Under the pieces are notes generated by a model, which was given only the letters and a program-made list of their open reading frames with translations, was not told the origin of the DNA and did no database searches. A program made the position numbers and the translations under genes. Below are positions 1-64,000 of a stretch of 64,000 nucleotides of DNA, one piece after another; position 1 is the first letter of the stretch; every line of letters begins with the position of its first letter. Origin of the DNA: Parvularcula sp. IMCC14364 (GTDB lineage Bacteria > Pseudomonadota > Alphaproteobacteria > Caulobacterales > Parvularculaceae); assembly GCF_030758415.1 (NCBI RefSeq), contig NZ_CP132334.1, forward strand, positions 2,430,001 to 2,494,000, given 5' to 3'.

Positions 1-242
1 GCCGCGACAACCTGTAACTGATCTGACGGGCTGGACAGCATGAAGCGGAAATATTCCGTATTGCAGGCCGTGCGCACATTGATTGTCGGTCTGTCCTGCA
101 ATTCAGTTCTGACCTGCTCTGTGACCTTGCAGCTGGGTGCGATTGTCATCGACAGTTCAATGGTCACCTGATCGCCAGCCTGCGCTGCGGCAACCATGCC
201 CCACAACGCAACACAGACCATGCTCAAACAGATTTTACGCAT
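1..242 (-). CDS. Secreted protein, C-terminus outside window
   Basis: Reading from an ATG at 242 toward the window start gives at least 80 residues without a stop. The N-terminus is basic (MRKIC) followed by a hydrophobic stretch and an AAAQA|GDQ-type cleavage site near residue 22, a clear Sec signal peptide, so the product is exported. A purine-rich GGTGGG lies about 8 bases before the ATG. Two cysteines lie in the visible mature part (in PSCK and TACN), compatible with a periplasmic disulfide. I do not recognise the family. It follows the cyclase gene on the same strand after about 220 bases. The gene runs off the left edge, so its length and function are unknown. Confidence 0.6.
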   Translation of the reverse strand, partial: MRKICLSMVCVALWGMVAAAQAGDQVTIELSMTIAPSCKVTEQVRTELQDRPTINVRTACNTEYFRFMLSSPSDQLQVVA

Positions 243-462
243 ACTGTACCCACCAGAAACTGGGGGCAGAATACGGCGATCAGTTTAAGGAAGAGCAAAT
301 TTTTAAGAAGATTTTCATTAAGGTTATCAGACAGTTAAGGATAATGACTGGTAACCTTCCGGATGACAGAGGCAACCATCCACATCGGGCTTAACGTCTG
401 CAAGACACCTGATTGCCTGAGGCAGCCCAGAAAACCTGAAACAGTACCCTAACCGGGCAAGC

Positions 463-2781
463 CTATTTCGATGTTGCCTGGTAGACGCCATCCCAGTCTT
501 CGCCTGGCGGGTTCTGGCGATATTCATCGATGCGGGTTTGCATGACATCATAATAGCCGTCCACGAACCATGTTGCGGCCAGTGGTCTTGCTTCTGCCGC
601 AATGCCCTCAGCTTCATCCCAGTCCTGCGAACGATACGCAGCAAGATAAGCGGTCTGGAGTTGCTGCCAGTCCTTATAGGTCTGGGTCTGCGCCTCTTTC
701 TCGTCGCCCACCAGCGTATAAATCGTTTCTGGTGCCTGGCGGCCGACCACGCGCAGCTGATCCACCTCGACGCGGGCAAAGTCAGGTGCCCCTTCAGCCG
801 TCGCGCTGCCGATGATGATGTGCAGTTTGTATTGCTTGGTCAGGCCTTCCACGCGGGATGACAGGTTCACCGCATCGCCCAGCACCGAATAGGCAAAGCG
901 CTGTGTCGAGCCCATATTGCCGACGCTACAGGGGCCGGAATTGAGGCCGATCCCGATATTCGTCTCCACCGGGAGCGGTGCATTTTCAGGGTCATTATGG
1001 AATTGCTTGTTCATTTCCCGCAATGTGTGGATCATTTGCAGCGAACCACGACAGGCGTTGCGGGCATGGTCCGGGTCATCCAGCGGCGCATTCCAGAAAC
1101 TCATGATCGCATCGCCGATATATTTGTCGATTGTCGATTTTGAATCCATCAGAATTTCGGTCATGGGTGTCAGGAAATTGTTGAGGAACAAAATCAGTTC
1201 CTGTGGTGACAGTTGCTCGGAGATTTTCGAGAAGCTCCGTATGTCGCAGAACAGGATGGTAATGTCCTTCTCAACCCCACCAAGCTGCAGAAGGGACGGG
1301 TCTTCAGCGATCTGGTCAACCATGTCGGGCGACAGGTAATGGTCAAACGCGCCGCGAATCTCGGCTTTCTCAGATTCGGTCAGATAGAAGCTGGAGATAA
1401 TCGTCACCATGGAGATGAAAACCAGTGCTGCTGCCGCAAAGGTCGGATCAAACAGGATCTGGCTTTCCGTGTACTGCAACCAGGAGAACAAGAAGAGCGC
1501 GATCAGGGAGATAACCGTGATCAGGCCCCCGCGCACCGCACCAAGGAATGAAAGCATGAATGCCAGGATTGTCCCGCCGACGAGGATGATAATACCAACA
1601 ACGCTCTGGCCCCAATAGGGATTGACCAGAAACTGTTCTGTAAGCATCTGTTCAATCATCTGGGCGTGAATCAGCACCCCGGGATACGACCCGTTCATGG
1701 GTGTGGAACGCAAATCGAGCAGGCCGGGTGCCGATGGTCCGATCAAAATAATGTGTCCGGCTAATTGCTCCTGCAATTCCTGCATACTATAGGCGCCTGG
1801 CGTACCTGTCCCGGCCTTGATCACTTTCCAGGCCGGAATGCGGCGCTCTGGGCGTTCCTCGGAATAATGCACCAGAAACTCACCCTGGCTATTCGTCGGA
1901 ATCTGGAAGTCACCAATTTCCGAAACGATACGAACGGTAGAAACAAAAGCAGGGCCTTCACTACCACTACCAAACTCCCCGCTGCCTGAAGAACTTTTAA
2001 TCTGTATCGTACCAGCACCGATTGCCACACGTAATGCCTCCAGAGACAGGGACGGGAAAATCTGTTCGTCGATCCGCGCAAGCAATGGCGCTTTACGGAT
2101 CACGCCGCCATCAATACTGGCCACACTGACGAAGCCGGAGCCTTGCGCGCCCTCGTCGATTACCGGCAAAGTTCGCGTAGATGTTTCATAGGCCGGCATC
2201 TGATCTTTGGCGCTCGCACCAATTTCTACAAAGCCGTAGCGCACTGGCGGCAGCACTTGCTCCCTGCCCTCTTCCAGACGCGGTGTGAGAAAATACCCTG
2301 TGACAATATTTGTCTGGGTCTGGGCAAAACTCTGCCCGAGATAGGCATCATGGTCAGGCAGGGCCGTGATGGCGTCGAACGCCTCGAAAGAAAGACCGTT
2401 GTTCAGAAGCATCCCGGCGATATTGCCCGGCGATGTGCGGTCAGGCTCAGAGAACACGACGTCGTATACCACCGCCGCAGCGCCGATCTGGCCCAGCTTG
2501 ATGCTCATATCGGCAAAATCTGTCCGCGGCCACGGCCACTGGCCCAGCACTTCCAGAGATTCATCATCAATATCGATGACTTTAACAGGTGCCTCAACAT
2601 ACTCGCGCGGCTGCTGGCGCTGATATTCATCAAACAGCAAATTGCCCACATCTTTCAGGGCAGAGGGAAAACTATAGAAAGAGAAAAGCGCCAGCACCAC
2701 ACTTGCCAGCCCCAGAAACAACGGGATCAGCTTTTTGCTGCGTCCGACAAGAAGCCTAATTCTCTGTGCATTATCAGCCAC
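463..2781 (-). CDS. CHASE2-domain class III adenylate cyclase
   Basis: A 772-residue membrane-bound nucleotide cyclase. After an N-terminal membrane segment (about residues 18-40) comes a periplasmic CHASE2 sensor (motif VIDIDDESL, then QWPWPR), three membrane segments around residues 390-470, and a C-terminal class III catalytic domain from about residue 500. The two metal aspartates (FCDIRSFS and YIGDAIMSFW), the adenine-selecting lysine of DKYIGD and the GDAVNLSSR catalytic Asn/Arg are all present, so it should convert ATP to cAMP. The start is a GTG with a GAGGGGG ribosome site 6 bases upstream. It faces the beta-barrel and FecR genes. CHASE2 cyclases are often found near FecR proteins. 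The signal sensed is unknown. Confidence 0.92.
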   Translation of the reverse strand: MADNAQRIRLLVGRSKKLIPLFLGLASVVLALFSFYSFPSALKDVGNLLFDEYQRQQPREYVEAPVKVIDIDDESLEVLGQWPWPRTDFADMSIKLGQIGAAAVVYDVVFSEPDRTSPGNIAGMLLNNGLSFEAFDAITALPDHDAYLGQSFAQTQTNIVTGYFLTPRLEEGREQVLPPVRYGFVEIGASAKDQMPAYETSTRTLPVIDEGAQGSGFVSVASIDGGVIRKAPLLARIDEQIFPSLSLEALRVAIGAGTIQIKSSSGSGEFGSGSEGPAFVSTVRIVSEIGDFQIPTNSQGEFLVHYSEERPERRIPAWKVIKAGTGTPGAYSMQELQEQLAGHIILIGPSAPGLLDLRSTPMNGSYPGVLIHAQMIEQMLTEQFLVNPYWGQSVVGIIILVGGTILAFMLSFLGAVRGGLITVISLIALFLFSWLQYTESQILFDPTFAAAALVFISMVTIISSFYLTESEKAEIRGAFDHYLSPDMVDQIAEDPSLLQLGGVEKDITILFCDIRSFSKISEQLSPQELILFLNNFLTPMTEILMDSKSTIDKYIGDAIMSFWNAPLDDPDHARNACRGSLQMIHTLREMNKQFHNDPENAPLPVETNIGIGLNSGPCSVGNMGSTQRFAYSVLGDAVNLSSRVEGLTKQYKLHIIIGSATAEGAPDFARVEVDQLRVVGRQAPETIYTLVGDEKEAQTQTYKDWQQLQTAYLAAYRSQDWDEAEGIAAEARPLAATWFVDGYYDVMQTRIDEYRQNPPGEDWDGVYQATSK

Positions 2782-3015
2782 GATAACCCCCTCATAATGC
2801 CGATTTGTTAACCTTTAACCCGGAGTTGGCCCCGGCGTCCAGCAACACATTGCCCGAAAATAACTGCCGAGGTGCTAATCCGGCCATGGCACACCATAAA
2901 GGTGTGGGAGAAAAACATTTCTGGCATGGTATTTGAGGGCTTGCTCTTGTTTCACTTAGTATCCTACACTCAAAAATAAGTGTGGTACTCATTGACAGGG
3001 AGGGGGACTCATCCT

Positions 3016-4365
3016 GTGACTTTTGCTATTTCCAATTTGACTGAAACCAGCCGACGCATTGCGAAAATCGCTGCTGCGCTGGCCGTTTCCGCCAGTATCT
3101 CCGCTCTGGCTGCTGCCCAGGCGCAGGATACGATCACCTTTGACGACGTTTTCAGTAACCCTGACGACAAACAGTTGAACATTGATTACGCCCGCCAGGA
3201 AGCTGCTGCGGGTAATCTTCTTGCTTCTGCTGCAACGCTTGAACGGCTTCTGCTGACTGACCCGAACTGGGACGAAGCCCGCCTGTTCTATGCCGCAGTG
3301 CTATATCGCCTCGCCGATTACTCGGGCGCTGAGCGAGAAGTACGAATTCTTGAAGGGCGTTCGCTGTCTCCACAACTTCAGGAACAGCTTGAAGACTTCA
3401 AAGGCCGTATTGACAACAAACAGAGAAAGACAAGGCTGAGCGGCAGCATTGCCGTCGGCTTCACCTATGATGATAACGTGGCGGTCAATAATGACGACCC
3501 GTCAATCGATCCGAATAATGCCCCTACTCAGTCTGATGAAGCCTTCACTTTCCGCGCACGCGGCAAGTATGAATATGAAATTGGCGGCGAGCAGGATCTG
3601 AAATTTGTTGCCCTCTTCAGCACGCTCAGCAAGCGCTATGATGATTTCGGCCGCGTTGATTTCAACTTCATCGCCGCCCGCACCGGCTTTGAGGGGGCCA
3701 ATGGCCCTTACGACTGGCGCATTCTGGCTGATTTCAAGAACCTTGATATTGTCGGTGACCAGTATCTGCGTGAAGGCGGTGCAAGCGTCCGCGTCCGCCG
3801 TGAGATGACGGCCCAAACGTCGCTCCAGCTTGATGCAGATGCGAGCTATCAGGAATATGACAACATCACGATCGGCAACACAGAGACCCTGTTTGAAGAT
3901 CAGCGTGCCGGGCTCAAATATACAGTGATTGGCTCCGTGAACCATAAGTTCGACAGCCAGACACGTGGCAGCGTCGGCATCGGCTATCAGAAGAAAGAAG
4001 CTGATTTCGAAGCTTACGAGTTCGACACAGCCTTCTTCACGACTTCACTCAGCCGCAGCTTCAAAAACGGCTCCTACGCGATTGGTAGTTACTTCTATCG
4101 TGACGTTGAATATGCCGCACCGGACACAATTGTTGTGCCGGGTGCAACCGAGCCACGCGAAGAAGACCGGCATTATGCCCGCGTCGCTGTTGGCGTGCCT
4201 GTCGGGGCCGTCTTCGAAAGTGAAAACGCCAATCTGCAGGAAACACTTGATGATCTGCGGGTTGAATTTTCAGTCTTCTATGACGACCGTCAGGCAAATT
4301 TCGATGTTTACGACTACGACAATACAGGCGCTGAAGTTCAGCTGATCTGGAATTTTGACCGTTAA
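3016..4365 (+). CDS. Outer-membrane beta-barrel protein with N-terminal TPR-like region
   Basis: About 449 residues from a GTG at 3016, chosen because GGGAGGGGG lies just upstream; an in-frame GTG at 2980 would add 12 residues that spoil the signal peptide. The signal peptide ends near AAAQAQ|DT. Residues about 35-125 form TPR-like helices (DYARQEAAAGN, DPNWDEARLFYAAVLYRL). The rest is rich in alternating aromatic/polar strands and ends LIWNFDR, typical of a beta-barrel. The layout resembles Slam/DUF560-type proteins. It is followed 33 bases later by a FecR gene on the same strand and diverges from the CHASE2 cyclase, so the three probably form one envelope-signalling unit. The substrate is unknown. 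Confidence 0.75.
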   Translation: MTFAISNLTETSRRIAKIAAALAVSASISALAAAQAQDTITFDDVFSNPDDKQLNIDYARQEAAAGNLLASAATLERLLLTDPNWDEARLFYAAVLYRLADYSGAEREVRILEGRSLSPQLQEQLEDFKGRIDNKQRKTRLSGSIAVGFTYDDNVAVNNDDPSIDPNNAPTQSDEAFTFRARGKYEYEIGGEQDLKFVALFSTLSKRYDDFGRVDFNFIAARTGFEGANGPYDWRILADFKNLDIVGDQYLREGGASVRVRREMTAQTSLQLDADASYQEYDNITIGNTETLFEDQRAGLKYTVIGSVNHKFDSQTRGSVGIGYQKKEADFEAYEFDTAFFTTSLSRSFKNGSYAIGSYFYRDVEYAAPDTIVVPGATEPREEDRHYARVAVGVPVGAVFESENANLQETLDDLRVEFSVFYDDRQANFDVYDYDNTGAEVQLIWNFDR

Positions 4366-4398
4366 TGCGGTCATAACAACCACGGGAGACGAGGAGAT

Positions 4399-5367
4399 AT
4401 GACCATGGTGCCCACTACTGTCCTGAAAAGCGTGGCGACTGCCGCCATGCTGACTGCAACCGCATCTATCTTGATGCCGGCCGCTGCCCAGCAAACTGAA
4501 ATTGGCGTCAATGCCGCTGTGCGCAACGATGTGACCCTGCAATCCGCTGGCGAAGCACCGCGTGACGCGGTCGTCAAAGGCGAGGTTTACCTCGGTGACA
4601 AAGTGGAAAGTGGTGCTGCAGGTGCCCTGCAAATTCTGCTGAAAGACGAGACCGTTTTCACAGCCGGTCCCAACTCCTCCATCATAATCGACGAGTTTGT
4701 CTACAATCCGGCGACCGCTGACGGCAATATGTCTGCAAATATCGCCCGCGGCACTTTCCGCTTCATGTCCGGCAAGATTGCGTCGAACCCGAACAATGTG
4801 AAGCTAAACTCACCTGTCGCCACCATGGGTGTACGCGGCACAATGATTGAAGGTGTTATCGGACAGGATGCTGTTGACCTTGCGCGGTCTGAAGGCCTGA
4901 TCGACGATACATCGGGTGTCGATGCAGACAACGCCCTGCTGGTTGTTCTGCGTGGCCCTGGCCGTGAAAATCAGGGCACGAACAAGCGCGGTGAACTGGA
5001 CGTGATTACCACAACCAGCAGCAAGCGTCTTGATGAAGCTGGCCAGGCGGCCTTTGTGCCGGCCGCTGGCTCTACCGTCTTCGGTCCGTTCACGCTTTCT
5101 GTTGAGGCACTGGATGTCTTCAGTTCCAATCTGCGCACAGCGCCAACAGGGGCCAGCACCGGCGAAGGTGGCATCGGCAATGTTGATGAAGCATCTGGTG
5201 GCGACTCTGCCATCTCCGAAGATTCAGGTATCAATTTCGACATTGATGAAACTGAAATTCTTGAAGACCTGAACGACGCGACAGACGCGGCGGATGCTGG
5301 CAACGAGCCAGACTTCCCAACAGGTCCTGAGTGTGACATCAACCCTGATCAAACAGGTTGTAACTGA
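4399..5367 (+). CDS. FecR-domain periplasmic protein
   Basis: 322 residues with a signal peptide (cleavage near PAAAQQ|TE) and a FecR fold at about residues 55-150: YLGDKVESGAAGALQILLKDET, then FRFMSGKI and SPVATMGVRGT, the usual end of the FecR core. The C-terminal part is acidic and low-complexity (many D, E and G residues). There is no membrane anti-sigma segment, so this is the stand-alone secreted FecR type rather than the iron-citrate sigma regulator. ATG at 4399 has GAGGAG 5 bases upstream. It lies in one transcript with the beta-barrel gene and ends at a strong intrinsic terminator. Possible role: ligand binding or surface structure linked to the neighbouring cyclase; not shown by the sequence. 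Confidence 0.88.
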   Translation: MTMVPTTVLKSVATAAMLTATASILMPAAAQQTEIGVNAAVRNDVTLQSAGEAPRDAVVKGEVYLGDKVESGAAGALQILLKDETVFTAGPNSSIIIDEFVYNPATADGNMSANIARGTFRFMSGKIASNPNNVKLNSPVATMGVRGTMIEGVIGQDAVDLARSEGLIDDTSGVDADNALLVVLRGPGRENQGTNKRGELDVITTTSSKRLDEAGQAAFVPAAGSTVFGPFTLSVEALDVFSSNLRTAPTGASTGEGGIGNVDEASGGDSAISEDSGINFDIDETEILEDLNDATDAADAGNEPDFPTGPECDINPDQTGCN

Positions 5368-5393
5368 TCCTCAGCTGAAAGTTCAGCAAACGG

Positions 5394-5422
5394 AAAAGCC
5401 GCTCGTTTGAGCGGCTTTTTTG
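5394..5422 (+). terminator. Intrinsic terminator after the FecR gene
   Basis: An 11-base perfect inverted repeat (AAAAGCCGCTC / GAGCGGCTTTT) with a GTTT loop is followed by further T residues. It lies 27 bases after the FecR stop and closes the barrel-FecR transcript. Confidence 0.92.
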
Positions 5423-5505
5423 TTGGGAAGCTTATGAAACTGATAATGTGGATGCCTGCCCACTGCTTGGCGGCGCTGGCTTTAAGTCAACAGGCCCCCT
5501 CCTGC

Positions 5506-7014
5506 TTATTCCTCGTCGCGCAGGCCTGTTATACCAGCCAGATCCTCCGCATAGGTTTTCTTGGTATCCACCTCCATGCCACGCTGGATCTGAATGCGCT
5601 GGGCTTGCGGTGACCCTGCCCCGTGCAGGGACTCAGTGAGATAACCCACCGCATTGCGGCCAAGCGTCATGTTTTCAATCAGGCGCAACATGCGCTGGCG
5701 CACTTCCACCGGCATGTTGGAGCGCCCGCGCAGATATTTCTTCAGCATGGGACCTGTTGTCTCATCCTCAAAATCAGCCTCCGCCGGCATGGTCACCATC
5801 AGCCCTCCCGCCAGATCCTGCGCGAAGCGTGAAATCTCGTATGGGAACCGCGTCACGTTATGCTTGCAGACATTGGCCAGCATCTGGTCATTGATATAGA
5901 TGCCGGATGGCAGCTCTTGCGCCTCATGGCTGGAGGCGATGGCTGATGAATAGATCGTCTCATTGAGATGGGTCATCTCAACCAGCTTGTCCTTGATATG
6001 ACTGGCGTGATCGGCCCCGTTATATTCGGCAATAGACGCCGCTGCCCCCACGAGCACATCGCCAAGGCCTGTCTTGCAGACATAACTTGCCCGATGATAG
6101 GAGGTGAAGCGCGCGACCATTTCCTGCGCGAATTCATATTCGCCGTCCATCATAACGTGCGCCCACGGAATGAATACATCATCGAATACCGCCAGCACTT
6201 CCTGGCCACCATAGGTCGCGTTGCCCTTGTCAATCTCTCCCATTTCCATGGCCCGCGTGTCACAGGACTGGCGGCCATAGATATAGGTAATGCCTTTCGC
6301 ATCCCCCGGCACCAGACCGGCCACTGCATAGTCACGATCAGATTCACTGAGATTCATTGTCGGCATCAACGCAATCCAGTGACTGTTCAGACCGCCCGTC
6401 ATATGTGCCTTGGCACCGCGCACATAAATGCCGTCCTCATCGCGTTTGACGATGCGCATGAACAGGTCCGGGTCCGCCTGATCACTCGGGCGCTTAGACC
6501 TGTCCCCTTTCGGGTCGGTCATGCCAGCCGCAATCATGACGTTATTTGTCTGCGCCTGCTTCAGGAAGGTCAGGAAACGCTCATGATAGGACGTCTGGTG
6601 TTTCTGGTCGATGTCATAGGTTATGGAATGCAGCACACTGATGGCATCAAGGCCGGTACAACGCTGGAAGCAGGTGCCTGTCAGTTGCCCGAGGCGGCGC
6701 TGCATCCTGTTTTTCATCACCAGATCCTGCGGAGCGCCTACAATATGCAGAAAGCGGTTCACCGGCGCGTCAACAAGATCACTATGCGCTGTCGCCAGTT
6801 CAGGGTCTTCCACGGCCAATTCGTAGGTTTTCCTCAGGGCATTGATTGAAGGGCGGATGATCGGGTGCTCCACGTAATCATCAACCGTCTTGCCAAACAT
6901 GTGCACGGTCAGCTCCCGCCCGCGCAGGGAATTCACATAATCCTCGCCGGTTTTGATCGGCTTGAACCTGCTCCAGCGTGTCTGCGCTGTTTCTTTGTGT
7001 TCAATCTTTGCCAT
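5506..7014 (-). CDS. 4-hydroxybutyryl-CoA dehydratase-like Fe-S flavoprotein (HpaB/AbfD family)
   Basis: A 502-residue member of the HpaB/AbfD flavoprotein family. Family features: a start region with YMFG-type motif (VHMFGKTVDDYVEHP), YGRQSCDTR near residue 246 and QEVLAVFDDVFIP. Unlike the 4-hydroxyphenylacetate hydroxylases it carries the cluster ligands of 4-hydroxybutyryl-CoA dehydratase: C115 and C119 (CFQRC), H307 and C313. In the clostridial enzyme the His-Cys pair is spaced HX6C; here it is HX5C (HRASYVC). Known family chemistry is radical dehydration of 4-hydroxyacyl-CoA or vinylacetyl-CoA isomerisation. The ATG at 7014 has AAAGGCGAG upstream. It lies 14 bases after a CoA-racemase-like gene. 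The true substrate is unknown. Confidence 0.85.
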   Translation of the reverse strand: MAKIEHKETAQTRWSRFKPIKTGEDYVNSLRGRELTVHMFGKTVDDYVEHPIIRPSINALRKTYELAVEDPELATAHSDLVDAPVNRFLHIVGAPQDLVMKNRMQRRLGQLTGTCFQRCTGLDAISVLHSITYDIDQKHQTSYHERFLTFLKQAQTNNVMIAAGMTDPKGDRSKRPSDQADPDLFMRIVKRDEDGIYVRGAKAHMTGGLNSHWIALMPTMNLSESDRDYAVAGLVPGDAKGITYIYGRQSCDTRAMEMGEIDKGNATYGGQEVLAVFDDVFIPWAHVMMDGEYEFAQEMVARFTSYHRASYVCKTGLGDVLVGAAASIAEYNGADHASHIKDKLVEMTHLNETIYSSAIASSHEAQELPSGIYINDQMLANVCKHNVTRFPYEISRFAQDLAGGLMVTMPAEADFEDETTGPMLKKYLRGRSNMPVEVRQRMLRLIENMTLGRNAVGYLTESLHGAGSPQAQRIQIQRGMEVDTKKTYAEDLAGITGLRDEE

Positions 7015-7028
7015 GCTCTGCTCGCCTT

Positions 7029-8156
7029 TCAGTTGATTGCCTTGCTTGCCCGCAGGTCATCTCTTTGTGATGCCGAGAGGCCCAGGTCGCTCAAAATCTC
7101 GTCTGTATGCGCGCCAATCGCCGGGGCCGCAGACGGGGCTCTTGTCTTGCTGACAGAATAGCGCGGTGCCGGGGCGGGCAGCTTATGCCCATCCACCTCC
7201 GTGAAAGTCTGGCGCGCCTGATTATGCGGGTGGTCAGGCGCCTCCGACAGGGACAGCACCGGCGCAAAACAGATCTCCGCATCTTCCAGCAGGGCACACC
7301 ATTCATCGCGCGTTCTGGTTTTGAAAATTGCCGTGAGCTGTTCTTTCAACTCCGGCCAGCTGTCAGGGTCCTGCTGCGCGTCGAAGGCCGGGTCATCGAG
7401 GCCAAGCGCATCGCGCAAATTCGCATAAAACTGTGTTTCGATCGCGCCAATGGAAATCCACTTTCCATCTTTCGTTTCGTACACATCATAATAATGGGAG
7501 CCGGTATCAATGATATTCTGTCCCGGCATATCCTGCCACATGCCGGAGGCTTTGAACCCCCAGGTCAGGCTAGCCAGCAAAGCAGAACCATCTGTCATCG
7601 CACAGTCAATCACTTGGCCCTGCGCACCGTTCTTCACCGCGAGTAAGGCACTGACCATGCCAAAAGCCAGCATCATCGCACCGCCGCCGAAGTCACCAAG
7701 ATAATTTACCGGCGGCGTCGGTTTCTCACCCGCCCGGCCACAGGAATGAAGAACACCGGAAAGCGCAATATAGTTGATGTCATGGCCCGGCGCCTGTGCA
7801 TAAGGGCCGGTCTGGCCCCACCCCGTCATCCGGCCATAGACAAGCCCGGGATTGCGCTTGAGCAGATCATCCGGGCCAAGGCCCAGCCGCTCCATCACAC
7901 CGGGGCGGTTACCTTCAATCAGCCCGTCAGCTGTATCAACCAGCTTGCGCGCCAGTTCAGCGCCTTCCGGCTGCTTGATATTGATGACGATGGACTTGCG
8001 CCCGCGCGCGAGCGGGTCAACGGGCGGAATGCGCATACCGCCGCGCTCAATGCGAATGACTTCCGCCCCGTGATCGGCCAGCATCATGCCACAAAACGGG
8101 CCAGGCCCGATCCCGGCGAATTCAACGATACGGATACCTTCCAGCGGCCCCGGCAT
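7029..8156 (-). CDS. Alpha-methylacyl-CoA racemase-like CaiB/BaiF family protein
   Basis: About 375 residues of the family III CoA-transferase fold. Sequence features point to the racemase branch: LAGIGPGPF-type N-terminus (FAGIGPGPFCGMMLADHGA), RPGVMERLGLGP, and the catalytic pair His125 (GHDINY) and Asp155 (NYLGDFGGG), nearly the same numbering as mycobacterial Mcr. Known reaction: epimerising 2-methylacyl-CoA esters. ATG 8156 is preferred because AGGGAG lies about 10 bases upstream; ATG 8165 would add three residues but sits on top of the ribosome site. It is the first gene of an operon with the AbfD-like gene (14-base gap), which suggests a shared pathway acting on branched or hydroxylated acyl-CoA esters. 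A CoA-transferase role cannot be excluded. Confidence 0.85.
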   Translation of the reverse strand: MPGPLEGIRIVEFAGIGPGPFCGMMLADHGAEVIRIERGGMRIPPVDPLARGRKSIVINIKQPEGAELARKLVDTADGLIEGNRPGVMERLGLGPDDLLKRNPGLVYGRMTGWGQTGPYAQAPGHDINYIALSGVLHSCGRAGEKPTPPVNYLGDFGGGAMMLAFGMVSALLAVKNGAQGQVIDCAMTDGSALLASLTWGFKASGMWQDMPGQNIIDTGSHYYDVYETKDGKWISIGAIETQFYANLRDALGLDDPAFDAQQDPDSWPELKEQLTAIFKTRTRDEWCALLEDAEICFAPVLSLSEAPDHPHNQARQTFTEVDGHKLPAPAPRYSVSKTRAPSAAPAIGAHTDEILSDLGLSASQRDDLRASKAIN

Positions 8157-8293
8157 GATGCACATTCTCCCTGTAGTTTTTCACCGCAGAATCACACGCA
8201 GCACCGGCAAATACAACCGTCAGCCGCAGCTTTAGCGCCAGAACATGTCATGCTTGCTGATTGTGGTTGCCCGGCAGCGCCGAAAAAAACACA

Positions 8294-9244
8294 ATGCTGA
8301 ACATGAAAGAAACCTATGAAAATGTGCTGCCATGGTATCTGGCGCAACTGGAGGCGGGCCACCGCGCTGCGCTGGCCACATTAGTACGCGCCGATGGTTC
8401 CTCGCCGCGCCCTGTTGGCAGCCAGATCGCGGTCACGCAGGATGGCCGTCATTTTGGCTATATCACCGGTGGCTGCGCTGAGGCGGCCATCCATGATGAA
8501 GCCGTTCAGGTGATCCGCACCGGGACACCCAGATTGCTGCGCTATGGTGAGGGATCTGCTTTCATGGATATTCAGCTGCCCTGCGGCGCGGGCATTGATG
8601 TGCTGATCAGTTCCCCTACCCTGTCCGCGATCGAGGAGGTCCTTTCCGGTCTCAGCGCGCGCCAGCCTGTCGCCCTGAACCTGCTGGGTGACGCTGACAC
8701 AGCCCCGAAGATGCGTGGTTTCACGCAGGACCCGGCACCAGATGAGACATGGGTCAAAAACTACACACCCGCCCCGGCCCTGCAGATCATTGGCCGCGGG
8801 CCGATCGTTGCCGCGCTGGCCACACTGGCTGCGACCGCCGATTTCGAGGTGCATGTCGCAACGCCGGATACGGATATTTCAGACGCTTCCTTTCCTGCAA
8901 CAGCGGTTGACCATATGACGACGCCAGAGCGGTATAGCCCCGCCTTCACGGATCAGTGGTCAGCCGGCGTTCTCCTGTTTCATGACCATGAATGGGAGCC
9001 ACCCACGCTCCTCAAACTTATCCGTACAGACTGCTTTTATCTGGCAGCGCTCGGCAGCCAGAAAACACACGCGCAGCGATGCGAACAATTGCGCGGCATG
9101 GGCGTTGAGGAGAAACAGCTTGCCCGCATTTCCGGCCCTGCCGGCCTTGATATTGGCGCCCGCACGCCGCAGGAAATAGCCGTCTCCATTCTGGCTGAAG
9201 TGATTGCCGCTTTCAGAAAAAGTGAGCCCGTAAAAGGTGCATGA
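8294..9244 (+). CDS. XdhC-family molybdenum enzyme maturation factor
   Basis: 316 residues with the XdhC/CoxI layout: an N-terminal domain (ATLVRADGSSPRPVGSQIAV, GGCAEAAIHDEA, PCGAGIDVLI) and a C-terminal Rossmann-like domain (LQIIGRGPIVAALATLA, YLAALGSQKTHAQR). The family binds molybdenum cofactor and supports its sulfuration and insertion into xanthine dehydrogenase-type enzymes. ATG at 8294 is used (a second ATG lies at 8303); no strong ribosome site is visible. The gene overlaps the MocA-like gene by 8 bases, so the two are translated together. No molybdenum hydroxylase gene is in this window, so the client enzyme lies elsewhere. Confidence 0.88.
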   Translation: MLNMKETYENVLPWYLAQLEAGHRAALATLVRADGSSPRPVGSQIAVTQDGRHFGYITGGCAEAAIHDEAVQVIRTGTPRLLRYGEGSAFMDIQLPCGAGIDVLISSPTLSAIEEVLSGLSARQPVALNLLGDADTAPKMRGFTQDPAPDETWVKNYTPAPALQIIGRGPIVAALATLAATADFEVHVATPDTDISDASFPATAVDHMTTPERYSPAFTDQWSAGVLLFHDHEWEPPTLLKLIRTDCFYLAALGSQKTHAQRCEQLRGMGVEEKQLARISGPAGLDIGARTPQEIAVSILAEVIAAFRKSEPVKGA

Positions 9245-9845
9245 CCTCGCCGCCATTATCCTCGCCGCCGGTCAGTCGTCGCGCTTTGGTGCGGCCAATA
9301 AACTGCTCGCCCCCCTCAATGGCAGGCCGTTGCTCGCCCATAGTCTTGATACGGTTTGCAAACTCGGGCTTGGACAGATCATCGTAGTGAGCGGGCACGA
9401 TCACGAGGCGATCGCACAAATCGCGCAACCCTATGCTGTCAGGGTACAGCATAACCCGGCTTACAAGACGGGCATGGGCAGCTCGATTGCCTGCGGTGCC
9501 ACGGCCCTGAACCCGGAAGTGGCGGGCGTTTTCCTCTGCCTTGGTGACATGCCCTATCTGACAGATACTGTTTTTCAAGCCGTGGTAGATCAGTTTACTG
9601 CACATGGAAATCATGGCCGTAAGGGCAGTCGTGCCCCTGGCAGCATCGTCCGCCCCGTCTTTGAAGGCAGACCCGGCCATCCTGTGCTGTTTCCGGCAGA
9701 TGTTTTTCCCGCCCTAGCCGGGCTGACGGGGGAGCTTGGGGCCCGCGACATTATCGCCGCAGAGCAAAGCCGCCTGCTGACGATCAACTGGCCGGATCAC
9801 ACCGTGCTGGCCGATATTGACCGACCAGAAGACTTGCCGGGGTAA
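9237..9845 (+). CDS. MocA/MobA-like molybdenum cofactor nucleotidyltransferase
   Basis: 202 residues with the NTP-transferase fold: AAIILAAGQSSRFGAANKLL at the N-terminus binds the nucleotide, CLGDMPYL carries the metal aspartate, and GRPGHPVLF follows. This is the MocA branch that adds CMP (or GMP) to molybdopterin for xanthine dehydrogenase-family enzymes. The start is GTG 9237 inside the end of the xdhC-like gene; an ATG at 9241 is out of frame, and translation likely depends on coupling. Pairing with XdhC supports a role in cytosine-dinucleotide cofactor supply. Length is normal for the family. Confidence 0.88.
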   Translation: MHDLAAIILAAGQSSRFGAANKLLAPLNGRPLLAHSLDTVCKLGLGQIIVVSGHDHEAIAQIAQPYAVRVQHNPAYKTGMGSSIACGATALNPEVAGVFLCLGDMPYLTDTVFQAVVDQFTAHGNHGRKGSRAPGSIVRPVFEGRPGHPVLFPADVFPALAGLTGELGARDIIAAEQSRLLTINWPDHTVLADIDRPEDLPG

Positions 9846-9921
9846 ACCGAATGTGATTGTACGGTTTAATGCACACAATATATCAATTTTGAATAATCCG
9901 AATTTTCTATGAGTTTTCGTG

Positions 9922-10120
9922 ATGACCAACATTAACGAATTTCCAATTCCTGCAGATGTTATTCCTGCGCGACTAAGAGCTTTGCTCAGTCCCAAGGTAT
10001 TGCTTCGGACATTCGTGTGGAAGTTACGAAACTGGACGGGCACTAGATTTCATTTTCGACAAAATTATTGATGCGTTCGAACATATCAACAACCAGCTGG
10101 AAGAATTGATGAGTCGATAA
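9922..10120 (+). pseudogene. Possible small gene broken by frameshifts
   Basis: No single frame is open across this stretch, yet three frames in turn read like one short protein: an ATG at 9922 gives MTNINEFPIPADVIPARLRA, a second frame gives DIRVEVTKLDG, and a third gives LDFIFDKIIDAFEHINNQL ending in TAA at 10118-10120. The acidic, amphipathic end is coherent. It may be a decayed 65-70 residue gene, or chance. The intact first frame alone would give 49 residues (9922-10071). I do not recognise it. Confidence 0.3.
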
Positions 10121-10126
10121 AGGTAC

Positions 10127-10690
10127 TTATCCTTCTAACTCTCGCTCTTCTGCTTCCTGTAATTTAAGCTCAGCAAAAGTTATCCCGAGCTCAGCTACCT
10201 TCTGAGGGGTTGGATCGGGAATTTGACTACCCAAATGTCGCTTGGGCGGTGCATAACTTTTTTTAGAGTTGATGAATGTATGGAGTTCTGGACTCGGTGG
10301 TTTCCATTCTTGACTTTCAGTGACCTCCCCAAGAATTTGTATGCCATTCGGAACCAACAACATCGGTCCCTTTAGTTTGTAGACGAATTTAGGTCCACTC
10401 TCTCCATGTATCTCTTGAGTACCATGCTCAAATGCATTCCGAGCTTGATGTACATACGAAAGGAGTTCATCCTCGCGTCGAATTTTTCTGACACATCCGT
10501 ACCACGCATTATGCTTTGGACGATCCTTAGCCCAATTTGCTAACATTGAAAAAACATGATTATGAGCTTGCAAAAAATCAGCCCAAGCAAATCGAAATGT
10601 CTTAAAATCCCTGCATGTACACAGGGTTTCGTATGCCTGCGTAGCCTTTTCGAGTGAAAGACACGCTTTTTGCAGAGATGGGTGACGCAA
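10127..10690 (-). CDS. Uncharacterised protein with HEPN-like RX4H motif
   Basis: 187 residues, helical, with clearly more AT-rich codons than the flanking chromosomal genes. The segment HQARNAFEHG contains R84-N85-X3-H89, the RX4H signature (polar residue after Arg) of HEPN nucleases. It is preceded by helices rich in aromatic residues and a cysteine pair (CTC). The C-terminal third is charged (EAEERELEG). I do not recognise a named family. If HEPN is right, it would be an RNA-cleaving toxin or defence effector. It has no antitoxin-like partner, but lies in an atypical AT-rich patch next to a broken small gene and a possible structured RNA. No strong ribosome site is evident. Confidence 0.6.
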   Translation of the reverse strand: MRHPSLQKACLSLEKATQAYETLCTCRDFKTFRFAWADFLQAHNHVFSMLANWAKDRPKHNAWYGCVRKIRREDELLSYVHQARNAFEHGTQEIHGESGPKFVYKLKGPMLLVPNGIQILGEVTESQEWKPPSPELHTFINSKKSYAPPKRHLGSQIPDPTPQKVAELGITFAELKLQEAEERELEG

Positions 10691-10866
10691 TTGTAATTCC
10701 TTAACTTATTTTACTCTGCATCTGCTATCTGCCAATTTTACGTAACGTTTAGCGAAAAGCATGCAAGCAAATAATCAAGACTTGATATTGATGAGCACAA
10801 CCGTAACGAGAGCCTTAGGCTAAACCTCGACCTGAGCCCCCCAACCCATGAACAGACTCCCCCCGG

Positions 10867-10958
10867 AAAAGAGCGGACATGGTCAGCTTACCGGCTTTGA
10901 TATGGGGAAGATCACTCAGGTGGGCTGAAGCCAACTTAGCCCGCCAGATCGCTCTTTT
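10867..10958. ncRNA. Possible structured RNA element
   Basis: A 9-base perfect outer stem (AAAAGAGCG at 10867-10875 with CGCTCTTTT at 10950-10958) encloses an 8-bp inner hairpin with one G-U pair (GGTGGGCT at about 10919-10926 with AGCCCGCC at 10938-10945). The nested pairing over 92 bases is more than expected by chance in a gene-free stretch, but no family (tRNA, riboswitch, known sRNA) is recognised and no T-run follows. Confidence 0.3.
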
Positions 10959-10967
10959 ACACTCCAC

Positions 10968-11043
10968 CCCCGTTTGCCTTCTGCCTCATTTTAGATTTCG
11001 CTCGGCGCAACCGGGGCCCCAACCCCGTTTGCCTTCTGCCTCA
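10968..11043. repeat. Two direct repeats of about 21 bases, 55 bases apart
   Basis: The unit CCCCGTTTGCCTTCTGCCTC occurs at 10968 and again at 11023, each followed by an A. The copies are identical. They lie between the possible structured RNA and the start of the phosphatase-acyltransferase gene. They could mark a deletion or insertion scar or a regulator site. Confidence 0.75.
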
Positions 11044-11101
11044 CTCATTCTTCACCTTTTGCTCTTAACCGTGTATTGGTAAGGCAAAGGGATGGTGAAA
11101 C

Positions 11102-12799
11102 ATGGCCAGTAACAAACAGTTACGGGAAATTCTAGATGATATTGCCGCCGCGCCAAGCGGGCCGCAGGTTGCAGCAATTTTCGACTTTGATGGCACGCTG
11201 ATCGCGGGCTATTCGGCAACCGCGTTCCTGCGCGAGCAGATCATGAGTGGCGGACTCTCGCCCCGGGATTTTGTCCAGCAATTTGAAGCGGTGCGGAAAT
11301 TTGCCGCCAAGAAAGTGGGCTTTTCTGCCCTGATGAACGCGACCGCCAACACCCTGCGAGGCCGCGCTGAATACTGGTTCGAGGAATTTGGCGAGGAGGT
11401 TTATAAAAAATCCATCGCCGGATCAATCTACCCGGAAGCGCGGCGCATCGTGAACGCGCATCTGGAAAAAGGCCACACGGTGGCCATCATCTCTTCCGCC
11501 ACAAAATACCAGATCCTGCCAGCGGCGCGTGATCTTGGAATCGAGTTTCTGCTCTGCACGGAACTGGAAGTTGATGACGGCATCTTCACCGGCAATGTGA
11601 TCAGCCCGACGTGTTTCGGCGAAGGCAAGCGCATGGCCGCCGAGGACCTTGCCGCAGAAGAAGGCTGCAAACTTTCCGAGAGCTTTTTCTATACGGACAG
11701 TGATGACGACCTGCCGCTGGTTGAAGCTGTGGGTCGCCCGCGCATTCTCAACCCCAACAAGCCGCTGGCCAAAATCGCCAAGGAACGCTCCTGGCCGGTT
11801 TATAAATTTACCAGCCGGGGCCGCCCCGGTGTTGGCACCATGCTACGCACCGGCATGGCCTATAGCGCCCTGCCCTCCGCCCTGGCGGTTTCCTCGACCA
11901 TGTGGGCTGCAACCGGGCGCAAGCGCGACATGCTGAACATGGCGACAAGCCTGTGGTCGGATTATGCTACCGCCGTTACCGGTATCAATCTTGATGTGGA
12001 AGGGGAGGAACATCTCTGGTCCCACCGCCCGGCTGTTTTCATTTTCAATCATCAGAGTTCGGTTGATACACTGATTATCCCGAAACTGCTGCGCCGCGAT
12101 TTCACTGGCATTGGCAAGAAAGAGATCGGTGACTTCCCGGTTATCGGGCAGTTATTCAAATTTGCCGACGTGATCCTGATTGACCGGTCCGATGCCAAAA
12201 AAGCCATCGAGGCCATGAAGCCGGTTATTGAGGCATTGCAGAAAGAAAAGCTTTCCGTCGCCCTGTCACCCGAGGGCACACGGAGTGTCTCCACGCGGCT
12301 TGGTGCCTTCAAGAAAGGCGCTTTTCATATTGCCATGCAGGCAGGCGTGCCGATTGTGCCGATCGTGATTCACAATGCGGTTGATGCCCTGCCGCGTGGC
12401 CAGAATTTTGCGCGTGCCGCGGACATCAAGGTAACCGTGCTGGAGCCCATCGACACCAGCGACTGGGAGCGCCAGTATCTTGATGACTATATTGATGAGA
12501 TACGCGATCTTTTCCTCGAGACGCTGGGCCAGCTCGACGATGCAGGGGAAGATATATCCCTCGATCACTGGGACGAGCCGTTAAGCGCAGAAGATGCCGA
12601 GCCGCCTGCAGAACCGGAGGCGCCTGAACTGGATCTGCAACCAGAACCAGCGCCAACGCCGAAAAAGAGCCGCAAACGGGCGCCTGCGAAAAAAGCGTCC
12701 AGCAAAAAGGCGACACGCAAAGGCACCCCCCGTAAGAACAGTGCCACAAAATCGGCCAGCAAATCCCGCAGCAAGGCAAACGGCCGCGCCACCCAGTAA
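11102..12799 (+). CDS. HAD phosphatase fused to PlsC-type acyltransferase
   Basis: 565 residues in three parts. Residues about 20-225 are a HAD-IB phosphatase (FDFDGTL nucleophile motif, SSATKYQI, YTDSDDDLPL). Residues about 290-480 are a 1-acylglycerol-3-phosphate acyltransferase (NHQSSVDT for HX4D, SPEGTRS, VPIVPIVIHN). The last 60 residues are low-complexity, rich in Lys, Ala, Ser and Pro (PKKSRKRAPAKKAS), like bacterial histone H1 tails. Such SerB-PlsC fusions occur in several phyla. Known role: second acylation in phosphatidic acid synthesis; the phosphatase substrate is unclear. It heads a cluster with gpsA and plsB, giving all steps from dihydroxyacetone phosphate to phosphatidic acid. 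The ATG has GGGATGG upstream. Confidence 0.92.
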   Translation: MASNKQLREILDDIAAAPSGPQVAAIFDFDGTLIAGYSATAFLREQIMSGGLSPRDFVQQFEAVRKFAAKKVGFSALMNATANTLRGRAEYWFEEFGEEVYKKSIAGSIYPEARRIVNAHLEKGHTVAIISSATKYQILPAARDLGIEFLLCTELEVDDGIFTGNVISPTCFGEGKRMAAEDLAAEEGCKLSESFFYTDSDDDLPLVEAVGRPRILNPNKPLAKIAKERSWPVYKFTSRGRPGVGTMLRTGMAYSALPSALAVSSTMWAATGRKRDMLNMATSLWSDYATAVTGINLDVEGEEHLWSHRPAVFIFNHQSSVDTLIIPKLLRRDFTGIGKKEIGDFPVIGQLFKFADVILIDRSDAKKAIEAMKPVIEALQKEKLSVALSPEGTRSVSTRLGAFKKGAFHIAMQAGVPIVPIVIHNAVDALPRGQNFARAADIKVTVLEPIDTSDWERQYLDDYIDEIRDLFLETLGQLDDAGEDISLDHWDEPLSAEDAEPPAEPEAPELDLQPEPAPTPKKSRKRAPAKKASSKKATRKGTPRKNSATKSASKSRSKANGRATQ

Positions 12800-12935
12800 G
12801 GCGTAGTGACCGTTACAGTTCTGCCTTGAAAAACAGCAGCTTGCTGTTTGCGGACGGAATTGCTTAAGTGTGTTTTCAATAAGAACACCCGCAAAAGGGT
12901 GACACGCGCCCTGACGGGCGACACGGGAGATTGTT

Positions 12936-13937
12936 ATGAAGCTGACAGCGGCCGTTTTGGGTGCCGGTTCCTGGGGCACGACTGTCGCCTCGCTTATGTC
13001 ACATAATATCCCGACGATCCTCTGGGGCCGCAGCGCCAGCATCGTGCAGGAAATAAACGACCATCATACCAACGCGACCTATCTGCCGGGGGCAAAAATC
13101 GCCACCGCCGTGAAGGCCACAACCGATATGGAAGAAGCCGTCGCGCAGGCGGATATCATTGTACTGGGCGTCCCCTCAAAAGCGATGCGTGATACGCTCG
13201 ATGAAGTCAAAAAATACGTTCGCCCCTGGGTGCCGCTGATCAGCCTTGCCAAGGGCCTTGAGCCGGGCACCCGCTATCGGATGACTGAAATCATCAAGGA
13301 AGTGCTGCCCGGCCACCCCCCGGGGGTGCTGACTGGCCCGAACCTGGCAAAGGAAATCATTGATGGCTTCGCGGCCGCCAGTGTGCTCGCCATGGAGGAC
13401 GAAGTGATCGTGAAGCAGCTCCAGCCTGTGTTCGGCAACGGCATCTTCCGTGTCTATCATAATACGGATGTGGTCGGCTGCGAGCTTGGCGGCGCGTTCA
13501 AAAACGTGATCGCCATTGCCGCTGGCATGGGCGATGGCTCCGGCGCCGGGGTCAATACCCGCTCTACGGTGATTACCCGTGGCCTGGCGGAAATGACCCG
13601 GCTTGGACGGGTTATGGGCGGGCGCGCCAGCACTTTTGCCGGGCTGGCAGGCATGGGCGACATGATGGCAACCTGCACCAGCGCGCTCAGCCGTAATCAC
13701 ACTGTCGGCTTCAAACTGGGCCAGGGCAAAAAGATTGATGAGATTATTTCAGAAATGAACCAGGTGGCCGAAGGGGTCAAAACCTCAAAGGTGGTGATGG
13801 AGTTGGCCCAGGAGCATGACATCGAAATGCCCATCTCGCTGGAAGTCTATCGCGTCTGTCACGAAGGCTCGACTGCCCGGCAGGCTTTCCGGGGGTTGCT
13901 GCGCACACAAACCGGCGCTGAATCCGAACCTGGCTGA
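12936..13937 (+). CDS. gpsA: Glycerol-3-phosphate dehydrogenase [NAD(P)+]
   Basis: 333 residues, standard for GpsA. The N-terminal Rossmann motif is VLGAGSWGTT; SLAKGLE and TGPNLAKEI follow; the catalytic lysine is in GGAFKNVIAIAAG; NTRSTVITRGLAEM and TCTSALSRNHTVG complete the substrate domain. It reduces dihydroxyacetone phosphate to sn-glycerol 3-phosphate in the cytosol, the substrate of the PlsB encoded just downstream. The ATG has GGGAGATT upstream (GGAG-type site about 7 bases away). It lies 136 bases after the acyltransferase fusion and 40 bases before plsB, so the three are probably co-expressed. Confidence 0.97.
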   Translation: MKLTAAVLGAGSWGTTVASLMSHNIPTILWGRSASIVQEINDHHTNATYLPGAKIATAVKATTDMEEAVAQADIIVLGVPSKAMRDTLDEVKKYVRPWVPLISLAKGLEPGTRYRMTEIIKEVLPGHPPGVLTGPNLAKEIIDGFAAASVLAMEDEVIVKQLQPVFGNGIFRVYHNTDVVGCELGGAFKNVIAIAAGMGDGSGAGVNTRSTVITRGLAEMTRLGRVMGGRASTFAGLAGMGDMMATCTSALSRNHTVGFKLGQGKKIDEIISEMNQVAEGVKTSKVVMELAQEHDIEMPISLEVYRVCHEGSTARQAFRGLLRTQTGAESEPG

Positions 13938-13977
13938 TCATCCCGCCCTAGTCCATCGAGATCACTGAGAGAGAAAC

Positions 13978-16422
13978 GTGAACGCACCCGATATTTCCAG
14001 ACTGAGTAAGATTGGCGATCCGTGGCCGCATGAAAATACGCGCCCTGTACACTTCATCCTGTATGCGGAAGAAGACTTCGAGTTCGACCTGCTGGAGCGC
14101 TGGATTGAAACCACAAGACCCGAAGCAAGCGCCGCAGCCATCTCCCGTATGCGTGTCAGACAGGAAGACGAGGACGCCGCAACGCTCTCCCCCATTGACA
14201 AATTCATTGACGCCCCGCGCGATCATCTCATCGTGCCGCTTGGCATCGTCTGGACAACCGAAGGTGGCGAAGACGCCGCCCGCCTGAAGTTCAAGGATTT
14301 CATCTTTTCCAACAAGCTGGCCCCGACCAAACGGAGCAACAAGCAAAAAGTGCTGGCGGGCGATCCGACGCGCTGCGTGCTGGTGGCCGGCGAAGCAGCG
14401 ACCAAGAAGTCTCTGGTTGAGCGCTTTGAGCAGAAATTCGTCAGTGACCGGAATGACAATGCTTTTGTTGAATATGTCGCCCGTCAGGCCGTGCTGACTG
14501 TAGAGCGTGAACAGCGCCGCGTCCCGGGCGCCGGCGCAAAACTGCCGCGCTTCGTTGTGCCCGCCATCATGGCCCGGCGCGACTTTCAGGCGCAGCTGCG
14601 CGACCTCGCCGGGCAGACCGGCAAATCACTGGACGATGTGGAAGCGCACGCCCGCAGCTGCCTGAAAGAGATCGCGCCAACCCCCACCCGCTTCTATGTC
14701 ACCCTGATGGCAAAAATCATGCGTGGCCTGTGTGGCTTTGGCTATGAAAACAAGATCGTCACAGATGACACGCACCTGCGGGAAATTCGGGATATCGTGC
14801 GCAATAACCCGACAGCGCTGATGTTCACGCACAAGTCTCATGTGGATGGTCCCGCCCTGATCGCCCAGACAAGCCAGAGCAATTTCCCGCTGGTACACAC
14901 AATCGGTGGCATCAATATGGCGTTTGCCGGCATGGGAACACTGGCCAAAAAAAGTGGTGCCATCTTCATCCGCCGCTCCTTTCAGGATGATCCGATCTAT
15001 AAAGCCTGCCTTCGTCAGTATATATCCTATTTATTGGAAAAACGCTTTCCCGTCGCCTGGGCACTGGAGGGCACGCGCTCGCGCATCGGCAAACTGATGC
15101 CGCCGCGCTACGGCATCCTGAAATATGTCACAGAAGCGGCTGAGAAAAACGGCATCGACAACCTGCACCTCGTGCCGGTCTCCATTTATTATGACCTTAT
15201 TCCAGATATCGGATCGTACAAGGACGAACAGCGCGGCGCGATAAAGCGCAAGGAAAGCCTTGCATGGTTCATTGGATATGTTGCCGGGTTACGCAAACCG
15301 CTGGGGCGCATCTTCATGGCTTTTGGCAGGCCGGTCATCGCCTCCCTGCCCGCAACAGTGCCTGAGGGTGCCAATGATGCAGATGAAGAAGCCACACAGG
15401 AAGCCGCGACCGTTCGCCTGCAGAAACTCGCCTTTGAGGCAGCGGTTAACAGCAATGAAGTGACCCCGCTCTCCGCTTCCGGGGTGCTCGCCCTGACCAT
15501 GATCAGTGCTGCTCCGCAGGCGCTGACAGAAGAGGAAATCATTGCTGACCTTGAGGCATTGCGGGACTGGGCCCGGCAGCGTGATATTCCCATGACGGAT
15601 GACTTTAGCGACAGTGGCAGCCACAAGCTGCGTGATGTCGCCCGCGCGATGATAAAAGTTGGCGTGCTTGAGCGCCATGAAACCGGGTTGGAGCCTTTAT
15701 TCGGTATTGGCCAGGGACAGCAGTTTACCGTCAGCTATTACCGAAACACGGTTGTGCACCATTTCGTCACAGCAGCGATTGCCGAGCTGGCACTGGCAAA
15801 AGCAGCTGAGAGTGCACCGGGCCTTGCCGCCACGCATTTCTGGGACGAGACATTGTCCTTACGCGACCTGTTCAAGTTCGAATTTTTCTATGCGCCGTCA
15901 GATCAGTTTCGGGAGGACGTCAACAGAGAGCTGCGCCATCACGATGCCGGCTGGGAAAGCCAGCTGGCCGGTGGCGGCAGCCCCGCAGAAAAAGTGCTGG
16001 AAAAGGTCACACCCCTTTTCGTCCATGGCGCGCTGAAGCCGTATATTGAAGGCTACAGCGTGATGGCGGAAGCGCTCATGCGCCTGCGCCCGGGAGAGGA
16101 AAGCGATGAGAAGTCACTGGTGGCAGCCTGCCTGAAACTCGGCAAGGCAGCGGTTTTGCGCCGACAGATTACCGGCGAGGAAGCGATTGCCAAACAGATC
16201 TTTTCCCATGCATATCTGCTTGCGGAACATCGCGGCCTTGTGGGTGACGAGGCCCGCGACATGACAGGACGGCGCGTGGCCTTTGCCCGCGAGATGAACG
16301 AACTTCAGCGCCGCCTGCGCCTGATCGAAGCCATCAACGCGCGCCGCCGCGCCATTGGCGGCCTTGGCGTGCAGGGCGTAGTCGAAGATGACGGCTCCGT
16401 GCAGGTCCTGGGCCGGGGGTAA
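13978..16422 (+). CDS. plsB: Glycerol-3-phosphate 1-O-acyltransferase
   Basis: 814 residues, close to the E. coli PlsB length (807). The four acyltransferase blocks are visible: THKSHVDGPAL (HX4D; canonical is HRSHMDY), GAIFIRRSF, LEGTRSRIGKLMPPRYGIL, and VPVSIYYDLIPDIGSY. The enzyme is membrane-associated and transfers acyl groups from acyl-ACP or acyl-CoA to position 1 of glycerol 3-phosphate. Start is GTG at 13978 with GAGAGAG upstream. The gene sits directly after gpsA, which makes its substrate. The Gly-Pro after the HVD motif in place of Tyr is a mild departure from the enterobacterial form. Confidence 0.95.
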   Translation: MNAPDISRLSKIGDPWPHENTRPVHFILYAEEDFEFDLLERWIETTRPEASAAAISRMRVRQEDEDAATLSPIDKFIDAPRDHLIVPLGIVWTTEGGEDAARLKFKDFIFSNKLAPTKRSNKQKVLAGDPTRCVLVAGEAATKKSLVERFEQKFVSDRNDNAFVEYVARQAVLTVEREQRRVPGAGAKLPRFVVPAIMARRDFQAQLRDLAGQTGKSLDDVEAHARSCLKEIAPTPTRFYVTLMAKIMRGLCGFGYENKIVTDDTHLREIRDIVRNNPTALMFTHKSHVDGPALIAQTSQSNFPLVHTIGGINMAFAGMGTLAKKSGAIFIRRSFQDDPIYKACLRQYISYLLEKRFPVAWALEGTRSRIGKLMPPRYGILKYVTEAAEKNGIDNLHLVPVSIYYDLIPDIGSYKDEQRGAIKRKESLAWFIGYVAGLRKPLGRIFMAFGRPVIASLPATVPEGANDADEEATQEAATVRLQKLAFEAAVNSNEVTPLSASGVLALTMISAAPQALTEEEIIADLEALRDWARQRDIPMTDDFSDSGSHKLRDVARAMIKVGVLERHETGLEPLFGIGQGQQFTVSYYRNTVVHHFVTAAIAELALAKAAESAPGLAATHFWDETLSLRDLFKFEFFYAPSDQFREDVNRELRHHDAGWESQLAGGGSPAEKVLEKVTPLFVHGALKPYIEGYSVMAEALMRLRPGEESDEKSLVAACLKLGKAAVLRRQITGEEAIAKQIFSHAYLLAEHRGLVGDEARDMTGRRVAFAREMNELQRRLRLIEAINARRRAIGGLGVQGVVEDDGSVQVLGRG

Positions 16423-16432
16423 GAGCCACCGG

Positions 16433-17410
16433 ATGATTCTTTCACTTCTCTCCGCCCTGATCACGTTTTTCGAAGCGCCGGTCCTTGAAGTGCCTGTTGA
16501 GTGTGACCTGACAGCTGTGTGCAGCATCCAGAAATATGTCGATCATGATCCCTCTCCGGCGCGGGCAGATTATGCCTGCGGCAATCTGAGCCTTGACGGT
16601 GACACGGGCACGGATTTTCGCGTTCCGACCATGGTGGAGATGGCAGACGGCGTCGCTGTTATCGCCGCTGCTGATGGCACGGTTAAGGCTGTGCGCGATG
16701 GCATGGCAGATATCTCCGTCAGACAAACGGGCCCGGATGCGATCAAGGGCCGTGAGGCCGGTAATGGCGTTGTGATAGATCACGGGAATGGCTGGGAGAC
16801 GCAATACAGCCATTTACGACAGGGCAGCATCAGCGTGCAGCCGGGAGACATTGTGCACGCCGGGGACAGGCTGGGTGAAATCGGCCTGTCAGGCAATACG
16901 GAATTTCCGCATGTGGAGTTTACTGTGCGGTATGAGGGGGAAGCACTCGACCCGTTTGTCGGGCTGACAGATGATTTTGTCTGCGGCGATGCAACAGTGC
17001 CACTATGGTCAGATTCTGCTCTGGCGAAAATGCCCTATCGCCCGGCGGTTTTTCTGTCTGGCGGGTTCTCGGACCGTGCCGTTGAAATCAACGCCGCGCG
17101 AAGCGGCACATATGACAGATTTCAGTTAACCCCTGCGGCCCCGGCCCTCGTCTTCTGGGTGGACGTCTCTGGTATTCTGGAAGGCGATGAAGAACAGATG
17201 CAGGTCATCGGACCAGATGGGCGTGTCTTTGCCGAAAACAGGCGTACCCATGCGCGCAACAATATCAGCTGGTGGGCTTATACGGGCAAAAAGAAACCGA
17301 CCATCGGCTGGCAGGACGGGACATATACTGCGGCCTACCAACTTGTTCGCAAAGGCGATGTCATTATTGACCAGAAAATGGAAATACCCTTGACCGCCGA
17401 TACGGATTAA
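16433..17410 (+). CDS. M23-family peptidase-like protein with altered zinc ligands
   Basis: 325 residues, secreted by a short signal peptide (MILSLLSALITFFEA). Residues about 35-170 form an LytM/M23 domain: GNGVVIDHGNGWETQYSHL and PHVEFTVR. The usual zinc set is H-X3-D and H-X-H. Here the first His position is Asp (DGDTGTDF), the Asp is kept, and the final HXH is HVE, so two of three zinc ligands differ. It is likely a non-catalytic or altered-metal envelope protein rather than a normal endopeptidase. Residues about 180-325 form a second beta-rich domain. The gene follows plsB by 10 bases; its stop overlaps that of the convergent membrane gene by 4 bases. Confidence 0.82.
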   Translation: MILSLLSALITFFEAPVLEVPVECDLTAVCSIQKYVDHDPSPARADYACGNLSLDGDTGTDFRVPTMVEMADGVAVIAAADGTVKAVRDGMADISVRQTGPDAIKGREAGNGVVIDHGNGWETQYSHLRQGSISVQPGDIVHAGDRLGEIGLSGNTEFPHVEFTVRYEGEALDPFVGLTDDFVCGDATVPLWSDSALAKMPYRPAVFLSGGFSDRAVEINAARSGTYDRFQLTPAAPALVFWVDVSGILEGDEEQMQVIGPDGRVFAENRRTHARNNISWWAYTGKKKPTIGWQDGTYTAAYQLVRKGDVIIDQKMEIPLTADTD

Positions 17411-17904
17411 ATTTCCGGTTCTTTCCAGGCAAAGATAACAGCCGGTATAACCAGCGTCAGCCAGAATAATGCCATGGCACCAGCGAAAAAATGCTCTGCA
17501 CCAAGTGTGATCCCGAAAGACGCAATATTCCCGAGGGCTGTGATGATTACCACAAGCGCCAGACAGGCAACAACCGAGATATATGCATACCGATAAACCT
17601 GGTTGCGGGTGCTGCGTATCCGTTCATCCACAAGTTCATCAGGAAAATCTGTGAAACCGCGATTAACTCTACCCAATACAAACCAGAGACCGCCAAAAAT
17701 GACCAGGTTCAGCATCAGCCATGGCCCGTCCAGCACACCCGTAATTGCGATCGTTAACGCCGACAGTACAAGCGCTGACCCCAGTGCCCGACGCACCGGC
17801 TGTGGGCGCAATCTGTCAAAGCTCTCATCGTTCATCGCTGCCTCTGCACGCGCTTCAACCTTGTCCAGCATTTCAGAACGCAGTTCCTTTGCCCGTTCAT
17901 TCAT
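17407..17904 (-). CDS. Four-helix membrane protein paired with XRE regulator
   Basis: 165 residues with four hydrophobic segments (about residues 40-58, 62-80, 105-125 and 138-158) after a charged N-terminal helix (ERAKELRSEMLDKVEARAEA). I chose ATG 17904 because AAAGGAG lies 8 bases upstream; an ATG at 17928 overlapping the regulator stop (ATGA) is possible and would add eight residues. The family is not recognised beyond a small integral membrane protein. Co-transcription directly downstream of a small HTH regulator is a common arrangement of self-regulated membrane-stress modules; what it does is unknown. Confidence 0.78.
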   Translation of the reverse strand: MNERAKELRSEMLDKVEARAEAAMNDESFDRLRPQPVRRALGSALVLSALTIAITGVLDGPWLMLNLVIFGGLWFVLGRVNRGFTDFPDELVDERIRSTRNQVYRYAYISVVACLALVVIITALGNIASFGITLGAEHFFAGAMALFWLTLVIPAVIFAWKEPEI

Positions 17905-17924
17905 CTGCTCATCTCCTTTATCCA

Positions 17925-18200
17925 TCATTCTGCTGCCTTTCTGTCGGCAAAAACCTGCGCGCTCAAATACTGCATTGGCTCAAGCGAAAACACGGCTTCA
18001 ATCGGAAGGTCGAAGAGGCTGGCAATCTGGAGGGCCAGCACAAGGCTCGGCTTGTATTCCCCGCGTTCCAGATAACCGACCGTCTGATAGTGCACCCCCA
18101 GCTTCACCGCGAGGTCCTTGCGGGATAGTCCCCGCTCTGTGCGCAATGCCGCCAGACGGTTGTAAACCGGCTGCTCTTCCTCTTTTGCGCTCCTGCTCAT
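17925..18200 (-). CDS. Small XRE/Cro-family transcriptional regulator
   Basis: 91 residues, mostly one helix-turn-helix: LRTERGLSRKDLAVKLGVHYQTVGYLERGEYKPSL, followed by LALQIASLFDLPIEAVFSLE, the typical Cro/CI-type end of the YozG-like group. It binds DNA as a dimer. It is upstream of, and overlaps or nearly touches, the four-helix membrane gene, so it probably controls itself and that gene. A dyad sits about 12 bases before the ATG. Confidence 0.88.
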   Translation of the reverse strand: MSRSAKEEEQPVYNRLAALRTERGLSRKDLAVKLGVHYQTVGYLERGEYKPSLVLALQIASLFDLPIEAVFSLEPMQYLSAQVFADRKAAE

Positions 18201-18211
18201 AATATATTATG

Positions 18212-18225
18212 TAGTATAAATGCTA
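18212..18225. promoter_or_regulatory. Candidate operator/promoter of the XRE gene
   Basis: TAGTATAAATGCTA is an imperfect palindrome in a very AT-rich stretch (18201-18240) just upstream of the XRE start. The position over the likely -10 region fits autoregulation. Assigned from position and symmetry only. Confidence 0.35.
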
Positions 18226-18371
18226 TATTTTGTCAATAAAATACGCTGCACACCTTACCTTCTGGCTAAGGGCCTCAATATGAACGGAAGCATAATGAAC
18301 AATGTAAAAATTCGTTTATATTTGGAATGACCAGTTTCCTACAAACCCATATTGATAGATGAGTTAAGCTG

Positions 18372-19040
18372 TCAGCACTGTCGGTACATACCATGACTAT
18401 TATTAGGATACTCGTACGGCTGACCATCATAACGCATGGCGAAGCCATAACGCTTTATACGGATATATCCATCACCAACAGTGTTGAGAACACCACTTCC
18501 AAGCATGGGCCGATAACGAGCCTCATGCCCTACTACAAAAAGTGGTAACTCTTCAGCGCTAACGGCGGAAGGTGCGCTTTGCAGGCTTGTAATTGGTGCG
18601 CCAGCTTCTAATGGTGTAACATTACAATTGCGTGCGTCCAGAGCAAATTGAAAGATAAAATCCCTGACCGGTTGCATTTCACAGTCATCATCTTCACAAT
18701 CTGGGTCTTTCTTTTGGTAAATAATCTGTGTGAACCCAAAGGGAGTTCTCCACTCCGATCCTCCATGCCAACTCCATTCATATTGCGCCGTATGGTTAAT
18801 CAAGGAGGGCACAAACCATACATGATGCATTACACCGGCTTGCCCTGCGCCCTGGTCAGCCAGAATTTGCAACATTGAATTATTAGACATCTCGGCTCTT
18901 CGCGACACAGTGAAATAGCTGGAAAACTCGATAGACGCGGCCAGAAGCAGAAGCAACAGCGGCAAAACCATCACAAACTCCATGGCTGCCGCGCCGTCAT
19001 CCGATCTTCGAAATCGTGCTATTTGATGAGGTAAGTGCAT
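18372..19040 (-). CDS. TadE/TadG-like pilus assembly protein
   Basis: 222 residues with the TadE-type start: a basic stretch (RFRRSDDG), AAAMEFVMVLPLLLLLLAASIEF and a single membrane segment, then a periplasmic domain of about 180 residues with several cysteines (DPDCEDDDCE, CNV, RQC at the end). TadE-like minor pilins are matured by prepilin peptidase at the conserved Glu of MEF and act in Flp pilus biogenesis. ATG 19040 has GGGGA upstream. It faces two further tad-like genes beyond an IS element. No TadABC motor genes are in the window, so this is a satellite locus. Confidence 0.8.
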   Translation of the reverse strand: MHLPHQIARFRRSDDGAAAMEFVMVLPLLLLLLAASIEFSSYFTVSRRAEMSNNSMLQILADQGAGQAGVMHHVWFVPSLINHTAQYEWSWHGGSEWRTPFGFTQIIYQKKDPDCEDDDCEMQPVRDFIFQFALDARNCNVTPLEAGAPITSLQSAPSAVSAEELPLFVVGHEARYRPMLGSGVLNTVGDGYIRIKRYGFAMRYDGQPYEYPNNSHGMYRQC

Positions 19041-19217
19041 AAGTTAATCCCCGAATAGTCGGGATAGTACAATTACGTTAAATCCATCCTAAGGTTACCC
19101 ATAAAATTTGATATAAATTATTCAGTATAATCTTTAAATAAGAGTTTACCGGCATCACCTACATTCGCCTCATAGGGATAGTATGAAAGTTTCATAGTGC
19201 TGAGCCAAAAAATATTA

Positions 19218-20113
19218 GAGTCTGAATCAAAAGTCTTTCATATGAAACATGCTCTTGCCAGTCGTCTTGTTGCGATACGGATGTGAGCCATGAATAGCCA
19301 TGCGATAGCTGAGGTCCAGCATCGTTCCCAATCCTTGGCGAGACGGCGTGATCGCCCTAACCATGCGAATGTGCGTTCTACGACCCATCGCCGGGGCAGG
19401 ACTTTAAAGCCTTTCATTTTATCGGATCGCTTGATGATTTCCATCCGGAATGGACCGACTTTTTTAAGTTTGCGCTTTAGCTTATCTCCCGCATAGCCAC
19501 CATCGGCAAAGATATGGCGAAGCCATGGAAATTTGTCTCGCGCTTCCATCAACACCGCTGGTGCGCCGTCGCGATCCTGTACATCCGCGGCATGCACAAG
19601 TGCTGTCACCAGAAAGCCTTCCGTATCCGTCAGAATATGCCGCTTGCGGCCTTTTATATTTTTGCCCGCGTCAAAGCCAGTAATACCGCCACTTTCTGTG
19701 GTTTTAACCGACTGGCTATCGATCACACCTGCGCTGGGGTGTGGGCTTCTGCCGTGTGCTTCGCGGCATTCAAACAGCAGGCGGTGATTGATCTTTTCCA
19801 GCAATCTGTCATCACGCCACCAATAAAAATATTTCTGAACCGTCGAAAAAGGCGGGAAATCCCTTGGTAACATGCGCCATTGGCAGCCAGTAGACGCGAT
19901 ATACAACAAGGCGTTCATGATCTCCCGCATCGGCCACTTGCGAGGACGCCCCATCCGATTTGGAAGAGGTATTTCAGGTTCAATCAAAGCCCATTCGTCG
20001 TCCGTCAGATCACTTGCATAGCGCAGGAAACTGCGGTCATAATATGTGCGGGTGGTTTCATTCCAACTCATCTGATCCTCCGTGTCTTAAGCAAACAAAG
20101 AGAATCATAAGTC
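19218..20113 (-). mobile_element. IS5-family insertion sequence (IS427-like)
   Basis: One transposase gene with weak terminal inverted repeats: GAGTCTGAATC at the left end (19218) and GACTTATGATTC read inward from the right end (20113), matching with a one-base gap. I cannot identify a clean target duplication, so the ends are approximate to a few bases. The element sits in the upstream region of the TadE-like gene at 20115; its end supplies the bases just before that gene. Confidence 0.75.
19238..20071 (-). CDS. IS5-family DDE transposase
   Basis: 277 residues, intact in one frame. DDE residues are visible: Asp in GVIDSQSVKTTE, Asp in IFADGGYAG, Glu in RRWVVERTFAWLGR. The N-terminal part (LTDDEWALIEP, GRPRKWPMREIMNALLYI, GCQWRMLPRDFPP) is typical of the IS427 group of IS5. 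It is full length, so the copy may be active. Confidence 0.95.
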   Translation of the reverse strand: MSWNETTRTYYDRSFLRYASDLTDDEWALIEPEIPLPNRMGRPRKWPMREIMNALLYIASTGCQWRMLPRDFPPFSTVQKYFYWWRDDRLLEKINHRLLFECREAHGRSPHPSAGVIDSQSVKTTESGGITGFDAGKNIKGRKRHILTDTEGFLVTALVHAADVQDRDGAPAVLMEARDKFPWLRHIFADGGYAGDKLKRKLKKVGPFRMEIIKRSDKMKGFKVLPRRWVVERTFAWLGRSRRLAKDWERCWTSAIAWLFMAHIRIATRRLARACFI

Positions 20114-20114
20114 G

Positions 20115-20651
20115 TTGAAATCACCCAGATACTTTTGGATCAGGCTCTTACACTTTTTCAGATATGAAGAAAAAGCATCGGTGGCTATAGAATTCGCCTT
20201 GTTATCACCTGTCTATATTTCACTCCTTTCCGGCATAATGTTCTTTATGTACTCTACAGTACAGGTCGCAAATCTGGATTATGTCGCCTATGCTTCCGCT
20301 ACGGAGATTCGAAAGAATACCTCTGTTGCAAACAGCATAAGCGATTTCAAATCACAAGTTGTATGCCTCGAGGCATCTCCAATGCTTGATTGCGATAAAA
20401 TAGAAGTAGGCGTGATGTCACGCCCTAATGTCTTTGGATTACAAGATTGGTTCGGCCAAAGTTTCATTGGTCAATTTTGCCCTGGAAATGCTGGTGAAAT
20501 AGTTATGGTAAGTGTGCGGTATAACCTAGATGGACCACTTAGAAAATTTTATGCAAACGCTTCCCAGACAGAAGATGACAACAGGTTTATTCTGTCCCGA
20601 TACCTTGTTGTGCGGGAACCAACTGTTGTGGGCGAAGGCATAAATTGCTGA
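20115..20651 (+). CDS. TadE-like pilus assembly protein, start region altered by IS
   Basis: 178 residues from a TTG at 20115. The N-terminus has the TadE layout: basic residues, EKASVAIEFALLSPVYISLLSG and one membrane segment, then a periplasmic domain with cysteines at CLEASPMLDC, FCPGN and the final INC. No ATG or GTG lies in frame before the membrane segment, and the frame is open back to a stop at 20088, inside the IS. The IS end lies at the TTG, so the native start or ribosome site may have been lost. It is 16 bases upstream of the vWA gene. Confidence 0.65.
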   Translation: MKSPRYFWIRLLHFFRYEEKASVAIEFALLSPVYISLLSGIMFFMYSTVQVANLDYVAYASATEIRKNTSVANSISDFKSQVVCLEASPMLDCDKIEVGVMSRPNVFGLQDWFGQSFIGQFCPGNAGEIVMVSVRYNLDGPLRKFYANASQTEDDNRFILSRYLVVREPTVVGEGINC

Positions 20652-20667
20652 ACGGATACAAGTGATA

Positions 20668-21969
20668 ATGAAATTAGTAAAAAAAATTCGTTCTTTCATA
20701 CTTGATCAGACTGGGCAGTTCGCCATGATCACAGCTCTGGCAATGGTTCCCTTAATTGGTCTTGCCGGAGCCGCCGTGGATTTCTCATACGTATACATGG
20801 TGCGTATGAACCTTGAACGCTCAGCTGACGCTGCTGTGATCGCGGCTGTCGCCACAGCACGTCGAAATGCTGACAACATGACTCGCGCCGAGCTTGAAAC
20901 CGAAATGCAGAACATTGCTAACAACATGTTCCGAAATGGCCTTTCAAAAGAAGTTAACAAGGAAAACCTTTCGTACAATATTGCTAGTGGCGTTGATGGC
21001 GGTACTATCAATGCACAAGTATCGTACACTTATAACTACGCCACAAAATTCATGAACATACTTGGCCAAAACAAAATCTCGACCAAAGGAATTGCTGAAG
21101 GCAAGGGCTCTATTGGCTCCTATACAGATTTCAATGTAATTCTCGATGTATCAGAGTCTATGGGTATCGGCGCCAGCCCTTCTGATATTCAGTATATGCA
21201 TGATCTAGGGGCACAAACATGGACGCATAACAAACCATGCGCTTTTGCCTGCCATAATAATATAAGCCAATGGCGCAAGCATCCAATCGAAATTCGAATG
21301 GACGTTGCCAATGAAGCAATGCAGGATGCCTTGGATATTATTGAAGAAAAAAAGCATCCGGATAGCGTTATTCGTATCGGGTTTTACACTTTCGACCGGT
21401 CGCTTACTGAAGTCATAGATCCAGACAAAGACGATCGTAGTGATAACTATTCATGGGTTGCTGGTGAATTTGACCGACATGCTGTATTGAAGGGGCGTGG
21501 CCACCCTACCAGGATTGACCGATCCATCAGCGAAGTAGCTAGTTATATTCCAGTATCTGGCATAGGCGAACTTGAAGAAAGCCCGAAACAGATTGCCCTA
21601 CTTATTACAGACGGTGCCGATTTCATTGCCACTGGTGACCCTGAATTCAATTCCAGCGACCCATGGTATCCCTGGGGCGGTGGAAGGCGTGCAACGGCTG
21701 TTAATCCGAAAGCCTGCAAGGGTTTGAAAGATAACGGTGTCGAACTCTACGTTTTGTACACAACTTACTTTCCGGCAAATAACGGCTACAGTTCTGGCAA
21801 GCTCTCCGAGTGGTTCGGTACTACCGGTCATACGCTCAACCTGACTCACCTCAAAGACTGCGCGACCAGTAAGGATCATTTCTATGAGGCATCTGATTCT
21901 CAAACCCTCCGGGTTGCCATGAACGAGATTTTCAAAGAAGTTTCTACACCAACGCACCTTAGCAAGTGA
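20668..21969 (+). CDS. TadG-like protein with von Willebrand A domain
   Basis: 433 residues. The N-terminus (DQTGQFAMITALAMVPLIGLAGAAVDFSY) is the TadG prepilin-like membrane segment; residues about 150-420 form a vWA domain with the metal site DVSESMG (DXSXS) and a later ITDGAD. TadG proteins sit in the envelope and support Flp pilus assembly or adhesion. ATG 20668 is used; GTG 20662 would add two residues. Only 16 bases separate it from the preceding TadE-like gene. A 3' remnant of a second TadG gene follows directly. Confidence 0.85.
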   Translation: MKLVKKIRSFILDQTGQFAMITALAMVPLIGLAGAAVDFSYVYMVRMNLERSADAAVIAAVATARRNADNMTRAELETEMQNIANNMFRNGLSKEVNKENLSYNIASGVDGGTINAQVSYTYNYATKFMNILGQNKISTKGIAEGKGSIGSYTDFNVILDVSESMGIGASPSDIQYMHDLGAQTWTHNKPCAFACHNNISQWRKHPIEIRMDVANEAMQDALDIIEEKKHPDSVIRIGFYTFDRSLTEVIDPDKDDRSDNYSWVAGEFDRHAVLKGRGHPTRIDRSISEVASYIPVSGIGELEESPKQIALLITDGADFIATGDPEFNSSDPWYPWGGGRRATAVNPKACKGLKDNGVELYVLYTTYFPANNGYSSGKLSEWFGTTGHTLNLTHLKDCATSKDHFYEASDSQTLRVAMNEIFKEVSTPTHLSK

Positions 21970-22008
21970 TCTGCACTCTAGGAAATTCTCTCTTTTGGTG
22001 TAGACAGG

Positions 22009-22125
22009 TTTGAAACCTGTGCCGGTCAGAGCAAATATGTGATTGAAGCCAGTACGCCTGCTCAAATCAAGCAGACCTTTGAGGAAGTGCTAGCCGAGAT
22101 CGCAACGCCATTGCGCCTGCAATGA
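22009..22125 (+). pseudogene. 3' remnant of a second TadG-like gene
   Basis: A frame of 38 codons with no start ends in TGA at 22125 and reads like the end of a TadG vWA protein (CAGQSKYVIEAS, EEVLAEIATPLRLQ). It lines up with the C-terminus of the gene just upstream (CATSKDHFYEAS, NEIFKEVSTPTHLSK). The preceding codons soon run into stops. It is best explained by a former tandem paralog whose 5' part was deleted. Confidence 0.65.
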
Positions 22126-22153
22126 CAGTCTGAGTATTTTGTCCTGACAGGGA

Positions 22154-22996
22154 TCAAATAACCCAGAGGCCGTGTTTCATTTCCTTGGCTGGCTCCTGAT
22201 CCGGACATTTGCCGACCACTTTGGCCGGGATACCAGCCACCGTGCAGCCTGCGGGCACTTCCTCCAGAACGACGGAGCCTGAGGCGATCTTGGCATTATC
22301 CCCAACCTGGATATTGCCGAGCACTTTTGCGCCAGAGCCAATGAGCACCCCATTGCCGATTTTCGGATGGCGATCGGCACTTTCCTTGCCCGTCCCCCCC
22401 AGCGTGACGCCATGCAGCATGGACACATCATCCCCCACCACAGCAGTTTCACCAATCACCACATTATGGGCATGGTCCAGAAACAGGCCCTGTCCGAGTC
22501 TGGCTGCAGGGTGAATATCTATACTGAACAACTCGGACATGCGTGATTGCAAAAACAGCGCCAGCGCCTCACGGTCATTGCGCCACAGCCAGCTTGAAAT
22601 GCGCTGTAACTGAATGGCCTGATAGCCCTTGAAATACAAAAACGGCTGCATCAACTCCCGGCAGGCCGGATCCCGCTCGTAGACAGCATGGATATCAGCC
22701 AGTGCTGCTGTCACGATGGCAGGCTCTGCCGAGAACGCTTCATCGCAGACTTCCCGCCATAACATGGCATTCATTTCCCGGTCTGCCACCTTCTGTGACA
22801 ACCTGTATGACAGGGCGGCGGTATACGAATTATGGTGCAGGATCGTGGCATTAAGAAAGCTCGCCAGGATAGGCTCCTGGGCGGCAGCGGCGGATGCTTC
22901 CACACGCATTCGCGCCCATGTCTTTTCAACATTCAATTCAATCACATTCGTGTCTTTGGCTGAGCCGTTTTGCGCCGGGGCTGTTTCAGATGCCAT
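22154..22996 (-). CDS. cysE: Serine O-acetyltransferase
   Basis: 280 residues. The N-terminal helical domain (residues about 25-160) is followed by a left-handed beta-helix with hexapeptide repeats. Active-site His residues are in SIDIHPAARLGQG, FLDHAHNVVIGE and SMLHGVTLGGTGK; the C-terminus ends in WVI, the kind of Ile-terminated tail that binds cysteine synthase. It makes O-acetylserine from serine and acetyl-CoA for cysteine synthesis. It is the last gene of a four-gene minus-strand set, 15 bases after the nudix gene, with AGGAGAG before its ATG. Confidence 0.97.
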   Translation of the reverse strand: MASETAPAQNGSAKDTNVIELNVEKTWARMRVEASAAAAQEPILASFLNATILHHNSYTAALSYRLSQKVADREMNAMLWREVCDEAFSAEPAIVTAALADIHAVYERDPACRELMQPFLYFKGYQAIQLQRISSWLWRNDREALALFLQSRMSELFSIDIHPAARLGQGLFLDHAHNVVIGETAVVGDDVSMLHGVTLGGTGKESADRHPKIGNGVLIGSGAKVLGNIQVGDNAKIASGSVVLEEVPAGCTVAGIPAKVVGKCPDQEPAKEMKHGLWVI

Positions 22997-23011
22997 GCCG
23001 CTCTCCTGTCT

Positions 23012-23635
23012 TCAGTCCTGTGTCAGCAGGTGCCGACTGATTTCTGCAGGCAGCAACCCTGCCTGTGCTTTCAGGACAGCAGTCTGTACCATCAGCACTG
23101 TAAATGCATCAGCTATCTCCCCTTGCATCACAAGCGCGAGAAGGTCTGCGAATTTCAGTCTGCGCAGCGCAAGAACTTCTGATGGGTCCGGCGCTGTCTG
23201 CCCGGCTTTTAACCCTGTTGCGATGAAGGCAACTGCCCGCTCATCGGTCACCGAATTGGAAGTCTGCCAACTGCCAAGTGGCATGAGAGCCGATGGCACA
23301 AGTCCAGTCTCCTCTTCCATTTCGCGGCGGGCTGTGTCCTCTGGCAGCGTATCCAGTCGGCCACCGCCTTCCGGCAATTCCCAGCTATAGGCATCAAAAG
23401 CAAAGCGGTGCTGGCCCACGAGATAGGTGTGACCGTCTTCATCAAGTGGCAGAACCCCGACAGCGACATTTTTGAAATGCACCACGCCGTATTCACCCGG
23501 CGCATGGGTGTTGGGCTGCGTGACGGGATAGCGTTTCAGAGCCAGCCATGGATTTTCAAAGACCGTCTCTTCACCATGCACCAGCCATGGCCCACGTTGC
23601 ACAGGCGGATCATGGACAATCTTGCGGCCCGTCAC
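23012..23635 (-). CDS. NUDIX hydrolase, ADP-ribose pyrophosphatase-like
   Basis: 207 residues with a nudix box ending RREMEEETGL (catalytic REXXEE kept; the first box Glu is not conserved), preceded by YSWELPEGGG. The NPWLALKRYPV start and GVLPLDEDG context fit the ADP-ribose or nucleoside-diphosphate-sugar pyrophosphatase group. Start is GTG at 23635, right behind the stop of the upstream cyclophilin gene, suggesting translational coupling; no separate strong ribosome site is seen beyond AAAAGG at the stop. Confidence 0.88.
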   Translation of the reverse strand: MTGRKIVHDPPVQRGPWLVHGEETVFENPWLALKRYPVTQPNTHAPGEYGVVHFKNVAVGVLPLDEDGHTYLVGQHRFAFDAYSWELPEGGGRLDTLPEDTARREMEEETGLVPSALMPLGSWQTSNSVTDERAVAFIATGLKAGQTAPDPSEVLALRRLKFADLLALVMQGEIADAFTVLMVQTAVLKAQAGLLPAEISRHLLTQD

Positions 23636-23639
23636 CCTT

Positions 23640-24665
23640 TTAGCCGTTTGGTGTCATGCGAACTGGCAATGGCATCTGGCAGAGGTCCAGAAAGTCCGGG
23701 CGGTAATAAAAGAATGCTTCCGGACGGTTACGGCGCGCCTCCAGTAATTCACGGAACAGGTCTGTGTTCGTATTGAATGTTTCAAGTTGCAGCCGTTCCT
23801 GCTCGGGCACATCTGCAGCAACCCGGAAAGCGCGAATGGGCGTCCACTTGGTTGCATCCGCAATAACACCGCCATTACCCGGCTCACCACGCGTGATGGA
23901 TTGCACATGCTCCATCCCCCAGATAACCCGGCCAAAAACGGTCAGGTTACGGTCGAGATAGCGCTGTGGCTGCAATGTAATGTAAAACTCCGTCGCGGCA
24001 CTGTCGCGCTCGTTACCACGCCCGAAAGCGAACGCCCCGGTACAATGCGCGAGCCAGACTTTTCTCTCCCGGCGGCTCATCCCGGCTGGAAAGCCATTGA
24101 TAAACCCGACCTGATCGGCATAGCCATCCGCATTGCCAAGTGGTGTGAACGCCAGTCCGCGCGGGATCGGTTCGTCGAACTCGGCCTGCATGAATGGCGC
24201 TGCCGTGCGAATTCTGCGGTCGCCGCTTTCATCGCCGCCTTGCGCCACAAACCCCTGCACCACGCGGTAAAAATTCAGGCCATCATAATAGCCTTCTCTG
24301 GCCAGTTGCTTGACCTGTTTCACATGCGCCTGTGCCAGATCCGGCGTGAGCTGCACGACGATGCGCCCCTGTGGTATATCAATATACAGAGTGTTTTCAG
24401 GATCAACAGGCACCCAGTCATCGACGCCCGCCTCCGCAATAATAACACCGGGTCCGCGCACCTGCTCTTCGGGCACGGCCACCTCGTCGGGCAACGGCGC
24501 TTCATTATCGGACGCTGCCGCCATTTCTGATTCTTCGGCAAGTTCTGCTTCAACAGCAGGGGCTGCGTCCGGGTCCGGGTTCAGGTTGAGCAGACCACCA
24601 TCAATGGTTTCACACCCCATCAACCCCAGCGTGGCAAAAACAGTTATCAGTTTTTTCAGCATCAT
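23640..24665 (-). CDS. Cyclophilin-type peptidyl-prolyl isomerase lipoprotein
   Basis: 341 residues. A lipoprotein signal with lipobox LMGC gives an acylated Cys18, so the protein is anchored in a membrane facing the periplasm. An acidic linker (residues about 30-70) leads to a cyclophilin domain ([46 protein letters not shown]). It assists folding of exported proteins. The gene overlaps queF by 4 bases (ATGA). The C-terminal 60 residues are an extra segment without a recognised domain. Confidence 0.9.
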
Positions 24666-25126
24666 CCTCGTCCTCTGTATGGCTGGACGCCGGTCTCCGG
24701 CACATAAACATGCTCTGGTGGTAGACCTGTTTGATAAAAAACATCAATCGGGATGCCACCACGCGGATACCAGTAACCGGAAATGCGCAGCCATTTGGGC
24801 GCAATGACCGCGACCAGCCTTTTTGCAATTGCCACCGTACAGTCTTCGTGAAAAGCGCCATGATTGCGAAAAGCGCTGAGATAGAGCTTCAGGGATTTCG
24901 ACTCGACCAGATGGTCGCCGGGACAGTAATCGATGACGAGATGGGCAAAATCCGGCTGTCCTGTTACCGGACAAAGGGAGGTAAATTCGGGCGCCACGAA
25001 ACGGGCAAGATAATCCACATCCGGATGCGGATTCGGGACAGCCTCAAGCTGCGCGGCTTCAGGGGTCGCCGGCAGGGCGGTCTGCTGACCAAGCTGGTCA
25101 AGATTCTGGTAAATGTCCTTGCTCAT
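24662..25126 (-). CDS. queF: NADPH-dependent 7-cyano-7-deazaguanine reductase
   Basis: 154 residues, the short single-domain QueF type. Family markers: the active-site Cys in [31 protein letters not shown], and HEDC. It reduces preQ0 to preQ1 in queuosine synthesis. The ATG at 25126 is preferred over an upstream ATG at 25186 because family members start here and the extra 20 residues look non-coding. It is the first gene of the queF-cyclophilin-nudix-cysE set. Confidence 0.94.
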
Positions 25127-25428
25127 TATCGGCGCTCTGTTGTCCTGACTTTCCCGGCTCTTATCACCATCCGTTGGGCAACGCATCAGCGGAATGGCTG
25201 GTAAACGTCACGCATTAGCCAACTGGCGTGGTGCATATCAGGTATCACAATAACGCACGCCGGTCAGGCGTGTGACCATACCCACCATCTCCAAAGTGGT
25301 GAAAGTTGCGTGGCAAGATAATTGCAAATCGAAGCAAAAATGAGCATGGACAAACCTGCCCTTTTTCGCCTATAGACCCGAATTCTGGCGACGGTATAGT
25401 CGTCTTCATACCTGCCTCATAGCGGTAT

Positions 25429-25504
25429 GCCCAGGTAGCTCAGTTGGTAGAGCAACGGATTGAAAATCCGTGTGTCGGTGGTTCGATTCCGCCCCTGGGC
25501 ACCA
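25429..25504 (+). tRNA. tRNA-Phe (GAA), integration target
   Basis: 76 bases including CCA. The acceptor stem GCCCAGG pairs with CCTGGGC; the anticodon stem ACGGA/TCCGT holds loop TTGAAAA with anticodon GAA at 25462-25464; GGTTCGATTCC forms the T arm. The D arm reads GCTCAGTTGGTAGAGC. The CCA is encoded. The 3' end is the left attachment site of the island; its partial copy lies 33 kb away. Confidence 0.98.
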
Positions 25505-25505
25505 T
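25489..25505. repeat. attL core in the tRNA-Phe 3' end
   Basis: CCGCCCCTGGGCACCAT covers the end of the T arm, the 3' acceptor strand and CCA. The copy at 58,556-58,577 has the same bases plus one extra G. The intact tRNA is kept at this side. Confidence 0.85.
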
Positions 25506-25585
25506 ATTGAAATTTTTCCACATCCTAAATTGTCCAAAATGTCAATAAATTCATATACCTTAGCCAAATCGTTGTCCAACGCGGC

Positions 25586-25668
25586 TTGGGGGCATCCTGT
25601 ACAATCCGGCCGAATTGGGGGTATATTTGGGGGCATTGTTTAGGATACACCTACCGAGATACCCCCAA
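25586..25668. promoter_or_regulatory. Cluster of integrase arm-type motifs upstream of int
   Basis: TTGGGGGCAT (25586-25595), TTGGGGGTAT (25615-25624), TTGGGGGCAT (25627-25636) and the inverse ATACCCCCAA (25659-25668, touching the int start) form a cluster. The same motif occurs near the other border at 58477. Arm sites of P4-type integrases occupy this position; they may also repress int. Assigned by repetition and place. Confidence 0.6.
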
Positions 25669-26862
25669 ATGACGCTTACTGACCGCCAAATTCGAGCCGC
25701 CAAACCCAAAGAAAAACCATATAAGTTAGCGGATGGCGGCGGGCTTTACCTTCAGGTTGCCGTTTCCGGCTCCAAGCTCTGGCGCATGAAGTACCGGTAC
25801 GGCGGAAAGGAGAAGTTGCTTTCCTTCGGACCTTATCCGCACAGGACGCTTCAGTCAGCCAGACGGGCACGCGACGAAGCCCGACAGCATGTTGTCGAAG
25901 GTCGAGACCCGGGTGAAATAAAGAAGCAACAAGCAGAAGAGACGAACCGCCAAACCGAACACAGCTTTGCCAAGCTGGCGTCTCTCTATCTCGACAAACA
26001 GCACAAAGAGGGCCGTGCGGCCAGCACAATATCCAAGAACGAATGGCTTCTGGCTATGGCCACGAACGACTTTGGCAAAACGCCGGTGTCTGAAATCAAG
26101 GCTTCGCTTATCCTATCAACCCTGAAGCGTGTCGAGGCCCGTGGCACCTTGGAGACTGCAAACCGGCTCAGGTCGGTAATAGGCACTGTCTTGCGCTATG
26201 GTATCGCACTGGGATGGCTCGAGGCTGACCCCACGCCGGGCCTGAAAGGCGCAATCAGCCGCCCGCCCAGGAACCACCGTGCCGCGATAACCGATCCTGA
26301 TCAATTTGGGGCGCTGCTCCGTACGATAGACCACTTCGAGGGGCAGCGAACTACACAGATAGCGCTTCAGCTTCTCGCGCTACTATACCCACGACCGGGC
26401 GAATTGCGGCTCGCTCATTGGGCCGAATTCGACCTTGAAGCACGTGTCTGGCAGATACCCGCCGAGCGAATGAAGATGCGTCGCCCCCACCGTGTGCCCC
26501 TACAGACGGATGCGGTGGCATTGTTGCAAGAGCTAAAAATGCTTTCAGGCAATTACCAGTTCATTCTACCCTCAATACGGTCATGGAAGCGCCCCATGAG
26601 CGACAACACTATCAACGCCGCTCTAAGACGGATGGGCTACAGCAAAGACGAAATGACGGCACACGGCTTTCGTGCGACCTTTTCAACGCTCGCGAATGAA
26701 AGCGGCCTCTGGCATCCGGACGCAATTGAGCGGGCATTAGCCCATGTCGAAGGAAACGATGTTCGCCGCGCCTACGACCGCAGTGAGCACTGGGAAGAGC
26801 GTGTGCGCATGGCGGAATGGTGGGCAACAGAAATCCAGAAACTGAAACGCCTTCAGAGTTGA
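25669..26862 (+). CDS. P4-type tyrosine integrase
   Basis: 397 residues from ATG 25669. The N-terminal arm-binding DUF4102 domain is typical (LTDRQIRAAKPKEKPYKLAD, GGGLYLQV, LLSFGPYPH). The catalytic domain shows Arg in YPRPGELRLAHW, HGFR (TAHGFRATFSTLAN), a later His (LAHVEG) and the Tyr nucleophile in RRAYDRS. It inserts and excises the island at tRNA-Phe. The frame is open 54 bases further up, but the extra residues read through the arm motifs and lack a ribosome site. It is adjacent to attL and directed into the island. Confidence 0.95.
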   Translation: MTLTDRQIRAAKPKEKPYKLADGGGLYLQVAVSGSKLWRMKYRYGGKEKLLSFGPYPHRTLQSARRARDEARQHVVEGRDPGEIKKQQAEETNRQTEHSFAKLASLYLDKQHKEGRAASTISKNEWLLAMATNDFGKTPVSEIKASLILSTLKRVEARGTLETANRLRSVIGTVLRYGIALGWLEADPTPGLKGAISRPPRNHRAAITDPDQFGALLRTIDHFEGQRTTQIALQLLALLYPRPGELRLAHWAEFDLEARVWQIPAERMKMRRPHRVPLQTDAVALLQELKMLSGNYQFILPSIRSWKRPMSDNTINAALRRMGYSKDEMTAHGFRATFSTLANESGLWHPDAIERALAHVEGNDVRRAYDRSEHWEERVRMAEWWATEIQKLKRLQS

Positions 26863-26909
26863 GCGCCAATACATACTTCAAAATCCCGCAGTCAGCCACT
26901 TCTCGCCAT

Positions 26910-28979
26910 TCAGTTTGCAAAGTCGTCGAGGAATTCAGACGCCGGCCTCGTGCCAGTGATCAGCAATCGCTCTCTGGCCCTCGTGCAGGCCACATACAGC
27001 AGATGCCGCTCGGTGTCATAAACCTCATCAAGGTCCTTTTCGTCCACCGCCTGCTCGATCCGGGATTGCAGTGGCATGGCTTCTTCATCGCATGCCATGA
27101 CCGCCACCACCTTGAACTCCAGACCTTTTGCCAGGTGCATAATACCAACCGCTACGCGCTCTGCCGTATCCCGTTCGGAGCCGCTAAGGGTTTCGATCTC
27201 CAGGCCGGCTTTGGCCACCGCATCACGGGCACGGGAAAGGCGGTCCCGATCGCGGACAAAAACGCCGATTTCGTGCGCCTCGATGCCCTCCGCGACACAC
27301 TCTTCTAGCCATTTGGCAACAGCCGCAATTTCCGCCTCCTGATCATCCAGCTTCATGACCTGCGGCGCCGGGCCGTTGAACAGAGATACGGTCCCCTTGC
27401 GGCGGGACGTGATCCCGTCAAGGTCACTCATCGCTTCCGGCAGGAGCTTGTCCGCGGCCTTCCGGATCTGGTGGCTGGTCCGGTAATTCACCGTGAGCGT
27501 GGCCGACCGACCGCGAACATCGATTCCAAGTTGCTTCCAGGAGAATGGATGTTGGAATATCTGTTGGCCGAGATCGCCGGCGAAAAAGAGATCATTGTTT
27601 CCCGGATCTGAGATCGCTGCAAAAAAGCGAAGTTCCGGCGGGCCGAGATCTTGCGCCTCATCGATCACGATTGCCGAATATGGTTTGTCACTTTTGTCCT
27701 GATACAGATTCGTGACTTCCTCGAATAACATGGCGCTGGTCTTCATGCCCCGCTGCGTCAGTTGTTGACGTGTAGCTTCAAATGCTGGCCAAAGGATCTC
27801 TCGCTGTTTCCGGCCGATACGGCTGCGGCGGCCAGTCCTGCTGACATCCAGATATTCTTCCAGACTGCCGAGTTGCCAGCCGTCGATCACATCGCGCCAC
27901 TCTGTCCAGAGAAACGCATCTGAGAAGTCGGAAAAATGCTCTGTGTGCTTTGCGAGTATACGGCGCTGGTCCGCCTCTTTCGCCAGATAAGGTTCCCGGC
28001 CATGGTGCAAGGTGTAGAGTTCTGATGCGGCATCCACAAAGGAAGCGACGTGCATCGCGGGCACGGTGCTCCGCTCGTCGCCAGTCATGATCCCGATCTT
28101 GCGCTTCAGGGCGGTTGCGAGTGGCCGCGAGAAGGTGGACAGCAAGACTTTGCCGTCAGGCTTTTCTGAAAGCCACTTGGCGCGATGCAGGGCGACAACT
28201 GTCTTGCCTGTTCCGGCAGACCCGCCAATCCGTGCCGGACCTGTATAATCGCGATAGGCATAGGCATGCTGCGAAGGATGTAGAAAGACGGTCCATCGAT
28301 CCCATGGATAGTTGAGCGCTGTCTCCAGTTCTTCGCGTCCCTCGACAAAACGGAACCGGCGTTGCGCATCCGGGTGCAGTGCCTCGTCGGCCTCTTCAGG
28401 CTCGATCGCAGGCATCTGGGGCGTCTCGCCGATGGCCAGCGCCAAAACCGCTTCCTGAGCTTCCTGGGGAAGATGGGAGGCAAGGTCGAGCAGCTGGTCC
28501 GTATCGGCCTTGCGCAGGCGTTTCAGCCAGCTTGGCGGTACGCCATATTGCAATAGATCATCATCGGAACATTCGGCGAGCGGCAGAACTGGTTGCTGGA
28601 TCAGGTGATCCGGAATGGTTGCAAGATCCTGCGCCGGCGGTTGCTCGACGCGTTCCTCGATCTCCACAATCTGCAGGGCGCGGGTGGTCGGGTGCGTTTC
28701 AAAGACCCGCCGCTCGGCCCAGGCATAGGCTTCGTCATGATGGTCAACATAACAAAGCACCATGCGGTCGCCGGCCTTGTGCACGATCAGGCGGATATCC
28801 CGGCTCGCACGGACAGACCAGAACCCCTCATCACGCGATTTATCTATGCGATGGAATGATTTGCCCTTACCGGTCGGGTCCATCTGCAAATCAAGCGCCG
28901 TGAGCTTCGCGGCCTTCTGGGACTGGTTGTCCAGCTTGGCGACGGCTTTAACGAAGGTATCGGCGATGAGGAAGTTCAT
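26910..28979 (-). CDS. RelE/ParE-like domain fused to UvrD-family helicase
   Basis: 689 residues. Residues 1-95 look like a RelE/ParE toxin fold (NFLIADTFVKAVAKL, KSFHRIDKSRDEGFWSVR, DIRLIVHKAGDRMVLCYVDHHDEAYAWAERR). After a linker comes an SF1 helicase: Walker A GGSAGTGKT at 252-260, IVIDEAQDLG, LTVNYRTSHQIR, GIMHLAKGLEFKVV, and LLYVACTRARERLLI. The family is a UvrD/Rep-like ATP-dependent 3'-5' helicase or translocase. The ATG at 28979 is chosen by the family start; upstream frame to 29033 is weak. It is the last gene of the type III restriction operon, 115 bases after the small gene. Whether the toxin-like domain is active is unknown. Confidence 0.85.
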   Translation of the reverse strand: MNFLIADTFVKAVAKLDNQSQKAAKLTALDLQMDPTGKGKSFHRIDKSRDEGFWSVRASRDIRLIVHKAGDRMVLCYVDHHDEAYAWAERRVFETHPTTRALQIVEIEERVEQPPAQDLATIPDHLIQQPVLPLAECSDDDLLQYGVPPSWLKRLRKADTDQLLDLASHLPQEAQEAVLALAIGETPQMPAIEPEEADEALHPDAQRRFRFVEGREELETALNYPWDRWTVFLHPSQHAYAYRDYTGPARIGGSAGTGKTVVALHRAKWLSEKPDGKVLLSTFSRPLATALKRKIGIMTGDERSTVPAMHVASFVDAASELYTLHHGREPYLAKEADQRRILAKHTEHFSDFSDAFLWTEWRDVIDGWQLGSLEEYLDVSRTGRRSRIGRKQREILWPAFEATRQQLTQRGMKTSAMLFEEVTNLYQDKSDKPYSAIVIDEAQDLGPPELRFFAAISDPGNNDLFFAGDLGQQIFQHPFSWKQLGIDVRGRSATLTVNYRTSHQIRKAADKLLPEAMSDLDGITSRRKGTVSLFNGPAPQVMKLDDQEAEIAAVAKWLEECVAEGIEAHEIGVFVRDRDRLSRARDAVAKAGLEIETLSGSERDTAERVAVGIMHLAKGLEFKVVAVMACDEEAMPLQSRIEQAVDEKDLDEVYDTERHLLYVACTRARERLLITGTRPASEFLDDFAN

Positions 28980-29095
28980 GACCCGTAATTGCGTACTCAT
29001 ATTAAAAGGAAGCATAGAGTGGCACTGGACCACTCTCTTTCGAATACGTCCAAATTATCTTTTTGAAGATACAATTTCTCAAACCTTGACACGAG

Positions 29096-29488
29096 TTATC
29101 CGTCATTTTCGTCCCAATCTTCAAATTGGGCTTCATCAGCCATCGGCCGGTTCCAGTCATTTTCCCGTTCCGGTTGGACATGGCACCAGCCTTCAGACGG
29201 AATTCGTTCCAGCATTGCCAATGCATGAAAGAGTTTGCCTCTATTGAACGAAAATAAAAGATGTTCCTTCAGTCGGTCCTGCTTGTCCTGATGAGAAGAG
29301 TACCACATGCCAGACAGCACAAGAGGAAGCCTGGGACGATGCTGTCTTTCGACATCGCGTACTATCATATCCCACACACGCTGCCAATAAATTCCCGCGG
29401 GAGCTGATCGCCCATCCTCCTTGAGCCAGGCCAGATAGGCGTCAATCAGATTTTCAATGTGTTCATTGCCTGGCTCCATTTTGGTCAC
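29096..29488 (-). CDS. Small uncharacterised protein coupled to mod
   Basis: 130 residues, acidic at the C-terminus (EDWDENDG) and with several tryptophans; no domain recognised. The GTG start at 29488 overlaps the mod stop by 4 bases (GTGA), so its translation is tied to that of the methylase; an ATG at 29479 is an alternative. Position between mod and the RelE-UvrD gene suggests an accessory subunit of the restriction system, such as an inhibitor, adaptor or specificity helper. That is inference from context. Confidence 0.7.
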   Translation of the reverse strand: MTKMEPGNEHIENLIDAYLAWLKEDGRSAPAGIYWQRVWDMIVRDVERQHRPRLPLVLSGMWYSSHQDKQDRLKEHLLFSFNRGKLFHALAMLERIPSEGWCHVQPERENDWNRPMADEAQFEDWDENDG

Positions 29489-32391
29489 ACGCTAAAAACT
29501 TTCATCACTTCATCGCCATAGTGGTTGATCACCTTCACTGCGATCCTGCCGCTTTCCGGCCGCGGGAATGGGCGGGACGTGTCTCGCCTCAGCGTCTCCC
29601 AGGCCTCTTCGTCGATCTCGGCCTTCAAGGCCGACTTCAGCGATTTGTACGGATCATTGCCGCCGAGGAAATAGGCGTGGCGGACGAAGAAGCTTTCTTC
29701 GTTGTAGTCGGTGTCGATGAACCAGGCGGCGATGTCGTCGGTCTCGCCGGAGCGGATCTCGCCGGTGGCGGGGACGAAGATGTCCATGCCGTGGATCTGG
29801 ACCTGCAACTCGTCGCCGGTCTCGATGATATCGACATCCGGCTCGCCGATGACCATGAACAGATTGGCGTTCTTGTCGCGGCGCAGATCCTCGGCCATGT
29901 GCAAATCGGGATTCATCTTGGCCTTGATGATGTTGAGCGGGCCGAGCTTGGTCACGTCGCTGGCATGGGCGTCATAGCCGAAGGCGCAGGTGATGAGGAT
30001 GTCGAAGCGCGCCTCCGAGGCTTCGCGCGCCGCGGCCATGATGTCGGTGCGGTGGAGGGTGCCATATTCCGGGCCGATCAGGATCGCGGCGCGGCGCTCG
30101 GCATTGCCTTCCATGAAGCGGCCCTCTGCATGGACCATCTCTCCGGGCCAGGGGGCAATGGTGGTGAAATTGATGCGGTCTTCCCTGGCGCCCTGCTGCA
30201 CGCCGGCGGTGCGCAGGTTTTCGAGGATCACCTGGACGAAATCGACCTCCTGGGCGAGCTTGCTCTTGCGCTTTTTCTGCTGCGGCGTCGGCTCGTCCAG
30301 CAATTCCTGGTCGTCCATGGCGACGACGCGGTGGGGCGACAGGCTCTCCACAGTAAAGGGGCCGGCGACCCGGATGCGGGATTTATCCTCATAGGGACGA
30401 TCATAGAGATATTCGACATCGGCCTTTTGCGCGATGGAGGCGTCGATCTCTTTCTGGCGGGCGATGCGCGCGTCCCACCATTTTTCGAGCAGCGCCTTGG
30501 CGCCGTCCGGCATGCCGTCATCGGCCTCGCGGGGGATTTCCCATTCCTCCCATTGCTGGCCGAGAGTGGCGTTCAGCTTCTCGCGCAGCGGCTCCAGCAC
30601 CTCCTGCCACTTGTCCCAGATCACGTCGATCTCGGCATTGTTGGCGATGGATTTCAGGGTGATGTGGGGCGCGCGCTCATAGACGAAGCCCTGGCGGATG
30701 TCGCTTGTCGCCCTGTCGCCGGACGGCACCTTGCCGGTCAGCTCGCCTTCCTTGTGCTTGCCTTCGGTGCTGTCGGCGAGCAAATAATAGGGATATTTGG
30801 CGCTCATCAGCCGCGTGCGAGCGAGGGCGAGGGCCACGCGGGAGGTGTCGATGGTGATCCAGCGCCGACCCCATTGCTCCGCGACCGTCGCCGTGGTGCC
30901 GGAGCCGCAGGTCGGGTCGAGCACGAGGTCGCCGGGGTCGGTGGCCATGAGGATGCAGCGTTTTACTACTTCCGCATTTGTCTGAACGACGTAGACTTTG
31001 TCCATACCACTTCCAGAAGCAGTATCAGCCCAGAAATTGTTTATTGGATTTACTGGAAAGTCTTCGAGGAACCGAACATAGGCGAGGCTTGAGCCGCTCT
31101 CTTGCAGCCGTTCTGCCTTTTTAAGCCTATGCATTCCGTCGAAATTTGACTTCCAACTAGCACCACGTTTGGGCGGTACCGACTTTCCTTGAAAATCAAT
31201 ATCGAAAACACAACTCCGTGTTAGGCCGGCAGCAAGCGCGATTTGCTGGCGAAAGATAGAAGCCCCTTCCGGGATTGATTTCACACCGGCACGTTCTTGC
31301 TTCGTCATTCTACGGCTGGAAAGATCTGCCAACCTAACGCTTGAATATGCACTATCTCCGAATTCCGGTTTCAAATCAAAAAGCCGCCTCAATTTAGTGC
31401 TTTGAGAATCTTTGCAATACCACAGTATGTAATCTGTGACTCCCGAAACGGCCGATTTGGAAAGGCCTGCAGTCTTTTTAAATACAATTTCTAAAACAAA
31501 GCACTCCTCTCCAAAAACTTCGTCCATTACCGCACGAACGCGGTGCACGTTCTCATCGCCTATCTGTACAAAGATCGATCCCGACTCCGTCAGCAGATCG
31601 CGCATCACCGTCATCCGGTCGCGCAGATAGGTGAGATAAGAATGGATGCCATCCTTCCAGGTATCGCGGAAAGCCTTTACCTGTTCTGGCTCTCTTGTAA
31701 GGCTTTCAGATTTTCCATCCGTCACAGTTCTGGAGCGTGTAGACACTTGCCAATTGGAGCTAAACCGGATCCCATAGGGCGGGTCGAAATAGATGCATTG
31801 CACCTTGCCGCGTAGCTGTTCACGCTCGGCCAGCGAGGCCATCACCTGCAGGCTGTCGCCGAGGATCATCCGGTTCGACCAGTGCTGGTCATGCTCGTAG
31901 AACTCGGTACGCGCCTCCGGATCGATGCCGTTGAAATCGGCGAACAGGTCCGGCGCGTCGTCTTCCTCTTTTGCCTTTGAGCGGCGGACCAGATCGTCGA
32001 TCAGCGCCTTGGGGTGGATCTTTTCCTGCATATAGACCGGCGGCACATTGACGATCAGGTCGGACCAGTCCTGGGTGTCCTTGCCGCGCCAGACCAGCTG
32101 GGCGTCACCCAATTCCAGCTCGCCGGTCTCGGCCAGCTTCTGGCGCTGTTCCTCGGTGATCCTGATCTTCATGCCGTTCCAGACGATCTGCGGGTCGAGA
32201 TCGCCATCGCGCTCGCGGTGCTCGCCCCTGGGCAGCGGCCGTGCGCGGGGATAGGCGACCGGTTTTGCCGGCGTCATCTCCTCCAGCTGCTCGTTGATCG
32301 ATTGCAGCTCCGCCGTCGGAATGTTCTTGCGGGTCTCGTGCTCGTGGGAAAGCGTCTCGACCTTTTTCGGGGATTTGGATTTGCGCGCCAT
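29485..32391 (-). CDS. mod: Type III restriction-modification methyltransferase (Mod)
   Basis: 968 residues, a beta-class N6-adenine DNA methyltransferase. DPPY (motif IV) lies at 203-206 and the SAM-binding DPTCGSGTT (motif I) near 495, with the target-recognition segment between them (about 280-475). Mod alone methylates one strand of an asymmetric site and also guides Res. The segment 30,960-31,560, matching the recognition region, is visibly more AT-rich than the flanks, suggesting exchange of specificity. The C-terminal 450 residues are longer than in small Mod proteins. It starts 16 bases after the res stop and overlaps the next gene by 4 bases. Confidence 0.94.
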   Translation of the reverse strand: MARKSKSPKKVETLSHEHETRKNIPTAELQSINEQLEEMTPAKPVAYPRARPLPRGEHRERDGDLDPQIVWNGMKIRITEEQRQKLAETGELELGDAQLVWRGKDTQDWSDLIVNVPPVYMQEKIHPKALIDDLVRRSKAKEEDDAPDLFADFNGIDPEARTEFYEHDQHWSNRMILGDSLQVMASLAEREQLRGKVQCIYFDPPYGIRFSSNWQVSTRSRTVTDGKSESLTREPEQVKAFRDTWKDGIHSYLTYLRDRMTVMRDLLTESGSIFVQIGDENVHRVRAVMDEVFGEECFVLEIVFKKTAGLSKSAVSGVTDYILWYCKDSQSTKLRRLFDLKPEFGDSAYSSVRLADLSSRRMTKQERAGVKSIPEGASIFRQQIALAAGLTRSCVFDIDFQGKSVPPKRGASWKSNFDGMHRLKKAERLQESGSSLAYVRFLEDFPVNPINNFWADTASGSGMDKVYVVQTNAEVVKRCILMATDPGDLVLDPTCGSGTTATVAEQWGRRWITIDTSRVALALARTRLMSAKYPYYLLADSTEGKHKEGELTGKVPSGDRATSDIRQGFVYERAPHITLKSIANNAEIDVIWDKWQEVLEPLREKLNATLGQQWEEWEIPREADDGMPDGAKALLEKWWDARIARQKEIDASIAQKADVEYLYDRPYEDKSRIRVAGPFTVESLSPHRVVAMDDQELLDEPTPQQKKRKSKLAQEVDFVQVILENLRTAGVQQGAREDRINFTTIAPWPGEMVHAEGRFMEGNAERRAAILIGPEYGTLHRTDIMAAAREASEARFDILITCAFGYDAHASDVTKLGPLNIIKAKMNPDLHMAEDLRRDKNANLFMVIGEPDVDIIETGDELQVQIHGMDIFVPATGEIRSGETDDIAAWFIDTDYNEESFFVRHAYFLGGNDPYKSLKSALKAEIDEEAWETLRRDTSRPFPRPESGRIAVKVINHYGDEVMKVFSV

Positions 32392-32407
32392 TGTCCGGTC
32401 TTCTTTT

Positions 32408-35400
32408 CTATGCGGGTTCTGTTTGCGTGACGTAGCCGTCGATCAGTTTGGCGAATTCCTGTTCCATCTCGAAGACGCCGCGGAATTCGGTGAAGGCCCA
32501 GCGGCCATAGCCACCATGATTGTTGACGCCGGGCACCCACAGCTTCTTCATGGTCTCGGCCTTTTGCACGGCCTTTTCATCGCGCAGGCCCTTGACCTCC
32601 ATGATGATGTTGAGCGGATCGTCAGGGCCGTGACCATCATTGACCCGAACGATGAAGTCGGGGATATATTTGTGGGTCTCCGGCCCGTAGCGATAGGGTA
32701 TCTCGAAGCCCAGCCCCTGGTTCTTGACGTAAGCCAGCACGCGCGGATGGTCCTCGGCGACGCGGGCAAGCTCGCCTTCCCAGGTGGAATCCTCGACCAC
32801 ATGGCTGACATGGCATTTGCGCGGATCGGTGGCAAAGCAGGTCTTCGAGGTGGTGAAATTGACGAAGCGGGTGTCGCCGCGCGGGTTGAAGGCATTGAGA
32901 ATGACGGAGACGGAGGCCTCGCCGGCATTCTCCGGCTGGCAGGCCATGTAGATCTTCTCGGCGACCTCGTCGATGATGCCGGGCCAGGTCGCCATATGCG
33001 GCTCGGTACCGGCGCATTGCAGATAGCCGCCATCGAGCCATTCCAGCACGATGCGCTTGACCTGCGGGAACAGGTTCATGTTCAGCGCCTGCCCCTCCTT
33101 GGGGAATTTGGTCATCAGCAGGTGCTTGGCGATGCGATAGGCGATGGAGCTGGGGCGCTTGAACTCGTCGCGGTGATTGTCGGGCGAGAAGGTCTCCTGC
33201 TGGCCGACCACGCCGGACATGCGGGTGCGCGTCGGGCCGACCCGTTCCGGCGTGAGGGGGTAGACGGAATCGTCGGTGAATTTCGCGGTGATGCGCTGGC
33301 CCGGCAGTTCGGTGCGATAGCCATCGACGCGCGGAAAGGAGATCGCCAGCTTTTCGCGGTCCTTGACGGCGCGCACCCGGGTGACGGGTTTCGGCGCAGA
33401 CGGCAACGCGATGGTCGGCTTGGCGGTGAAGTCGAAGGGGATGCCCATAATGTCGGCATATTCGACATCGAACAGGCCGTGCTCGTTCAGCTCATAGGAT
33501 TTGCGGCGCAGGCCGCGGCCGACGACCTGCTCGCACAATAGCTGGGTGCCGAAGGCGCGCACGCCGAGAATATGGGTGACGGTATTGGCGTCCCAGCCTT
33601 CCGTCAGCATGGAAACGGAAATGACGCAGCGGATCGAGCCGCCGAGCTTGCCCTTCTCGCCGACAGTGTTCATGACCTCCCGCAAGAGCTGTTCGTCGGA
33701 GATTTTCTTGGCCGCCTCTGCGCCTTCGCGCTCGCCGACTTCCTTGCGGAACTGCTCGATCTCCGGCGCCATGGCGTCCTTGAAGGTCTTGTCGATGGCG
33801 CCTTCGCCGCTCTCGAACTGGGCGCTGTCGATGATCAGCGTGTTGGGCTTGGGATGGCGGTTTCTGTGTTCATCATAATTACTGAACATCTTCAACTGGC
33901 CCGGCACAACCGTTGCCGGGGCCTCATCCGTTTCAGGCACTTCGTAGCCAGCGATCCAGTCATGGATGAGCCGCGAGGTGGAGGTGTTGTTGCACACCAC
34001 GATGAAAACCGGCGGCACTTCGTGGCCGGCCGCTTCCCACTGGTCGTTCACTTTCACATAATGGGAGTACATGCTCTCCATGGCGGTGATCAGCGGGGTG
34101 ATCTTGTTGAGGTCGGCCGGGTTGTAGCCACCGCTCTTGCCAACGCCCTTCTTGGGCAGCTTCTTGCCGATATGCTCCCAGAGATTGCGGTAGACCGGCT
34201 TGCCATCGACGGTGGGCATGTTGTCCAGCACCGGCACGCGCGGCAGCTTGACGATGCCGCATTCTATGGCGTCCATCAGCGAGAAGTCGGAGACCGTCCA
34301 GGGGAACAGCGTGCCTTCCGGATAGCCTGAGCCGGACAGGAAGAAAGGCGTGGCGGAAAGGTCGTACACACCGCGCACGCCGAGCTTGCGCTTGACGGCC
34401 TCGATGCCGGAAATCCAGAGGTGAGCGGCCTTGTTGTTTTCTTGGGCGGTCTTCTTGTCATCGCCTTTCAGGTCATCTTCGTCGGTGGAATCCTCGCGCC
34501 GGCGATAGCAGTGATGCGCCTCGTCATTGATGACCATGATGCCGCGCTTGCCCATCAGGTCGCCGACGGCCCGGCGCAGCATTTTACCTTCGGTTTCCAG
34601 CGTGTCGATCTTCTCTTCGCGTCGGCCCTCGATCGCCCCGCGCGTGCCCTTGGAGAGCTTTGTTTTCTCGCGGCGCTGGAAGGCATGGTAATTGGTGATG
34701 ACGATCTTCGCCTGGCCCATATCCGGAAGCAGATCCATCGGCAGCAGCTCGCGGGTCTTGTAATAGCTGTCCGGGTCATTGGGCTGCAGCACCCGCAGGC
34801 GGTCGCAGATGGTGATACCGGGCGTGATGATCAGGAAGGAGTCCGTATAGGTGCGGGAGCTTTTCGAGCGCACGGCATTGACCGTCTGCCAGGCCATCAG
34901 CATCGCCATGACGGTGGTCTTGCCGGCGCCGGTCGCCATCTTCATGGCGATCCGCATCAGCTCCGGGTTGGCTTCCTCATTGCCGCCCTTGATGTGGTCC
35001 CAGATATGGGCATAGCGTTTCTGGGTGCGGGCGACCTCCGTCAGCCAGATCACTGTCTCGACAGCCTCTCGCTGACAGAAGAACGGGCGAATCGAGGCGA
35101 ACTTGTGCTCGCGCCAGTGGCGCAGCAGCTTGGCGGTAGCAGGCGTTACGCCCCACTGATCGGAAGTCGGCAGATTTCGCCAGGAGGTAACGTGCTGGCG
35201 GATCTCGTTGATGATCGGCGTCGGGTCGAGATTGCCCAACTTTTCCACCAGCATATCCTGCTGCTGGTCCGCACCGCGACCGCGCCGCGCCTTCGGAACC
35301 GGCGTGACATCAGCACATTTACGTCGGCTCTCAATGGGCGCTGTGTTTCGTGGCTGCCCGCTCTCATCCAGATCGTGGTGCCGGGTTGGCTCCTCATATG

Positions 35401-35443
35401 GATTATTCAGGATGGGATGTTTGAAAAAGTCGTAATCGTCCAT
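32408..35443 (-). CDS. res: Type III restriction endonuclease (Res)
   Basis: 1,011 residues from ATG 35443 (start MDDYDFFKHPILNNPYEEP; AAAGGTGG lies 6 bases before it; the longer frame to 35578 lacks family similarity). SF2 translocase motifs: Walker A ATGAGKT at 170-176, NDEAHH box, YDLSATPFF, and SMLTEGWDANTV with QVVGRGLRR. The C-terminal nuclease has the PD-EXK pattern (IPDFIVR ... IIMEVKG). With Mod it cuts DNA carrying unmethylated inversely oriented sites. It is the first gene of the res-mod-small-RelE/UvrD operon. All key residues are present, so it should be functional. Confidence 0.94.
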   Translation of the reverse strand: MDDYDFFKHPILNNPYEEPTRHHDLDESGQPRNTAPIESRRKCADVTPVPKARRGRGADQQQDMLVEKLGNLDPTPIINEIRQHVTSWRNLPTSDQWGVTPATAKLLRHWREHKFASIRPFFCQREAVETVIWLTEVARTQKRYAHIWDHIKGGNEEANPELMRIAMKMATGAGKTTVMAMLMAWQTVNAVRSKSSRTYTDSFLIITPGITICDRLRVLQPNDPDSYYKTRELLPMDLLPDMGQAKIVITNYHAFQRREKTKLSKGTRGAIEGRREEKIDTLETEGKMLRRAVGDLMGKRGIMVINDEAHHCYRRREDSTDEDDLKGDDKKTAQENNKAAHLWISGIEAVKRKLGVRGVYDLSATPFFLSGSGYPEGTLFPWTVSDFSLMDAIECGIVKLPRVPVLDNMPTVDGKPVYRNLWEHIGKKLPKKGVGKSGGYNPADLNKITPLITAMESMYSHYVKVNDQWEAAGHEVPPVFIVVCNNTSTSRLIHDWIAGYEVPETDEAPATVVPGQLKMFSNYDEHRNRHPKPNTLIIDSAQFESGEGAIDKTFKDAMAPEIEQFRKEVGEREGAEAAKKISDEQLLREVMNTVGEKGKLGGSIRCVISVSMLTEGWDANTVTHILGVRAFGTQLLCEQVVGRGLRRKSYELNEHGLFDVEYADIMGIPFDFTAKPTIALPSAPKPVTRVRAVKDREKLAISFPRVDGYRTELPGQRITAKFTDDSVYPLTPERVGPTRTRMSGVVGQQETFSPDNHRDEFKRPSSIAYRIAKHLLMTKFPKEGQALNMNLFPQVKRIVLEWLDGGYLQCAGTEPHMATWPGIIDEVAEKIYMACQPENAGEASVSVILNAFNPRGDTRFVNFTTSKTCFATDPRKCHVSHVVEDSTWEGELARVAEDHPRVLAYVKNQGLGFEIPYRYGPETHKYIPDFIVRVNDGHGPDDPLNIIMEVKGLRDEKAVQKAETMKKLWVPGVNNHGGYGRWAFTEFRGVFEMEQEFAKLIDGYVTQTEPA

Positions 35444-35600
35444 TCCCCGCCACCTTTGGTAGAGCCGTACCATTCCTGAATTTGAAGGCCGGTTCAAGCA
35501 GCAGTCGTCTCCAAGTGCATCACTGGAGGGAAGATCGACTTTGCGACCGAGGGCTCGCAACTGAACGAGTAAGCTCACACCGAGAAAAATACTGCTAAAC

Positions 35601-36686
35601 TCATTGAGTCCGTTCTCCCAAAGCCTTCAAAAGCAATTTCGTTGGGACTCCCGTTAAATCATGCTCTCTACTCGCCATGCCTTTGATCAACTCGGCTTGG
35701 CGGTGGGGGTGAACTTTTCCGTAATTTGTGAGTGTGGTGAGTACATCGTCGTGACCCAGATTTTGTGACCAGGATGCGACGTCCTCGGGTGTTTGGCAGA
35801 AGTCACTGGCAAGGAGGGTTAGTGCATCCCTGAAGCGGTGGGGCGTGAAATACCGAATCTTGGCATTCTCATAAATGCGGCGCACCGCATCACGTACCGG
35901 TTGAGAATTGCGCCACGCGCGCTTGCTGATCCCCACCGCGCCAAATGCACGCTTGCCCTTGCGCACCGTTTCCGTTGCTGGGAAAATCGGATCGCTAACA
36001 CCGAATCCATGTTCGTTACGCAACTCTTCAATCCAACCCGCGACGATTTGCTCGGCCTCCCCGCCCACCGGAAAAAACCACGTCGGAAATGTCTTTCGAA
36101 ATTTCGTATTCGCTTCTGCGCCAAGCTGGTGCAACACGCGTTCTTTCAGGTCCACGTGAGACAAGTTGAAAGACACCACCGCCGCATCCCTCGCCCCCGT
36201 CAGCCAGAGAAAAGCAAACAAGGCCCGGTCCCGGCGTTGCACCACCGTTTCATGCGGCGCAGCGGCCAGCGCCTCTTCAATTTCATCGGCGGTAGGCACG
36301 TCTTTCAATTTGCCGGCCTTCGCCGCGCGCTCTTCATTTGCCGTCAAATTGAAATAGGCCAAATCCGAATGCCGGATCGCAGATTTGTATCCCGGCTGAC
36401 TGGCGAGCCACGCGAAGAAGCCCCGGCAATCTGCAAGAATGGAAGAGCGGTTTGATGTAGATAGGGGTTTGCCGGTTTTGGGTGAAATCATGGTGGCCTT
36501 AAACGCGCATATCTGATCAGGGTGTAACTTTTTGAATGATCTGTATCCGCTATGCTGTTCGAAGCGGTGAACGGATGCAATGGCGCGTTCTGACGTATGC
36601 TGGCTTTTGCCGCACGCCTCCCTTAGCCAGACCTCGTAAGTGTGCTTCATGCGCTCATTTTCCGGGTTGAACTTTTGGCTCTTCAT
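35601..36686 (-). CDS. Second tyrosine recombinase
   Basis: 361 residues. An N-terminal SAM-like core-binding domain (residues about 10-110) is followed by a catalytic domain with Arg in LTGARDAAVVSF, HRFRDAL (TPHRFRD), LGHDD and the Tyr in LTTLTNYGKVHPH. It differs from the P4-type integrase at the left border and lacks DUF4102. ATG 36686 has GGAG 6 bases upstream and overlaps the end of the HTH/zinc gene by 32 bases. With the AlpA-like gene it forms a recombination module inside the island, so a nested element is likely, although I could not find matching attachment repeats around it. Confidence 0.88.
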   Translation of the reverse strand: MKSQKFNPENERMKHTYEVWLREACGKSQHTSERAIASVHRFEQHSGYRSFKKLHPDQICAFKATMISPKTGKPLSTSNRSSILADCRGFFAWLASQPGYKSAIRHSDLAYFNLTANEERAAKAGKLKDVPTADEIEEALAAAPHETVVQRRDRALFAFLWLTGARDAAVVSFNLSHVDLKERVLHQLGAEANTKFRKTFPTWFFPVGGEAEQIVAGWIEELRNEHGFGVSDPIFPATETVRKGKRAFGAVGISKRAWRNSQPVRDAVRRIYENAKIRYFTPHRFRDALTLLASDFCQTPEDVASWSQNLGHDDVLTTLTNYGKVHPHRQAELIKGMASREHDLTGVPTKLLLKALGERTQ

Positions 36687-37158
36687 GGGGCGCTCCTAAT
36701 GCACAATTCACGGGGGGAACTAAACATCCAGTTAGTGTTGATGATCGTCGCGCGTCTTGAACGATCAGATGAAGACAAATTTCGGAAATTTGGGCTTCAG
36801 AAACCCGCTTGTGCATCAATGTTGAACAAGTCGCACACAAGCCACGCATGACCGCTTCGCCGTGCCGGTTTTCGACTATCTCCGCCTCATTGAAAGCCGG
36901 ACGTACAGGCTCTTGGCAAGCGAAACAGAACAATTCATCTACCGCACACGGTTTCTTTCTGGCTTTGATTTGTTCGATCAGCCACGGCTTGGCGAGCCGC
37001 CCTGGTATGAGCGTGGGCTTGCCAGCGATGGCAGGCATTCCGCGTTTGATCCAGTTGCGCACCGTGCCGCGACAGGTGCCGGTTGCCAACGCAAATTCGG
37101 CAAGTTTATAGGTACGGTGGAGGTGTACGCGCCGTGCACGCTGGGCACTCAACCGCAT
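36655..37158 (-). CDS. HTH and zinc-knuckle protein of the recombinase module
   Basis: 167 residues. An N-terminal helix-turn-helix (YKLAEFALATGTCRGTVRNWIKRG) is followed by a CXXC pair set (CFACQEP, then GLCATC) that should bind zinc. The C-terminal region is basic and unrecognised. It starts with AGGAG 9 bases before ATG 37158, lies 3 bases after the AlpA-like gene and overlaps the recombinase by 32 bases. A role as co-factor or regulator of the recombinase is likely but inferred only from coupling. Confidence 0.75.
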   Translation of the reverse strand: MRLSAQRARRVHLHRTYKLAEFALATGTCRGTVRNWIKRGMPAIAGKPTLIPGRLAKPWLIEQIKARKKPCAVDELFCFACQEPVRPAFNEAEIVENRHGEAVMRGLCATCSTLMHKRVSEAQISEICLHLIVQDARRSSTLTGCLVPPVNCALGAPHEEPKVQPGK

Positions 37159-37161
37159 GAC

Positions 37162-37362
37162 CTATACTCCTGAGCGTATCAGGGCGTGGATGTCTTCAGC
37201 GCGCCATACCGTCGTGCTCGGGCCGAGCTTCAATGGCTTGGGAAAGCGGCCATCTTTCACCCCTTGCCACCAGGTCGATTTGGAAACCGGGATCGGTCCG
37301 GCTGGGGCAAGGATGGAAGACAGGCGTAAGAGCCCGGTTTTTGGGAATTCAGTATCTGACAT
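37162..37362 (-). CDS. AlpA-like excisionase/regulator
   Basis: 66 residues from ATG 37362 with TGGAG 8 bases upstream. The pattern LLRLSSILAPAG, SKSTWWQGVKDGRFPKPLKLG and TTVWRAEDIHALI is the winged-helix AlpA/MerR-like excisionase fold. Such proteins direct excision by tyrosine recombinases or regulate int. It heads the three-gene recombinase module. Confidence 0.9.
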   Translation of the reverse strand: MSDTEFPKTGLLRLSSILAPAGPIPVSKSTWWQGVKDGRFPKPLKLGPSTTVWRAEDIHALIRSGV

Positions 37363-37470
37363 GGTTCGACTCCATTCAATTTCGAATGAAGTAGGCTTAC
37401 GAAGTGTAATCATGCCTGTGGCCGAATGCGGGTTTGCGAGCACTTGATGAAACCGGATTCGGTTTCCGAA

Positions 37471-38082
37471 TTAGTCCGCCTTTGGGGGAATGTCCTGGTT
37501 TTCCTTCATGTGTGCGATTGCCTGCGCCAGCCACTTGCGAACAGTGTCATCTGAAATGCGCAATCCGATTAGCGCAGCATCACTAACAATTTCGGAGACG
37601 GCACTCTTGCTCTTGTTGTTTTCATCATGGCCATAGCCGCGCTTGGCCATAGCAGCGATAATGGTCAGGAGTGAGTTGCGTTCCGTGGTAGTCAGGTCAC
37701 TACGAGCTTGAGATGTTTCAGACTTTTCAATTCCTTCGCGCACTGCTTCCCGTTTTGCATAACATCTTTGGACCTCTTTTATTAGGTACTCGGGGACGCG
37801 CAATCCAGCCAATTTAGCTGCCTCGAAAATTTTCTGGGGGCGGTAAGTCGAAGACATTGGGTTACTTTTGCGTTTGACTGTTTCAATTTCTTCACGCAAT
37901 AGCGCTACTCGAACCAAGTCAAATGCTGTGGTTCCCCTACTGTATTTCCCGGTATAATCGGTCAATTCGTCGGGGTTCATCCCACATATTAGGGCTATGG
38001 CTTCCCGCATAGTCCAATGGGGCATCCTCGCATAACGCTTCACATATATCGGTATATTCTCTGAGCTTTTTTCCTGGTTCAT
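37471..38082 (-). CDS. Uncharacterised protein of the recombinase module
   Basis: 203 residues, charged, no membrane segment. The start resembles proteins described by a tryptophan-led helix (PHWTMREAIALICGMNPDEL) found beside integrases in proteobacterial islands; the rest (AEYLIKEVQR-type helices, SETSQARSDLTTTERNSLLTIIAAMAKRGYG) looks helical, ending in a likely DNA-binding segment (SDDTVRKWLAQAIAHMKE). I do not recognise a named function. It lies 108 bases upstream of the AlpA-like gene on the same strand and may regulate the module. Confidence 0.7.
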   Translation of the reverse strand: MNQEKSSENIPIYVKRYARMPHWTMREAIALICGMNPDELTDYTGKYSRGTTAFDLVRVALLREEIETVKRKSNPMSSTYRPQKIFEAAKLAGLRVPEYLIKEVQRCYAKREAVREGIEKSETSQARSDLTTTERNSLLTIIAAMAKRGYGHDENNKSKSAVSEIVSDAALIGLRISDDTVRKWLAQAIAHMKENQDIPPKAD

Positions 38083-38602
38083 TTAGACAGAGTACCGTGA
38101 CTCGCCTGAGCGATTTCAAGGGGCCGTTTTCACCACCAAGCAGGACAGTGTGGGGGTTTCGTTAAATGGCGCAATCATTAAGGCTTAACAATATCAATAC
38201 TTTATGAACCTAATTGGATGCCGCCTGTGCTAAAACTTGTGCAGAAATGAGCTTTCCCGTCATCAATTCTAAGACGCCCTGTCACCAATTCTGTGCCGAA
38301 ATGGGGGTTTTTTGCTCCCTTCACGTCATCATTTCTATGACATCCTTATCCTACCATACGGAGTGCACCAATAACCTAGATTGATTTAGTAACCTCAAAC
38401 GCCCTGAGTTGAGAATAGGCATTCCCCATGCTTCATTTGAAGTGGCAGACAGTGGTGGTGACGCCCTCATTTGGACATTTGGAACGCCATGCCAAAAACA
38501 CGTTCACCGGACAATAGTGGTACTCTATAGCACCCTCATTTAGGCAGTTTAGTACCGGGGCTGGAAGACTGTCGTCTTTGAATGCTATCTTTTGAGGTGC
38601 CT
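38083..38602. other. Gene-free spacer with diverged direct repeats
   Basis: No supported gene. Two imperfect copies of a 40-50-base segment occur at about 38237-38275 and 38292-38341 (each with TGTGC-GAAATG and CGTCATCA-TTCTA-GAC). A second pair occurs at 38464-38488 and 38533-38556 (CCCTCATTT, then GT/GG and ACC/GCC ends). They could be regulator or recombinase sites or decayed repeats. The promoter of the unknown gene at 37471 should lie near the left end. Confidence 0.5.
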
Positions 38603-38707
38603 ATGACTTCACCTTAATGACTTCACCTTGATGACTTCACCTGAATGACTTCACCTTGCTGAGTTCACCTCGTATCGTCACCTCGTATCTTCACCTCTAT
38701 GACTTCG
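38603..38707. repeat. Short tandem repeat array, 12-15-base units
   Basis: Four units of the 14-base pattern ATGACTTCACCTTR (38603-38658) are followed by degenerate units of 15, 13 and 12 bases sharing TCACCT, and a last ATGACTTCG. The array ends a few bases before the truncated vsr. Read on the other strand the unit is AAGGTGAAGTCAT. It is not a CRISPR: units abut without spacers. Confidence 0.85.
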
Positions 38708-38710
38708 ATT

Positions 38711-38899
38711 TTACTGTTCGTCATGCTTCGGAATCACGAGGTCAGGTCGCCCGGGGACATTTTTCGAATGCAGCCGGTAACGGAAGCCGCGCGCATGAAG
38801 TGCCCGCCGAAGCACCAGTTCGGGCTTGGTGTCCTTCCCCTTGATCCCGGCCATCATCCGGGAGAGGGTCTGTTTGTCTACGATATCGGTCACGTGCAC
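38711..38899 (-). pseudogene. vsr: Truncated very-short-patch repair endonuclease
   Basis: 62 residues match the N-terminus of Vsr (DIVDKQTLSRMMAGIKGKDTKPE, LRRALHARGFRYRLH, PGRPDLVIPK) and then stop. Complete Vsr proteins are about 130-150 residues; the part that should follow (V-I-F-V-H-G-C-F-W-H) with the active-site His and Cys residues is missing. The break falls where the tandem repeat array begins, so array expansion or a deletion removed it. The Asp before LV is present, but the remnant should not cut. It is divergent from the C5 methylase, its usual partner. Confidence 0.85.
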
Positions 38900-38960
38900 C
38901 CTAGTCTTCGATCTGGAACCTGGTATACACCGACGGAATGAATTTCGTCAGGAGCCTGAT

Positions 38961-40493
38961 TTGTCAGCCACTTTCGGCATTGTCGATCTGTTCGCCGGTC
39001 CAGGCGGACTTGGCGAGGGCTTTGCTTCTCTCGTCGAGGACGGACATGCGCCGTTCCGGATCGGCATCTCGGTCGAGAAGGAGGCATCAGCCCATCGCAC
39101 CCTTACGCTGCGCGCGTTCCTTCGTGAATACCGGGCTCTTCACGGCACCTTGCCCGACCAGTTCATCGATTACCATGCGGGGCTTGTCCCCGAGCCTGAT
39201 TGGTCAGCAGTCGACGCCGAAGCGTGGCAGCTTGCCATTGATGAGGCTCGTGCACTCGAACTCGGCACTGAGGCTGCTGCGACGGCGATTGACGGTGCCA
39301 TCGCACAGCTGCGCAAAAACTATGACGATACGATTCTGATCGGCGGACCGCCCTGTCAGGCTTATTCCCTGGTCGGGCGCGCCCGGGCAAAGGGCAAGAT
39401 CGGCTATGTGCCTGAAGAAGATGAGCGGCACTACCTGTTCCGAGAGTATATTCGCGTGCTCGACAGGCTTCGTCCCGCCGCTTTTGTGATGGAAAACGTC
39501 AAGGGCATGCTGTCCTCGACTATCGAAAGCCGACTTGTCTTCGAGATGCTGATGGAGGACCTGTCCTCGCTTGGTACGGGCCAAGGTAATCACTACGATC
39601 TGCTGGCAGTCCGCGTGGAAGATGGAAAAGCCAGCCTACAAGAGGCAGCGCGACCGTCAGATTTCATCGTGCGGGCCGAGCAGTTCGGGGTCCCGCAACG
39701 GCGCCACAGGGTGATCATCGTCGGAGTTCGGTCCGACCTTTCGGGCAAGGCTGCGCGCGCCGAGATTGCCGTCTCGGGTCTGACGCGAACGGTCAGTGAC
39801 GTGATCGGGACTATGCCCGAGCTACGCAGCGGGATAAGTCGTGGTCGAGACGATTCATCCGCTTGGCGAGACGAGGTCGTCGAAGCGGCGAAACTCTTGG
39901 CGAGCATCCACAAGGGCAATGAGGACGGCCCGCTTTGGGAGGCGTTCTCATCCGTTGCCAAGCGCTTGAAGTCGGGCGCGCCGAGCCGTCGGACGGCGCC
40001 ATGCCTGCCGGATGGCTATGGCACCTCGAACGATGAAATGCTGCGGTGGCTCGAGCGGCCAGAACTGCGGGCTATTTCCCAGCACGAGACGCGCGGGCAC
40101 ATGGCCTCAGATCTGGGACGGTATCTGTTCGCCGCTGTCTTCGGGGCAGTGCGCGGCTATAGCCCTAAAGCCGCCGATTTTCCGCTTATGCTCAGCCCGG
40201 ATCACCGGAACTGGCACAGCGGAGTCTTCAGTGATCGATTTCGAGTCCAGCTGGCCGACGCGGCCGCGACTACGGTAACGAGCCATATCTCCAAGGATGG
40301 ACATTACTTCATACATCCCGATCCGATGCAGTGCCGCAGCCTGACTGTGCGCGAGGCCGCTCGGCTGCAAAGCTTCCCCGACGACTACCTGTTCCTGGGC
40401 AACAGGACCCAGCAGTATGTCCAAGTCGGAAACGCGGTGCCGCCGTTTCTAGCAAGGCAGATCGCCGGACTCCTCTCGAGCGCTCTGAACTGA
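38961..40493 (+). CDS. DNA (cytosine-5) methyltransferase, DISARM-associated type
   Basis: About 510 residues from TTG 38961, which has AGGAG 5 bases upstream; a longer frame from 38826 would overlap vsr and lacks such a site. C5-methylase motifs are in order: FGIVDLFAGPGGLGEG (I), IGGPPCQAYS (IV, catalytic Cys132), MENVKGM (VI), PQRRHR (VIII) and QVGNAVPP (X). About 115 residues separate motifs I and IV, longer than in simple Dcm-type enzymes. It methylates cytosine to mark self DNA. Next to drmA and drmB it plausibly plays the DrmMII part of a class 2 DISARM. It converges on the NERD-helicase gene (26-base gap) and is divergent from vsr. Confidence 0.92.
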   Translation: MSATFGIVDLFAGPGGLGEGFASLVEDGHAPFRIGISVEKEASAHRTLTLRAFLREYRALHGTLPDQFIDYHAGLVPEPDWSAVDAEAWQLAIDEARALELGTEAAATAIDGAIAQLRKNYDDTILIGGPPCQAYSLVGRARAKGKIGYVPEEDERHYLFREYIRVLDRLRPAAFVMENVKGMLSSTIESRLVFEMLMEDLSSLGTGQGNHYDLLAVRVEDGKASLQEAARPSDFIVRAEQFGVPQRRHRVIIVGVRSDLSGKAARAEIAVSGLTRTVSDVIGTMPELRSGISRGRDDSSAWRDEVVEAAKLLASIHKGNEDGPLWEAFSSVAKRLKSGAPSRRTAPCLPDGYGTSNDEMLRWLERPELRAISQHETRGHMASDLGRYLFAAVFGAVRGYSPKAADFPLMLSPDHRNWHSGVFSDRFRVQLADAAATTVTSHISKDGHYFIHPDPMQCRSLTVREAARLQSFPDDYLFLGNRTQQYVQVGNAVPPFLARQIAGLLSSALN

Positions 40494-40519
40494 TCCGTGT
40501 GACCTGTCAACGAGTGTGC

Positions 40520-42202
40520 TCAGGTGTCCTGCAACCCTTCCGATAGCCACTTGGTTTCGCCTTGGGATGACACCACGCACAAATAGGCCCGCGCTCGCGA
40601 GAACGCGACATATGCCAGCTCGCGGCCGTCCATTTCGTCGCCGCTGACAATCAGGATTATTGCCGGTCGTTCGAGACCCTTGAACCGTCGCACGGTATCC
40701 ACCACCACGTCTTCGAGCGCCATGGTTTCGGCATCTGTCAGAGGAATGCTTGTTCCGCCACTTCTCTCGAGGAAGCCCGTCCGGGCGGCTGGCCCATTGA
40801 CAAGCACAGCAATGTCACCAGGGGCGACTTCCTCTTTGAATACGAGCCGTCGAAGCTCCTTGTATGCGGCTTCGAGTTTTGCATCGGGATTCTCGGCATT
40901 AATCCACGAGACCTCGAGGCCATCGGGCCCGTCCGCGATTATCTCGGGGCCGGAATAATGCACCGAAGCGGCACTGTGGATGTTCTTAGTGTTGCGGAGG
41001 TTTCGGGAAAGCCGAACCGGAACGACGCTCAGATCATGAACGCCATTCTCCGCGCGCTCGTAGACCCTCTGGTTGCTGTCCATGAAGACGCGGAGGTGTC
41101 CACCGTGGCTCAGGCAGGCATCGATTGCGATCCACCAATCGGTACTGAAGTCCTGGCCTTCATCGACAATGATAGTGTCCCACTTGAGTGCCGGCTGAAC
41201 TTCCATCGCGCGGTAGAGCGCGTTTGGCAGCGCACTTTCATAGAGTTCCCGTTCACTGATGTTCGAAGGTGGCGGGACACCAGCCTTGCGAGAGATGTGC
41301 CCGCAAAGTGCGTGAAATCCGGCGACCGTGAGGTTTTTAATATCTTTTAGCTTTCGTTCGAGGTTCGTCGCCAGCGGGCGGCTGTGACAGGTCAGAAGGG
41401 TCTTCCGTCCAGCCGCAGCGGATTTTAGTGCTTCCTCGATCGCCACCACAGTCTTGCCGGTCCCTGCGCCACCTCGGATAAGAGCGCGAGGGATCTCAGA
41501 AATTGTCTCAAGTATCTGATATTGTGAGGGCTCAAGTGCCTGAAAGTCTTCAGCGGCCTCTGACAAAGCCGCCCCAATTACAAAGCTCAATTTGAAAGGC
41601 TTCGCCAACAGCTCCTCCAGTGCTGCCATGCCATCTTTTCCCAAGTCTTCGCAGTTTTGTGGCCGCTGCCCCTCATTCATCCGGCGAGAAATCCACCCGC
41701 GCAAATCGGTGTAGAACTCCCCTTGGCAACAGAACAGTTTGCGAGGGCGATCTGGCCCAAGATCTCCCTTGATCCTTTCGGAATGAGGAAAAATTACTCC
41801 TTGTGCTTCGTGAATGAAGCGCGGATTCCATCGACGTGAATTTTTTAGGCGTTTCCTTATCTCATGTTTTGCGGACCTTGCTTGCGCAACTGGATCTTTG
41901 ATCTTGTGTGGAAAATTCCCTCGGTCCACAGAAATCCATTGATCTCTTTCTGGATCAAACTCTATGCCGCCACCCTTTACCTCAATCGCCAGAATTCCGT
42001 GTGTCGGGTGCGCGATTAGGAAATCGCATTCGCCATCAATTTCGTTGCCAAGCCGATCAAGTCCGACCCAAGGGCGCGTATAAAAAACCGAAAAGCTATC
42101 ATCGAGAGCCTTTGCAAGCTGGTTATATACCCGCACCTCAGCGCTGCGGCGCGAATCTTCCAAAATGGATCGTGGGATAGTTCTGGGCCAAAGTATCGCC
42201 AT
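40520..42202 (-). CDS. NERD nuclease-like domain fused to SF1 helicase
   Basis: 560 residues. Residues 20-140 form a NERD (nuclease-related) domain with Asp60 and the Glu74-Val-Lys76 pattern (DFLIAHPTHGILAIEVKGG). An SF1 helicase follows: Walker A GGAGTGKT at 244-251, IIVDEGQDFS, RLSRNLRNT, VVDTVRRFKGLERPAI and AYVAFSRARAYL. It likely unwinds or tracks on DNA and could cut it. The ATG at 42202 shares one base with the drmB stop (TAATG), so the two are translated together. It is the last gene of the minus-strand DISARM-like operon, a position not filled by this type of protein in classical DISARM as I know it. Confidence 0.9.
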   Translation of the reverse strand: MAILWPRTIPRSILEDSRRSAEVRVYNQLAKALDDSFSVFYTRPWVGLDRLGNEIDGECDFLIAHPTHGILAIEVKGGGIEFDPERDQWISVDRGNFPHKIKDPVAQARSAKHEIRKRLKNSRRWNPRFIHEAQGVIFPHSERIKGDLGPDRPRKLFCCQGEFYTDLRGWISRRMNEGQRPQNCEDLGKDGMAALEELLAKPFKLSFVIGAALSEAAEDFQALEPSQYQILETISEIPRALIRGGAGTGKTVVAIEEALKSAAAGRKTLLTCHSRPLATNLERKLKDIKNLTVAGFHALCGHISRKAGVPPPSNISERELYESALPNALYRAMEVQPALKWDTIIVDEGQDFSTDWWIAIDACLSHGGHLRVFMDSNQRVYERAENGVHDLSVVPVRLSRNLRNTKNIHSAASVHYSGPEIIADGPDGLEVSWINAENPDAKLEAAYKELRRLVFKEEVAPGDIAVLVNGPAARTGFLERSGGTSIPLTDAETMALEDVVVDTVRRFKGLERPAIILIVSGDEMDGRELAYVAFSRARAYLCVVSSQGETKWLSEGLQDT

Positions 42203-44061
42203 TACGCCCTCGCGACCAAATCTTCAAAGAACCCAAGCCCCGAGCGCGTCCCATCGCCGGTCAGGAGCGCGCGATCGAGAAAGCTGTTGAACGTTTCGCA
42301 TGACGTCTCGGGCGCAAGGCAGCATGCGTGGCATACCGAATGCGAGTAGCTGTTTTCCGCACCCATCATGTCCGTGATGCAGAGCGGATCGGAGGAGCAC
42401 CACTCGATCGCGTCGATCGCACGTTGCAGAATGCCCTCAATGCGCCCCGTCTTTCCCTGACGTTCGAGCCCGCCGAGCGTCCCGTCCGAGTCCGGTGTTG
42501 CGGTATAGATAAGAAGCCCGGCCATCTGCTCATCGCCGGTCCCGGCATAGATCCTTTCCTGAAGGGATGCAGAGGAATAACCGCACTCAAGCGTCAGTTG
42601 GCGCATGAGCACGTGCGCGAGGGTGTGGCAGAGCATGTAGCGCGGGGTGATCGCCTGCGGCGGCTTTGCGTCATCGCCATAGCGTTCCTTCCAGTCCGCC
42701 TGATGTCGAACCTCGCACTCGGAGACGCGCGCAATGACATCAGGTCGGATCTCCCAAGTCGACAGCCGTTCCTCGTTTAGTGCAAGGAAGATGCCTTCAC
42801 CTCGAACCTCGATCGCCGGTAGCCATTCAAGCGGAGCCTTCGAGAGCCTTGCCACCTCGGGCGAATCCGGATCGCCGGGCGGATTGATCCGGGTGAATCC
42901 CTTTATGGCGCGAACTTCGCGAAGTCGGACAGCGCGCACCACTCGGAAGATCCATGGAGCTATCTCCGGGGAGACGATTTCTCGTCGGGTTTCGAAGTCG
43001 ATGTCGGGGGTCCGACTGCGACCAGGCTCGGTGACGAACTGCCGATATTCTGCCGGACGCAGATCGTCGGTTCGCAGCTGCCCGTATGACGTGAGGCGGG
43101 CCCGGATCGCCTCTGCCAGTTCTGCGGGTGACATCTCCAACTCCTTCAGGATGCTCTCCAGGTCACCCTTCGCCAAGAAGCCGATGTACTCTTCCAGCTT
43201 CGACAGGTCGTCGAGATTCGTAAGGGAACTCCACCAATCGCCTAAGACTTCCTGAAGACGGTCGGACCAGGGCGGTATGCTGAGAGCTGAATCCGTAACC
43301 GAAAAGTAAAGGTTGGACGCACCTCGCTGGACTGCGTACTGCTCCTTGCCACAAGTTTCATCGCCATCGGCAAGCCATGGTCGATGCCCCCGACATTTCG
43401 GCCCGCGTTCCCAGGTCTTCTTCGAGAAAACGCCGTCCATAGACCTGCGCGCGCCGCACTTCGGGCAGCTGAGTATGAGGCCGGCGAGGCCGGGTTTTTC
43501 GGACCGCAGGATCAGACCGGGATGACGCTCTGGGTTTTCGCGCTTCGAAACCGCGCAATCCGGCCTGTGCCCCACCCACCAGTCCCAAGGGAACTCGTCT
43601 ACGTGGCCATGCTTGCAGGCCATCACGAAGCGGACTGGGATGACGAAAACCTTGCTGTCACCATGGGATCTTTCCGTGCACGTCGGGCAGTAGCGGTAGG
43701 CCTTGCCCGGATCGCTCTTCCATCGCCGTTCCGGCTTGATGATATCGCAGCTGGGGCACTGTAGCCATTTTGGAAAACGCACAGCGACGAGACGCCTGGT
43801 ATCCGGATCGTCATCCTTCCCCCGTTCGAGGGTCACAGGGGGCGTCCTGAATCCCTTCACGCCAAGTTTCTTTTGCAGGCGTGTCTCACGAATGACCTGC
43901 GGGTGGGCCAGACCAGCCGGAGGGAAGGAGCGGTCCCATTCCTCGAGTCCCGCTGCTATCGCCGAAACGGCTCCTCCACCTGCCCTGAAATCCACCACCG
44001 AGCCGGGACCAAATGTCGAAACGACTGCGCTTCGCCGCAGATCCTGAAGGTCATTCTTCAT
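42202..44061 (-). CDS. drmB: DrmB-like DUF1998 protein
   Basis: 619 residues from ATG 44061 (AAAGGA 8 bases before; a longer frame to 44283 reads through drmA in another frame). The start LRRSAVVSTFGPGSVVDF is typical of DrmB. Cysteine pairs at CPSCDI, CPTC, CPKCG and a C-terminal CSSDPLC/CHACC set suggest several zinc sites. The DUF1998 core is near the end (MLCHTLAHVLMRQLTLECGYSSASLQERIY). DrmB forms a complex with DrmA in DISARM and helps block incoming DNA. The gene overlaps the drmA stop by 11 bases and the next gene by one base. Confidence 0.93.
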   Translation of the reverse strand: MKNDLQDLRRSAVVSTFGPGSVVDFRAGGGAVSAIAAGLEEWDRSFPPAGLAHPQVIRETRLQKKLGVKGFRTPPVTLERGKDDDPDTRRLVAVRFPKWLQCPSCDIIKPERRWKSDPGKAYRYCPTCTERSHGDSKVFVIPVRFVMACKHGHVDEFPWDWWVGHRPDCAVSKRENPERHPGLILRSEKPGLAGLILSCPKCGARRSMDGVFSKKTWERGPKCRGHRPWLADGDETCGKEQYAVQRGASNLYFSVTDSALSIPPWSDRLQEVLGDWWSSLTNLDDLSKLEEYIGFLAKGDLESILKELEMSPAELAEAIRARLTSYGQLRTDDLRPAEYRQFVTEPGRSRTPDIDFETRREIVSPEIAPWIFRVVRAVRLREVRAIKGFTRINPPGDPDSPEVARLSKAPLEWLPAIEVRGEGIFLALNEERLSTWEIRPDVIARVSECEVRHQADWKERYGDDAKPPQAITPRYMLCHTLAHVLMRQLTLECGYSSASLQERIYAGTGDEQMAGLLIYTATPDSDGTLGGLERQGKTGRIEGILQRAIDAIEWCSSDPLCITDMMGAENSYSHSVCHACCLAPETSCETFNSFLDRALLTGDGTRSGLGFFEDLVARA

Positions 44062-47000
44062 GTGTATCATCCTTTGCCCTGAGGACAGGGGCCATCCTGA
44101 AGGGGGTTCCTGCCTCGACGGTCCGCATGGAGTTGAGGGTTGGCCAAGCAGCGCCGGTATCGCGGCCGGCAGCCCGGCGAGCGGCTGCGCGCTCGGCGCT
44201 CTGGAGAAGGGATTTCCCCCCCTTGTAGTCGCTCCAGTAGACAGTGGGGGACCTTGCTCGCCATGTGTCGAGACGGCGTTCAAGTTCTTCCCTCACGGCA
44301 GTCTCTTCTGGATCGATCCGCTTCGCCCGGTCGACGATCAGGTCGATGAGGCCCATCGCGAGGTCTTCTGCGTCATCGTCCATGCGGGGAGAGTCGAGCA
44401 TGTCAGGAACAAGGTGGCGAACCGCAGCAACCAGCGCCGCGTGCAGCGCCCTGTCGCGAGCCCGTGATGCAAAGGGAGTAACGCTGGTCGCCTCTACATC
44501 CCTGTATAGGGTGCGGTGCCAGCTACAGAACGTCTCGAAATGCGAACGGTCGCGCGCCTTGGCGTTGTTGAGGACCGCAACGACAAGTCCGCTAACGTCT
44601 CCCCGCCCGACACGGCTGGTCGACTGGATGTACTCGGCGATGGTCTTGGGTTGCCCGTTGACCAGCATCAGTCCCAACCGGGAAATGTCCACGCCGACGC
44701 TGACCATGTTTGTCGCAAGAACTGCGTCGACAGCGCCCGGAAGCCCGACCTTGATGTCGAGAAGGTCGAGCATCCCGCGGATTTCTTCCTGCGTTCTCCG
44801 GGATGTCAATTCCTCGACGTTGCTGAGAGGTCTTCTCTCTTCGGAGCGAGCGTCAGCATTTAGCGCGATACTGTCGGTGACGTCGTCCTGCATGAGGACG
44901 AGCGCACCGCCGAGCTCGCGAAGCGAGTTGAAGTACCCGACGAGCGTCCAGTAGGCGTCCCGGCGAACATCGTCGCTGAATGCCGCATAGGCCGTCTGCA
45001 GAAGGGAACCCGCGACGGCCTGCAGGGTGAACTTTGCCGATCGACCGGCCGTTGTAACGCCGAGATAGCGTCTCCCGACGGCCTTCGGCCGCCGGTCGCG
45101 AACCGCGAAACCGGAATCGTCGTGATCGATCGCTGGCGGCGGGAACTGGAATGCTTCGCGATCGAAAAGGGCCAACACCTGCTCCGACGCTCTGCGGATC
45201 GTCGCGGTCGATCCGATGACCTTCGCCCGATGTCCGCGCGCGGCGAACATCAAGTCAAAAGCCGCCTCATACGCTCCAGCGATCGTCCCCAGAGGGCCGG
45301 AGATCAGGTGTAGCTCGTCCTGGATTATGAGATCAGGCGGCGAGCCATCCGAAACCCCAAGCAGGTCATTGGTTCGCTTTTCTCGGACTATCTGAGCGAA
45401 CTTGTCGGCCGTTCCGATGAGCAACGTCGGCCGGTTGTCGTAGACATCTTCGTCAACAGTGAAGACAGGCAGGACCCCGTTCATCTTGCACGTGTTTTTC
45501 GTGCATTCGGCATCAACGGGTGAGGTGGCGCTCGCCATTGACCATGTCAGTTTCTCACTGCAGGCCGGACAGCGCGCGAGCTGTTTTGGCGAAGCCACCT
45601 CCGAAGACCCTCGAAGAGAAGCGAATGCATCGGTGCGCTTGTTAGGAGTAGCATCCCCTCCAACCCACAGGCCGATCGAGAAAGGTTCGTCACCTTGAAG
45701 CGGCAGGCCGTCTGGCGCCGACACTCGGCCGGAGCGTATCGCCTCCAAGGCGACGATCATCGCGGCAGAGCGTGCAAACTGCTGGGTCGTGAGTAGGCGC
45801 AGCGTATAGCGCATGAGGGCACAGACACCGCTGTGGTCACTCGGATCATCCGAGAGCCGACGATACACGGCAATGCACGCGACCAGCGCGAGGTATGCCT
45901 CGGTCTTGCCGCCGCCGGTGGGAAACCAGAGGAGATCCATGACGCCCCGGTGCATGTGATCACGGATGACCGAGGATGGCGCACTGAGGAGCAGGAATCC
46001 CAGCTGGAACGGACGCCAGCGCAAAGGGCCGTGGTGGCTCTTGGAGCTGTCCCAAGAATGCTGCAGATGCATGGCAAGGTTTGCCAGCTGGAAGGCTCGC
46101 CGAAGGCGCGGATTGACGCCTAGTTGGTCGACTGATGCCCGCATACGCCCAAGCGCTTCATCGCATTGGGCGAGATGCGCGTCAGCCACAGACTTCAGTT
46201 GTGGGCTCACGTCCGACGCGTCGTCCAAGCGCTTCCGCTGCAACCGTACCCAGCGGTCGTAGGCGTCGCAGAAGGTCTGCAGCCCTTGTTGAAGGGCCGC
46301 TGTATCGGCATAGGCCAGTGCCTCGGCCGAGAGCGGATCCAATTCACCGCTTTCGTTCCCAAGCTCGGAAAAGAAGGCGTGACCATTCGGATCGACGCCT
46401 TCCACTATTGCTGAAGGGAGCCACGTCGTCCCGACCCATCGTGCAGTGGGGCGCGTTCCGGCTGCATAGTCCGGCGATTCCCAATCCGCGGAGCAGACAT
46501 GCCCGACAGCGAACTCCGCTACGTTCCTGTATAGCAGAGCCCCGCTTTCCTCGTCACTGACTGAAGCGGCCCCATCGGTCCTCCCTTGATGCCTCGACGC
46601 CGCGCGTCGAGGGGGCTTAGGCACCAGCAGGGTTCCTTCACAAGGTTCGATGCGAAGCGCCGTCTGGAAAAGCGACGCGGCCTCGATCTCGTTTCGACCC
46701 TGCTCTGGAACTATCGAATTCACGAGCGAAAGAGTGACCAGAACGGACCCGCCGGCATTGATGCATCGCACACTGAGTGAGACGTTGGGCAGCCCTTCAC
46801 CGTGTTCGGCAAGCGCAATTCCGCGCGTCGGGCCGGGTTGGAGATCGAGGATTGGAATATCAACCATATGCGGCTGGCGAACCCAGATATCGACGTCGTC
46901 GCGCTTTTCGATCCGGTACGTGGCGAAGCTGCAGGTGACCCGCACTTGCGCTATGTCACTCGAAGCAACAACGCTGAACGATACGCCCGCAACAGAGGGC

Positions 47001-47257
47001 TTCTGGATAGATCCGGTTCTGACTGCATCGTTCTCGCCGTCGCTATCTTCTCCTGAGCCTGAGCCTGCGCCTGCGGTTCCGAGGCGATCATCATCCTCCC
47101 CCAACATCGCCGTACGCTGAGGCCAGAGGATGCCGGTGAGATAGACATCTGACGGACGCGAGGTGAGTTCCTCGTTCTCTGCACGCGGCCCGACCAAGTC
47201 CTCGGCGAGCCGATACGTGACAACATCCCTGTCCTGTGATTTGTCCTGCATGAGCAT
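44051..47257 (-). CDS. drmA: DrmA-like SF2 helicase
   Basis: 1,068 residues. The N-terminal half (to about 430) holds an acidic, Gly/Ser-rich linker near 60-80 and a long helical region. The helicase part has Walker A FPTGGGKT at 445-452, IIQDELHLISGPLG (DEXH-type box), SQVGVD-like SVGVDISRLGLMLV and IQSTSRVGRGD (motif VI). FPTGGGKTEAYL with the DELHL box is characteristic of DrmA. In DISARM, DrmA with DrmB loads on 5' overhang DNA and prevents phage replication. The ATG at 47257 overlaps the upstream helicase stop by one base (TAATG); its 3' end overlaps drmB by 11 bases. Confidence 0.95.
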   Translation of the reverse strand: MLMQDKSQDRDVVTYRLAEDLVGPRAENEELTSRPSDVYLTGILWPQRTAMLGEDDDRLGTAGAGSGSGEDSDGENDAVRTGSIQKPSVAGVSFSVVASSDIAQVRVTCSFATYRIEKRDDVDIWVRQPHMVDIPILDLQPGPTRGIALAEHGEGLPNVSLSVRCINAGGSVLVTLSLVNSIVPEQGRNEIEAASLFQTALRIEPCEGTLLVPKPPRRAASRHQGRTDGAASVSDEESGALLYRNVAEFAVGHVCSADWESPDYAAGTRPTARWVGTTWLPSAIVEGVDPNGHAFFSELGNESGELDPLSAEALAYADTAALQQGLQTFCDAYDRWVRLQRKRLDDASDVSPQLKSVADAHLAQCDEALGRMRASVDQLGVNPRLRRAFQLANLAMHLQHSWDSSKSHHGPLRWRPFQLGFLLLSAPSSVIRDHMHRGVMDLLWFPTGGGKTEAYLALVACIAVYRRLSDDPSDHSGVCALMRYTLRLLTTQQFARSAAMIVALEAIRSGRVSAPDGLPLQGDEPFSIGLWVGGDATPNKRTDAFASLRGSSEVASPKQLARCPACSEKLTWSMASATSPVDAECTKNTCKMNGVLPVFTVDEDVYDNRPTLLIGTADKFAQIVREKRTNDLLGVSDGSPPDLIIQDELHLISGPLGTIAGAYEAAFDLMFAARGHRAKVIGSTATIRRASEQVLALFDREAFQFPPPAIDHDDSGFAVRDRRPKAVGRRYLGVTTAGRSAKFTLQAVAGSLLQTAYAAFSDDVRRDAYWTLVGYFNSLRELGGALVLMQDDVTDSIALNADARSEERRPLSNVEELTSRRTQEEIRGMLDLLDIKVGLPGAVDAVLATNMVSVGVDISRLGLMLVNGQPKTIAEYIQSTSRVGRGDVSGLVVAVLNNAKARDRSHFETFCSWHRTLYRDVEATSVTPFASRARDRALHAALVAAVRHLVPDMLDSPRMDDDAEDLAMGLIDLIVDRAKRIDPEETAVREELERRLDTWRARSPTVYWSDYKGGKSLLQSAERAAARRAAGRDTGAAWPTLNSMRTVEAGTPFRMAPVLRAKDDTHEE

Positions 47258-49098
47258 TAACTCCGGTCAGTTTTATAAAATGGGAATGCTGCGATTCTAG
47301 GTGTCAGCAAAAATCCGGACGACGCCCAAGGTTCGTGCAATGCTTCATTCTTACTATCTTCTGGTGCCAGCACAATTGATGAACAACCCTGCGCTTTAAC
47401 ATTTTCTATTCGGTCAGGCATTCTGTAGGTCATGCTGCTAGAATTAGACGCTATCTCTCTAATATCACTCGAGAAGCAAGCTGACATGTTGCCAACATAT
47501 GTCCCAGCTTCGCTCGAGAAAATACCATACCGCGACTCGCTGTCCGGGTGCGTCTGTAGTTGATACGCAGTGACAGAGTTTGCGGCAGCTGCGAGGAAAT
47601 CTTGCGCGGCTAAGGCGTCAGCGGATTTAAACTCTGCTATACCAATAAGACCTTTCGGCTCGACGTCACCGCTCCGTCCGATTTCTACAGACACCTGTTG
47701 TTCTCGAGAATTTCGATTGGAACAGTAGACGCGTCCAGAATCGAGTTTTTCGCTCCAAAGGGACTTGCTCGGCGCAACGTAAAGCTCGTTGCGCGCGCGC
47801 GTAGCGCCGACAAATAGGACGCGAGCTTCTTCCACGACACCCTCGACAGACCGCGACTTGCGGGCCTCGGGCATCATCAGGATCACCACATACGCCTCAC
47901 GTCCCTTGCTCGCATGGATTGTGCTCAGCGTGAAACCTTCCAACCCAAACTCAGATCTGGCCACCTCGATTGGAGGGCGGGCACCCGCCAGGCGTCGCCT
48001 CAATTGCAGCATATCCACCACCCCATCATGACGACCTGCCAATTTCAGGAGCGACAACCATGCGGCGCGCGACTCATCTAGGGTGCCAACATGACTGCTA
48101 ACTTTGATAGACCAAAGCTCACGGAATTTCTTCTCGGAAATGAAGGCCTCTAAGTAATGCGAAAAGCAGAGCGAAAGCCATGCTGGCAACCCTGCATCAT
48201 ATTCGGAAAGGCGAAGACCGTGAGCATCTGACTGATCTTGGGAAAAGTCGAGAACATCTGCCCGATTTCGAAATAGAACGAGAAGGTCTTGCGGTGAATC
48301 TGCGGGGTGTTTCTTTATGAATTTTTCAAAATCACCGACTGAAAGCCTTTCAATTGCATTCGCCACCCAATCACGAAGCTCTAGAACCTGGTGCTCCGAC
48401 TCCATCAACTCGGTGCGCAAGTCCGAATAGATCGTCCTGAGTTGAGGCGAAGATGTGCGATGAACTTGCCGGAAAGGCAGGCCGGAAAAATATCCAAGAT
48501 TTTTGGCGCGAACCCTCTCTAGCAACGATCCGTCATTCAAATGATTGCCGCGCTTCGAATTGCGCTTTGAGAAACCATAGATCGCTTGAGCCTCATCAGC
48601 AAAAATCGTTACTCCACAATCAGTTGGCAGTTGCCTAATCATTGCTTCGATCAGTTCCGCTCGGCGACCAACAATGTCCTGAGCTTCATCAATTACGACA
48701 TGCTCAATTTGGGAATACTCATCAGCCACATCTTCGTCGGACGTCAGCAATGCGATTACGCGCTCGATGTTATCATCGTAAGACCCTGTCAGACGGGCAT
48801 TGGGATCGTGCCCAGATCGGACCGCCCACGCATGGGAGTCGATTGTTGCGTTGTGAATGGCATTGGATGCCTCTCCGACGTATGAGTGTAGGCGCGCACG
48901 TATTTCCGCTGCGGCTGCTCTGGTGAAGCTGATCATCAAGATTTTGCTGGGCTCGATGTCTTCTTCTGATATCAGGTGTGCGAGACGAGCACATGCGACA
49001 GCCGTCTTTCCCGTACCAGGTCCTGCTTCGACGATCAGCCGAGCATCACTGTCCGCAGTGATCACGCGCATCTGCTCGGCGTCCCAGCCCGTGAGCAA
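47257..49098 (-). CDS. UvrD-type helicase, N-terminally shorter paralog
   Basis: 613 residues from TTG 49098 with GGAG 8 bases upstream; the frame is open to 49296 but that part overlaps the end of the preceding gene in another frame. SF1 motifs: VEAGPGTGKTAVA, VVIDEAQDIVGRR, FADEAQAIYGFS, TIHASKGREAYV and LFVGATRARNELYV. It is clearly paralogous to the next gene upstream along the length of the helicase and C-terminal domain (both end WASSGF-(L/I)L-(T/A)PRI), but lacks that protein's 210-residue N-terminal region. It has more AT-rich codons, so the duplication is old or the copies had different histories. TAATG links it to drmA. Confidence 0.85.
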   Translation of the reverse strand: MLTGWDAEQMRVITADSDARLIVEAGPGTGKTAVACARLAHLISEEDIEPSKILMISFTRAAAAEIRARLHSYVGEASNAIHNATIDSHAWAVRSGHDPNARLTGSYDDNIERVIALLTSDEDVADEYSQIEHVVIDEAQDIVGRRAELIEAMIRQLPTDCGVTIFADEAQAIYGFSKRNSKRGNHLNDGSLLERVRAKNLGYFSGLPFRQVHRTSSPQLRTIYSDLRTELMESEHQVLELRDWVANAIERLSVGDFEKFIKKHPADSPQDLLVLFRNRADVLDFSQDQSDAHGLRLSEYDAGLPAWLSLCFSHYLEAFISEKKFRELWSIKVSSHVGTLDESRAAWLSLLKLAGRHDGVVDMLQLRRRLAGARPPIEVARSEFGLEGFTLSTIHASKGREAYVVILMMPEARKSRSVEGVVEEARVLFVGATRARNELYVAPSKSLWSEKLDSGRVYCSNRNSREQQVSVEIGRSGDVEPKGLIGIAEFKSADALAAQDFLAAAANSVTAYQLQTHPDSESRYGIFSSEAGTYVGNMSACFSSDIREIASNSSSMTYRMPDRIENVKAQGCSSIVLAPEDSKNEALHEPWASSGFLLTPRIAAFPFYKTDRS

Positions 49099-49220
49099 GT
49101 GGCGTGCTCCAACTACTGTGCCCGCGTTCGAAATTGGGTCCTGAACACTCGCTTCAGCCGTGTCACCAATGTGTCTACGGCACCCAGCGGCATCCTCGTT
49201 GGTTTTGTCCTGAATGATTG

Positions 49221-51689
49221 CTATCTCCGGCCAAAAAAGAAAAATGGTGGAAATGCCACAATTCTCGGTGCCAAGATGAAACCGGAGGAAGCCCAAGGCT
49301 CATTCAATGTCTCGAGTTCATTGTCGTCCGGGCTCATTACGATTGTTGCACAGCCCAGACCTCTCACATGGTTCACGTAGCTGGGCGGCTTGTGGCTTTT
49401 CTTCTGTTTTTTGTTCCCGAGTATCTCCCACAGGTCGTACGTGAGATTGCGCGAGAGGGCGCCAACACAGGGACCCTCGCTACCAGCCTTGATCCTGTAG
49501 CGCCAATCGAGGTCGGGATCGGCTTCCAATTTGTACGTGGTGACCACATCGGCGACCTTGGCCAGAAAAGCTTGACCCGCCGAGGCGTCGGCAAGGCTAA
49601 ACTCACTCCGGCCGACGAGACTCCGCGCGGTGATGTCGCCATCACGACCGATCTCGACCATCGTCGACTTGCCGTTTCTCGACGAGCGATGAACTCGTCC
49701 CGATGGCAACGTCGATGCTCTGAAGGCGTTGCTCTCCCCGACTATGAGGGATGCGCGTGCACGCGTGGCACCGACAAAGAGCACGCGCGCCTCTTCTATC
49801 TCGTCCTCGATGCACTCGAACTCCGCGCCGTTCGGCAGCAGCAGAACGACGTTGCTCGACTCGCGACCCTTGCTCGCGTGAATCGTCCCAACGATAGGTC
49901 CGTGAAGACCGTACTCGGGGAGAGTCAACTCGACAGGGGGCCGGGTCTGGCCAAGGCGTCGCCTCAGCCTCTGCATGTCGACGGAGCCGTCCATACGTCC
50001 TGCAACGCGCATGAGGTGCCGCCAAGCTTCGCCCGGCCCGTACTGTGGCGCCGCCATGTTCTCGATGCGCTCCGCCCAGAGGTCGAGAAAGCGTCGCTCG
50101 GCGAGAAACGGGTCTAAGAAGTCTGCGAAACAGATCGCCAGCCATGCCGGAAGCGTTACCCCGAATCCTGACAGGCGCAACCGATGGGGAAGATCACAGA
50201 ACTGCGACGCCATGAGGACTTCGGCCCGAGTTCGAAAGAGCAGAAGATCGTTGCTGGAGAAGTCAGCAACCTTCATCTCCGTCCACTTCAGCCCTTGCTG
50301 GTCGGCCAGTGCCCGGATTTTTTCAGCTGTCTCGACGTGCAATCCGTCACGGTGCTTCTGTTTGTCGAGGACATCACTCCGCAGTTCAGAGAAGATTTTG
50401 CGAAGCCCGGGGGAGGACGTTCGATATATTTCCGTCAGGACAAGTGTGGTGAAGCCTAGTGCCTTCACGCCCCGCAAACGGTCGAGCAGCGGCTTGCCGG
50501 GCTCTGAAACTCCCCCTTTTTGACGCCCGATAATGTCGTCGGAGAAGCCATAGATCGCCTGGGCCTCGTCGGCGAATATCGTGAATCCGCAGTCCGAAGG
50601 CAGCCGATCCACTAGCGCCTCGATCAGGTCCGCTCGCTGGCCGACGAGGTCCTGCGCCTCGTCAATGACAACGTGCTCGATCTGCGCCAGTTCGTCTGCC
50701 ACGTCCTCATCAGCCTTCAACAGCTCGATGACGCGGGTAATGTTCTCGTCGTAGGATCCGGTCAGCCTCGCATTCGGGTCATGCCCAGAGTGGATGGACC
50801 ACGCATGCGAGTCGATGGTCGCGATCCGAATGCCAAAGGATGCATCGCCGACGTAGGAATGCAGCCGTGCACGGATTTCCGCCACGGCTGTCCTGGTGAA
50901 GCTGATCATCCAGGTATTGCTGGGTTCGATATCTTCTTCGTTGATCAGGTAGGCGAGGCGCGCGCAGGCGACGGCTGTCTTTCCGGTTCCGGGACCCGCC
51001 TCAACGACAAGCCTGGCATCCGAATCCGCCTCGATCACCCTGCGCTGATCTGCATCCCAGCCTGCATCCGTGCTTGAGACATTATCCGCGAGTCCGAACC
51101 AATCATTTATGAAGGCGGCATTCACTTCGCTCGTTGACCACTCCAGGGTCACAGGATCAAACACGCCGCTCAATGTTAGCGCTCTGCGAAGCGCTGGAGT
51201 CATCGCACCATCGCCGGTCCATCGTCCCTTCGGAGAAAGAGCGGATGCCCCGGTCAAGACAGCCGAGCCTTCGAAGGAGTCGAGGAAATCGATCAGAGTC
51301 TCGGTCGCGGTCTCATCAACATCTGGTACCAGATATTCAGAACCCATGCCGCTCTCGATACGATGATCTCCTATGGCAACGACCTTGCCGTCAGGCAGCG
51401 CGATACGACGTACGGGCAAAGCCACGAGGACTGGCTCGCCAAGTGTCATTCCGAAACCGACGTCCTTGATCTCACACAGAACATCAATCACGCTTTCGAC
51501 GAGTGCCGAGGCTTCCGAACGGTCTGGTCCCTCGATAAACTGCTGAATCCATTCCACCACTACAATCCGACTGACGCCACGGCGGGCGCTTACGACACGG
51601 CGCACCAGATCCGCAATCGCTCTTCTGGTGCGAGGTCCGGACCCCGATGGTATACGAAGGCCGGTGATCAAAGTGTGTTCGATGTTCAC
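49221..51689 (-). CDS. UvrD-type helicase with unknown N-terminal domain
   Basis: 822 residues. Residues 1-210 form an unrecognised domain (RIVVVEWIQQFIEG, LCEIKDVGFGMTLGEPVLVALPVRRIALPDGK) before an SF1 helicase: Walker A GPGTGKT at 232-238, VVIDEAQDLVGQ, FADEAQAIYGFS, TEIYRTSSPGLRKIF, TIHASKGRESSNVVLL, and ARVLFVGATRARASL. Start is GTG 51689 with GAGG about 7 bases upstream. It is the first gene of the minus-strand operon leading to drmA and drmB, and is divergent from the 988-residue gene. Probably an ATP-dependent DNA translocase that helps the DISARM-like machinery engage invading DNA; inference. Confidence 0.88.
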   Translation of the reverse strand: MNIEHTLITGLRIPSGSGPRTRRAIADLVRRVVSARRGVSRIVVVEWIQQFIEGPDRSEASALVESVIDVLCEIKDVGFGMTLGEPVLVALPVRRIALPDGKVVAIGDHRIESGMGSEYLVPDVDETATETLIDFLDSFEGSAVLTGASALSPKGRWTGDGAMTPALRRALTLSGVFDPVTLEWSTSEVNAAFINDWFGLADNVSSTDAGWDADQRRVIEADSDARLVVEAGPGTGKTAVACARLAYLINEEDIEPSNTWMISFTRTAVAEIRARLHSYVGDASFGIRIATIDSHAWSIHSGHDPNARLTGSYDENITRVIELLKADEDVADELAQIEHVVIDEAQDLVGQRADLIEALVDRLPSDCGFTIFADEAQAIYGFSDDIIGRQKGGVSEPGKPLLDRLRGVKALGFTTLVLTEIYRTSSPGLRKIFSELRSDVLDKQKHRDGLHVETAEKIRALADQQGLKWTEMKVADFSSNDLLLFRTRAEVLMASQFCDLPHRLRLSGFGVTLPAWLAICFADFLDPFLAERRFLDLWAERIENMAAPQYGPGEAWRHLMRVAGRMDGSVDMQRLRRRLGQTRPPVELTLPEYGLHGPIVGTIHASKGRESSNVVLLLPNGAEFECIEDEIEEARVLFVGATRARASLIVGESNAFRASTLPSGRVHRSSRNGKSTMVEIGRDGDITARSLVGRSEFSLADASAGQAFLAKVADVVTTYKLEADPDLDWRYRIKAGSEGPCVGALSRNLTYDLWEILGNKKQKKSHKPPSYVNHVRGLGCATIVMSPDDNELETLNEPWASSGFILAPRIVAFPPFFFFGRR

Positions 51690-51828
51690 AGAATGCCTCG
51701 CAAAGTACCACAGGAAGACGATTGACGTTCAATTGCTTAGCAGTCAACCTTGCCACGGTTATATCGTGCCGTGAAATTCTTTATGGGACTAAAACTCGGC
51801 AACAGAGTGGCGAGTTCGGGAAATACAA
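51690..51828. promoter_or_regulatory. Divergent promoter region of the DISARM-like block
   Basis: 139 bases separate the starts of the two divergent operons (helicase-drmA-drmB to the left, 988-residue protein-SNF2 to the right). It contains TTGACG at 51722 and a GTTATATC segment at about 51758, which could be parts of a promoter, but I cannot assign -35/-10 pairs with confidence. Shared control of both operons is likely from the layout. Confidence 0.45.
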
Positions 51829-54795
51829 ATGTATATCGGCAATGCGCTAAAAGACAGACATGAGGCACTTGCCGATCATTTCGCAGACCTTGCCGATGCG
51901 CGAGGCCAGCTTCCTCTTTTTGCAATTGAGCATGGCCTTGACGAAGCCGCACTGGAAGGGCTGAGAACGGCAGTCTCTGGTCAGCTTGAAGCCGATCCCC
52001 AGCTACAAGGCGCTGCGTGGTCTTGGAGCTATCTGCCACTTCTCGTCATGGCCACTGAGGTGGGTTATCGGTACCGTGGAACGGGTACCGATTTCTGGCC
52101 GGTCTTGGCTCAGGAACTCGGCGTGGAAGCCGGGTCGGCGTTCCGTTCAGGATTGTCCCGCTTGTTTCATCTGGGACATCGGAGTTTTCGACTGGTAAGG
52201 CCGGGTGACAGTCCTTGGGAGCGTCATTTCCCGCATATCGCTTGGCCGATTGGCAACGCGCTAGTTCCGCTGGAGATACAGCCGCAGTTGACGGATGCCC
52301 TGAGACGATCCGTTAGAGCGGGGATCTCGGCGGAAAACATGGATGGCCTGCTTGAGTATCTCAAAATGCTGGCTGCCGGGCACGCCAGTCGTCGATTCGA
52401 GAACTGGTTGCAGCAGGAAGATATTGCTGCAGAGGTCATGCGGCGTCTTCTTGCGCCAGATGCAGAAGGCTGGCTTTCTCACGGTATCCTGCAGCGGATT
52501 GACAATGACATAAGGAAAGACCTCAGTTCACATCGCGCAATTTCGGAAGCGCGCAAGGCTGCAGCAAGAAGATCAGCTCGTGTTACCGCGATTGCGCCGT
52601 CTCAATTCGTAATCACGCTTGTTGACAGCGTGCCGAAGCAGCTTCTGGTCAGAGGGCCTGCGCTGCCGTCCCAATCACGTGATGAGGTGATCGCCGCGTT
52701 GCGTATTCAGGGAGACCGGATAAGGGCTTCAGGAAGCGATCAGACCATCGCGCTCCGTTCATTTCTCGCCGGTGGGGAAATCGGGCTAGGCAAGTTCACC
52801 GGAATGCCTACCGACCCTCTATCCCGTGGCGATGCAGCACATGTCGAGCAAGGTCCCGCTTATGAGGCGCTTGAGAGTTTGCAGCCCCGGCAATCGGCTT
52901 TCTTCCTCACCGAGCGGGGCGAACGGACTGCCCGCGCCATCTTTCCGGACGAAGCCCTTGCACCAAATGCCTCAATGCTCCAATTGCTGCGGATCGACCG
53001 CGATGGCACGCCAGAGTTTCGTTGGCTTGAGACATCTTCGGGAGCTGATGTCGAACTGCTGCGACGAAATGGCTTCAAGGTTTCCGATAAGGCACCGTCG
53101 CTACCACTTCTCGGTCTGTTAATGTCGGGTGCTCAGAATAGTTTTCTGCGTGGCGTTCCAGTACTTGCCGCGCAGAGCTTGACACATCGAACATTGCTGC
53201 TCGACGGGGTTCAGCCTGCCAGCGAAACGCTCCATCTCCAAGAGGATGACTGGTCCGTTTTTGAGCCTGGTGTAGGCAGGCACTGGGTTGGACCTGCAGA
53301 TGGCGATGACCATGATCGAGTTGGGTTCGAAGTTGTCGAGCCACCCGACCTGGAGCCCGCATCGATCAGTATTATTCCCACCAACGCCAATATCTCCGAT
53401 CTGGAGGCTGGGCGTTTGGAAATCAGGATTACGGCACCGCTCAACCTTGAGGAAGTCCCGGTAAGGCTACGGCTCCGATCGGCCGAGGTACCCGAGGTGA
53501 TTTCCGAGGGTGTCATTGACCGACTTCCTGCTCGAATAACTGGGCACTCACCCCTAATTCGAGCGCTGCGGGCGCAGCTGGCTGAAGGCTCCGCAGGCCT
53601 TTCCGACCTGCGCCTGACAGTAGATGTTCATGGTCTTATGCAACTCAGCATTTCGCTTCCTCCAATGCACCGCGAATTTCACCATGACACGGACTTGGAT
53701 CAGTGGATCAGTACAAATGAAGGTGGCAGGGTTTTGCCTTCCATGGTTGCAACCCTGCAGTCTCCGATCCCGTGTACGTCAGAAATCGTCCCTGCAGGCA
53801 CTCGGCTTATTCTCCCCGATGCCATAGATTACGGGGCGCTAGCGTCAGGCCTGATCATCTCAGAGAGGTCAGAATTTCACATTGGTATGCACGAAGCCGA
53901 TTCCACCTCAATTCCTGCGCTTTTGCGAGAGGCAAGCTCGCGGAATAATGGCGTTGGCCTGATTGATCTTGCGCGTGCCAATGTTGCATGGCAACTCGCC
54001 CAAGCGAGCGATCAATTCGGTAACTGGCGACGCTGGTCGGTTGTTGAATCCCTGGAAGAAACACTGATCGAGTTGCTCTGTGGCGTGGCATGGCGCAAGC
54101 TCGAATCCGGCATCGATCTTTCGATCCTGTCTCAACACGGCGCACTTTTGAGAAGTGCTGAGGCACTCGGTCTCGTTTCAGGCGAGGATCTGCCAGAGAT
54201 CGAATCCAATTCGGACCAGCTTTTTCTTCGGGACCGGCTGATCGCACGTCTGAGGGAAACGGTACCCGATATAACAGACGCACTGGCCCGATTGGACGAC
54301 GAACTTGCTGGCGACCTAGATCTCGCGGTTATCGATGCATATGAGGATCTGCGTAGACACGTACAAGCTGGCGGTCGCGAAGCGTTCGAAGAGGTCGACA
54401 TGGCCCGTTCCTCGACGACATGGCGCAAGGCGTTGGAACGCGCTCGGGACATCCCGCTTCTACCAATGTTCCGGCACCTTATCCTGCCAGAAGCGCGGTG
54501 GAAGGCACTGACGAATACCTGGTATGCTGAACTTACCGAGGATGATCTTGTCGATCTGCTCGACTCCTGCCACGTCGATGCCTTCCGACGACCGGGGCTT
54601 AGATGGCTTGGTAGGGCCGAATTGCGGACAATGCTGCAATTGTGGCTTTCGCCGCGAGCGATGATCGAAGCAGATGAGTGGCCCCGATTTCTGGCAAAGG
54701 GCCTTTCAGACATACAGACCAGTCGCGCTGTCCGCTACGTTGCACTCCGCCGAAAACTGGCTCTGTTGGACATGCCAGACGGGAGCCCAATGTAA
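51829..54795 (+). CDS. Unrecognised 988-residue protein of the DISARM-like block
   Basis: 988 residues, soluble, mixed helical and beta. I recognise no family or catalytic motif. Residues 1-250 are mainly helical and contain HFPHIAWPIGNALVPLEIQ, which may be a conserved box. Residues about 250-680 appear beta-rich (VTAIAPSQFVITLVDS, LEIRITAPLNLEEVPVRLRL). Residues 680-988 are helical again (AWRKLESGIDLSIL, RFLAKGLSDIQT). No HKD (PLD), PD-EXK or Walker motif is evident, so it does not look like DrmC. ATG 51829 has GGGA upstream. The stop TAATG is shared with the SNF2 gene start, so the two proteins are probably made in equal amounts and may bind each other. Confidence 0.85.
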   Translation: MYIGNALKDRHEALADHFADLADARGQLPLFAIEHGLDEAALEGLRTAVSGQLEADPQLQGAAWSWSYLPLLVMATEVGYRYRGTGTDFWPVLAQELGVEAGSAFRSGLSRLFHLGHRSFRLVRPGDSPWERHFPHIAWPIGNALVPLEIQPQLTDALRRSVRAGISAENMDGLLEYLKMLAAGHASRRFENWLQQEDIAAEVMRRLLAPDAEGWLSHGILQRIDNDIRKDLSSHRAISEARKAAARRSARVTAIAPSQFVITLVDSVPKQLLVRGPALPSQSRDEVIAALRIQGDRIRASGSDQTIALRSFLAGGEIGLGKFTGMPTDPLSRGDAAHVEQGPAYEALESLQPRQSAFFLTERGERTARAIFPDEALAPNASMLQLLRIDRDGTPEFRWLETSSGADVELLRRNGFKVSDKAPSLPLLGLLMSGAQNSFLRGVPVLAAQSLTHRTLLLDGVQPASETLHLQEDDWSVFEPGVGRHWVGPADGDDHDRVGFEVVEPPDLEPASISIIPTNANISDLEAGRLEIRITAPLNLEEVPVRLRLRSAEVPEVISEGVIDRLPARITGHSPLIRALRAQLAEGSAGLSDLRLTVDVHGLMQLSISLPPMHREFHHDTDLDQWISTNEGGRVLPSMVATLQSPIPCTSEIVPAGTRLILPDAIDYGALASGLIISERSEFHIGMHEADSTSIPALLREASSRNNGVGLIDLARANVAWQLAQASDQFGNWRRWSVVESLEETLIELLCGVAWRKLESGIDLSILSQHGALLRSAEALGLVSGEDLPEIESNSDQLFLRDRLIARLRETVPDITDALARLDDELAGDLDLAVIDAYEDLRRHVQAGGREAFEEVDMARSSTTWRKALERARDIPLLPMFRHLILPEARWKALTNTWYAELTEDDLVDLLDSCHVDAFRRPGLRWLGRAELRTMLQLWLSPRAMIEADEWPRFLAKGLSDIQTSRAVRYVALRRKLALLDMPDGSPM

Positions 54796-57764
54796 TGGAT
54801 CAATATCTGCGGTTCATAAACGGGCTACAGGCTCTACGTCGCAAAACATCCGCTCTTGGCATTGGCTTGGGAGGCGCTCTCGGTGTAGCCGCCGATCCGT
54901 TACCTCATCAGCTTGCGACCGTACGCCGGGTGCTGGGCGACAGCCATATTCGGCATTTGCTGTCTGACGAGGTCGGCCTCGGGAAGACAGTCCAGGCGCT
55001 GATGATAATCAATGCCTTGCGATGGCAAGATTCGTCGCACAGAACTCTCGTGATCGCACCGGACAATCTCTTGTCGCAATGGCAAGAGGAGGCTTGGATT
55101 CGCGGTCACGTAATGCCCGCGATAGCCGGGACCATTGATGGAAGCGATGACGAGACTTCGCCAATCACGCTGGCCAGACCGCGTGATCTTATGACTCGAA
55201 GTGGACAGGAAGCACGTACTATCAGCGCTGACCCTACTGTCTTCGATTTGCTGATCGTGGACGAGCCGCAAACCATGCCACGCGATGCGATCCAGTTCGT
55301 GTCTCAAGTTGCGGACGAGTTTCGACAGGTGCTGGTACTGTCGGCCACACCCCGACTTGGCGATCCCTCGTGGCGCGATCCCATTCTGCGGATGATCGAA
55401 CCTGAAGCTGCCTTTCGCGCCAGAATCGAGGGCCGACCGCTTGACGAGATTCTGGAAGATCGCGAGGCGCAGGCCATTTCAGCGATACGCAACCCAGAGG
55501 ATTTGCTCGAAAGAACCTGTGGCTTCGTTCGAGCAGGGGCGGGACGGCGAGTAATACGAAATGGACGCGCAGATTGGGGCGAGTACCTTCCTAAACGAAG
55601 GAACCACGAAATCCGAATTCAGCCTTTGGCGCCGGAGCGGTTGCGATTTGAAATTGCCGGTATGCTTCTCCAGGACGCCGATCCCGAGCAGGGACTTCAA
55701 GGTTCGGCATGGACGTCAGCCAAAGCTCTTCTGCGAAGCGCAAGGGCTGCTCGTACGGTCTTGGCTGATTTGACCACGCGTGGCGGCACTCTCGGCAAGA
55801 TGGCGGAAGAGGCGCGTATTGCTTCGCTCGAGAACCCTGGAGACAGCCGCCTGGACGCGCTCCTCGATATTCTCTCAGCTCAGTGGGGCGGGAATCCGGA
55901 CAAGGCGTTCATCATTGTATGTGGTGACAACCCGACCATCGATATGCTGAAGACAGCGCTGCCTCGCTACTTTCCCGATCTTGCGGATGCGATCTCGGTC
56001 TTGCGCCGTCCCGCTTCGACAGACGTCGAAGGCGTGACCAACCTGAGAGAAATTCAAGAGACACTTGCTCCTATGTTGTCCGGGGACAGCCGCCTGTTAC
56101 TTGTGGGGGATTGGGTGCAAGCAGGGCTCAATCTTCATCACGTCGCACAAGGCATCATCTTTTTCTCTCTGCCTTGGGAGGTTGACAGTATTGATCAGTT
56201 GATCGGTCGAGTCGACCGGCTCCGTTCCACAGGTGATAGAAAGGGGGCCAAGCGTACAATTGAGATTTGGCGGATCCTGCTTGAAGGTTCGCAAGAAGCA
56301 GCAATTGCCGACTTGGTTTCGTCCCTTGGAGTTTTCGATTCACCTCTTCCTCCATTATCTCCGTCCGAGTTGACTGAGGTTCAAGCTTCACTAGGCCAAG
56401 CTGCAATCAAACGCCAAATAACTCGTGGCGTATCACCGCTCGCTGGCAAGGGGACAGGTCTGCATACTCGCTTGGCGTCAGCTGATCCCTTCACACTGAG
56501 GCGGGCGTCGACAGAATACGAAAGTTGGCATGAGCAGCCCTGCCCAGCTCCCGCAATGATGAATGATCGAGCGCGTCCAAATGATACGCCGATACGCAAG
56601 GAAGAGCGCGCGATAGGCGCATGGCTCAGGGCAATCTCGAGTTCGACCGATTTCGATGTGGGAGGTCGTGTCGACAAAGTGGACGGATACGGCTTCCAGA
56701 CAATCTGGTACCACGGAGTTGGCGAGAGAGGGCGTGCAGGTGACAGCCCATTCTTGCTGCCGGGAGCGTCTCGGGACAACTGGATGACGGGGCATGTACC
56801 TTTCATTTACCGGCGTTCAGCAATTACCGCTCCTCCGCGCAAGGGCGTTTTCACTGATGATGGCGAGCGATCCGCCGAGGGTTCGAAATCCGCTCGCCCA
56901 CTGCATTTTCTCGATCACGGGGGCGATTTGCATGATGCTTTGGTTCACGGTTACTCGACCGGCGTCATGGAACAATTTGGACTCACGAAGCCAGTTGTCC
57001 AGACGAGCGTGCGGCTTCCAGAAGGGCATCCAGCACGGGATATCGGTCCGATAGTAATAGCGACTGTCGTTAGTCTGGATCCCTTTCCCGACGAGCTTCT
57101 GCCACCACTTTGGTCGCCCGCTGCAAATGAGATCTTGGCGTCGGCACCGACTGAAGCTCAAAGGAAGTCGCTAACCGCCGACCGTCGGCATTTGCAGGTC
57201 CTGTTGCGTTCAATTCAGCGCAGGGTGCGGCTTGAAGTGCCGGCGCAAATGTTGCGCATCGGCTCCGTCAAAGGGAAGGATGGCTGGACCGGATTATCGA
57301 CTGAGCAACTCGACCTTTGCCTGCAGCCGTTAACGTCGTCTACCAACAATGCAGTGGCTCGTGGAAAAACGCCGCTATCTGCGCTTGAGAGGCCAGAGGT
57401 TGCGCGCACAGTGAGGTCTAGCCATCTCAGTCAACTTAATACAGAGGCGAAAAGTTATCAATCTGCGACCTTGGAGCGTTCCCGTCCTGCTCTTGAGTAC
57501 CTTGCCATGCAAATCTTCGGACACTTCCAGGCCGAGATTCTAAACAGGGAACTGGCACTTGAACGTCGTAGAAGCTCTCCGCCCGAAAGTGGCCCAGTAG
57601 AGCTTTGGCAGGGTCAGGTAGCAGCGTTGGAGCGCTCATTATCAATGGCACGGCTCATGAGTTCCGAGGCTTCAGCCTACATACAAGAATTTGGTTCCGG
57701 AAGAATTCATCCCAAATCCCCTGAGCCACTTGGCATCCTTCTTGCTCTCGTCTCGGAAACTTAA
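54795..57764 (+). CDS. SNF2-type helicase with DEPQ box
   Basis: 989 residues. SF2/SNF2 helicase motifs: PHQLATVRRVL (Q-like), LLSDEVGLGKTVQAL (motif I), VIAPDNLLSQWQEEA (Ia), LIVDEPQTM (motif II; DEPQ instead of DEAH), LVLSATPR (III), NLHHVAQGIIFFSLPWEVDSIDQLIGRVDRL (V/VI). Arrangement resembles RapA/HepA and DrmD-like DNA translocases. After about residue 520 there is a long C-terminal part without known domain. ATG 54795 shares one base with the stop of the 988-residue gene. In class 1 DISARM an SNF2 helicase (DrmD) is present, so this gene could be its counterpart, but the cytosine methylase is of the class 2 kind. Confidence 0.88.
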   Translation: MDQYLRFINGLQALRRKTSALGIGLGGALGVAADPLPHQLATVRRVLGDSHIRHLLSDEVGLGKTVQALMIINALRWQDSSHRTLVIAPDNLLSQWQEEAWIRGHVMPAIAGTIDGSDDETSPITLARPRDLMTRSGQEARTISADPTVFDLLIVDEPQTMPRDAIQFVSQVADEFRQVLVLSATPRLGDPSWRDPILRMIEPEAAFRARIEGRPLDEILEDREAQAISAIRNPEDLLERTCGFVRAGAGRRVIRNGRADWGEYLPKRRNHEIRIQPLAPERLRFEIAGMLLQDADPEQGLQGSAWTSAKALLRSARAARTVLADLTTRGGTLGKMAEEARIASLENPGDSRLDALLDILSAQWGGNPDKAFIIVCGDNPTIDMLKTALPRYFPDLADAISVLRRPASTDVEGVTNLREIQETLAPMLSGDSRLLLVGDWVQAGLNLHHVAQGIIFFSLPWEVDSIDQLIGRVDRLRSTGDRKGAKRTIEIWRILLEGSQEAAIADLVSSLGVFDSPLPPLSPSELTEVQASLGQAAIKRQITRGVSPLAGKGTGLHTRLASADPFTLRRASTEYESWHEQPCPAPAMMNDRARPNDTPIRKEERAIGAWLRAISSSTDFDVGGRVDKVDGYGFQTIWYHGVGERGRAGDSPFLLPGASRDNWMTGHVPFIYRRSAITAPPRKGVFTDDGERSAEGSKSARPLHFLDHGGDLHDALVHGYSTGVMEQFGLTKPVVQTSVRLPEGHPARDIGPIVIATVVSLDPFPDELLPPLWSPAANEILASAPTEAQRKSLTADRRHLQVLLRSIQRRVRLEVPAQMLRIGSVKGKDGWTGLSTEQLDLCLQPLTSSTNNAVARGKTPLSALERPEVARTVRSSHLSQLNTEAKSYQSATLERSRPALEYLAMQIFGHFQAEILNRELALERRRSSPPESGPVELWQGQVAALERSLSMARLMSSEASAYIQEFGSGRIHPKSPEPLGILLALVSET

Positions 57765-57842
57765 TCCGCGAGGGAAAAAACCACTCAAGCGCTATCGTTT
57801 CATGGCATTAGTTTTCGGGGAACCTCGCCTGCATGAGGCCAA

Positions 57843-58124
57843 ATGCAAGACGGTCGAACAGGTACGGCAGGATCCGTTTTGGCGAGAACGAACGATAAAC
57901 CAAGCAGGCGTGTCGATCCGCGCCAATGCGAGTGCATCCTTTGCAGGCATACCTGGAAGGAGTCACCGACACGGTTGATAATCAAAGTCATGCACCGGGA
58001 TGTCTATCTGGATGAGGTGGCAAAAAACCTGTCATGCCCTCGACAGGGTTGTCGCCATGTGGGCGTCCATATCTGCCTTGTGGCAAGGTCAGACACGAGC
58101 GGATTTGTCGGCGGGATGCCTTGA
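57843..58124 (+). CDS. Small cysteine-rich (zinc-ribbon-like) protein
   Basis: 93 residues from ATG 57843 (GAGG 4 bases upstream, weak). Cysteines occur as CECILC near residue 29 and CPRQGC near 73, the pattern of a zinc ribbon; the end reads SGFVGGMP. It looks coding in amino-acid character but I cannot name the family. It is alone between the SNF2 gene and the right border, oriented with the SNF2 gene. It could be an element-borne gene or a chromosomal passenger. Confidence 0.5.
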   Translation: MQDGRTGTAGSVLARTNDKPSRRVDPRQCECILCRHTWKESPTRLIIKVMHRDVYLDEVAKNLSCPRQGCRHVGVHICLVARSDTSGFVGGMP

Positions 58125-58280
58125 AATGTAGCATGCAGACACCACTCGGTACTTGTGCAAGTCGGTCACTGAAAAATTGACATAAAATGATGCATAATAT
58201 GCGCTTACTGGACTCGCTGCACCAATCCTGTGACCATTGGACTGCCCCTGAAACAAACGGCTGCTTCGAGGGAGATATGA

Positions 58281-58427
58281 GGCAGGAGATATTCGCCGGA
58301 AGAAATCACACCGAAGGTGCCCGAAACCGAGATTTATCTGGCTGAAGGCATAAGGGTTGATGAAGTTGACGAAGCCCCTATTGAGCAGCAACCCTTGATT
58401 AAGGACCCAATCTTTGAGCGTATATAG
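58281..58427 (+). pseudogene. Remnant of an IS3-family OrfA-like transposase gene
   Basis: A frame of 48 codons without a start reads RRYSPEEITPKVPETEIYLAEG and RVDEVDEA, close to the N-terminus of IS3 OrfA proteins (pattern PEEI-KLRE-E-L-L-G--V-EV). It ends in TAG at 58427 and the helix-turn-helix part that should follow is lost. A fossil of an earlier insertion near the right border. Confidence 0.45.
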
Positions 58428-58476
58428 ACGCTCGTTTTAAGCCGAGGTTGGATTTTTAATAGGCACGAAAAGTATT

Positions 58477-58498
58477 TTGGGGGTATAAATGGGGGTAC
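58477..58498. promoter_or_regulatory. Integrase arm-type motifs at the right border
   Basis: TTGGGGGTAT (58477-58486) followed by ATGGGGGTAC (58489-58498) matches the motifs upstream of the P4-type integrase at 25,615 and 25,627, with nearly the same spacing (12 bases). It lies 58 bases before the attR core. Confidence 0.6.
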
Positions 58499-58555
58499 GT
58501 TCATATACTAAATTCTATATATTCTATATATTTCAATATATTATTTATTTATTTA

Positions 58556-58577
58556 GATGCCGCCCCTGGGGCACCAT
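58556..58577. repeat. attR, imperfect copy of the tRNA-Phe 3' end
   Basis: GATGCCGCCCCTGGGGCACC then AT, compared with GATTCCGCCCCTGGGCACC then AT in tRNA-Phe: one substitution and one extra G in an otherwise identical block. The next bases are the end of a chromosomal TetR gene, so this marks the island-chromosome junction. Confidence 0.8.
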
Positions 58578-58583
58578 TTTTCA

Positions 58584-59216
58584 TTATTCAGCTATTGCAG
58601 AATGCTTCACCTGCCCGGCGCGGGTCGCGCCAAGGGCTTTCAGAATGAAGTCGATATGCGTGTCCATGTGGCCTTCATCCGGCTCCCCCAGCATTTCCAC
58701 AACCAGCACCGGATGGCACAGGCGGAAGATGCTCATATGCACACCCATGGCCGCAGCTTCGAGATCATCAACCTGAAATTCGCCGCTCTCCATTCCTTCA
58801 CGGACGATTGAGCGGGTGATGTCCAGCAAGGCAACACGGTAGCGGCGGATTGCCTGCCAGCGCTCGTCTATGGCGCATGCCACCATGTCGTGAACGCGCT
58901 TTTTTTCTGTGAATGTTTCCAGCGTGCTCTGATGTACGGTGCTGAGCGCGGCAACAAGTTTACCGCGGGCTGTTGTTTCTCTGGCGATGGCGCTGCGCAC
59001 GTCCTGAAGTTTTTCCGTCAACATGCGCTCGGCAATCGCTTCGTTGATGGCGCCTTTGGTACCAAAGAGCCGATGCACATTGGCTGAGCTGAAACCGCAG
59101 GCGCGGGCAATATCTGCGACCGTTGTCTTGTTATACCCGATATCGAGAAAAAGCTCTCTCGCTTTGTCCAAAATCAGGGTCCGGGCTTCGCTTTCACTTA
59201 GATTTACACGCGGCAT
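58584..59216 (-). CDS. TetR-family regulator of the RND efflux operon
   Basis: 210 residues from ATG 59216 (GGAG 8 bases upstream; a longer frame to 59243 has none). The N-terminal HTH is typical: ILDKARELFLDIGYNKTTVADIARACGFSSANVHRLFGTK. The C-terminal ligand domain is of the type found next to efflux genes. It is divergent from the membrane-fusion and RND genes, so it probably represses them and itself until a ligand binds. Its stop codon lies 7 bases from attR, so the island integrated right at the end of this gene. Confidence 0.92.
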   Translation of the reverse strand: MPRVNLSESEARTLILDKARELFLDIGYNKTTVADIARACGFSSANVHRLFGTKGAINEAIAERMLTEKLQDVRSAIARETTARGKLVAALSTVHQSTLETFTEKKRVHDMVACAIDERWQAIRRYRVALLDITRSIVREGMESGEFQVDDLEAAAMGVHMSIFRLCHPVLVVEMLGEPDEGHMDTHIDFILKALGATRAGQVKHSAIAE

Positions 59217-59345
59217 TCTGAATCTCCAAGAAGAGCGGGACACTATCCATAATCGCTGTCTGTGTCATCTCAAATTATGACTTGTGACTTTTTTCATTAT
59301 TTGTCATATATCATAAATTGACGATCGCCAAACAGGGATAATGCC
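59217..59345. promoter_or_regulatory. Divergent promoter/operator of tetR and efflux operon
   Basis: The 129-base space contains inverted elements: TTATGAC at 59275-59281 and, further right, GTCATATATCATAA (59303-59316), that is TGAC/GTCA arms separated by an AT-rich spacer. Position between divergent starts fits a TetR operator. AGGGA lies 7 bases before the fusion-protein ATG. Confidence 0.45.
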
Positions 59346-60494
59346 ATGCGTGGGTTTTTGAAGACATTGCAGCGAGTGACTTTGTGGTCTCTCAGTTTTG
59401 TGGTGATTGTTGCCATGGCAGCCCTGATGGGGACGGGCATCCTCTCCCTGAATGCTGGCGAAGATACTGAAACGGCCAGCCCGCTGCCGGTGGCCGTCGA
59501 AACCGCAAAAATTCAGGATCGCTATAGCGCGTCACGCCGCTTCCCCGGCAGGATCGAAGCAGCGCAGGTCTCTGACGTGGCCTTTCAGGTTGCCGGTGAA
59601 GTCGCAGATGTCAGCGCCCGAATTGGAGACCGCGTGACGGCTGGACAGGCACTGGCGCAGCTTGACCCGGTACGCCTGCGCAACAGACAACGGGAATTGC
59701 AGGCTGCCCTGGATGAAGCCGCTGCCTCCCTGACAAGAGCCGAGGCAACGATCAGCCGTATCGAAGGTCTGGTCGGCGATGGTTATGCGACCGAACAAAG
59801 TCTTGACGACATTACAGCGGAAAGAAATGCCCTGCGCGCCCGCGCCCGCCAGCTCGAACAATCCCTCGCGACAGCCCGGCAGGATCTGAACGATGCCGTC
59901 TTGCGCGCACCCTTCGACGGGGTTGTCGTCCAGCGTTATGTGGATAGTGGTGCAACGGTGAATTCGGGCCAGCCCATTGTGCGGATCAATGCCAGCGGCA
60001 AACTGGACGCCCTGATCGGCATTCCCGCAAGTTTTGCTGCCAGAATGCGCATCGGTGATACCCACACACTGGAAGCAGCAACCCTGTTCGCTGACGCAGA
60101 ACTCACCGGGATTGGTGACGCGATCAACAGTTCCACACAAACCGTAACGGCACGCTTTGAAATTACCGAAGACCCCGGGTTTGTACCCGGCGGGCTGGTG
60201 CGCTTGAAACTGGATGAGGAGCGCCTTGCCACGGGCATATGGGTGCCTGCAACAGCGCTGAATGAAAGCTATCGCGGATTATGGTCCGTATACATTGTTA
60301 TAGACAATGAAAACGACGACCAGATCATTGCACGCAAGGATGTGGAGATAATCCATATCGGAGATTCGCGTGTCTTTGTGACGGGCACACTTGAAGAAGG
60401 TGATCGCGTTGTCACGGCAGCACCATTCAGGTTTGTGCCAGGTCAGCGCGTGACGATTGTCGAAACGGCAACGACATTGCCGGGGGCGTCATGA
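59346..60494 (+). CDS. RND efflux membrane fusion protein
   Basis: 382 residues with an N-terminal membrane anchor (VTLWSLSFVVIVAMAALMGTG, residues about 11-31), a barrel-sandwich/lipoyl half (PGRIEAAQVSDVAFQVAGEV), a coiled-coil hairpin (residues about 105-180, RNRQRELQAALDEAAASLTRA), the second lipoyl half (LRAPFDGVVVQRYVDSGATV) and beta-barrel domain (VPATALNESYRG). It is the AcrA/MexA-type adaptor that links pump and outer-membrane channel. It overlaps the pump gene by 4 bases (ATGA). Confidence 0.94.
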   Translation: MRGFLKTLQRVTLWSLSFVVIVAMAALMGTGILSLNAGEDTETASPLPVAVETAKIQDRYSASRRFPGRIEAAQVSDVAFQVAGEVADVSARIGDRVTAGQALAQLDPVRLRNRQRELQAALDEAAASLTRAEATISRIEGLVGDGYATEQSLDDITAERNALRARARQLEQSLATARQDLNDAVLRAPFDGVVVQRYVDSGATVNSGQPIVRINASGKLDALIGIPASFAARMRIGDTHTLEAATLFADAELTGIGDAINSSTQTVTARFEITEDPGFVPGGLVRLKLDEERLATGIWVPATALNESYRGLWSVYIVIDNENDDQIIARKDVEIIHIGDSRVFVTGTLEEGDRVVTAAPFRFVPGQRVTIVETATTLPGAS

Positions 60495-63400
60495 GACCGT
60501 TCCTGTTTGACGCGCCTCGGGCACTGGCGCTTGTTATCCTGCTGATCTTCGTTGGTGGACTGACGGCGCTGTTCACCATGCCGCAGGAAGAAGATCCGAA
60601 GATCACCAATCGGGCCGCCACTATCCTGACGCCCTTCCCCGGGGCTGGCGCAGAAAGAGTTGAACGCCTTGTTACCCAGCGTATCGAAGACGAACTGCGC
60701 GAAATTCCGGAAATTGATACAATCAACTCAACATCACGCGTGGGCCTTTCCTCCGTCACCGTTGTATTGAACGATCTCGTGGAAGATACCGAAGGTGCCT
60801 TCTCTGAAATTCGCGATGCGGTTTCTGATGCTGCTGCAAGGTTGCCCGAAGGCGCGCTGGAGCCGGAATTTATTGATAATCGCGGCTATGCCTACACTGT
60901 CATCACGGCGTTGATCTGGGATGCCGAAAGTGATCCGAACCGGTTGATTTTGAAGCGGACAGCTGAAGAACTGCAGTCACGCCTGCGCGATGTACCGGGA
61001 ACAGAATATGTTGCCATACACGGTACCTCAAGCGAGGAAATAGAAGTATCACTGGCAGGCGATATTGCGCAGTCCATTGACCTTGATGAGCGCGCTATAG
61101 CCCGGGTCATTGCCAATGCTGACTCAAAAGGATCAGCCGGTCAGTTCTTCGGGGAGACCAATGTCTACCCGATAGAAGTGCGCGGCGAACTCGACACGCT
61201 GGACCGGGTGCGCAGTATCCCTGTGTCATTTTCTGAAAATTCAGGCATCATCCGTATCGGTGATATCGCAGAAGTGCGCCGAAGCCTTGTCTCACCCGCT
61301 AGCAACCTTGCCTATGTGGACGGGCGCGCAGCGGTCGTTGTCGGTACGCGGATGCAGACAGGCCTTCGGGTCGGACAATGGTCTGAGCAGGTCCGCCAGG
61401 AACTGGCCGCATTCGACTCCGATCTTTCGCAAGGGATTGAACTGCGCACCATCTTTGACCAGGCAGAATACGCTGGTGAAAGATTCGGTACTCTGATTCT
61501 GAACCTGCTTTTCGGTGTGGGACTGGTGGTCATTATCCTGTTCTTTACCCTTGGATTCCGTTCGGCCCTGCTTGTCACCTTCGCAATCCCGATGACGGCG
61601 CTTGCCTCTCTGATGATGATGAATTTGATCGGTCAGCCCATCAATCAGATGTCCGTTACCGGACTGATTGTTGCGCTCGGTCTGCTGGTTGATGCCGCGA
61701 TTGTCGTCTCTGATGCTGTCGCCCGACGCCTCTCGAAAGGCCTGAGTGCCCGGGCGGCCGTGGCTGAATCTGTGGAGCGTCTGTGGGTGCCATTGCTCAG
61801 CTCGACGATTACGACCGTGCTTGCTTTCCTGCCAATTACCTTATTGCCGGGTCCAGCCGGCGAGTTTGTCGGCCCCATTGCGGACAGTGTGATTATCGCG
61901 CTGATCTCCTCTTATCTGATCGCGATTACCGTCATTGCTGCACTGGCAGGATTGATTTTGCGCAAACCGCGACATCAACCAGAAGTCGCGACAGACGCCA
62001 ACCCCGGGGGTGTGGGGTTGACTGTCCCTTTCATTGGCAGCGCTTTTTCATCTGTCCTCAAACTCTCTTTGAAGGCACCACGCCTTTCTATGATGGCAGC
62101 GATGGTCTTCCCGATATTGGGATTCATCGGAGTAACGACCCTGCCATCCCAGTTCTTTCCGGAAGCAGACAGAAACCAGTTTCATGTTGAGCTGAAACTG
62201 TCCCCTCAATCCAGCATTGAAGCCACGGTCGCCGCCACCAGAATAGCGGATGCCGTTCTGGAAGCGCATCCCGAGATTGTCTCCGCCGAATGGTTTGTCG
62301 GCTCTTCAGCTCCCTCCTTTTACTATAATGTCATCATGAATACTGACGGTGCCAAGGATTACGCCGAGGCAATGGTGACGACCCGCTCTCTCAAAGGCCT
62401 CAAGCAAATCCAGAGCGAGATGCAGGACGCCCTTGAGCGTGCTTTGCCGGATGTGCAGGTCCTTGTACGGACAATCGTTCAGGGGCCACCAACGGAGGCG
62501 CCGGTGGAATTGCGCATCACGGGCCGCGACCTCGGCACACTGCAGGAACTGGGCGAACAGGCACGGGCCATTTTTGCGGAGATACCGGAAATCGTTGCTA
62601 CAGAAGCCTCCATACCGGGCGGACAACCAAAATTATGGCTTGAAGCAGATGAAGACAGCGCCCGGCAGGCAGGCCTGACCCTTGGACAGGTTGCCGGTGC
62701 CATGTCATCAAAACTGCAGGGAGCTCAGGGGGGCAGCATTATTGAAGGGGAAACAGAAATTCCCGTTATAGTGCGCCTGAGTGATCAGTACCGGCGCACA
62801 TTTGATGAAGTCGGCTCCATCACCGTAACAAACCCTGCCGCCGCCGGGCAGGCGATTGCGGCAACGCCAGTCAGCAGTCTGGGTGAATTGAAACTGCGCC
62901 CTGCCCCGGCCACGATTACACATTACCAGGCAGAGCGCGTAAACCGTATCTCCGGCTATGTTCGGCCTGATGCGCTGCCTTCGACGGCTGTGGAAGCGTT
63001 TCAGAAACTGGCCGCAGAGCGGGATTTCACTATGCCCCCCGGCTATTCATACGGGTTCGGCGGTGATGCCGAAGCGCGCTCTGATGCCGTGGGCAACCTG
63101 CTTGCCTCGGTCGGCCTGATTGTCATTGCAACCATTGCCACGATTGTACTCACCTTTAATTCCTTCCGCCTCATGATAATCGTATTTGCTGTTGCAGGAT
63201 TTGCGATGGGTCTAGGGATGCTGAGCCTGACTGTCTTTGGCTATCCTTTCGGCTTCCAGCCAATCATTGCATTGATGGGATTGATGGGAGTGGCAATCAA
63301 TGCTGCCATCATTATCCTCTCGGGGCTGAGGAATGATCCGGCAGCCGTTGCCGGTGATATTGACGCGATCCGTGACGGCGTCCTTGAAACGGCCCGTCAT

Positions 63401-63634
63401 ATCACCTCAACGACTCTCACGACCTTTGCCGGGTTCCTGCCTCTCATCCTTTCGGAAGGTGGCTTCTGGCCACCATTTGCGACCGCCATTGCCGGCGGCG
63501 TCCTGCTTTCAACGATCGTCTCATTCTTCTTTGTGCCCCAGGCCTTTCTGGTTGTGACACGTGGGCGTCCTGTGCGTGCCTTCATAGACGGGCGTCCGGC
63601 CAAAATCAGCCTTGAAGGAGCACTCCATGCTTGA
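60491..63634 (+). CDS. RND-family efflux pump (AcrB-type)
   Basis: 1,047 residues, normal for the HAE-RND family. Start PRALALVILLIFVGGLTALFTMPQEEDPKITN and the repeat of twelve membrane segments are typical; the central helix carries GLLVDAAIVVSDAV (proton relay Asp pair) and PxxG-type turns. Between segments lie two large periplasmic loops. It exports hydrophobic drugs or metabolites using proton flux. The N-terminal QEEDP pattern fits the branch of poorly characterised RND pumps in alphaproteobacteria. It overlaps the TolC-like gene by 8 bases; the three genes encode a tripartite pump under the divergent TetR regulator. Confidence 0.95.
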   Translation: MRPFLFDAPRALALVILLIFVGGLTALFTMPQEEDPKITNRAATILTPFPGAGAERVERLVTQRIEDELREIPEIDTINSTSRVGLSSVTVVLNDLVEDTEGAFSEIRDAVSDAAARLPEGALEPEFIDNRGYAYTVITALIWDAESDPNRLILKRTAEELQSRLRDVPGTEYVAIHGTSSEEIEVSLAGDIAQSIDLDERAIARVIANADSKGSAGQFFGETNVYPIEVRGELDTLDRVRSIPVSFSENSGIIRIGDIAEVRRSLVSPASNLAYVDGRAAVVVGTRMQTGLRVGQWSEQVRQELAAFDSDLSQGIELRTIFDQAEYAGERFGTLILNLLFGVGLVVIILFFTLGFRSALLVTFAIPMTALASLMMMNLIGQPINQMSVTGLIVALGLLVDAAIVVSDAVARRLSKGLSARAAVAESVERLWVPLLSSTITTVLAFLPITLLPGPAGEFVGPIADSVIIALISSYLIAITVIAALAGLILRKPRHQPEVATDANPGGVGLTVPFIGSAFSSVLKLSLKAPRLSMMAAMVFPILGFIGVTTLPSQFFPEADRNQFHVELKLSPQSSIEATVAATRIADAVLEAHPEIVSAEWFVGSSAPSFYYNVIMNTDGAKDYAEAMVTTRSLKGLKQIQSEMQDALERALPDVQVLVRTIVQGPPTEAPVELRITGRDLGTLQELGEQARAIFAEIPEIVATEASIPGGQPKLWLEADEDSARQAGLTLGQVAGAMSSKLQGAQGGSIIEGETEIPVIVRLSDQYRRTFDEVGSITVTNPAAAGQAIAATPVSSLGELKLRPAPATITHYQAERVNRISGYVRPDALPSTAVEAFQKLAAERDFTMPPGYSYGFGGDAEARSDAVGNLLASVGLIVIATIATIVLTFNSFRLMIIVFAVAGFAMGLGMLSLTVFGYPFGFQPIIALMGLMGVAINAAIIILSGLRNDPAAVAGDIDAIRDGVLETARHITSTTLTTFAGFLPLILSEGGFWPPFATAIAGGVLLSTIVSFFFVPQAFLVVTRGRPVRAFIDGRPAKISLEGALHA

Positions 63635-64000
63635 ACTCGCTTATCTGTTAGTGCTGGGATCATCAGCGTCTGCTGAAACCATTGATCCTCTTGAGGCGCT
63701 CGCCACTTCCAATCCGGAAATTGCTGCCGCAGAAGCTGAACGCGATGCCGCACAAGCTGACCTGCGCGCAGCGCGCGGTGCCCTGCTGCCGCAAATACGC
63801 ATCGAAGGACAGAGTGGAACACTGGAAGAAACCCTGCGGATTGATGGCATCCCTGGAGAGTTCAGCGGGACGCGCAACCCGAACAGTGCGGCCGCTGTAC
63901 TGGAACAGGCCTTGTTTACCAGTGGGCGCGTTTCAGGCGCTATTGGCGGAGCTGCTGCCTTGCGCAATGCCGCTGAAGCCAATGCCGAAGCGACGCGGCA
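63627..64000 (+). CDS. TolC-like outer-membrane efflux protein (5' part)
   Basis: Reads from ATG 63627 (GAAGGAG 6 bases upstream) through the right window edge, giving 124 residues. A signal peptide (LAYLLVLGSSASA|E) is followed by a coiled-coil helix (PEIAAAEAERDAAQADLRAARGALLPQI) and the beta-strand/helix pattern of the TolC family. It should form the outer-membrane channel of the tripartite pump. It overlaps the pump gene by 8 bases. The rest lies beyond the window. Confidence 0.88.
   Translation, partial: MLELAYLLVLGSSASAETIDPLEALATSNPEIAAAEAERDAAQADLRAARGALLPQIRIEGQSGTLEETLRIDGIPGEFSGTRNPNSAAAVLEQALFTSGRVSGAIGGAAALRNAAEANAEATR

Follow-up and report, generated by a model that had tools for sequence, protein, structure and literature searches.

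The window, that is, the whole stretch of 64,000 nucleotides analysed here from Parvularcula sp. IMCC14364, carries a cluster of eight genes within what appears to be a genomic island. The genes fall into a core module and a shell module, a division explained below.

25429-25504, plus strand: tRNA-Phe (gaa), where the island probably integrated (ARAGORN)
25482-25505, plus strand: left att-like repeat, corresponding to the tRNA-Phe 3' end
25615-26862, plus strand: tyrosine integrase of the island (Pfam PF13356, PF22022, PF00589)
38826-40493, plus strand: C5-cytosine methyltransferase (DrmMII-like), grouping with the shell in the swap (PADLOC DrmMII, 272 bits; Pfam PF00145, 147 bits)
40465-51067: core module, swapped as a block relative to loci L004 and L005 (blastn)
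40520-42202, minus strand: NERD nuclease-UvrD-type helicase, core module (Pfam NERD, 37 bits)
42202 to about 44070, minus strand: DrmB (DUF1998/MZB), core module (NCBIfam DrmB_fam, 511 bits, cut-off 240)
44051-47257, minus strand: DrmA (YprA-family SF2 helicase), core module (NCBIfam DrmAS, 839 bits, cut-off 950)
47257-49296, minus strand: UvrD-2, helicase without the N-terminal domain, start uncertain (Pfam UvrD-helicase)
49221-51689, minus strand: UvrD-1, whole gene
49221-51067, minus strand: UvrD-1 helicase domain, core module (79% identity to the free-standing UvrD of genome G098, 32% to L004)
51068-51689, minus strand: UvrD-1 N-terminal domain (207 aa), shell module (91% identity to L004; missing from the G098 UvrD)
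51829-54795, plus strand: X988 (988 aa), large protein, shell module (family alignment; without match in four libraries)
54795-57764, plus strand: SNF2/RapA-type ATPase, shell module (Pfam SNF2-rel_dom)
58553-58577, plus strand: right att-like repeat, a near-copy of the tRNA 3' end that probably marks the island's distal end

All ORFs of the unit are open, and its gene content agrees with an earlier sequence-only reading, which had named drmA, drmB, a C5 methylase, a NERD-UvrD protein, two UvrDs and a divergent 988-residue protein with an SNF2 protein; the five helicases that it counted (DrmA, SNF2, NERD-UvrD and the two UvrDs) are likewise correct for the window. The true start of the methylase may be internal to its ORF, and the SNF2 ORF opens at 54678, with a likely ATG at 54795 that overlaps the X988 stop. 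Judged by its profile and structure matches, the DrmA is clearly homologous to DISARM DrmA (PADLOC DrmA, 640 bits; best PDB match, the DrmA structure 7s9v, 421 bits), though it scores below one curated threshold, that of DrmAS. It carries the motifs GGGKT, DELH and QSTSRVGR, and the DrmA motifs occur in 22 of 22 sequences. The NERD motif GExDF...EVK (10/10 aligned sequences, the window included) and the Walker A and DEAQ motifs of the UvrD proteins (17/17) are also intact. Both UvrD-1 and UvrD-2 match many GajB models of PADLOC; the N-terminal domain of UvrD-1 lies outside the matched stretches, and it has no significant match in Pfam or PHROGs.

The two att-like repeats align over 25 columns at 88%, with a local score of 19, whereas the next best place in the window on either strand scores 13. 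The DrmAB-X988 unit thus sits at the distal end of a probable 33-kb island at tRNA-Phe, as far as these repeats and the integrase indicate. A type III restriction-modification system neighbours the unit.

Recurrence of the architecture and the search for DISARM components

Is this arrangement peculiar to the window? The gene order DrmB-DrmA-UvrD, followed divergently by X988-SNF2, is found in 14 loci, the window included. They are spread over plasmids, contigs of genomes and contigs from virus collections, and their DrmA identity to the window falls as low as 43%; among the 13 other loci, a contig end truncates DrmB in one and SNF2 in another. The conserved partner set that had been proposed from the window is thereby borne out, except that the paired UvrDs, taken at that time for a feature of the system, occur only in the window and L010 (2/14 loci) and were rejected as a hallmark. 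The combination of DrmAB and X988 is rare: the window holds the only such locus among 385 genomes of the class, and 398 genomes of the phylum have two, again counting the window. A second scan of viral sequences yielded no locus beyond those already in the set. None of the open-access papers surveyed, mostly through titles and abstract openings, was seen to describe this architecture.

In the DrmA tree, the DrmAs of the X988 loci form a clade (SH-aLRT 100) together with that of one core lacking X988 (G459). Neither the three class 1-like loci sampled nor the other NERD-type DrmAB loci fall within this clade, and competing groupings are rejected by AU tests (p 4e-60 for DrmA, p 2.9e-4 for X988). 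In this tree X988 does not define the clade, since the clade holds G459 and would also take in G098, given its 84% identity. The genome of G098 (same taxonomic order) encodes a methylase, NERD, DrmB, DrmA and UvrD with 71-88% identity to those of the window; X988 was not found in that genome, nor beside the G459 core in the 33.7-kb contig read. It had been argued earlier that drmA-drmB without these partners in neighbouring genomes would make the unit accidental. In part this is the case, since such cores do exist in G098 and G459, yet 14 loci keep the order, and we therefore regard the cores without partners as a sign of two separable modules, neither one fixed cluster nor an accident. On the comparative sequence evidence, the gene cluster is not accidental.

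Could the locus nevertheless be an ordinary class 2 DISARM, in which DrmC and DrmE have been lost or replaced through mere decay, or are missed through the thresholds of the tools? The DrmMII-like methylase (272 bits with PADLOC DrmMII, against 225 bits with the generic MTase_II), the DrmB, which at 511 bits clears the cut-off of 240 set for this DISARM core protein, and the near-threshold DrmA all favour this explanation, as does the apparent dispensability of DrmC for DISARM activity described in PMC9142583. The sequence-only reading had seen neither DrmC nor DrmE, and we found neither, the former in the window and genome, the latter in the eight locus proteins. The PLD pattern, which recovers DrmC in only one of three class 1-like loci, is absent from all window ORFs of at least 120 aa, and the same ORFs gave no match in a phmmer search with the DrmC of locus G391, a query that recovers only itself. 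The DrmC negative consequently rests mostly on PLDc_2, a search that gives a signal in 12 of 14 control genomes and that matched a single ORF in the whole genome, at 588 kb and more than 1.5 Mb distant. DrmE is absent among the PADLOC matches listed (the best 25 families for four of the eight locus proteins) and among the NCBIfam matches. DrmMI is absent among the best 25 PADLOC matches per protein and the NCBIfam matches, and the sole methylase of the unit is a C5 enzyme (PF00145). As for DrmD, the nearest NCBIfam models to the SNF2 protein are DpdE (137 bits, cut-off 500), RapA (82 bits, cut-off 576) and DrmD (64 bits, cut-off 610), and its nearest solved structure is RapA (100 bits).

Several observations count against a decayed class 2 system. 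First, the DrmA belongs to a clade of its own, in a tree that contained no proven class 2 locus. Second, no DrmC-like gene occurs in any X988 locus within the sequence read, and NERD and UvrD proteins with intact motifs are present instead. Third, the PADLOC definition of class 2 (DrmA, B, C, E and MII) demands both DrmC and DrmE, according to PMC9252829. Fourth, every ORF of the unit is open. We therefore consider this explanation improbable. To describe the locus as mixing features of both DISARM classes, as had been done earlier, was loose wording: the SNF2 protein scores much lower than the curated DrmD threshold, neither DrmMI nor DrmE turned up, and the three class 1-like loci lie outside the DrmA clade; the PADLOC class 1 definition used here comprises DrmA, B, C, D and MI.

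The UvrD and SNF2 families serve DNA repair too, which counts for another explanation, a repair or recombination cluster of MrfA/YprA-like helicases without an anti-phage role. The MrfA repair helicases do belong to the YprA family, as stated in PMC12458937. The match of the DrmA to DISARM DrmA models and structure argues against a repair cluster, and the methylase, the island, the adjacent type III restriction-modification system and the patchy distribution all fit defence, so that we hold this explanation to be very improbable. From the same comparisons, we infer an anti-phage function for the locus.

Two modules and a chimeric helicase

How is the locus put together? In comparison with L004 and L005, the shell DNA is 91-96% identical, whereas in the 10.6-kb core blastn finds hardly any DNA similarity. 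The left seam, at 40465, is either where the methylase gene ends or between that gene and NERD, and the right seam, at 51067-51070, falls within UvrD-1. This gene is a chimera, with an N-terminal domain that matches L004 and a helicase domain that resembles the free-standing UvrD of G098. The pairwise identities of NERD, DrmB, DrmA and the UvrD helicase domain are correlated with one another at r 0.98 or more, and so are those of the UvrD-1 N-terminal domain, X988 and SNF2, whereas between the core and shell modules r is 0.50-0.63; these block correlations lean heavily on one swap that is common to the window and L010. The locus thus consists of two modules, core and shell, that evolve as separate blocks. 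The shell is a unit by co-inheritance, and binding between its parts is putative.

The methylase, which had been presented as a firm partner, is more loosely linked. It adjoins NERD in 7 of the 14 loci (the window, L004, L005, L006, L007, L011 and L042), and may accordingly not be obligatory. It lies about 4 kb away on the opposite strand in L009 and about 22 kb away in L008; it was not found in the L010 genome or the L043 record, nor seen in as much of L012, L013 and G727 as was read. The window methylase has 93% identity to that of a Yoonia locus and 73% to that of G098.

Separate evolution of the modules raises the possibility of two adjacent, independent defences, one of DrmAB, NERD, UvrD and the methylase and the other of the divergent X988-SNF2, joined only by their sharing of an island. 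The cores without X988 in G098 and G459 point the same way, as do L014 and L015, in which X988-SNF2 stands next to NERD and DruE1 and DrmAB is lacking. Against such independence, the same order and divergent junction are kept in the 14 loci across the whole range of DrmA divergence and replicon types given above. Moreover, although fused to a core helicase, the N-terminal domain of UvrD-1 follows X988 in its pairwise identities (r 0.98), and it was retained when the core changed. The shell of L014 and L015, too, is accompanied by a YprA-family protein. We consider two independent defences rather unlikely.

On balance, the explanation that we favour, with restrained confidence, is a DISARM-related anti-phage system on a tRNA-Phe island, with an architecture unlike that of classes 1 and 2 and with two separately evolving modules. 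The core module would comprise DrmA-DrmB, a GajB-like UvrD helicase and the NERD-UvrD helicase-nuclease; the shell module would comprise X988, SNF2, the 207-aa UvrD-1 N-terminal domain and, in this lineage, also the C5 methylase. We propose that a G098-like core was inserted into an L004/L005-like shell in the lineage of the window. With the seam at the boundary of the UvrD-1 domains, the incoming helicase would have retained the resident N-terminal domain. PMC9142583 describes the DrmAB structure and loading at a 5'-overhang. By analogy with homologues, DrmAB may load on single-stranded or 5'-overhang phage DNA, the NERD nuclease may replace DrmC, and the methylase, where present, may mark self DNA; UvrD may unwind the phage DNA. 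The SNF2-X988 pair might act as a dsDNA translocase with a recognition or licensing subunit, a role for X988 that is a guess, and it might dock onto the core through the UvrD-1 N-terminal domain, an adaptor role for which the seam is the one indication.

The X988 family and comparison with known systems

The X988 of the window had no match in Pfam, PADLOC (also at E 1), NCBIfam or PHROGs, nor in the PDB by sequence, and X988 was found in none of 50,697 phage records at E 1e-5. The full-length AlphaFold2 model, built with nine sequences, was too poor to interpret (pLDDT 51.7). A model of the N-terminal 255 aa is all helical (pLDDT 73), and none of its 156 PDB matches (E up to 10) reached E 0.001 or better. 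A protein of roughly 900-1100 aa beside NERD-DrmAB in G258, G196 and G240 is not supported as a relative, at an hhalign probability of 0.04% from an alignment of only three rows at 16-19% identity; a weak match in G088 (E 2.6e-4, residues 751-856) was set aside, Drm genes being unseen in the 20 kb read.

X988-family proteins are also found in Druantia-like loci, in which the canonical order is DruA-B-C-D-E. Such a protein lies between DruA1 and DruD1 in L044 and L060 (G793) and in L052 (G276), between an annotated DruA and DruD1 in L016, and after DruA1 in L050 (G236; DruD not scanned) and L053 (G445; the contig ends). DruE1 scores 2061 bits in L044, the only Druantia I-like X988 locus scanned for it. 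DruB1 and DruC1, with one PADLOC model each, were unmatched in the six records tried, in searches without a positive control. X988 represents a large protein family of DISARM-like and Druantia-like loci, undescribed in the four libraries scanned.

We speculate that DISARM, Druantia and the window locus might belong to one interchangeable toolkit, a suggestion that we put forward tentatively. An X988-centred shell (X988, often SNF2, and in DrmAB loci the UvrD N-terminal domain) would plug into either DrmAB or DruE YprA cores, the plug being a domain cut and re-fused by recombination at a fixed junction, so that effector cores are swapped and the recognition shell is kept. If true, this would amount to a third DISARM class and a physical link to Druantia. 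The natural domain swap points to the parts that need to match, X988 and SNF2 on one side and the N-terminal domain of UvrD-1 on the other, and to those that are exchangeable, namely DrmAB, the helicase and the nuclease. For target choice and division of labour in DISARM and Druantia, it should offer a direct test of docking and phage range.

How does the locus compare with known systems? With Gabija it shares UvrDs that match GajB models; GajA was not seen, and UvrD-1 has its extra N-terminal domain. Dpd supplies the nearest NCBIfam model to SNF2, DpdE, but DrmA matches DpdJ weakly (33 bits, cut-off 800) and deazapurine genes were unseen among the ORFs scanned. ARMADA is a tested anti-phage system in which YprA helicases are accompanied by a methylase and by helicases resembling RapA and GajB. 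Its type II is like the window locus in bringing together a YprA-family helicase, a GajB-like UvrD, an ATPase of the RapA/SNF2 type and a methylase; according to PMC12458937, ARMADA has a YprA fused with DUF1998, a Vsr nuclease, a PglX-like methylase and a RelE-like domain on UvrD. The window locus falls outside the ARMADA definition, with its split DrmA/DrmB, NERD nuclease, C5 methylase (PF00145) and added X988. DISARM classes 1 and 2 share with it separate DrmA and DrmB genes and a DrmMII-like C5 methylase, and class 1 also an SNF2-type ATPase. The window differs from both in having NERD-UvrD, the GajB-like UvrD and X988, with no DrmC, DrmE or DrmMI found, and from class 1 also in its DrmD score and DrmA clade. 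From Druantia type I it differs in that the unit is without DruA, DruD and DruE and its YprA helicase has the split DrmA/DrmB form; among the PADLOC matches listed, the only Druantia core match is DruE3, with 14 bits, on DrmA, and the methylase matches DruM2 at 150 bits, below DrmMII. It is nevertheless to Druantia type I, through the shared X988-family protein, that the locus has its closest unexpected relation.

Genes of the locus and its genomic setting

How is this putative defence locus composed? Every gene named in the sequence-only reading (drmA, drmB, a C5 methylase, the UvrD helicases, a NERD-UvrD helicase, a 988-residue protein and an SNF2 helicase) was found to be present, arranged as follows.

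25615-26862: integrase of a putative tRNA-Phe island
38826-40493, + strand: C5 methylase, convergent, facing the leftward operon
40520-51689, - strand: leftward operon of NERD-UvrD, DrmB, DrmA, UvrD-2 and UvrD-1
51829-54795, + strand: X988 (the 988-aa protein, a name also used for its family), first of the rightward pair, ~140 bp past the leftward operon
ending at 57764, + strand: SNF2, whose likely start codon overlaps the X988 stop codon
58553-58577: near-copy of the tRNA-Phe 3' end, just beyond SNF2 (25 columns at 88%, scoring 19 against 13 for the second-best site)

DrmB scored 511 bits, above its curated cut-off of 240, and DrmA, at 839 bits, fell just below its cut-off of 950 and matched the solved DrmA structure with 421 bits. 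The SNF2 protein, noted in the sequence-only reading as recalling class 1 DrmD, scored 64 bits, far below the DrmD cut-off of 610, and was closest to DpdE (137 bits; cut-off 500), with RapA as its nearest solved structure (100 bits). X988 matched no model in Pfam, PADLOC, NCBIfam or PHROGs. Within the source genome, a single contig of 3.417 Mb of which the window covers 2430001-2494000, the unit looks to be placed at the distal end of the putative tRNA-Phe island. Besides a UvrD ORF (26910-29033) and a second phage-integrase-family ORF (35601-36686), this island also holds a type III restriction-modification pair at 29485-35578, made up of an N6/N4 methylase and a ResIII/RE_endonuc protein.

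Recurrence of the gene set

Scanning genome contigs for X988 yielded eight loci (L004-L011), all of which keep the order NERD, DrmB, DrmA, UvrD / X988, SNF2 as far as their contigs extend: the L010 contig ends within NERD, that of L011 ends within DrmB (the DrmB end, NERD and the methylase lie on a separate contig), and the NERD frame of L009 is broken into two parts. On plasmids, the X988 search returned seven records, four of which share this order, three from Rhizobium (one read, L012) and one from Azospirillum (L013, where SNF2 extends past the record end); the remaining three relate to Druantia. Two virus-collection contigs, L042 and L043 (NERD not seen within the stretch of L043 read), and the phylum-sample genome G727 complete a set of 14 X988-DrmAB loci, window counted. 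The order DrmB, DrmA, UvrD / X988, SNF2 recurs in 13 loci besides the window's.

The methylase is less tightly associated, being next to NERD in 7 of the 14 loci: the window, L004 (3' end only, at the contig end), L005 (with a 243-aa ORF between the two), L006, L007, L011 and L042. L009 has one 47-49% identical, ~4 kb away on the opposite strand, and L008 one 66% identical, ~22 kb away; searches of the L010 genome and the L043 record turned up none, nor did the parts of L012, L013 and G727 that were read. Rhodovulum strictum carries a second copy (78% identical to the window's) on another contig (L088 9411-11096); the 19 kb read around it holds none of the core genes.

The architecture is rare. 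Of 385 genomes from the class, 8 carry DrmB and 4 match the X988 profile (the window's own counted both times; only two candidates per genome scored for X988); in the other three X988 genomes DruA1 adjoins X988, and no DrmAB lies in the stretch read. Three of 398 genomes of the phylum match X988: the window's own, one of DrmAB type (G727) and one of Druantia type (G793). Among 100 relatives, the window's genome counted as one of them, X988 was found in the own genome and, as a weak partial match, in G088, and DrmB in five, own counted, four of them above the cut-off. The other DrmB relatives are G098, with a core of window type, G018, which is class 1-like, G052, on a 7-kb contig, and G050, below the cut-off. 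The concern that neighbouring genomes might carry drmA-drmB without the partners was partly borne out by G098, in whose genome X988 was not found (its core contig spans only 16.4 kb); the 14 loci keep the order.

The class sample holds eight other DrmB loci in seven genomes. G391, G229 and G189 are class 1-like by gene order alone. G258 (L031 9271 to L032 1004), G196 (L033 9753 to L034 1050) and G240 (L038-L039) share another branch, with C5 methylase, an uncharacterised 906-1109-aa protein, NERD-UvrD, DrmA and DrmB; that protein matches no PADLOC model and shows no relation to X988 by hhalign. G459 has two DrmB loci, one of them a window-type core (L037 7960-11922: methylase, UvrD, DrmA, DrmB, NERD) with ~2 kb of other sequence interrupting its drmB frame; further along this contig lies a DrmD-like SNF2 gene (PADLOC 536 bits). 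A quick DrmA tree, in which several branches are long and the midpoint root serves only for display, and which contains neither G098 nor a proven class 2 locus, unites all 14 X988 loci with one G459 locus lacking X988 in a single clade (SH-aLRT 100, stem 0.85). G258, G196, G240, the second G459 locus and the three class 1-like loci fall outside it.

Two co-inherited blocks and a seam in UvrD-1

Pairwise identities of NERD, DrmB, DrmA and the UvrD helicase domain (the core) correlate among themselves at r 0.98-0.99, as do those of the UvrD-1 N-terminal domain, X988 and SNF2 (the shell); across the two blocks r is 0.50-0.63, a contrast (14 loci, at most 91 pairs; NERD from 10 loci, DrmB and SNF2 from 13) that is largely due to one swap and speaks to inheritance, not to binding.

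At the DNA level, the window matches L004 (Paenochrobactrum) at 95.7% over 51067-57737 and at 91% over 40058-40463, and only 50 bp match between 40463 and 51067; L005 (Yoonia) matches at 93% over 51070-57737 and 91% over 38719-40465, and L010 (Paracoccus) at ~95% from 41823 to 57715. On the right, the seam falls at residue 207 of UvrD-1: identity to L004 and L005 is 91% and 86%, respectively, up to this residue and 32-33% beyond it. G098, a genome from the same taxonomic order, carries methylase, NERD, DrmB and DrmA (identities 73%, 71%, 88% and 84%), and its 617-aa UvrD aligns solely to UvrD-1 residues 207-821, at 79%. UvrD-1 thus joins an N-terminal domain of L004 type to a helicase of G098 type.

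With groups picked after the trees were seen, the AU test rejects a DrmA clade of the window, L010, L004 and L005 (p 4e-60) and, for X988, a grouping of L004 and L005 with the other six loci (p 2.9e-4), and does not reject the window and L010 as an X988 pair (p 0.235). Because the X988 proteins of L004 and L005 sit where their DrmA predicts and those of the window and L010 do not, we infer that the latter two are the recombinants.

X988 in Druantia-like loci, a possible mechanism and known systems

An X988-family protein is flanked by DruA1 and DruD1 in L044, G276 (L052) and G793 (L060), and lies between annotated DruA and DruD1 in L016; in G236 (L050-L051) it follows DruA1, the scan ending before the next ORFs, and in G445 (L053) it follows DruA1 at the contig end. 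In the canonical gene order, DruB and DruC would be expected at this position; a DruB1 and a DruC1 model from PADLOC had no hits in six such records, where no control gave a match either. DruE1 scored 2061 bits in L044, the only one of these type I-like loci scanned for it, and ORFs of DruE1-like size lie further on in L016, G236 and G793. In G236, G793 and L044, the next gene after the large helicase is an ORF resembling the window's NERD-UvrD, mostly in the helicase portion. The X988 likeness peaks in the first 230 residues (L016: 31% there, E 3e-10 in the plasmid search, and 21% over its length), and across the N-terminal 255 residues the identity of Druantia-type proteins is 23-29%; the L016/L044 branch of the tree is long, and the profile for genome searches included L016 and was biased towards this group. 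On plasmids of Paracoccus and Leisingera (L014 14815-29359, L015 11188-23895), X988 and SNF2 adjoin NERD and a protein matching DruE1 (1430 bits, and 837 bits where the copy is cut), with DrmAB absent from the stretches read; this pair is a Druantia-core counterpart of the window's shell.

Because the GExDF...EVK motif of NERD is kept in 10 of 10 aligned sequences (window counted) and no DrmC-like gene was found in the window, its genome or the X988 loci as far as read, NERD is most likely the nuclease of the unit. DrmAB is known to be autoinhibited and activated by 5'-overhang DNA (PMC9142583), and GajB-type UvrD to bind DNA ends (PMC10952713). In the proposed model, 5'-overhang activation of DrmAB would be combined with end binding by UvrD and cleavage by NERD; the UvrD-1 N-terminal domain might serve as an adaptor, as the seam alone suggests, and any part assigned to X988 would be a guess.

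PADLOC defines DISARM I by DrmA, B, C, D and MI, and DISARM II by DrmA, B, C, E and MII (PMC9252829); on the tests made, the window's locus falls outside both. The YprA survey PMC12458937 named ARMADA, BRIGADE and TALON, and the portion of its main text considered does not describe the window's gene set; a search of the open-access literature showed no other description of this architecture. The proposal of a DISARM-like but distinct system is partly supported, and its mixture of class 1 and class 2 is a loose description; we place the locus within DrmAB/YprA defence as a new variant, outside DISARM class 1 and class 2.
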